In this document: one piece after another, positions 1-20,791 of the stretch
Layout of the letters: each line of letters starts with the position of its first letter
Position numbering within the stretch: position 1 is the stretch's first letter
Virus record (IMG/VR): IMGVR_UViG_3300047300_000682
Coordinates: 1 to 20,791 of that record
Origin: a virus
Direction: 5' to 3' (one strand)
Length of the DNA: 20,791 bases
The notes under the pieces: model-generated
What the model was told of the DNA's origin: nothing
Databases searched by the model: none
The model's input: the letters and a program-made list of their open reading frames with translations, nothing else
Program-made: the position numbers and the translations under genes

Positions 1-3000
1 CTTGGCAACAACCTTAGCGTAAGGATTCTGAGAGCCTCCAAGTTCATTCACATACGACATCTTGCGAGCCTTGTTGTACTCTTGGATACGCTGGTTCTTG
101 GCGTTGTTGACGATTTCCCAAGCAGGTGCTGTCTTGGTCATAATAGCCATAACAGGTTTTTCACCGCTTGTCTGGACTACTGTAGACCTATAGGACTTGT
201 GAAGATTGCTATCAACCTTCTCTGCGATAGGACTCTTAATCTTGATTACCGCATAGGCGTGACCCTTAGGTACATTCCTAATCATCGGCTCGGCAAGCAG
301 GTCACCGAATACACGATTGGCTTCAGCGGCTGTGAACTTGCTTGTCTTATTGGCATTCCAAGACTGACCTCCAATAACCTCACGCATCTTAAGGTAGGCG
401 TTTCCGCTTACTTCCTTAGACTTTGCGATTCTAGCAAACAGGCTTTCGATAAAGAGTTTTCTGTTCTCGAAACTATGCTGAGGAAGTTCATCGAGAGCCT
501 GAGTCATAATATCCTTATACGACTCTGTTTCATCGAACGAAATCTTCTGCTTGTCAGTTCCCTTCTTCTTTCCAGAAACAAACTGCTCGTTGGATGCGTC
601 AATCATATGCTGTCTGAGCGTCTCAGGACTCATCGCACCCTTATCTACAAGGTGGTCTAGAATCTGAAGAACAGACCTAGTACCAGTAGGGCTTTGGAAA
701 ATCTTGTCGTTATCAGGCTTAACCAATGTGATGAACGATTCAGGCTTTCCGAACTTTCTGCCATTAACCTTGATAGCCTCATTCATCCACTTGACCAAGA
801 CAGATGATTCTCCTTCTCCAGCAAATGTGCTAGCCCAGAAGTCAGCGAGGTCTCCGTGAAGCATATGGAAGAACATACCTCCCTGAAGGTTCTCGACTGT
901 CTTTGTGCTAATCTTCAGGTCTCCGACAGCCATAGTGTCGGCTGTGTGGGCGATGCCTTTCAGTTTACCGATTTCAAGACCCTTATAGGAATCGCTCAGT
1001 TCAATCTTCTTTGCCGCAATGCCTTTCTGTAGGAGGTCAGCACCGATGTTTTGAACTAGTACGCTTGGTGTTCCTGCTGTCGTAGGTGTCGTGTCGTCAG
1101 ACTTGAACGAGAGTCCTAGGTCGCTACCAATACGGACTCCCTTGCCACGGGGCATAGACTCCTGAAGAGGATATCTGATAGCACCTTGGTCTTGGTCAAG
1201 CAAGGCTCTGGTAGCCGTGTCAACTCTGTCCATACCGATGTGCGTGTCGATGATAGCCGTGTTGTCCTTGACCTTGTCAGCCATAACAACGAAAACAGTA
1301 TCGGCACTACCGCCATCGTACACATTCTTGATGATAACGCCATCGTGACCGCCAGCCCTAGCCTTATCAAAGATTTTCTCGTATTTAGCCCCGTCAAAGC
1401 AGTTGAAGCCGTAGTCCACAACGAACGGGTTGTTGAACTTGATGGCGGCTCTGACCTGACGATAGCCTTGCTCGCCCTGCATAGGGTCAGCATAGCCGAA
1501 CGAGGTCTTGGTCTCGCCTGACAGGAACACACCGACCTTATCCTTGTCGCTCATATGACGAGAGCCAAGTTTGCTGGTGTCGAATTCCCTAGAGGTAAGC
1601 AGTTCGTTTGAACTTGTTCCGTGCGTAGCGACTGTGGTAACAGGCTTGCCAGTCTGGAACTGGGCATCGTACTGCTCGCCAAAGAACACCTTAGCCATAT
1701 TGTCATAGCCAACGCTTGTGCGTCTGTGGGTGTTGATATAGTCGAGGATAACCTGTCCGTCACGCTTGCCGCCCTTTGTGGCTCTTCCGTATGCAAGTCT
1801 GATGTCGTTATATCTCTGCAACAGGGCTGTCACATTCATCAGTTCCTGACGCTGGATTTCACGCTTAATTCCCTTTTCTTTGGAAGCGTAGAAAGCATCC
1901 TCCATTTGCTCCTTCATCTTCTGAATCCTATCCACACGAGCCATAATAGCCTCGGTAGCATTCAGTACTGTCTCAGGGTCTGACTGACGGAGTTTGATGA
2001 AGTTATCGCTATAGAACTCTTCACGGGTCTGACGGATAAGTTCAGTACCAGCGTGGAAAGCCCTTCCTGCGTCAGTCTCAAAGATGTCTCCAATCCTTCT
2101 TCCTTCGGCAAGAGTGTTATCATCGAACACCTTGAAGTTCTGCTGTTGCTTCTGTTGGCTTTCAATGACCCTTACGATACGCTTTTCTGTTTCGGCTCTA
2201 TCAGCAGTATAAGCCTTCTCCATAGCAACGCTGGCGGCTTCCTTGTCCTTGAATGAACCAATAACCTCCCCGTTGTTGCTGAAGAGTTTGCTAGCACCAT
2301 TAGCGTCTGACACAATCTTATATCCTGATGCGTGTTTGAAGATATCGCCATTAGGAGTGCGTTCAGACTCCATATCAGAGACCTTGAAGTTTCTGCTGAG
2401 GTCGCTATGAGCGTTGTCGAGATTGAAGTCGTAACGGGTAGGAAGGTCGCTCCGCATAGGAGACATCAAATCCATACTGAAGTTTGTGACTGTTGATGTC
2501 TTTCCTCTTGGAATCTCAGCGATAGGCTTATTGAAGTATGTGGCACTTTCACGCTTAGCCATACCAAGGAACTGGTGCATCACATTTCTACGCTCAGCAC
2601 CAAATCCGTCTCCACGGGCAAGTGACGGAATAAGTGAGGATTCAACACGGGTGTTATCCGTGCTAGCCTTGCTAGCGTTGCTTAGGTAATCAAAGAACGA
2701 CTGGTCAAAGGCGTTTCTATCGCCCTGCCAGAGGTCTCTAACCGCTTGGTCAGCCCAGAGGGTATTTCCTCTAGCGTCGATGACATTCTTGTCTAGTCCT
2801 TTCATAACAAAGGACATAGTGCCATCTTTCTTAACAGAAATCTTGTATCCAACGACAATCGTATTTCTGGCTGTAATCGGAACATCAGCACCATACAGGC
2901 GAGGAGACCTCGGCCCAACTTGCGTTTCCATCGACTCCCCGTGGTAGAGATACGAGACAACATTAGAGCCTGTACCGCTGGTGATTTCTTGGATGGTCTT

Positions 3001-5739
3001 GATTCTGTCAGCAAGGATTTGAGTGATGTGACCTTCCTTGACAAGATGAGCCAGCATCGTGTCGTTGAACTTAGTTCCAAGAGTGCTTGAAGCGACAAAG
3101 TTTCCATCTACATCTACAAGACCAGCAACATCCTTAGGGTCGAGTTTAGATAGAGATTCGTGGATAGCCTTGCCTACAGCGAGACGCTCCAATTTAACTT
3201 GAGCCTCTGTGACAGCCCTAGGTGCTCCGTTCTTGTCAAAGAAGAACCTAGTACCATCCATACCGCTACTTTCAAAAAAAGCCTTGCGGGACTCAGGAGA
3301 CATAGTTCTTACATCAACGCTATTAGAGCCTCCCTTGTTTCTTCCACCTGCGGCACGGAGCAAGTCCTGCACAGCGTAGTCGATAGCGGAACTCCGTTGG
3401 GCGAGCGTTCGCTTTCCGTTATTAGGAGCAAATGACTTGTCAAACGATTTCGTAAAGTCACCGAATGTAGGATTCTGCTTTGTTATATTAGCCTGCCAGA
3501 AGTCCAAGAAACTGTTCTGGACTCTGTCCATCATACCACGAATGCCTTGAAGTTCTCCCCCGTGGAAGAGATAGTCAAGGGGCTTGCCCTTCATAAACTG
3601 AGTGGCGTAGTGAGCACCGAACTCTTCAACAATCTTATCCAAGGCACGGGCAGAGTCAGGATTCATCTTTGTCGTAGCACCAGCCTTCTGGTACTCGGCA
3701 TAGTGAGCATCAAACTCAGCGATACGCTTCTTGACTTCAGCAACAGGCAGTTTATTCCCGTTAGCATCTCTAGTATACATCAGTTCTCTTCTGACAAACT
3801 GTCTTAGTTCAGTAGGGTCAACTTCAGAGCCTCTGATTCTGACACCATTTGCATCGAACTCGCCAAGGATAGCCTTAGCAAATTTATCTCTGAACATACC
3901 TTTCATAACAGTCTCGGCAAAGACTGCGTGGAAGAGTTCGTGGTGCATTACATTGTTGCTCTTGGCTTCCGTGTTGATATGTACTGTAATCTGACGCTTT
4001 CCAGTAGCATCCATATCTGTGTACATCACGAAACCTTCTCCACCCCTGAAGGCATCAGCACCAGCCGCAAACTCTACAGGGAAACCCTTAGCGTCCAGAA
4101 TCTTCTTTCCTGTTGCAGGGTCAACCTTATGACCATCGAGGTCAAGACCCCTGCTTCTCAGGAGTGCGACTTGGTCAGCGTGGTTACCAACAACAAGTCT
4201 CATATCAGGAGCAATGCGGTCAAGACCAGCAATGACCTGCAAAGCACCAGCCCTGTCGCCATTAAGCGTAGCAAGCGTAAGATACGCCTCCGTAGCCTTA
4301 TAGTTCGGATGGTTCGTAGCCTTCATACTTTCGACCACAAAACCACCTTGAACCTCAGCCCTAGCCATCATAGTACCACCAGAGATGTCAGCAAAAAGCC
4401 TGCCAGCACCAGCACCGACACCGCCAAGGGCGATACCAGCACCAATGCCGTGACCAAGACCTTCTTCACCTCCGCTGAGGTAGCCAAGAGTACCACCGAT
4501 AGCCGCCCCGTGAGCCGCTCCACCAGCGATGCCATAGCCATAGGAGAACATCGGGTCAACCGCATCAAGCACCTTAAGGAGTCCTTTAGCGTGAGCCGAA
4601 AGGTTAGGAGTCTGAATGAGAGCCTCTCTAGCAAAAGAGTTAAATCCTCTCTTGCCGCCTTGCTTAAGCATCTGTTCACCAACAGCACCAATAGCCTCTC
4701 CAATACCGACAGCCGCACTACCTGCGACATAGGCATTAGAGACGGATGAAACAACGGGGATATGACCACCAAGGGCTGAAGCGGTAGTAGTTCCGACAGC
4801 CGACATTCTGGCTGTAGCCTTCAGTTCAGCCGCAGAGATTCCAGTAGCCGTTTCAAGGACATTGCCACCAACAGCGACAGTCTTATCAATCACATTTCTA
4901 GTAGCAGAGCCAAGGAACTCAATAGGAGCACCGACACCCCACTTAAGACCACCACCGATAACAGCACTTTTAAGTTGAGCCGCACGACCACCAAGGGCAA
5001 CAAGTTTCTCGCCCATACCAACAGCCCTCATACCAGCAGTAGCGGCTTGACCAAACGGAATGAACAGGGTAGGGTCAGCAATATAAGACATCGCAAGCGT
5101 CATATCGTGGTCGATGACATTCTTGTCCATAATGATGGTGTCTTCTCCAGAGGCTAGTCTGGCTGAGTGTTTATTGAACTTACGAGCCTCTAGGAACTGG
5201 TTGTACCCTTCAGGACTACCATCACCAGCGATAGCGTTCTTGAAGCCAAACAAGACGCTGTTAGGATTAGAACTCTGAGCAACCATACCATACAGGTTGC
5301 GTGTACCCTGAGCAAAGGCTTCAATGAGCGATGTAGGGGCTGTAGCCAGAGCCTTCATCGGGTGGTCAGCAACAGCACCGACAGCCCTTCCAAAGTCTCC
5401 AAGAACAGCACTAGCACCAGCAGAGATACCCTCAAGGATGCTTGACTCGTGCGTCTTGTTATAAGCGACATACTTCAGGTATTCGTCCTGAGTAGGTATG
5501 AAGTCCATATCCTGCTTGAGAGCCTCTGCGACATCTTCACCCGTCATAGGGGCGTTGATTCTGTCAATAGCCGCTTGGCGTTCAGCAGGGTCTAGAGAAT
5601 CAAGATACTGAGTTGTCTGCTCGTCAAACTGCTGACCTTCGCCAATTTGATTAGCGTAAGCCTGCTGAGGCTGTTGGGCAAGGAATTGCTTGCGTTCTTC
5701 TTGACCAATCGGAACGCTATTGTCATAGAGATTATCCAT
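1..5739 (-). CDS. Giant polyvalent ejection protein (HEXXH peptidase + ART-like), 3' partial
   Basis: The frame is open from ATG at 5739 to the left edge: 1,913 codons without a stop, so the C-terminus is missing. Residues about 95-455 contain several Ala/Gly-rich hydrophobic stretches, densest at 400-455, which could insert into membrane. Residues 599-604 read HHELFH, an HEXXH zinc-peptidase motif (H600, E601, H604). EEFGAHYA at 705-712 may give the third ligand. Residues about 1370-1495 resemble the ART-PolyVal family: HGTSS at 1373, GVFLSG at 1403, FNNPFVVDY at 1435, GHDGVI at 1464, then a final beta strand. The rest resembles other phage large polyvalent proteins. It lies one base after the 813-aa gene, in the place T7 gp16 takes after gp15. 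I infer a virion protein delivered with the DNA that modifies or cleaves host or virion proteins. The domain calls are motif-level; neither activity is shown. Confidence 0.87.
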   Translation of the reverse strand, partial: MDNLYDNSVPIGQEERKQFLAQQPQQAYANQIGEGQQFDEQTTQYLDSLDPAERQAAIDRINAPMTGEDVAEALKQDMDFIPTQDEYLKYVAYNKTHESSILEGISAGASAVLGDFGRAVGAVADHPMKALATAPTSLIEAFAQGTRNLYGMVAQSSNPNSVLFGFKNAIAGDGSPEGYNQFLEARKFNKHSARLASGEDTIIMDKNVIDHDMTLAMSYIADPTLFIPFGQAATAGMRAVGMGEKLVALGGRAAQLKSAVIGGGLKWGVGAPIEFLGSATRNVIDKTVAVGGNVLETATGISAAELKATARMSAVGTTTASALGGHIPVVSSVSNAYVAGSAAVGIGEAIGAVGEQMLKQGGKRGFNSFAREALIQTPNLSAHAKGLLKVLDAVDPMFSYGYGIAGGAAHGAAIGGTLGYLSGGEEGLGHGIGAGIALGGVGAGAGRLFADISGGTMMARAEVQGGFVVESMKATNHPNYKATEAYLTLATLNGDRAGALQVIAGLDRIAPDMRLVVGNHADQVALLRSRGLDLDGHKVDPATGKKILDAKGFPVEFAAGADAFRGGEGFVMYTDMDATGKRQITVHINTEAKSNNVMHHELFHAVFAETVMKGMFRDKFAKAILGEFDANGVRIRGSEVDPTELRQFVRRELMYTRDANGNKLPVAEVKKRIAEFDAHYAEYQKAGATTKMNPDSARALDKIVEEFGAHYATQFMKGKPLDYLFHGGELQGIRGMMDRVQNSFLDFWQANITKQNPTFGDFTKSFDKSFAPNNGKRTLAQRSSAIDYAVQDLLRAAGGRNKGGSNSVDVRTMSPESRKAFFESSGMDGTRFFFDKNGAPRAVTEAQVKLERLAVGKAIHESLSKLDPKDVAGLVDVDGNFVASSTLGTKFNDTMLAHLVKEGHITQILADRIKTIQEITSGTGSNVVSYLYHGESMETQVGPRSPRLYGADVPITARNTIVVGYKISVKKDGTMSFVMKGLDKNVIDARGNTLWADQAVRDLWQGDRNAFDQSFFDYLSNASKASTDNTRVESSLIPSLARGDGFGAERRNVMHQFLGMAKRESATYFNKPIAEIPRGKTSTVTNFSMDLMSPMRSDLPTRYDFNLDNAHSDLSRNFKVSDMESERTPNGDIFKHASGYKIVSDANGASKLFSNNGEVIGSFKDKEAASVAMEKAYTADRAETEKRIVRVIESQQKQQQNFKVFDDNTLAEGRRIGDIFETDAGRAFHAGTELIRQTREEFYSDNFIKLRQSDPETVLNATEAIMARVDRIQKMKEQMEDAFYASKEKGIKREIQRQELMNVTALLQRYNDIRLAYGRATKGGKRDGQVILDYINTHRRTSVGYDNMAKVFFGEQYDAQFQTGKPVTTVATHGTSSNELLTSREFDTSKLGSRHMSDKDKVGVFLSGETKTSFGYADPMQGEQGYRQVRAAIKFNNPFVVDYGFNCFDGAKYEKIFDKARAGGHDGVIIKNVYDGGSADTVFVVMADKVKDNTAIIDTHIGMDRVDTATRALLDQDQGAIRYPLQESMPRGKGVRIGSDLGLSFKSDDTTPTTAGTPSVLVQNIGADLLQKGIAAKKIELSDSYKGLEIGKLKGIAHTADTMAVGDLKISTKTVENLQGGMFFHMLHGDLADFWASTFAGEGESSVLVKWMNEAIKVNGRKFGKPESFITLVKPDNDKIFQSPTGTRSVLQILDHLVDKGAMSPETLRQHMIDASNEQFVSGKKKGTDKQKISFDETESYKDIMTQALDELPQHSFENRKLFIESLFARIAKSKEVSGNAYLKMREVIGGQSWNANKTSKFTAAEANRVFGDLLAEPMIRNVPKGHAYAVIKIKSPIAEKVDSNLHKSYRSTVVQTSGEKPVMAIMTKTAPAWEIVNNAKNQRIQEYNKARKMSYVNELGGSQNPYAKVVAK

Positions 5740-5740
5740 A

Positions 5741-8182
5741 TTATCTTCTCTTGTTAGCCTCGATTCTGGCTTGCTGTTCAACAGATTTTACATCACCTGC
5801 TGTGGGAGCAAATGTAACTTGAATCCCTGCGTTGTTGTTCTTAAGAGCCATTTCGTTAGATTTTAGCAGACCTTCTAGGGTTTGCTTACCTACGATGTCA
5901 AGGGCAAAGAAAGCAGTAGGGTCAGCGACACGCTTCTGGAGCATTTCGTGTTCAGCGATGGCAATCGGGCCAGTTCCAATAGTTTCAAGACGAATAGCCG
6001 CCTTGAGTTGCGTGATAAGAGACCTTGCAGTTCCCCAGTCTTCGTTCGGAATGAGGGTTCTTCCAAGTTTGTCCTTCTTGTACATAGCAAGAAGTTGAGG
6101 AACGATGGTGCGAATCTTTACAGTATCATCGTGAAGTTGCAGGAACTTCTCGGCATTCTTTTCGCCACCTTTAACAAATCCAGCAAGTTTGATGCCAGAA
6201 CCCTTTGTACGCTCTTCAGGAACAATTCTATTACCCTGCACAGTTCCATAGCGATACAGAGATTGCTCGCTGATTTCCTTGTCAGACATACCCTTTTCAG
6301 GCTTAACAGGAGCGATGTATTGAGCACCCTTGGAGGTAATCATAACCTGACCGCCATCAGGGGCAGGCATAAACTGTACATCGGTCTCAGGGCGAATTGA
6401 GCGATAGACAGCGTCAAGAGATTCAGGAATGACTCCACCCCTGTTCTCGATAAACCACTTCCTGACATATTGCTTTTCTTCTGCATATGTCATATCACGC
6501 TCAGTCGGAACATCTGTCTTGATTCTCGTATTAAAATCAAAAGGTCTTGCAAGAGTTTCAGCGTATGATGGCTTTTGTTCAGCAGTCTTTCCAACACCAA
6601 CAGTTGAAGGCTTAAGTTCAGCAAGAGTCTTTGCCGTAGCAGTAGCCTTAGTTCCAGCAGAAACAGCCTGACTTCCAAGTTCCTTATTCAGTTGGTACAT
6701 CTGGTCAGCCGTCATAGGCGTATCCATAGGAATGCCTAGTTTTTGAGCCGCTTCTGTTACATTCTTCCCAGCGTCTGAGTATCTTGAGGGAAGTTTAATT
6801 TTTCCATATCCACCACCAGAATATCCAGTATATGTTTCTACAGATGTAGGATTATTCTGGATTTCAAAAGAGTTAATGCTTCTTGCGATATCACCAACTG
6901 TGATGTTGCCACCACTTCTAATTGTTTCTTCAAGCGTCTTTTGTGTATTCTTGATTACAGACTTAGCAAACTCAGCAACAGCCGCATCTTCAGCGGTCTT
7001 AGGCTTAATTTCTTTAACCTTACGCTCAGCAAGAATCTGTTCGATAGGTCTTGTGTCCTTGTCATCTGTATAAGATTCAGGCTTAATAGACTCAAGTTCC
7101 TTTTCTCTTTTCTTGATAGACTTTTCAAGTTCAACTCGCTTAGCGTGTGTCTCGCTTAGAGACTCTCCAGTCTTTTTCCCATAACCAAAACTAAAGGTTT
7201 CATCAAGAGCCGCCTTGTCTTTTTCAATAAGACTTTCAGCGTCTTTGACAGCCTTTTCATACTTTTGTTTACCTGTAAGAAGAACTGGGGCTTTAGCAGT
7301 ATCAGAAACAGGAGCAGTAGTTGTCTTGCCAGCCGCTTTTTCAGCCGCAAGTTTCTCAGCAGTAGCCTGTGAGAGTCTTGTATCTACGGCAGATGTAGTA
7401 GCACCAGCATAAGCCTCGGCTTCCTTGGCGTAGTCTGTAACTCCAGATTCATCTGTAGCGGCATTTCCAGCAAGATTCTTCCAATCTGAAAGACCCCTTA
7501 GAATTGTATCTCTGAATTTAGGGTCTGTCTTAGCAAGGTTTGGGTCTGCTGAAAAAGCGTTAGTCCAGCCATCAGCAATCTGATGAAGAGCACTTTCTGT
7601 ATCAAGACCAGACAATTTAGGGTCATTCTTCTTTGTGAGTTCGATGTATTCTCTGTTGTTCTGGATGTTCCAGTCAGTACTCTTGTCAGGCTGAAACGGA
7701 AGAGCCTCAATTGTGACACCAAACTTATCGCTAACCTTAGGTTTAGCATCAAGGGCAGATTGAACTCCCTGTCTAGTTCTGCTGACATTGCCCTCCTTGA
7801 AGATGGCAAGAGCGGGAGCAATGTTGGCTTGGAAGGCTTCAGCCTCAAGCAGGAGAGCCTGCTTCTGAGCCTTAGACATCGTTTCAAATCCACCAATCTT
7901 CTTGAGGATAGGGTCGAACGATTCTGCAAACGGAGCAAGTTCAGGGTTTTCCTTGATTTGCTTAGTCAGGAACTCAAAGTTTCCAGCAAGACCCTGAGCC
8001 TTGGCTGTAAGCAGTTGATTCTCCTGCTCATTCTTAGCATAAGCCTTGATGCCCTCAGCAAGAGTATTGCCTAGGTTGGCAAATGTAGCAGAGGTCTGCT
8101 GAGCCATCTGACCATAAGCAGACACGAGATTTCCCGTGGAAGCCTCAATACCGCTTTGATATCTTTGAAAAGGAGAAGCCAT
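5741..8182 (-). CDS. Putative internal virion / ejection protein (gp15-like position)
   Basis: An 813-aa soluble, mostly helical protein with no signal peptide or membrane segment. The N-terminal 120 residues are Ala/Gln-rich helices. Residues about 270-430 are highly charged, Lys/Glu-rich and probably coiled coil. The last ~140 residues contain a helical segment with EHEMLQKRVADP, of a kind I recognise from C-termini of phage injection and other virion proteins. It sits between a 280-aa gp14-like and a >1,900-aa gp16-like gene, with 3-bp and 1-bp gaps, which supports an ejectosome role as in T7 gp15. No enzymatic motif is visible. The start is ATG at 8182 with upstream AAATAATTT and no clear Shine-Dalgarno. 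The coding call is secure; the function rests on order and composition. Confidence 0.85.
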   Translation of the reverse strand: MASPFQRYQSGIEASTGNLVSAYGQMAQQTSATFANLGNTLAEGIKAYAKNEQENQLLTAKAQGLAGNFEFLTKQIKENPELAPFAESFDPILKKIGGFETMSKAQKQALLLEAEAFQANIAPALAIFKEGNVSRTRQGVQSALDAKPKVSDKFGVTIEALPFQPDKSTDWNIQNNREYIELTKKNDPKLSGLDTESALHQIADGWTNAFSADPNLAKTDPKFRDTILRGLSDWKNLAGNAATDESGVTDYAKEAEAYAGATTSAVDTRLSQATAEKLAAEKAAGKTTTAPVSDTAKAPVLLTGKQKYEKAVKDAESLIEKDKAALDETFSFGYGKKTGESLSETHAKRVELEKSIKKREKELESIKPESYTDDKDTRPIEQILAERKVKEIKPKTAEDAAVAEFAKSVIKNTQKTLEETIRSGGNITVGDIARSINSFEIQNNPTSVETYTGYSGGGYGKIKLPSRYSDAGKNVTEAAQKLGIPMDTPMTADQMYQLNKELGSQAVSAGTKATATAKTLAELKPSTVGVGKTAEQKPSYAETLARPFDFNTRIKTDVPTERDMTYAEEKQYVRKWFIENRGGVIPESLDAVYRSIRPETDVQFMPAPDGGQVMITSKGAQYIAPVKPEKGMSDKEISEQSLYRYGTVQGNRIVPEERTKGSGIKLAGFVKGGEKNAEKFLQLHDDTVKIRTIVPQLLAMYKKDKLGRTLIPNEDWGTARSLITQLKAAIRLETIGTGPIAIAEHEMLQKRVADPTAFFALDIVGKQTLEGLLKSNEMALKNNNAGIQVTFAPTAGDVKSVEQQARIEANKRR

Positions 8183-8185
8183 AAA

Positions 8186-9028
8186 TTATTTCTTAAAGAA
8201 ACCAGTACCACCAGTAGCCATACCACCAAGGATAGAGCCACCCATACTCAAAAGACCACCAGTAAGAGCAGACTGGGATTGAGCGTTGGCAATCTGAGCG
8301 TCCATCGCTTCCTTGCGGTTAGCGGTGATAAGTTGGGCATTGTACTGCGATTCTGGCTGGAAGAGTTGAGCACCCAGACCCTGTTGCATATTAGCAGTAT
8401 TGCTGTACATAGCCGCAGGAGAGAAATTCTGAGCCGCACCAAGCATACTGTTGCCGTACATCGACATAGCCTGCTGAGCCGCCTGCTGACCCATACCATA
8501 CACGCTACCAGCGAACTGGCGAGCCGCCTGCTGACGAGCCTGACCAAGATTATATGAGTTCAGGACTTCCTGAGCGATAGCCTGATTGCCAGTCATACCC
8601 CTAGCCGCCATAGCCATACGAGCAGACTGCTGGCTGATTCTCTGTTCCTCAGCAGATAGTCCTGTGCCTCGTTCTAGGTCGGCTGTAGCCTGTGTGCCTA
8701 GGATACCCATCAGACCGCTAACAGAGGGGTCTAGCGTGGCATTATAGGCGTTTCTAGCAGATGTGCCGATGCTAGCAAAGGCAGGTTGCATTGCCTCAGC
8801 GTACTGCTGGGACAACTGGGCTGAACGGGGGATGGTAGCCGCATAGGTATCCTGCATCATCCCGATACCTCTCTGGAGGTTCTCGTTCTGCAACTGCTGG
8901 TACAGCGGGGTGTACTGACGCTCAAGGGCGAGCAGGCGAGGCTGGATTGCCTCCTGTGCGGACATAGCATCAAGCATCTCTTGCTTGTAGTCTCTAGGCG
9001 GCGGTGCTTTAACTTTCTTTGCTCCCAT
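8186..9028 (-). CDS. Putative internal virion / DNA ejection protein (gp14-like)
   Basis: A 280-aa protein rich in Ala, Gln, Met and Ser. It starts with a basic, proline-containing segment (KKVKAPPPRDYK), continues as long amphipathic helices with many AQQA/QQAA-type stretches, and ends with a Gly-rich hydrophobic segment at about 253-278 before a terminal FFKK. A helical Gln/Ala body with a hydrophobic Gly-rich tail is typical of podoviral ejection proteins such as T7 gp14, which forms a channel in the outer membrane. It is the first and smallest of three consecutive genes of rising size that match the T7 gp14-15-16 order. The start is ATG at 9028, two bases after the previous stop, with no Shine-Dalgarno. 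Identity with gp14 is inferred from composition, size and position, not from alignment. Confidence 0.85.
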   Translation of the reverse strand: MGAKKVKAPPPRDYKQEMLDAMSAQEAIQPRLLALERQYTPLYQQLQNENLQRGIGMMQDTYAATIPRSAQLSQQYAEAMQPAFASIGTSARNAYNATLDPSVSGLMGILGTQATADLERGTGLSAEEQRISQQSARMAMAARGMTGNQAIAQEVLNSYNLGQARQQAARQFAGSVYGMGQQAAQQAMSMYGNSMLGAAQNFSPAAMYSNTANMQQGLGAQLFQPESQYNAQLITANRKEAMDAQIANAQSQSALTGGLLSMGGSILGGMATGGTGFFKK

Positions 9029-9030
9029 TG

Positions 9031-9444
9031 TTATATAAGGTTGATGTATTTATTGGTAATTTCAGTTAGGTCACCGAACCTCAAAGCCCACTTTTTACAG
9101 TTGCTCCAATGGGGGTAACGCAGTTTAAATTCGTTTACAAGGTTTTTAGTAGACTCTGAATCGACCGAAATCATATCTAATATGCACAGGTCGTACAGGT
9201 GTTCCCTGTCCTTGGGTATCTTGTTATTAAATGTGAACAAAGACTCCTCATCATTTGTAGCCTTTATTGGGTAGGCAATGCCGATGCCAGTAACCTTGTT
9301 GTCAACAGTTGATACAAACAGGTAGTCGTGAGTGAACGCCCATTTCAGGTAGGTCTCTGTTGTCACATCATCAAAGCCAAAAGTCTCCCCACGCCCGTGG
9401 GTTCTATGTTCGCTGACAAAGACTTTCAGTTTAGACAAAAACAT
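9031..9444 (-). CDS. Small virion-cluster protein, possibly GNAT-like
   Basis: A 137-aa mixed alpha/beta protein. Residues 41-60 (YLFVSTVDNKVTGIGIAYPI) form two beta strands around a DNK turn, resembling the central strands of the GNAT N-acetyltransferase fold. A hydrophobic strand around LYDLCILDMISVD (83-95) and a helix before PHWSNCKKW (111-119) follow. The Q/RxxGxG/A acetyl-CoA loop of GNATs is not evident, so it may be a degenerate or purely structural relative. Small GNAT-like proteins occur beside tail and internal-core genes in some podoviruses. Its start overlaps the fibre gene stop as TGATG, so it is probably translated by coupling. A plain hypothetical protein is the alternative; I am sure it is a gene, not what it does. 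Confidence 0.8.
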   Translation of the reverse strand: MFLSKLKVFVSEHRTHGRGETFGFDDVTTETYLKWAFTHDYLFVSTVDNKVTGIGIAYPIKATNDEESLFTFNNKIPKDREHLYDLCILDMISVDSESTKNLVNEFKLRYPHWSNCKKWALRFGDLTEITNKYINLI

Positions 9445-10613
9445 CAGGCGGTCTTGTACTTGTAGATTCTGAATTTAGACCCAACCATAGGGGTTGTGGC
9501 AAACCCAGAGAAGAATGTGACAGGGCTTGTCGTATGGAACATAGCCATAGCAGAAGAAGACCCAGCGTATGTATCAATCTTTACTGTGTCGGCTGTAAGA
9601 ACGACTCCTGTACCTTCGTGCCAAGAAAGCGTTCTATTATAAAACATATATGCGTTTGTAGCAATTGAGTACGACTCAAGAGACTTATATGTTCCAGAGT
9701 AAACAGTCTGTGAGCCATATCTTGCACCAACAATCATCCCATAGCCAGTATTGCCGTACAGCGTGTAGTTAATTTCAAAACGCCAGATTTCTTCTGTAGG
9801 CTTAGTAAATGTCGCAGATGTAAATACAGCGTTATAATTTCCTGGGGTAACGGCATTCCACGGAGCAATAGTTTCTTCAATCACTTCATACAGCACATAC
9901 CCTGTAGAACCATTCACTTTAAGAGTACCCGTGAAGTTAGCGTCACCAGTAGATGTAAGAGAGCCTGAGGCAGTAACATTTCCACTAATAGCAAGATTTC
10001 CGCCAATTGTAGCCTTTCCAGAGACTGCAAGTTGACCAGAAATATGTTCACTTCCAACAACCCTGACAGAGCCTTTCTTTGTGTAGTTAAGCGTACCGCT
10101 GGCGGCAACAGGCGTTGTCTGACTGATGACAAACGAGAATGAATCAACAGTAAGAACTGTAATTATCTGCTGTCCTGTGTACGCTGAGTTAGAAGCGACT
10201 ACATCAAGAAGCATATTGCTTTCAAGCCCGTGAGCGGTATGGGTAACGACAGCCGTGATTCCATCGACAGACGAGAACGACTTCCCAGTAACAAGCACCC
10301 CGTCATTGGGAGTCTGCTTGATGTCAGTATTAGGCTTTCCGTTGATGATAGGAGTAACAGTAATGTTCTCGGTAGAAGTTCCAAGCGTGGCATTAAGTCC
10401 GCTATTTAGGATGTCTCCAATTGTTGCTTCCTTAAGCACTCCACTATCATTAACAATTGTGCTATCTGTAGCCTCAAGGGTATTTGCCGTGATGCTAGGC
10501 TGGTCTGTGATAGCACCAACAAGCAGTTGGCTTGAATCAACAAGTTGGTTAAGACGAGCACCAGTCACCTGTTGTCCGTCTACGAAAGTATCGCCTTTAG
10601 AAATCTGAGCCAT
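9444..10613 (-). CDS. Tail fibre / receptor-binding protein
   Basis: 389 aa. The N-terminal ~40 residues (KGDTFVDGQQVTGARLNQLV) have the pattern seen at the virion-attachment end of many short podoviral fibres. Residues about 115-180 (THTAHGL, then YTGQQ, then SFSFVIS) resemble the small beta FCCH-like domain repeated in phage fibres. Residues about 190-235 are a short-period repeat of SG-plus-beta-strand units (ISGQLAVSG, IGGNLAISG, LTSTG, FTGTLKVNG), a likely trimeric beta-helical stalk. Residues 240-389 form an aromatic-rich beta domain, the probable receptor-binding head. The length suits a short fibre. It follows the nozzle-like gene by 2 bp. No intramolecular chaperone or hydrolase motif is visible. 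Host specificity cannot be read from the sequence. Confidence 0.88.
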   Translation of the reverse strand: MAQISKGDTFVDGQQVTGARLNQLVDSSQLLVGAITDQPSITANTLEATDSTIVNDSGVLKEATIGDILNSGLNATLGTSTENITVTPIINGKPNTDIKQTPNDGVLVTGKSFSSVDGITAVVTHTAHGLESNMLLDVVASNSAYTGQQIITVLTVDSFSFVISQTTPVAASGTLNYTKKGSVRVVGSEHISGQLAVSGKATIGGNLAISGNVTASGSLTSTGDANFTGTLKVNGSTGYVLYEVIEETIAPWNAVTPGNYNAVFTSATFTKPTEEIWRFEINYTLYGNTGYGMIVGARYGSQTVYSGTYKSLESYSIATNAYMFYNRTLSWHEGTGVVLTADTVKIDTYAGSSSAMAMFHTTSPVTFFSGFATTPMVGSKFRIYKYKTA

Positions 10614-10615
10614 AA

Positions 10616-12223
10616 TTAGTATTTAGATTGGTTAGTCTTGTTCTGAACTGTTGCATAGACAAATGCAGACCTGATTGAAGGTCGTAGGTTATTCGTGGTG
10701 AATAGCAGTTGAATTCCAGACCCTATCTTTCTGATGGGGTTTCTTCTGGTTGAGTCCTCTGTTGTGCTGAATCCGAATGTATCAATTACAGCCGTAACAT
10801 CAGGGTTAACAACATCTGCCGTAGTAACAACTTGAGAGCCAGCATCAGAGACCATCTCCACCTCAGCGGTGCTAAATCTCTTATCTCCAATGCTGTTAAA
10901 TGAATAGCGTCTTGTTTTCAGAATTCCATTTATTTCAACAGACGCAAATGAGGCGGCAGACAATGTCTCAGGTATGTAGAATGGAAGCAATGGAGTTCCA
11001 GTAGCCGCTCCATACTCATCGTGATTAAGTTGCTCCATCAGGAAGATGCCTTGGTCTGTATCGACTCCATACATCCGTCTCTGATTATCCTTCTTGGCTA
11101 CGACAAAGTCAAAAACATCGAATCCAGCAGGATAGGTGTCAACGGACTCCCATTGTCTTAGGATGAAGTTATATACCAGAACAGCATTATTATCGACAGA
11201 GGAATCAAGCGGAACGGCAAGATAATATCTGTTGTTCCAGTAGGTTGCAACAGCACGATGAGCGTAAGTGCGATTGATTCGTTGAATGACATCGTCAATA
11301 GGGGCTGAGATAGGTTCAGCCATAGTAAGCAACTTCATTGACTCCGCTGATGCAGGCTGAGGTTGCAGGAAGTACACGCCATTATCAGACAGGAAGAATA
11401 CGCCTCCATTAGCCTGAACAACGCTCTTCTTGGCAGAACAACCGACATCGGTAGCCAGCGTCTTTACATACGAATCATTGGCAAGAGCGTCACCGCTGAC
11501 ATATCTGCTAGTTCCAACGCTGATGTAGAATATGCTGTTACGCATAAACACCAAGAACTCATTGAGAGTCCAAGGAGCAACACCAACCACTCTGTCATTA
11601 GAGCCGTTATTAATCGTAAAAGCGTCAAGAGCATCAAAGGACTGATAGTCCAAGAAATTGCTCACGCAGATTGTGTCGTTGTTTCTGAGCAGGTTTGTCT
11701 CCGAATGATACTTGCCTGTGACGATGAATCTATTTGCGTAGTAAAGGATGCTCTCGCAGTTTGGGAACTCCTTGTCCAGTCCAGCGATGCTAAATGCAAC
11801 AATAGTGGTTGCCATATCCCATCGTAGAGGACGCTTACTAAAACCACGGGAAATGATAACCACATCAACAGCCGCAACAACATCGCACCCGTCTTGTGTT
11901 GTAATGGTCTCTCCAGAGGGAAAACTGACCTTTGCAGACAGAAGTTCAGTCTGCGGGTTATATGTGTAAAGACCATCGCTAACTACAGCAATGATAATTT
12001 CCTGCCCTCCATTACTGATATATGTGCCTACTCCATAGATAGTCTGACCTACAAGAGCACCAACTGTCTTTCTTTGAAGACCCTTACGGACAGTAGCAAC
12101 GCCTCTGTCCATCCTAAAGTTCTGAGACTGGCTAACAATACCTTGGGGCAAAGCACTAGGATTGTCACGGCTATTAAGCCCGACAAATGCTAGGTCTCCA
12201 TCCTTCTGGTATTCATTAGGCAT
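10616..12223 (-). CDS. Tail nozzle / hub-like protein
   Basis: A 535-aa beta-rich protein without membrane segments. The opening (GLNSRDNPSALPQGIVSQS, then NFRMDRGVATVRKG) matches a pattern common to podoviral tail proteins in which a site-defining NPxxLPxGxxxxxxNxxxxxGxxxxRxG segment precedes beta-propeller-like repeats. Later segments such as FIVTGKYH, FLVFMRNSIFYIS, GVFFLSDNGVYFL and NNRYYLAVPL look like blades. Proteins of this kind form the tail tube end or nozzle (compare T7 gp12 or P22 gp10 in role). It starts at ATG 12223, whose A is shared with the stop of the 35-aa membrane peptide (TAATG), and is followed by the fibre gene, fitting the site where fibres attach. The exact homologue would need profile alignment. 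Confidence 0.85.
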   Translation of the reverse strand: MPNEYQKDGDLAFVGLNSRDNPSALPQGIVSQSQNFRMDRGVATVRKGLQRKTVGALVGQTIYGVGTYISNGGQEIIIAVVSDGLYTYNPQTELLSAKVSFPSGETITTQDGCDVVAAVDVVIISRGFSKRPLRWDMATTIVAFSIAGLDKEFPNCESILYYANRFIVTGKYHSETNLLRNNDTICVSNFLDYQSFDALDAFTINNGSNDRVVGVAPWTLNEFLVFMRNSIFYISVGTSRYVSGDALANDSYVKTLATDVGCSAKKSVVQANGGVFFLSDNGVYFLQPQPASAESMKLLTMAEPISAPIDDVIQRINRTYAHRAVATYWNNRYYLAVPLDSSVDNNAVLVYNFILRQWESVDTYPAGFDVFDFVVAKKDNQRRMYGVDTDQGIFLMEQLNHDEYGAATGTPLLPFYIPETLSAASFASVEINGILKTRRYSFNSIGDKRFSTAEVEMVSDAGSQVVTTADVVNPDVTAVIDTFGFSTTEDSTRRNPIRKIGSGIQLLFTTNNLRPSIRSAFVYATVQNKTNQSKY

Positions 12224-12330
12224 TACTGTGAGATGATAGAGAAGTACACAGCCTTAATCTTTTCAGACCAGCGTGTGCCGACATAAACACCACCAAGGAA
12301 GGTGATAGTAGCGATGATGAGTGTAATCAT
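12223..12330 (-). CDS. 35-aa single-pass membrane peptide
   Basis: A very short frame, ATG at 12330 to TAA at 12223-12225, encoding 35 aa. Residues 2-18 (ITLIIATITFLGGVYVG) form one hydrophobic segment, followed by a basic/amphipathic tail (TRWSEKIKAVYF). It overlaps the upstream gene by ATGA and the downstream gene by TAATG, so it fills exactly the space between two genes. That makes it much more likely to be a true gene than chance. Similar tiny membrane peptides with an FxGVYVG core occur among phage late genes. A lysis accessory (holin-like) or membrane-docking virion component is possible; nothing in the sequence decides between them. Confidence 0.7.
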   Translation of the reverse strand: MITLIIATITFLGGVYVGTRWSEKIKAVYFSIISQ

Positions 12331-12509
12331 TTAGCGAGAGTAATCTTGAGTTTAGTCAGTTCAGCCTTAAGTTCAGCCTCAGTAGGCTTTGTGACAAGAG
12401 CAAGAGATGTGACAGCCTTGCCGCCATCCTTGAACTCTTGATAGCCAAGACAGACATCATCTTGAATAAAGGCTGTCCAGCCCTTGGGAATTGTTTTTTC
12501 AATACGCAT
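12327..12509 (-). CDS. Small hypothetical protein, 60 aa
   Basis: 60 aa, ATG at 12509. A beta-like N-terminal half (EKTIPKGWTAFIQDDVCLGYQEF) is followed by a charged helix at the C-terminus (PTEAELKAELTKLKITLAK). There is no membrane segment and no motif I recognise. It starts two bases after the stop of the 325-aa repeat protein, and its TGA overlaps the ATG of the 35-aa membrane peptide, so it belongs to the coupled tail operon. It may be a small tail component or an assembly helper; I do not recognise the family. Confidence 0.7.
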   Translation of the reverse strand: MRIEKTIPKGWTAFIQDDVCLGYQEFKDGGKAVTSLALVTKPTEAELKAELTKLKITLAK

Positions 12510-12511
12510 AG

Positions 12512-13489
12512 TTAGATAGAATAGAAGCCTCCAGAACCATCCCAGTACCAGTTGTATGTTCCATCGTTATAGATGTAAGTTCCGTAGGGGTAGTAGAATT
12601 GTCCGCTGTATTGATAGTATCCACCAGCACCATCCCAGACATACCTATCTCCACTCCATTGGTCGTAGTAGTAGTTTCCACTACCAGAAGGAACTTCTTG
12701 GTTACTTCCAACACCAGTATAACTGATGCTATCAAAGATGATAGTTCCGATTGTGACATAACTTCCACCAGTACCAGTAGTATAACCGCCAGAACCATCG
12801 GCAACATATGTATTATAAAGTCCGTTGTTATAGAAGTTTCCACTCATTGACGGAACTTCTGTTGTCAGATTAGAACCATTGGCATAGAAGTAGCCCGTTG
12901 CGTCAGGGGTAAACCCTCCTGCATCCATATTGTATGAGCCACCAGAGCCATCGTGGAAGTAGTCGTATCCGTCAATAACTCCATTGTTATAGTACATACT
13001 GCTACCAGACGGAACTTCAATAGAACCAGCCCTATGAGCATTAGGTACATAAGCAATGAATACACCTGAAGAAGTGAAACTATTTACGATGTTAATATTC
13101 GTATAACCACCAGAGCCATCGTGAGCAACATCAGCAGTAAATGTACCAGACTGATAGTCGTTTCCATTGATGTTTATTGTATAAACGCCAGATGTGGCAG
13201 AGAATACAGTACCATATGACTTCCAAGCCAAGTCTCTTACATTAGACCAGTTAAGGATTGAGCCACCAGCACCATCGGCAATAATGTCTACTGTGACAGT
13301 CTGAGTCGGGTAGTTAGTAGAGTTATAAGTGAAATAAGCACCGCCCTGAGCAATAGGATACTCATACCCATAGTTCGTGGATATGACTGTACCAAACGGA
13401 GGGTACACAACTGCACCGCTTATGACGCTAACTTGGAAAGAGCCTGTGCCAAAGCCGTCTCCAACTATACTGGAGAGTCCGACTCGCAT
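12512..13489 (-). CDS. Gly/Tyr-rich repeat protein, putative structural or adhesin-like
   Basis: A 325-aa protein of low complexity dominated by Gly, Ser, Tyr and Asn. The motif DG(S/A)GG occurs six times, at residues 72, 124, 180, 231, 286 and 317, so five copies are spaced 51-56 residues apart and the last is 31 further on. A second marker, EVPSxS followed by an aromatic pair and often NNG, recurs at 158, 211 and 265. The C-terminal ~60 residues are very rich in Tyr and Trp. This suggests tandem beta modules, as in solenoid or beta-hairpin fibre domains. It lies between the 100-aa beta protein (TAATG overlap) and tail genes, so a surface-exposed virion protein is plausible. No signal peptide or enzyme motif is seen. 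I do not recognise a named family. Confidence 0.82.
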   Translation of the reverse strand: MRVGLSSIVGDGFGTGSFQVSVISGAVVYPPFGTVISTNYGYEYPIAQGGAYFTYNSTNYPTQTVTVDIIADGAGGSILNWSNVRDLAWKSYGTVFSATSGVYTININGNDYQSGTFTADVAHDGSGGYTNINIVNSFTSSGVFIAYVPNAHRAGSIEVPSGSSMYYNNGVIDGYDYFHDGSGGSYNMDAGGFTPDATGYFYANGSNLTTEVPSMSGNFYNNGLYNTYVADGSGGYTTGTGGSYVTIGTIIFDSISYTGVGSNQEVPSGSGNYYYDQWSGDRYVWDGAGGYYQYSGQFYYPYGTYIYNDGTYNWYWDGSGGFYSI

Positions 13490-13791
13490 TACACTTGGGC
13501 GTAGGCGATATGGACTGTAGTTCCAGCGGTGTCTGAAATGGCCTGAACAGCACCATTGTAGTTCTCAAGGGTGCAGGACTGATTAGGCTGAAGTTCAAGA
13601 CCAACTGAGCCAGATGTGGCAAATACCACTTGGACAACAGCCGCATTATCCTTGTTCTGAACAACTAGAATGACACGCTTGTCATAAGGGTTGGTTGTAG
13701 GAGCAAGAATCTGAACGGGAGAAGTTCCGACAGTCACATCTGAGTGCGTGAAGGACTTTGTGAAGGGTGTTGAGAAGACGATATTAGCCAT
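13489..13791 (-). CDS. Small beta-rich virion protein, 100 aa
   Basis: 100 aa, almost entirely predicted beta strand: SPVQILAP, then KRVILVVQNKD, VVQVVFAT, LELQPNQSCTLE and TTVHIAYAQV. The pattern 'normalise value - NxxxKRVxLxVQN - strand - G - strand - TxVxIAYxQ' is common in small phage structural proteins with a jelly-roll or Ig-like fold. It sits one base after the adaptor gene and overlaps the repeat-protein start (TAATG). It could be a head-completion or capsid decoration protein, or a base for the repeat protein encoded next. No enzymatic residue is apparent. The gene call is firm; the role is inferred from fold appearance and position. Confidence 0.8.
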   Translation of the reverse strand: MANIVFSTPFTKSFTHSDVTVGTSPVQILAPTTNPYDKRVILVVQNKDNAAVVQVVFATSGSVGLELQPNQSCTLENYNGAVQAISDTAGTTVHIAYAQV

Positions 13792-13792
13792 T

Positions 13793-14560
13793 TTAGTAAG
13801 TGTTAGTCATATTAATCCTGCCGAATTGGGACTGCTGACGGAGCGACTTATCGTACTCCATATCAAGCACTTCCTTAGCCTTGGCATCAAGCGTAGCGGC
13901 TTCAGCGATTTGTCCTTCTGAGACAAGCCAGTTAGCCGCCGCCGCCCAAGCCATAAAGGACGAGAAGATATACGGGATATCAATCTTAGTCCAAAGGGAG
14001 GGATTAGTATTAGGGTTCTGACCAGCCGTAGTTGAGACGGCAAGACAGGTGTAGAAATTGCCAGCGTGGGGCTTACCCAGAACTGGAGTGTATGAGCCTG
14101 TTCCAGACCCAGAGTCAAAGTACACCTGAACACCCTGATAGTACACCACAGACGGGCTGTAGAGTTCACCAGTAAGGATAGGACAGGCGATACGATAGAG
14201 ATACCAACCATCAGAGATAGCGGTATTCAGGATGACCTTTTTGTCAGTACCATTGTCATAAAGTTGGTACTGAAGTTGAATAGCCTTTGTGGTCTCTTGG
14301 GGATTCCGTGAGAACACAGCAAGCACTTCACCCGCTTCTGAGGCAGGCGTGAAGTATGTGACATTGTTAGCGTCAACGGATGTAGTGAACTGAACTAGCC
14401 TGCAAATGTCAGACCAGTTGTTAGCCTCCCAAGCCTCACGCATACGAGCGTTAGAGAAGTCACGGAACTGAGCAAATGTGTCAGCCGTTATGTTCTGTCT
14501 GTCGTTTCCAGAGTACTGGAGAGCGTCAAATAGGATTTGAGAGTAGTTCGATGTTCTCAT
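13793..14560 (-). CDS. Head-tail adaptor / connector protein with carbohydrate-binding-like insert
   Basis: 255 aa. The N-terminal helices (FDALQYSG, then FAQFRDFSNARMREAWEANNW) and the C-terminal helical part (about 197-245, ending near LDMEYDKSLRQQSQFGR) look like the helix bundle of podoviral adaptors such as T7 gp11 or P22 gp4, which sit under the portal ring. Between them, residues about 135-195 contain YYQGVQVYFDS, then GNFYTCLAVSTTAG and NPSLWTKI. This resembles the CBM5/12-type module (YxxGxxVxY, YxC, P..W) often found inserted in virion proteins. The ATG overlaps the stop of the 121-aa gene (ATGA). The assignment is inferred from gene order and helical layout; the insert could bind glycans or only decorate the neck. 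Confidence 0.82.
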   Translation of the reverse strand: MRTSNYSQILFDALQYSGNDRQNITADTFAQFRDFSNARMREAWEANNWSDICRLVQFTTSVDANNVTYFTPASEAGEVLAVFSRNPQETTKAIQLQYQLYDNGTDKKVILNTAISDGWYLYRIACPILTGELYSPSVVYYQGVQVYFDSGSGTGSYTPVLGKPHAGNFYTCLAVSTTAGQNPNTNPSLWTKIDIPYIFSSFMAWAAAANWLVSEGQIAEAATLDAKAKEVLDMEYDKSLRQQSQFGRINMTNTY

Positions 14561-14922
14561 TTGATGAGATATCCGTCACCTGTGAAAATTGCCCCTTGGA
14601 CGCAGGTTCGCTTGATGCGATTTTTGACTGCGACCTCAGGGTTATCTCGGATGAATTCCTTAACAAATTGGTCATCAGACCAGCATTCTTTGCCAAGTCT
14701 GTGTGCCCAGTAGTGGTAAACATCCAGAGGGATAGAGGCGATTTTCTCGCCAATACCATCAACGCTTTTTGCGGCGTTGGAGTTGTGAAAAATAGCCGAT
14801 TGCTTAGCAACCGACTTAGCCTTGACCTCGTTCATTCTCCATCCGTGCAGGAGTTCCTGCTCCACCCTATTTCTAAGGTGGGCAGGGACTGCATCAGCCA
14901 GACTTTGAATGAAATCTGACAT
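14557..14922 (-). CDS. Conserved hypothetical phage protein, 121 aa
   Basis: 121 aa, mostly helical and basic. The segment LDVYHYWAHRLGKECWSDDQFVKEFIRDNPEVAVKN (residues 66-101) contains the distinctive YHYW, CW and F..EF.RDNPE.xVK pattern that I associate with an unnamed family encoded next to capsid genes in many podoviruses. It lies 8 bp after the major capsid stop and overlaps the adaptor start. It could assist neck assembly or be a minor head protein. No catalytic motif is recognised. An AGG directly abuts the ATG, too close to act as a Shine-Dalgarno. Confidence 0.8.
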   Translation of the reverse strand: MSDFIQSLADAVPAHLRNRVEQELLHGWRMNEVKAKSVAKQSAIFHNSNAAKSVDGIGEKIASIPLDVYHYWAHRLGKECWSDDQFVKEFIRDNPEVAVKNRIKRTCVQGAIFTGDGYLIK

Positions 14923-14930
14923 CCTGCGGA

Positions 14931-15959
14931 TTAGGCGGTGAAGTCAAACACCCCGAAAGCGAGGGGGTTGTAGACGCAAAGTCCAGCAACCGCTTCAATC
15001 ATTCGGGCTTCGCCACCACCAGAGTTCGGGAGAGCCGTCACGCCAGCGACATTGCCGCCATAGCGAACTTCGACTTGGTCAAACGGGATGACATAGCCAA
15101 CGAATGTCGAGCCAACGCCAGCGGAAGCCTTCAGGTAGTGGGACGGGTGGAGTCTCAACTTACCGAAATCGCCCTCGAAAATATCGACAGACGAGATGTA
15201 AGCGGACTCATTCGACTCACGATTGAAGGTACGAATGGCGGTCTGAGTGTTGGCAGAGCCAGAGGAGGGAGTCGTGAACACGAGGTTCGTGAACGCTCTC
15301 TTCAGGGCAGTACCGCAGAGGAGGTCGTAGTCCTTGAACTGACCAGTCTGTGTGTAGATACCCGTGAGGACATCCTGAACGACAGACTCAGTAAGGGCGG
15401 CAGTACCGACAGTCGAGCGATTGGCGGTAGGTGTGCAGAACTGGTCGATGACAGGAAGGGTTGTGTCCTTAGAGGCAATCGGTCTGAGCCACTTGTGGAG
15501 ACCACGAGTGAGGTACGGGAGTGTGCCGTTGTCAGCCTGAGCACCATTGTCGGAACAGAAGGTCGCTTCCATATCACGCTTCAGGGCTTGGATGCCCTTA
15601 GCGACATTGTTAGCGAGTTCGTCACGAACACCAGCAACAGTCGAGATATCCTGCGTAAGCGGGGACACACGGACAGAGCGTCTGAAGACTTGGATGTAGT
15701 TCGACAGTTCAGCACGATACTGAGTCGAGCCATCCTTGGTGTAGTTCTCATAGGTCGAGACATCCGTGCCGTCAACTGTACCAGTTGTCTTCGGCAGAGG
15801 GAGAGAGTCAGCCTGCCATCTGAAAAGAGTATTTCCAGGCTTGCTGCCCTTCTTAGCCATCGAGGTGAACGGGGTATCCTTGGCATCAACGAGGGCGATG
15901 AGGTCAGCAAGGTCTTCTCTCTTACCAGATGAGAAGGAAGGTTCTGTGAGGTTAGCCAT
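14931..15959 (-). CDS. Major capsid protein, SU10 type
   Basis: 342 aa, the subunit of the icosahedral head. The N-terminal region SGKREDLADLIALVDAKDTPF followed by about a dozen residues and LFRWQADSL is the signature of the SU10-like major capsid family, an HK97-fold group: a 'REDL..li...D.kDTPF.s' arm, then a strand before a W/D pair. The central part (QDISTVAGVRDELANNVAKG, then LKRDMEATF) forms the long spine-helix region, and the C-terminal half is beta-rich. It follows the scaffold-like gene by 25 bp and precedes neck genes. There is no N-terminal propeptide cleavage site that I can see. The start at 15959 has an A/T-only leader (TATATACTTAT) and no Shine-Dalgarno, which is striking for what should be the most highly made protein. 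Confidence 0.93.
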   Translation of the reverse strand: MANLTEPSFSSGKREDLADLIALVDAKDTPFTSMAKKGSKPGNTLFRWQADSLPLPKTTGTVDGTDVSTYENYTKDGSTQYRAELSNYIQVFRRSVRVSPLTQDISTVAGVRDELANNVAKGIQALKRDMEATFCSDNGAQADNGTLPYLTRGLHKWLRPIASKDTTLPVIDQFCTPTANRSTVGTAALTESVVQDVLTGIYTQTGQFKDYDLLCGTALKRAFTNLVFTTPSSGSANTQTAIRTFNRESNESAYISSVDIFEGDFGKLRLHPSHYLKASAGVGSTFVGYVIPFDQVEVRYGGNVAGVTALPNSGGGEARMIEAVAGLCVYNPLAFGVFDFTA

Positions 15960-15984
15960 ATAAGTATATAGGTTTTAGGGGTGA

Positions 15985-16995
15985 TTACAGGAATCGGTTA
16001 GCGATTATGACGGAAAGGTCATCTCTTGAATTCGACGCAGTAAAACGCTTCTGGGCTTGTTGCGTCTTCGCATCCTTTGCAGGAACGGGGACGGGGGCTG
16101 AGGAAGGTCTAGGCTGAGACGGGGCTTTGTTGACAACTCCAGAGGGCTTACCTTTGGATTCACGGGCTTTCACGCCAGCGATGTAGTCACCAATCACCAT
16201 CTTGTAGTCAGGGAATTTCTGGATTTCAGGGAAAGCCTTAAGGAAGGTCTCAGCGATTTGTCTGTCTCGTGATGCCTTATCCTTCCACCAAGGGTACTCC
16301 TTGATGGCAACTTGCTCCATCTGATTGAAGTTCTGGAGATACTGCATACGCTTGGGAAGGTGTTCTTCAATCGCATCAAGAGCCTTGATTTTGATGTTTC
16401 GCACTTCTTCAGCGGAGTATTCCACTTCAACTCCATCTTTGCCTGTAACTACTGCTCCATCGGGGTTCATCTCGCACCAGCGTCTGATTTGCTTGGCTTG
16501 GTCAACCTCACGGCTGACTTCTTCAAGCGTAGACAGGTTAGCGTACGGGTTGTCCTGAGTTGGAATCTGTGCTGGCTTGGTAGCCTCTTGCGACAGTCTT
16601 TCCACCTCTGAACGGAGTCGTTCCACTTCTGCTTCAGCCTCCCTGCGTTTAGCAGAGAGTTTGTCGATGCGTTTCTTAACACCTTTGGGCAACCCCCGTT
16701 CAAGTTCATCGTCTTCAGATTTGGTTTCTTCGGTTTCCTCGGAATCTGTGGACTGTTCTTGTTCGGTTGCTGTTTCGGTTTCTTGAGAAAGAACCTCACT
16801 ATCTTCGGAAGTCGCTTGAACTTCCGCTTCAGTTTGCTCCTGCGAGACTGAAGGCTCACTATTTTCCTTACCGCCTAGGAAGGATTCGTTGACGATGTCA
16901 GCGAGTTTATTGATGTCAAAAGCCTGCGGGGTGCTTTCGTTTGTCGTAGCGTTGTTTTGAGCCGTGCTAAGGTCGGCTTGATTTTCTGTAGTCAT
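15985..16995 (-). CDS. Capsid scaffold-like protein
   Basis: 336 aa. Residues 1-100 are disordered and highly acidic, rich in Ser, Thr, Gln and Glu. Residues about 100-145 contain basic and coiled-coil heptads (RIDKLSAKRREAEAEVERLR). A globular helical part follows (YPWWKDKASRD, then FLKAFPEIQKFPDYKMVIGDY). The C-terminal 50 residues are Pro/Ala/Lys-rich and basic (VNKAPSQPRPSSAPVPVPAK), the usual place for coat-binding contacts. An acidic coiled-coil protein with a basic tail directly before the major capsid gene is the normal layout of a scaffold, which guides procapsid assembly and leaves before or during packaging. No protease motif is seen. It is the first gene after the 104-bp non-coding gap and may head its own transcript. 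Confidence 0.87.
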   Translation of the reverse strand: MTTENQADLSTAQNNATTNESTPQAFDINKLADIVNESFLGGKENSEPSVSQEQTEAEVQATSEDSEVLSQETETATEQEQSTDSEETEETKSEDDELERGLPKGVKKRIDKLSAKRREAEAEVERLRSEVERLSQEATKPAQIPTQDNPYANLSTLEEVSREVDQAKQIRRWCEMNPDGAVVTGKDGVEVEYSAEEVRNIKIKALDAIEEHLPKRMQYLQNFNQMEQVAIKEYPWWKDKASRDRQIAETFLKAFPEIQKFPDYKMVIGDYIAGVKARESKGKPSGVVNKAPSQPRPSSAPVPVPAKDAKTQQAQKRFTASNSRDDLSVIIANRFL

Positions 16996-17099
16996 TAGAT
17001 AAGGTCTAAAGTCCTTTTTTATAGGCAGGATGTTGTAATAGTTCCAGAACTAGTGAGCCAGTTACGGCTTGAAATTGTACTAAGCAAGTACTAACAGCA
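16996..17099 (-). promoter_or_regulatory. Non-coding gap with inverted and direct repeats upstream of scaffold gene
   Basis: This is the only gap above 30 bp between genes in the window. It holds a 14-bp inverted repeat at 17039-17052 (arms TAGTTC/GAACTA, 2-bp loop), a hairpin at 17077-17091 (GTACT-AAGCA-AGTAC) and a direct repeat of GTACTAA at 17077 and 17088, offset by 11 bp (about one helical turn). On the coding strand a TACAAT box (17074-17079) and an A-rich run nearer the scaffold gene are visible. A promoter, operator or RNA-processing site for the scaffold-capsid transcript is plausible. No hairpin is followed by a T-run in the transcribed direction, so a standard terminator is less likely. 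Confidence 0.4.
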
Positions 17100-17372
17100 T
17101 TACATACCGCTTTCTGACGAACTATGAGGTTCTGAGGGTCTTCCTTGGTCGGCAAGCACATCATTCCGTGTCTGCACAAGTATAGACTTAAAAGCAGTCA
17201 AAGCCTCGGCTCTTCCAGCAAACCAAGCCCTATCTTCACCTCTATTTTCCCTAGAGATGGCTGAAGCGACCTCAGATTCTATAGAGGCATCAAGAAGCAT
17301 ATGGACAGCCTTCCAGAGGTCATTGTTAGCCTCAAAAGACAGTCCTATGATGATTTGGTTAGGGTAACGCAT
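17100..17372 (-). CDS. Small conserved helical protein between portal and scaffold, 90 aa
   Basis: 90 aa. IIIGLSFEANNDLWKAVHMLLDASIESE opens an alpha-helical domain in which a W at residue 20 and a later RAWFAGRAEALTAF segment (48-61) form a pattern I have seen in small proteins encoded between portal and scaffold genes of podoviruses. The last 15 residues are polar and probably disordered. Its ATG overlaps the portal stop as TAATG. It may assist portal or head assembly. No catalytic residues or membrane segment. The function is unknown. Confidence 0.78.
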   Translation of the reverse strand: MRYPNQIIIGLSFEANNDLWKAVHMLLDASIESEVASAISRENRGEDRAWFAGRAEALTAFKSILVQTRNDVLADQGRPSEPHSSSESGM

Positions 17373-19552
17373 TATTCTTGAGGTTGCTGTTCGTTCGCTT
17401 GGTCAATCTGCTGTTGCATCTGTCCAGCGGCTTGCTGAGCAATAGGAGTTACTCCAGTACGACCAATTTGCTTGTTTTGCTGTTGCATAGCAGACATCTG
17501 GAGGTTCTTCATAAAGTTCTCGACAAGAGCACGGAAATGCGGGTCAGTCTGCATCATCTGCTGAGCCTTAGGATTCTTGCTGATAACATCTTGCATATAC
17601 TGCAACTTAGTCTGGGCGGCAGGGTCGTTTTCGACATACTGGGCTTCATTACCAAGCATCATAAGTCCGATGTCAGATTGGATATCCTTATACATCTGTT
17701 GAGAAGCGGATGTCTGATTGATGATGAGTTCCTTAGCCTTGTCAGGGTCAATAGCCTCAATAGCCGCCTTGACCAACTTGTTTTTGTCGATGACACCACC
17801 GCCATCAAGCGGAAGGACGAACTGAGTGATAGCCTTAAGTTTCTCGATGACAAAGTTCGTATCGAGTTCTCGCACATCGTACTTAACTTGGAAATCGTAC
17901 ATATTGCTGACGCTTGAGATGTTCTGAGGAAGTGCTGTTCCAGTAATCTGCTCAATTTCAGCGGAGTCCATATACTGAAGCATCAGGCTGAATGTCATAG
18001 AGAACGCCTCGCTCCACACATCAAGCCAGTTGTTGATAATGAACTGCTGAGTGACCTGCGTCTTCTGCGGCATAATATTAGGATGCGGAATCCCAAAGTA
18101 TGAAGCGTGATTCATCTCGACTCTGTCTATTAGAGAGAATGCCACCTGCTGATTCTGGTCAGTAGGAGCAGGCATAAACTTGTAGTCATCCATCGAGGTG
18201 ACAGGCAGGTGAATTCCGGGGGCAATTTTATTGATGCCGCCAAGTCGCTTCTTGACAAGGATGGGAGGCATCGTGGTGAACGCTGTGCGGTCACGGATAG
18301 CATCGTGCTGAGCCTTGATTTCCTCTTGGTCAGTCATCGCCAGTTCAGGAACACCACGAGATTCCATAATGGCTCTGCGTGTGCGTTCTCTGCGGTAGAT
18401 AACAAACGGATACTTATTGTGAGCGTATCCAAGCAGTCCGTGCGAGGCGTATTCTTCTGTTCCAGCCTGAGGACAGAAGATAGTCTGGTAGATTCCCTGA
18501 ATGCCATCCTTGTCGATGTTGCGACTATAGGCGTACACAAGTTCAATCAGGTTGTCATTACGGGCTACCTGATAGTTAATCAGGGCGGCGGCAGGCAAGA
18601 GATTGGGGTCATTAAATTGCGACTGCATACCCATCGTGTTGATGGCTTGGTTAACGAACGATGCAGACCAATCTTCCTGAGCCGCCATAGAACGCAGTTC
18701 GACTTCCGTCACATAGGTTCTACGGAAGATGACACGAGCCTTCTGAATTTCAATTGTCTCAGGGGGGAACGAGATTTCATCGTACGGCTTGAGAGCAACA
18801 ATGAGAGGCTGGTTCTTGCTGATAAAAGATTCGGGGATTTCGCAGACTCCATTCTCACGCAGTTCCTTGATAGCCTTCTTAACATCCTTAGGGTCAACCG
18901 CCTTGAGGTACATACAGATGAGGTCTGTAGCGTAGTCCTCTTGATTAGGGTCTGCGACAGCCGCAGGCAGGTCTTTGATGGACGAATTCGGATTCATCTG
19001 AACAGCCTGCTGAACAACCTGCATCAGTTCATCCATACGGATTTTCTGGAATCGGATTCCCATCTCCTGCTCCCAAATGACATTAAGAGCAGACCATCCG
19101 TACTGTTGCGTATACTGGCATAGGAGTTCCGCTTCCTTGCGGAGTTCTGACCGAAGACGAGACTCCAAGAGCCAAGCCATAAGGATATTAGCAGTAGACG
19201 ATGACTCAGAGTCGCTGAACTCAGTACCCTTAACCTTGACCTGACAGCGGTCAAAGGTTGTAACGCACATCGACACAAGGTCGTTAATTGTGCGGTCTAC
19301 AAGGCGTGAGCGTACATCAGACGCACCTTCAAACGGAAATGCAGGTTCTCCATCAGGCAGATTTTCGCTGTGCTTCTTGCCATCCTTTGACTGACCTTCC
19401 CACCTAGAGAGACGAATATCATCATTTTCTGCAATATTAGCAGTATTCCCGCCATTTTGAGTAGAACGCTGGTATTCAGAGAAAAGATACTGAATATCAG
19501 GGGTCTCACTAGCAAAGACCATAGGGTCTTGGTTATTTTTGTAAGATTTCAT
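17372..19552 (-). CDS. Portal protein
   Basis: 726 aa, the ring at the capsid vertex through which DNA is packaged and ejected. Length and sequence suit a large podoviral portal. The N-terminus has YLFSEYQRS, RWEGQ and FPFEGASDVRSRLVDRTIND, a pattern shared by portals of SU10- and P22-like phages. The middle part has strands and helices of the stem and wing (e.g. FPPETIEIQKARVIFRRTYVTEVELR), and FVIYRRERTRRAIMESRGVPEL is typical of the conserved core. The final ~80 residues are Gln/Met-rich helix (barrel or crown). The ATG at 19552 lies 20 bp inside the upstream HTH gene and has no Shine-Dalgarno; a second ATG (residue 11, position 19522) is a possible alternative start. Confidence 0.92.
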   Translation of the reverse strand: MKSYKNNQDPMVFASETPDIQYLFSEYQRSTQNGGNTANIAENDDIRLSRWEGQSKDGKKHSENLPDGEPAFPFEGASDVRSRLVDRTINDLVSMCVTTFDRCQVKVKGTEFSDSESSSTANILMAWLLESRLRSELRKEAELLCQYTQQYGWSALNVIWEQEMGIRFQKIRMDELMQVVQQAVQMNPNSSIKDLPAAVADPNQEDYATDLICMYLKAVDPKDVKKAIKELRENGVCEIPESFISKNQPLIVALKPYDEISFPPETIEIQKARVIFRRTYVTEVELRSMAAQEDWSASFVNQAINTMGMQSQFNDPNLLPAAALINYQVARNDNLIELVYAYSRNIDKDGIQGIYQTIFCPQAGTEEYASHGLLGYAHNKYPFVIYRRERTRRAIMESRGVPELAMTDQEEIKAQHDAIRDRTAFTTMPPILVKKRLGGINKIAPGIHLPVTSMDDYKFMPAPTDQNQQVAFSLIDRVEMNHASYFGIPHPNIMPQKTQVTQQFIINNWLDVWSEAFSMTFSLMLQYMDSAEIEQITGTALPQNISSVSNMYDFQVKYDVRELDTNFVIEKLKAITQFVLPLDGGGVIDKNKLVKAAIEAIDPDKAKELIINQTSASQQMYKDIQSDIGLMMLGNEAQYVENDPAAQTKLQYMQDVISKNPKAQQMMQTDPHFRALVENFMKNLQMSAMQQQNKQIGRTGVTPIAQQAAGQMQQQIDQANEQQPQE

Positions 19553-19718
19553 TTAAATATTTGGCAAGGTCGTCACGGAAGTACCTCTTGTGACCACCTT
19601 TGGTGGTGAAAGTCCTGACTTGACCCTTTCTGGCAAGCGACTCAAGCCTTATCCGTCCAATTTTAGCAAAGAGCATCGCTTTTTGACGAGACAAGAGGGC
19701 TGGATAGAAGACTTCCAT
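19533..19718 (-). CDS. MerR/excisionase-type helix-turn-helix protein, 61 aa
   Basis: 61 aa. Residues about 8-56 fit the HTH_17/MerR-like winged-helix pattern: a first helix (RQKAMLFAKI), a recognition helix (RIRLESLARKGQV), then the wing and the characteristic GGHKRYFRDDLAKYL (41-55). Such domains bind DNA as small regulators, recombination directionality factors or terminase-associated DNA-binding proteins. The ATG overlaps the terminase stop (TAATG), and the end overlaps the portal start by 20 bp, so it is made together with packaging proteins. A packaging role (small terminase-like or site recognition) or late-gene regulation is possible. A GGAGG lies 12 nt upstream but is within the terminase C-terminal Gly codons. 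The fold call is good; the role is open. Confidence 0.78.
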   Translation of the reverse strand: MEVFYPALLSRQKAMLFAKIGRIRLESLARKGQVRTFTTKGGHKRYFRDDLAKYLNEILQK

Positions 19719-20791
19719 TAGTATGAACCGCCTCCCCAGCCTTGCATAGCGTCATTGCCCTGATATTCAGGATTCATAGTCATAAGATATCGCAGGCAGT
19801 CTATAGGGTCTTTGGTAGCACCCTTATCTCCGTCCTGACCTGTCCACTCCTTGAGGCAGTAGATAAGGTTTTCACAAGACTCTGAGATATATAGTCTTGG
19901 CTTGTTCAGCGGACTTATCTCCTGATTGTAGTCGTACGCAAAGCCGTCATTAATCATTGCCACGCCTTGTTCGATGCGTACGCCAGCGGCTGGCTGGAAG
20001 TGCATAGGGTTGTCTCCGCTGTCAAGCATTTCTATGAGGGTAGTACCGCCTTCGTCCGTAACAGCCTTAGTGCCTCCTGCACGGGGGTCGATATAACGCT
20101 CCCAAATCTCTTCTCCCTGCTCTAGGTCAAGAATCATCTGCTTGTAGTCAGCCAGAGACCGCCCAGCCCCGTTTCTTTGGGCTGTTCCAGCCTTTCCGTC
20201 AGGGTCGCCAGAGGGCAACGCCCATTCACCATCAGAAGTGTCTGGAAACTCCCTGTAGACATAGATACTGCCGTCCTTGGCAACCCTAGCCCAGAGCATA
20301 AACCAGTTTCTCGCACCAGCGGGGTCGGTAATGAAGTAGTTCGTACCCTCTTCAGGCACATTCTCAGCCTTTACAACATTTATCTCAGGGTTGAATCGTG
20401 GGAATTGAGACCCACTTACATTGTCAGCCCAGCCGTAAGCACGAATCTTGATTTCATACGACTTCTTGCCAGCAAGGGTCTTTTTTAGGTTCTCGAAAGG
20501 ATTGTATGGGTTCAGTTGGCTGTGAAACCACATCACCGCTGACGAACGATTGAACGACTTAGCCTTATACGGCATATGCCCCTTAGGACAGCCCATCACA
20601 TTCTGAGAGTCAGGTAGCAACGGGGCTTCCTTTGTCTCATAAATCTTAGCACCGCTGACATATTCCTTAACAACGGAACTGTAGCCAGAGATAGGAGTAA
20701 ATGTCACTACCAACTTGCCCATACGGGTTACGACACGATAGCGTAGCGTCTCAATCCAGTCCAGCGGCACAAGTTCATCGCACCAGATAAA
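19718..20791 (-). CDS. terL: Large terminase subunit, 5' partial (C-terminal 357 aa)
   Basis: The frame is open to the right edge, so the N-terminal ATPase part including Walker A is missing. The visible 357 aa begin with FIWCDE, which fits the Walker B aspartate plus catalytic glutamate (residues 5-6 of the fragment). TFTP (about 30-33) fits the coupling motif. The nuclease domain follows: ITDPAGARNWF with D156, RYIDPR with D235, and KDPIDCLRYL with D328/D331 match the three acidic positions of RNase H-like terminase nucleases. It cuts concatemeric DNA and drives packaging into the portal encoded just downstream. The stop overlaps the next ATG as TAATG. A GTG at 20770 is an internal codon rather than the true start, since Walker B lies upstream of it. 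Confidence 0.93.
   Translation of the reverse strand, partial: FIWCDELVPLDWIETLRYRVVTRMGKLVVTFTPISGYSSVVKEYVSGAKIYETKEAPLLPDSQNVMGCPKGHMPYKAKSFNRSSAVMWFHSQLNPYNPFENLKKTLAGKKSYEIKIRAYGWADNVSGSQFPRFNPEINVVKAENVPEEGTNYFITDPAGARNWFMLWARVAKDGSIYVYREFPDTSDGEWALPSGDPDGKAGTAQRNGAGRSLADYKQMILDLEQGEEIWERYIDPRAGGTKAVTDEGGTTLIEMLDSGDNPMHFQPAAGVRIEQGVAMINDGFAYDYNQEISPLNKPRLYISESCENLIYCLKEWTGQDGDKGATKDPIDCLRYLMTMNPEYQGNDAMQGWGGGSY

Follow-up and report, generated by a model that had tools for sequence, protein, structure and literature searches.

Why does this stretch of viral DNA contain almost none of most four-base palindromes? The window, i.e., the whole stretch analyzed here (20,791 nt), is the virus record IMGVR_UViG_3300047300_000682, without a larger assembly behind it. 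As judged from its predicted genes, it is a piece of an approximately 43-kb tailed phage, and the major capsid protein (PF17236, E 1e-47) identifies this phage as SU10-type. The phage is aquatic and, in the explanation we favor, belongs to a lytic-type lineage. Open reading frames (ORFs) cover 98% of the window, and every late gene runs on the minus strand (Table 1). Full-length homologues of the very large late protein in relatives measure about 2,600-3,200 aa. The relatives' 535-aa terminase is itself related to the TerL of EBPR podovirus 1.

Table 1. Predicted genes and residual sites in the window.
Feature	Positions	Strand	Basis
Purged stretch, whole window	1..20791		Exact counts and codon-preserving null
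Very large late protein, cut at C-terminus	1..5739	-	Open frame and homologues
Structural-module protein, function unknown	5741..8182	-	Conserved cluster 18; no Pfam match
Head-closure/tail-like structural protein	10616..12223	-	PHROG 3287 and 578
Major capsid protein, SU10 type	14931..15959	-	PF17236, E 1e-47; phrog_1328
Scaffold-like protein	15985..16995	-	phrog_8865, E 4e-5
Portal protein	17372..19552	-	Named from synteny and a weak resemblance to annotated portals
Large terminase, C-terminal part	19718..20770	-	Matches relatives' 535-aa terminase
Residual GGCC (also GGNCC)	2912..2915		Forced by in-frame Gly-Pro (V-G-P-R), large late protein
Residual GGCC/GGNCC	5968..5971		Forced by Gly-Pro (T-G-P-I), ORF 5741-8182
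Residual CCWGG	9841..9845		Forced by Pro-Gly (V-T-P-G-N), ORF 9444-10613
Residual GGCC	13540..13543		No forced dipeptide (Gln-Ala), ORF 13489-13791
Residual CCWGG	15835..15839		Forced by conserved Pro-Gly (S-K-P-G-N), major capsid protein
Single CCGG	18216..18219		Forced by conserved Pro-Gly (I-A-P-G-I-H), portal protein

Words missing from the window and its relatives

The sequence-only reading had reported, by eye, that six palindromic tetramers were absent, that GGCC and CCGG were rare, and that other palindromes persisted. An exact string search over the 20,791 bases bore this out in full. GATC, AGCT, CATG, ACGT, GCGC, and CGCG each occur zero times, GGCC occurs three times (2912, 5968, and 13540) and CCGG once (18216), at the positions that had been read. 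CTAG (48), GTAC (76), TCGA (57), and TGCA (52) are all present, as are AATT (54), ATAT (82), TATA (54), and TTAA (60). A maximal-order Markov model expects 37-120 copies of the missing tetramers. The proposal was to be abandoned if a codon-preserving shuffle gave equally low counts, and this refutation failed: across 400 shuffles that kept each protein and its codon usage, 33-126 copies were expected per missing tetramer (GATC 92, AGCT 126, CATG 55, ACGT 60, GCGC 44, CGCG 33, GGCC 54, CCGG 42), with z from -6.8 to -15.1. None of the 400 came close to the observed counts, and GTAC, TGCA, CTAG, and TATA were at expectation.

The extent of the purge had been understated. A systematic, unbiased search of gapped and degenerate palindromes revealed longer words that are purged as well, with observed/expected counts of 2/31 for GGNCC, 2/33 for CCWGG, 1/50 for GCWGC, 0/43 for ACSGT, 0/31 for CASTG, 2/40 for CGWCG, and 0/42 for GGNNCC. 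The degeneracy is sharp. For the sister motifs GCSGC, ACWGT, and CAWTG, counts are normal or raised; GCSGC is doubled (53/25) where GCWGC is nearly gone, and ACWGT stands at 43/36 against the missing ACSGT. Six-base classes were tested on a pool of the window and three near relatives, in which GRCGYC (0/64), GRGCYC (2/34), TTCGAA (0/36), CTGCAG (0/31), CTCGAG (0/25), and GTCGAC (0/32) were depleted. The scans yielded further degenerate restriction-like words, GGYRCC, CYCGRG, and CTRYAG. With overlaps allowed for, the avoided set comprises about 20 Type-II-like specificities, a count that may still include overlapping classes. In form alone, these words look like Type II specificities, including degenerate positions of the W/S, R/Y, and N kinds; a few of the sites are asymmetric. 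The pattern has the marks of Type II site avoidance, with observed/expected below 0.1, short and mostly palindromic words, and depletion beyond the codon-preserving null.

At least 590 IMG/VR proteins are related to the capsid protein. Where the genome of a relative is complete, it measures about 41-44 kb and has short terminal repeats; its genes include ERF, an endonuclease VII-like gene, DUF3799, and a DnaC/IstB-like gene, and in most cases tRNA arrays. AGCT, GATC, CGCG, GCGC, CCWGG, and GCWGC are absent in nearly all close relatives, which range from 37 to 57% GC, and AGCT avoidance is constant throughout the clade. ACGT, CATG, CCGG, GGCC, GGNCC, ACSGT, CASTG, CGWCG, and GGNNCC are on or off among close relatives. 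On a tree of 116 portal sequences, the fewest changes of state needed per motif ran from 1 (AGCT) to 15 (CASTG). Within a genome the states are near-binary, e.g., CCTGA at 0/111 in G017, 0/85 in G023, and 85/68 in the window. The GC-rich branch (G007, G008, and G019) does not avoid CCGG, GGCC, ACGT, or CATG, and all three genomes lack CTRYAG and CTCTTC; G008 additionally lacks AATT (0/71), ATAT (0/51), TATA (0/44), and CTAG (0/33). In the clade of phage C75C1 the avoided motifs are others and number about six at most. The motif set thus differs among lineages, down to no avoided motif in the distant relatives L276 and L278, the enzymes of the hosts being unknown.

Several observations among the relatives stand apart. 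In the close relative L033, GATC is back at full frequency (44 against 48 expected) with the other avoidances kept, a reversal of a core motif. The asymmetric words CCTGA, CTCTTC, and GAGACC are avoided in some relatives; the pentamer CCTGA is nearly missing in some of G010, G016, G017, G018, G023, G009, and G005, and ATAT and TATA are purged in the GC-rich relatives G008 (L100, L101) and L270. We know of no enzyme for CCTGA and of no Type II enzyme for ATAT or TATA. G017 (L094-L096) contains 53 CATG, none of them within 16,250-34,015, its early-gene and tRNA half, and in G014 (L115-L116) ACGT is missing only within 16,877-24,488. The edges of both blocks lie near gene-module borders, and the mosaic looks like recombination of differently purged lineages or stronger pressure on early genes. 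G002 (L102-L106; 88,287 bases) contains most phage genes twice, with two GGCC regimes, and this IMG/VR contig is probably two related 43-44-kb phages joined by assembly. Arrays of 3-10 tRNA genes were seen in G003, G010, G011, G016, G017, and G022 (L083, L085, L088, L092, L095, L097); nearly all their anticodons begin with T, reading A-ending codons, and the GC-rich G008 has no array. Such arrays might compensate for codon shifts imposed by site avoidance. An ArdC-like anti-restriction protein (ArdcN and zincin domains) occurs in a site-purging subset, G002, G003, G004, G011, and G012 (e.g., L133:12276-13172).

Amino-acid pairs without a site-free spelling

Four amino-acid pairs cannot be written without an avoided word. 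Every spelling of Pro-Gly (CCN-GGN) contains CCWGG or CCGG, every spelling of Gly-Pro (GGN-CCN) contains GGWCC or GGCC, Trp-Pro (TGG-CCN) always contains GGCC, and His-Val (CAY-GTN) always contains CATG or ACGT. The proteins of the window contain 3 Pro-Gly and 2 Gly-Pro, with 20 expected of each. We grouped dipeptide ratios, observed against expectation, by motif state over 133 loci. Pro-Gly falls to 0.11 of expectation in the 70 loci that avoid both CCGG and CCWGG, against 0.57-0.69 with one or none. Gly-Pro stands at 0.04 where the relevant motifs are avoided (42 loci) versus 0.67-0.79 where GGWCC is present, and is intermediate (0.33) where GGWCC alone is avoided, so that avoidance of a single motif does not always leave the pair at baseline. 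His-Val is at 0.04 with its motifs avoided (37 loci) versus 0.58-0.92 with one or none, and Trp-Pro at 0.09 with GGCC avoided (71 loci) versus 0.89 otherwise. The reversed pairs VH and PW showed no comparable depletion across the 133 loci. At aligned positions, avoiders keep 9% of the Pro-Gly found in non-avoiders and 0% of the Gly-Pro and Trp-Pro, whereas AP, GA, PA, and VH are kept in 18-29%.

The sites that remain point to the same pairs. Among the residual CCGG, CCWGG, and GGCC of the window, only the GGCC at 13540 does not lie on a forced dipeptide. The Pro-Gly of the capsid protein is spelled with CCGG in close relatives and with CCWGG in the window, as seen in the alignment, and the CCGG of the portal gene recurs at the same place in many relatives. 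In 14 avoider relatives, residual in-ORF sites fall on Pro-Gly in 17/17 cases for CCGG and 20/20 for CCWGG, and residual GGWCC falls on Gly-Pro in 29/32. These counts are not independent, as many of the sites are orthologous between genomes. In three non-avoiding relatives, 110/750 CCGG lie on Pro-Gly.

Tree-independent contrasts ran in the predicted direction for Pro-Gly (2), Gly-Pro, and His-Val (about 4), with none opposed in Pro-Gly and His-Val, and were mixed for Trp-Pro. On such pairs alone the dipeptide test has too few contrasts and is not significant, and replication was therefore sought outside the clade. Four cultured cyanophages, A-4L, Mic1, Pf-WMP4, and PaV-LD, avoid GGCC and GGNCC, and in all of them Gly-Pro and Trp-Pro are lost and Pro-Gly is far better kept. 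Observed/expected counts of Gly-Pro, Trp-Pro, and Pro-Gly are 0/33, 0/8, and 33/35 in A-4L; 1/36, 0/7, and 18/35 in Mic1; 6/38, 0/8, and 29/39 in Pf-WMP4, where all 6 GGWCC lie on Gly-Pro; and 6/42, 2/10, and 25/42 in PaV-LD. The Microcystis phage Ma-LMM01, checked for the same purge, does not avoid these motifs (GGCC/GGNCC) and has 29/37 Gly-Pro and 9/9 Trp-Pro. We consider it likely that, where a phage avoids both of two complementary specificities, the dipeptides left without a site-free spelling (Pro-Gly, Gly-Pro, Trp-Pro, and His-Val) are almost purged by replacement, that this rule is general and holds in unrelated phages, and that both viral DNA and viral protein can thus reveal the defence repertoire of hosts that are unknown.

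Probable restriction by hosts and competing explanations

The sequence-only reading had offered two causes, a host clade well supplied with 4-bp-cutting restriction systems or a modification-dependent defence. The first is now the best supported, because the words look Type II-like, switch independently, vanish in sister lineages, and recur, differently combined, in cultured cyanophages; the second has found no specific support and is not excluded. We hold it very probable that this SU10-capsid, lytic-type lineage has been shaped by hosts that collectively possess many Type II restriction systems. The purge, its independence of codon usage, its lineage-specific switching, the loss of dipeptides, and the absence of two methyltransferase families from 23 relatives are direct observations; cleavage and everything concerning the hosts are inferred. 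Under selection by Type II restriction, a genome copy carrying a cleavable site would be endangered at entry, and sites would be stripped through synonymous change. Where no synonymous spelling exists, an amino acid would be replaced, as predicted for Pro-Gly (under CCGG and CCWGG), Gly-Pro (GGCC and GGWCC), Trp-Pro (GGCC), and His-Val (CATG and ACGT). The few positions that presumably need the dipeptide, such as K-P-G-N in the capsid and A-P-G-I in the portal protein, would retain the site. The repertoire would follow the hosts, with motifs gained or lost singly between lineages and swapped with gene modules.

A search of 23 relatives for DNA methyltransferases of the families PF00145 and PF01555 found none; no separate search covered other families, several of the records are partial, and the window itself is only part of a genome. 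Within this scope, the lineage has no methyltransferase of its own. The phage might instead encode site-specific nucleases against host or competitor DNA and protect itself by lacking the sites rather than by methylation. Relatives do carry two nucleases, an HNH protein resembling endonuclease VII and a DUF3799/PD-(D/E)XK enzyme, without a methyltransferase of the searched families, and the invariance of AGCT avoidance across the clade would fit. However, these are standard recombination/replication genes adjoining ERF, a 43-kb genome would have to encode about 20 nucleases to cover about 20 specificities, motif sets vary independently between phages of similar gene content, and the same type of purge is found in unrelated cultured phages. 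Avoided sets differ without evident gene change, and no site-specific endonuclease gene co-varying with them was found among the shared ORFs scanned (singletons were not all screened). We regard such a nuclease set as very unlikely. Cleavage of cruciforms, or by EndoVII, was ruled out as a cause, given that TGCA, GTAC, and AT-rich palindromes persist.

Marginally less improbable, and still given little credence, is restriction without classical restriction-modification pairs, in which orphan methyltransferases of the host mark phage DNA and a methyl-dependent (Type IV/IIM) nuclease cuts it. The methyltransferases needed would be equally numerous, with dependent nucleases in addition, and Type IV enzymes mostly recognize loose motifs that would not distinguish a central W from S. 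On the other hand, it cannot be separated from Type II cleavage by sequence alone, and Rusinov et al. noted weak avoidance for modification-dependent enzymes and strong avoidance of GATC (PMC6286503). Removal of palindromes by compositional, mutational, or codon bias, or by an assembly artefact, found no support and is already refuted by the shuffles: z reaches -15 under the codon-preserving null with GTAC, TGCA, and CTAG untouched, the purge appears in many independent metagenome contigs with differing sets, and assembly cannot replace amino acids. All three explanations are weaker than selection by Type II restriction.

When 84,980 species genomes were scanned twice, with the capsid and terminase proteins, no relative that would point to a host was found, and consequently no avoided word has been matched to an enzyme of the actual host. 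The tRNA genes were uninformative as a host clue, matching at 66-80% in plasmids of scattered taxa. Methylomes from Lake Biwa include AGCT and GATC in Thaumarchaeota and GCWGC in Chloroflexi, and none of these organisms has the full motif set (PMC6329791). Restriction repertoires of cyanobacteria are among the richest known, with about 16 systems in Microcystis against a prokaryote average per genus of 2.5 (PMC8262939). About 20 specificities exceed the Microcystis mean, the richest genus we found reported, and so several hosts must have contributed or overlapping classes have been counted. A bloom-forming or filamentous cyanobacterium is a plausible host by analogy, a tentative idea with less than an even chance and untested.

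Comparison with known systems

The avoidance suggests that hosts not yet cultured, with as many restriction systems as Microcystis or more, are sufficiently common in water to have shaped an abundant group of phages. Why some bacteria amass many restriction systems has been stated as an open question, for which a methylation 'memory' was modelled (PMC8262939). Phages that shed sites, so that each system loses value, may provide part of the answer by a different route. Gaps in motifs and dipeptides could also be used as labels, both of the defence repertoire of a host and of recombination, in viral metagenomes.

No close cultured relative of the window phage was found. The nearest annotated relatives are C75C1 (OQ984151) and its kin, with 34% identity in the terminase, 27% in the portal, and 33% in the capsid protein. 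Like the window phage, they avoid GATC, CASTG, CGWCG, GGCC, and CATG. Their motif sets are smaller and different, however; C75C1 does not avoid GCWGC, CCWGG, or AGCT and has a gene annotated as a DNA methyltransferase. The four cultured cyanophages, which show no sequence relationship to the window (they are absent among the listed capsid, portal, and terminase matches), resemble it in their purges. A-4L (Anabaena) lacks GATC, GGCC, and GGNCC, Mic1 (Microcystis) lacks CGCG, GATC, GGCC, GGNCC, CCWGG, and GCWGC, and Pf-WMP4 (Phormidium) and PaV-LD (Planktothrix) have purged multiple motifs. They differ in avoiding fewer motifs, in that none avoids AGCT, and in that their hosts are known.

Restriction-site avoidance in non-temperate dsDNA phages was described by Rusinov et al. 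in 2018 (PMC6286503). Elimination was found in about one in ten viral genomes and, counted by site-genome pair, in 3.9-7.5%; Type I/IIG sites were not avoided and Type III sites very little (PMC6286503). Site avoidance is thus known, and its scale in one lineage and the ban on dipeptides appear to be new: in the literature searched, which left out preprints and most subscription journals, no earlier description of one-lineage breadth, asymmetric words, or amino-acid-pair loss was found. As in the phages of that survey (PMC6286503), short palindromic Type II sites are nearly absent here (observed/expected <0.1) without a matching methyltransferase. Unlike in those phages, a single lineage purges about 20 specificities, some relatives avoid asymmetric words, and amino-acid pairs are lost, extending the reach of site elimination to a price paid in protein change.

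Follow-up and report, generated by a model that had tools for sequence, protein, structure and literature searches.

The DNA analysed here, referred to as the window, is a 20,791-base virus record in which positions 12512–13489 form an exact minus-strand open reading frame with an ATG start that encodes a protein of 325 residues. The gene, termed the DG-repeat gene after its recurring DG[SA]GG motif, is proposed from its reading frame, motifs, a unit HMM, and an AlphaFold2 model to encode a fibre or adhesin. It sits in a minus-strand virion block in the order 350-aa gene, portal gene, major head protein gene, adaptor-like gene, 100-aa gene, DG-repeat gene, 60-aa gene, and nozzle-like gene. The 350-aa gene is a putative terminase by position only, the 726-aa portal has tblastn matches to annotated portal proteins, and the major head protein (14931–15959, minus strand) matches phrog_1328 with an E value of 5.9e-51. 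The 255-aa gene that borders the slot block upstream (13793–14560, minus strand) lies between the genes for the major head protein and the nozzle-like protein and is conserved in relatives; its product matches no PHROG at E 0.01 and no Pfam model above its threshold, and by its position we propose it to be a head–tail adaptor. The 100-aa gene (13489–13791, minus strand), proposed to encode a fibre base, ends in a stop codon that overlaps the start of the DG-repeat gene (TAATG). On the other side, the 60-aa gene (12327–12509, minus strand; GWTAF family) is followed by the gene for a 535-aa nozzle-like tail protein (10616–12223, minus strand), the downstream slot border, whose PHROG matches include head closure Hc3, tail, and virion structural proteins. 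The adaptor-like and nozzle-like flanks in the window, and the same slot in related contigs, place the DG-repeat gene among tail or neck genes. Beyond the nozzle gene, positions 9444–10613 encode a 389-aa protein that is perhaps a second fibre and has weak matches only, and positions 1–5781 (minus strand) hold one open frame of at least 1927 residues that runs off the end of the record and possibly encodes a large internal virion protein.

The DG[SA]GG motif occurs six times in the protein, starting at residues 72, 124, 180, 231, 286, and 317, and a second motif, EVPSxS, occurs three times, as EVPSGS at residues 158–163 (13001–13018), EVPSMS at residues 211–216 (12842–12859), and EVPSGS at residues 265–270 (12680–12697), all on the minus strand. 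In 20,000 composition-preserving shuffles, DG[SA]GG has a mean count of 0.015 and a maximum of 2, and EVPSxS a mean of 0.00015 and a maximum of 1; the observed counts of both motifs far exceed chance expectation. An HMM of the repeat unit, trained on 143 units from other proteins and on none from the window protein, recognises six units in the latter (E = 1.6e-15) and is positive for none of 200 shuffles of its sequence. The six and three motifs listed in a reading made from the sequence alone are thus borne out. The period of about 51–56 residues given in that sequence-only reading describes the first four DG[SA]GG steps (52, 56, 51, and 55 residues) and fails at the last, which is 31 residues; the EVPSxS spacings are 53 and 54 residues. 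The composition is, as had been noted, rich in Gly, Tyr, and Asn (55, 40, and 25 residues, respectively, with no Cys), and the C terminus is aromatic in the Tyr/Trp-rich manner described.

At the DNA level, the search for repeats that had been suggested for both levels yields imperfect direct repeats, for example, 42 nt in three copies at 67–71% identity with a spacing of 159–162, and no tandem array is detected by TRF. The repeats are old at the DNA level. Because no tandem array is found, recombination between alleles is a likelier source of copy-number change than DNA slippage.

An AlphaFold2 monomer model of the window protein, built from a 27-sequence alignment (A1), has a mean pLDDT of 75.8 and a pTM of 0.39. 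The pLDDT is about 90 over residues 31–140, below 50 at residues 1–24, and low also at residues 191–205. As visualized in this model, all six DG[SA]GG motifs sit between two successive β-strands: DGAGG at residues 72–76 (13262–13276; strands 63–71 and 77–89), DGSGG at 124–128 (13106–13120; strands 110–123 and 129–138), DGSGG at 180–184 (12938–12952; strands 174–179 and 185–189), DGSGG at 231–235 (12785–12799; strands 225–230 and 236–241), DGAGG at 286–290 (12620–12634; strands 277–285 and 291–299), and DGSGG at 317–321 (12527–12541; strands 313–316 and 322–324), all on the minus strand. Since every motif occupies such a turn, the repeat unit is a predicted β-hairpin, of which the protein has six; the packing of the hairpins relative to each other is predicted without confidence. 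The repeating β-modules expected from the sequence are therefore recovered, and the model does not show a single irregular domain.

The array is modular and, contrary to what the earlier description of tandem modules implied, not purely tandem. The protein comprises an N-terminal peptide (residues 1–24; 13418–13489) that is proposed to be a dock and is exchanged between several types in relatives; a conserved proximal part (residues 25–140; 13070–13417) that contains the first two DG hairpins and is present in 27 of 27 aligned members; a variable repeat array (residues 141–295; 12605–13069) that bears the three EVPSxS motifs; and a conserved terminal unit (residues 296–325; 12515–12604) that ends 4 residues past the last DG motif and is delimited by alignment and HMM, all on the minus strand. 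Among the 27 aligned proteins, the anchor spans 23–29 residues, the proximal part 104–150, the middle 3–155, and the terminal unit 15–39, with median pairwise identities of 34.5, 30.8, 11.6, and 37.5%, respectively. Given the narrower ranges of the other segments, it is the middle array that accounts for the variation in length. Complete small members have one to six units by HMM and lengths of 174–395 aa, which agrees with the expectation that repeat number would vary among relatives, and length follows unit number with a rho of 0.63 in 49 proteins shorter than 420 aa, some of which are cut by contig ends. In 51 of 52 distinct HMM-positive proteins, the C terminus lies no more than 10 residues past the last motif-like site, the exception being L104 (48 residues).

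The low identity, the Gly/Ser/Asn-rich composition, and the large length variation would also be expected if the repeats served passively, as a low-complexity spacer or shield with a nearly irrelevant sequence that varies by neutral drift. We consider this improbable: the unit signature is kept in 52 distinct proteins, residues 31–140 have confidently predicted β-structure, and the proximal domain and last unit are conserved. The co-inheritance of a partner gene and the substitution of the DG-repeat protein by unrelated fibres that are fibritin-like or weakly lectin-like, both described below, also argue against a spacer.

Comparisons with known families and structures returned few matches. 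The window protein has no Pfam match at E values up to 1, and none of the 27 members matches Pfam or NCBIfam at E values up to 0.01, in keeping with its earlier description as a protein of no known family; Fibritin_C is absent from the DG-repeat proteins in these same searches, and the Pfam Collagen model (Gly-X-Y stretch) matches the relative L084 and not the window protein. A PHROG search gave no match for the window protein, and three single-member matches among the 27 proteins (best E 0.0013, one to a head closure family) were taken as noise. Searches by tblastn of 50,697 phage records with the window protein, and of the phage collection with three DG relatives, found nothing; in both cases the low-complexity filter may hide Tyr/Gly-rich proteins, so the absence of DG-repeat proteins from cultured phages is not established by these negatives. 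Phage C75C1 is related to the window by tblastn through its portal and major head protein, and its frames of more than 60 residues (33,372 of 39,484 bases) contain no DGxGG motif. A pattern search of viral contigs derived from the window protein gave five stretches, none confirmed.

A Foldseek search of the PDB with the window model returned nothing at E 0.001 (best 0.11), and a profile search of solved structures with alignment A1 returned no match at E values up to 1; these negatives are not taken as evidence of a new fold. Foldseek against BFVD matched three uncharacterised proteins of uncultured Caudovirales phages, A0A6J5QYY7 (E = 6.5e-12), A0A6J5MSM5 (5.2e-10), and A0A6J5NUZ5 (5.4e-10), at 19–30% identity; one BFVD match is named collagen triple helix repeat. 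The best neighbours in a second structural search are fibronectin type I modules (Z = 2.6, rmsd 2.7–2.8, 41 residues), which are likewise small tandem β-modules, but the match is far too weak for a relationship. Fibronectin type I modules carry disulfides, which are impossible in the window protein because it has no Cys.

The occupancy of the slot, which is bounded by the 100-aa and nozzle genes, was surveyed in 81 loci, the window and the best 80 of 152 viral loci that encode a nozzle-like relative. The slot is readable in 57, holding a DG-type protein in 30 and another protein in 27, and unreadable in 23, owing to a contig end or to a 100-aa gene not found by the rules used. In L024, the slot, around 5587–6001, is empty. 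Under a looser rule that includes fragments, a DG-repeat gene is present in 36 of the 81 loci. The DG-repeat proteins that occupy the slot in related phages are 174–336 aa in length. Among the alternative occupants, those of L062 and L063 match Fibritin_C (36.2 and 30.5 bits; Pfam cut-off 21), that of L064 scores 20.5 bits, just under the cut-off, and all those of L062–L065 have PHROG tail or fibritin neck-whisker matches. Fibritin_C-type proteins thereby take the DG position in one group of short-tailed phages (L062, L063, and, below the cut-off, L064); the DG-repeat protein itself has no match to the domain. Sub-cut-off Laminin_G_3 or ConA-like matches are found in the occupants of L023, L036, L057, and L079 (E 2e-4 to 8e-3). 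Among the 13 other occupants scanned, those of L020, L026, L032, and L078 have no match and that of L002 has a weak one only. This pattern of occupancy is what an adhesion-fibre slot would look like. Fibritin-like or weakly lectin-like alternatives, together with the occurrence of DG repeats in a collagen-like fibre, lend support to the fibre-like role that had been suggested from the sequence.

The 60-aa gene (GWTAF...KPTEAELKAEL, alignment A3) lies 3′ of the DG-repeat gene in 29 of 30 DG loci and in 0 of the 27 others. With slot proteins more than 90% identical removed, the counts are 21 of 22 DG loci and 0 of 17 other loci. The signature is absent throughout the fetched DNA of the 27 non-DG loci, and the sole DG locus without the gene is L046. 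No 60-aa gene was seen beside the DG-repeat genes of the distant loci L090, L104, L114, and L121, where frames of at least 90 aa were considered and a shorter gene could be missed. A different small gene, of the YRIT type, is present in 6 of the 27 non-DG loci. Small genes between slot and nozzle are observed in L057 and L060 (YRIT type; 115–126-aa type). The 60-aa protein is possibly a fibre assembly helper, and each fibre type may have a helper gene of its own.

Sequence divergence is concentrated in the slot. When the DG loci, 22 after removal of redundancy, are compared in 231 pairs, the slot gene is less conserved than each of the other three genes in 222 pairs, with a median identity of 31.5%, compared to 61.9% for the adaptor, 48.5% for the 100-aa gene, and 69.2% for the nozzle. 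L015 and L050 have slot proteins that are 91.5% identical and nozzle proteins that are 69.1% identical. Conversely, L077 (DG) and L079 (non-DG) have nozzle proteins that are 95.4% and 100-aa proteins that are 91.9% identical, with different slot proteins and different N termini. L015 and L017 have a common N terminus and then diverge. These sequences show allelic exchange among close relatives in both directions.

The N-terminal peptide covaries with the 100-aa protein. Across the 22 loci, the first 22 residues follow the 100-aa protein with a Mantel rho of 0.72 (p = 0.002, the lowest value that 500 permutations allow) and follow neither the adaptor (−0.04), the nozzle (0.13), nor the C-terminal 60 residues (0.02). 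The 100-aa protein shows values of 0.17 with the last 100 residues of the adaptor and 0.19 with the nozzle, and the adaptor and nozzle have a value of 0.59. The 60-aa partner weakly follows the 100-aa protein (0.33) and the N terminus (0.38). This set of 22 includes the near-duplicates L034/L059 and L037/L038; with stricter thinning, the 100-aa protein and the N terminus give 0.65 across 38 proteins, and a held-out set of 20 gives 0.54. With the distant phages included, the covariation is weaker and less specific: the value for the 100-aa protein and the N terminus is 0.63 and that for the 100-aa protein and the nozzle 0.54 (n = 20), and the 100-aa protein also weakly follows the C terminus (0.24–0.34). 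We read these values to suggest that anchor and 100-aa base move as one block. Plain linkage of adjacent stretches could be an alternative cause of the covariation, yet the equally close adaptor is unlinked. Because L077 and L079 differ in anchor despite their closely similar 100-aa proteins, no single anchor type has this protein as its exclusive dock, and a strict lock between the two is disfavoured. The resulting layout, a putative exchangeable N-terminal dock followed by a variable part, is fibre-like, with a conserved last unit and hence a distal end that is not uniformly variable.

The 100-aa protein is modelled by AlphaFold2 as a β-sandwich with a pLDDT of 89.9. Foldseek ranks subunits of Bacillus endospore appendages first (E 5e-4 to 2e-3), followed by the turret of the haloarchaeal Haloferax tailed virus 1 (2.5e-3) and, among unrelated jelly rolls, the cement protein of Helicobacter phage KHP40 (5.3e-3). 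In a second structural search, many jelly rolls tie at Z values of 7–10, including the PM2 spike protein (9.8), and a profile search of solved structures gives weak, unrelated matches only. The predicted fold is thus a jelly roll, a match to which does not specify where in the virion the protein would sit. The cement and turret resemblances would accommodate a DG-repeat protein mounted through the 100-aa jelly roll on the capsid surface, as a head fibre, turret, or decoration that sticks to surfaces or mucus-like polymers and does not decide host range. Locus L103, whose major head protein is of another type (phrog_283), encodes a 794-aa DG-repeat protein within its set of head genes, a short distance past the one for the major head protein. 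The gp10 protein of phage SU10, predicted to share an Ig-like fold with the phi29 head fibre, has no assigned location (PMC9509320). Both observations fit such an appendage. We nevertheless regard it as unlikely. The jelly-roll matches are unspecific, with 596 of 991 chains at Z values of at least 5; the alternative slot occupants resemble neck or tail fibres; and in the window's group the DG-repeat gene is flanked by adaptor-like and nozzle-like genes, the interval to which the SU10 numbering assigns tail fibres.

Taken with the analogies below, the sequence and model evidence indicates that the DG-repeat gene probably encodes the adhesive part of an exchangeable tail-collar fibre of a short-tailed phage. 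The repeat architecture in sequence and model, the slot, the switching of its occupants, the partner association, and the covariation of anchor and jelly roll are observed; from them we infer a virion location, docking, a chaperone role, glycan binding, and an effect on host range. A short N-terminal peptide would dock the fibre, probably onto the jelly-roll protein encoded just upstream, and would be followed by the conserved proximal domain and a variable number of β-hairpin units. Long units of ∼50–55 residues would carry an EVPSxSGNYYxNG insert, and short units would have ∼26–31 residues. Each unit would turn at DGxGG and display its Tyr/Trp-rich strands toward a cell-surface glycan, the conserved last unit would form the fibre tip, and the downstream 60-aa protein would aid folding or assembly. 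Recombination may swap repeats or the whole slot, tracking changing receptors, most plausibly glycans. Several observations weigh against this reading. The empty slot of L024 implies that the function can be lost or placed elsewhere, and a candidate second fibre gene (9444–10613) lies downstream. The low pTM and the poorly predicted stretches of the model, the L046 locus without the 60-aa gene, and the different occupants of L077 and L079 count on the same side.

Two published systems offer analogies only. Similar to the DG slot, the adhesion fibres of SU10, gp12 and gp13 (long) and gp16 (short), are numbered between adaptor gp11 and nozzle gp17 and dock by their N termini on adaptor or nozzle (PMC9509320). 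The SU10 fibres are described there as trimers with other folds, and the DG slot is instead preceded by a 100-aa jelly-roll gene; tblastn of DG-repeat proteins against the phage collection found no match. In the Alteromonas phages A5 and V22, the tail fibre and the chaperone encoded downstream of it pass as a unit between distant phages (PMC10579305), as the DG-repeat gene appears to be swapped with its own downstream helper. The DG helper differs in being only 60 aa and a putative chaperone, and the DG fibre in being a hairpin-repeat protein. Modular, exchangeable phage adhesins as a kind are well known; the repeat module and cassette studied here appear undescribed in the searchable literature, in that a search of open-access papers for the DG motif strings found no phage paper on the motif. 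Isolated phages are far fewer than uncultured ones, in which the parts that bind receptors mostly lack annotation. A repeat signature in a fixed slot with a marker partner gene offers a route to a fast-changing adhesion gene in such phages and to asking whether the host can be predicted from the number or type of hairpins. Should the repeats prove to bind glycans, they would represent a new compact binding scaffold.

The repeats extend beyond the phages that share this slot. A motif scan of viral contigs gave 53 stretches, and all newly fetched ones except those of L109 and L117 look member-like by eye, with several on contigs already in the set. In the distant short-tailed phages L090, L104, L111, L114, and L121, a DG-repeat gene follows a 97–99-aa gene and an adaptor-like gene. 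In L084, DG-like units (E = 0.0089 only) are joined to Collagen and phage tail repeat domains. The protein of L126 has a sub-threshold CBM_5_12 match (20.4 bits; cut-off 26.2).

Among 18 bacterial or archaeal contigs with the DNA motif, a multi-unit array is present in L147 only, where a 575-aa chromosomal protein of a Planctomycetota (3116–4843, minus strand) contains eight units of the DG or DGxCG type and scores an E value of 7.1e-13 against a profile widened to Cys variants and of 0.0047 against the original one. Four more of the 18 were not counted: L135, whose E value of 0.0016 comes from a single motif, and L139, L140, and L145, which have two to four loose motifs in apparently unrelated proteins. 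The L147 protein has an apparent hydrophobic leader by eye, and its sequence suggests that the DG module also serves cellular secreted proteins. By the same token, the window protein might be a late, non-virion protein that is exported or shown on the infected cell, for example, to block adsorption of a second phage. This is very improbable, given that the start of the DG-repeat gene overlaps the stop of a structural-type gene inside a virion-protein block, that the same repeats are fused to collagen-like and phage tail repeat domains, and that the window protein has no signal peptide recognisable by eye. With the tail-collar fibre retained as the preferred reading, a wider proposal can be put forward tentatively: DGxGG hairpins may be an undescribed general adhesion module shared between several unrelated tailed phages and the secreted protein of at least one Planctomycetota, and a three-gene cassette of jelly-roll base, matched-anchor fibre, and 60-aa helper may be traded against fibritin-like or lectin-like cassettes, with specificity changed by adding, dropping, and shuffling hairpins. 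In the L147 protein, a long stretch is in near-exact tandem duplication, and the neighbouring genes look like cytochrome oxidase genes.
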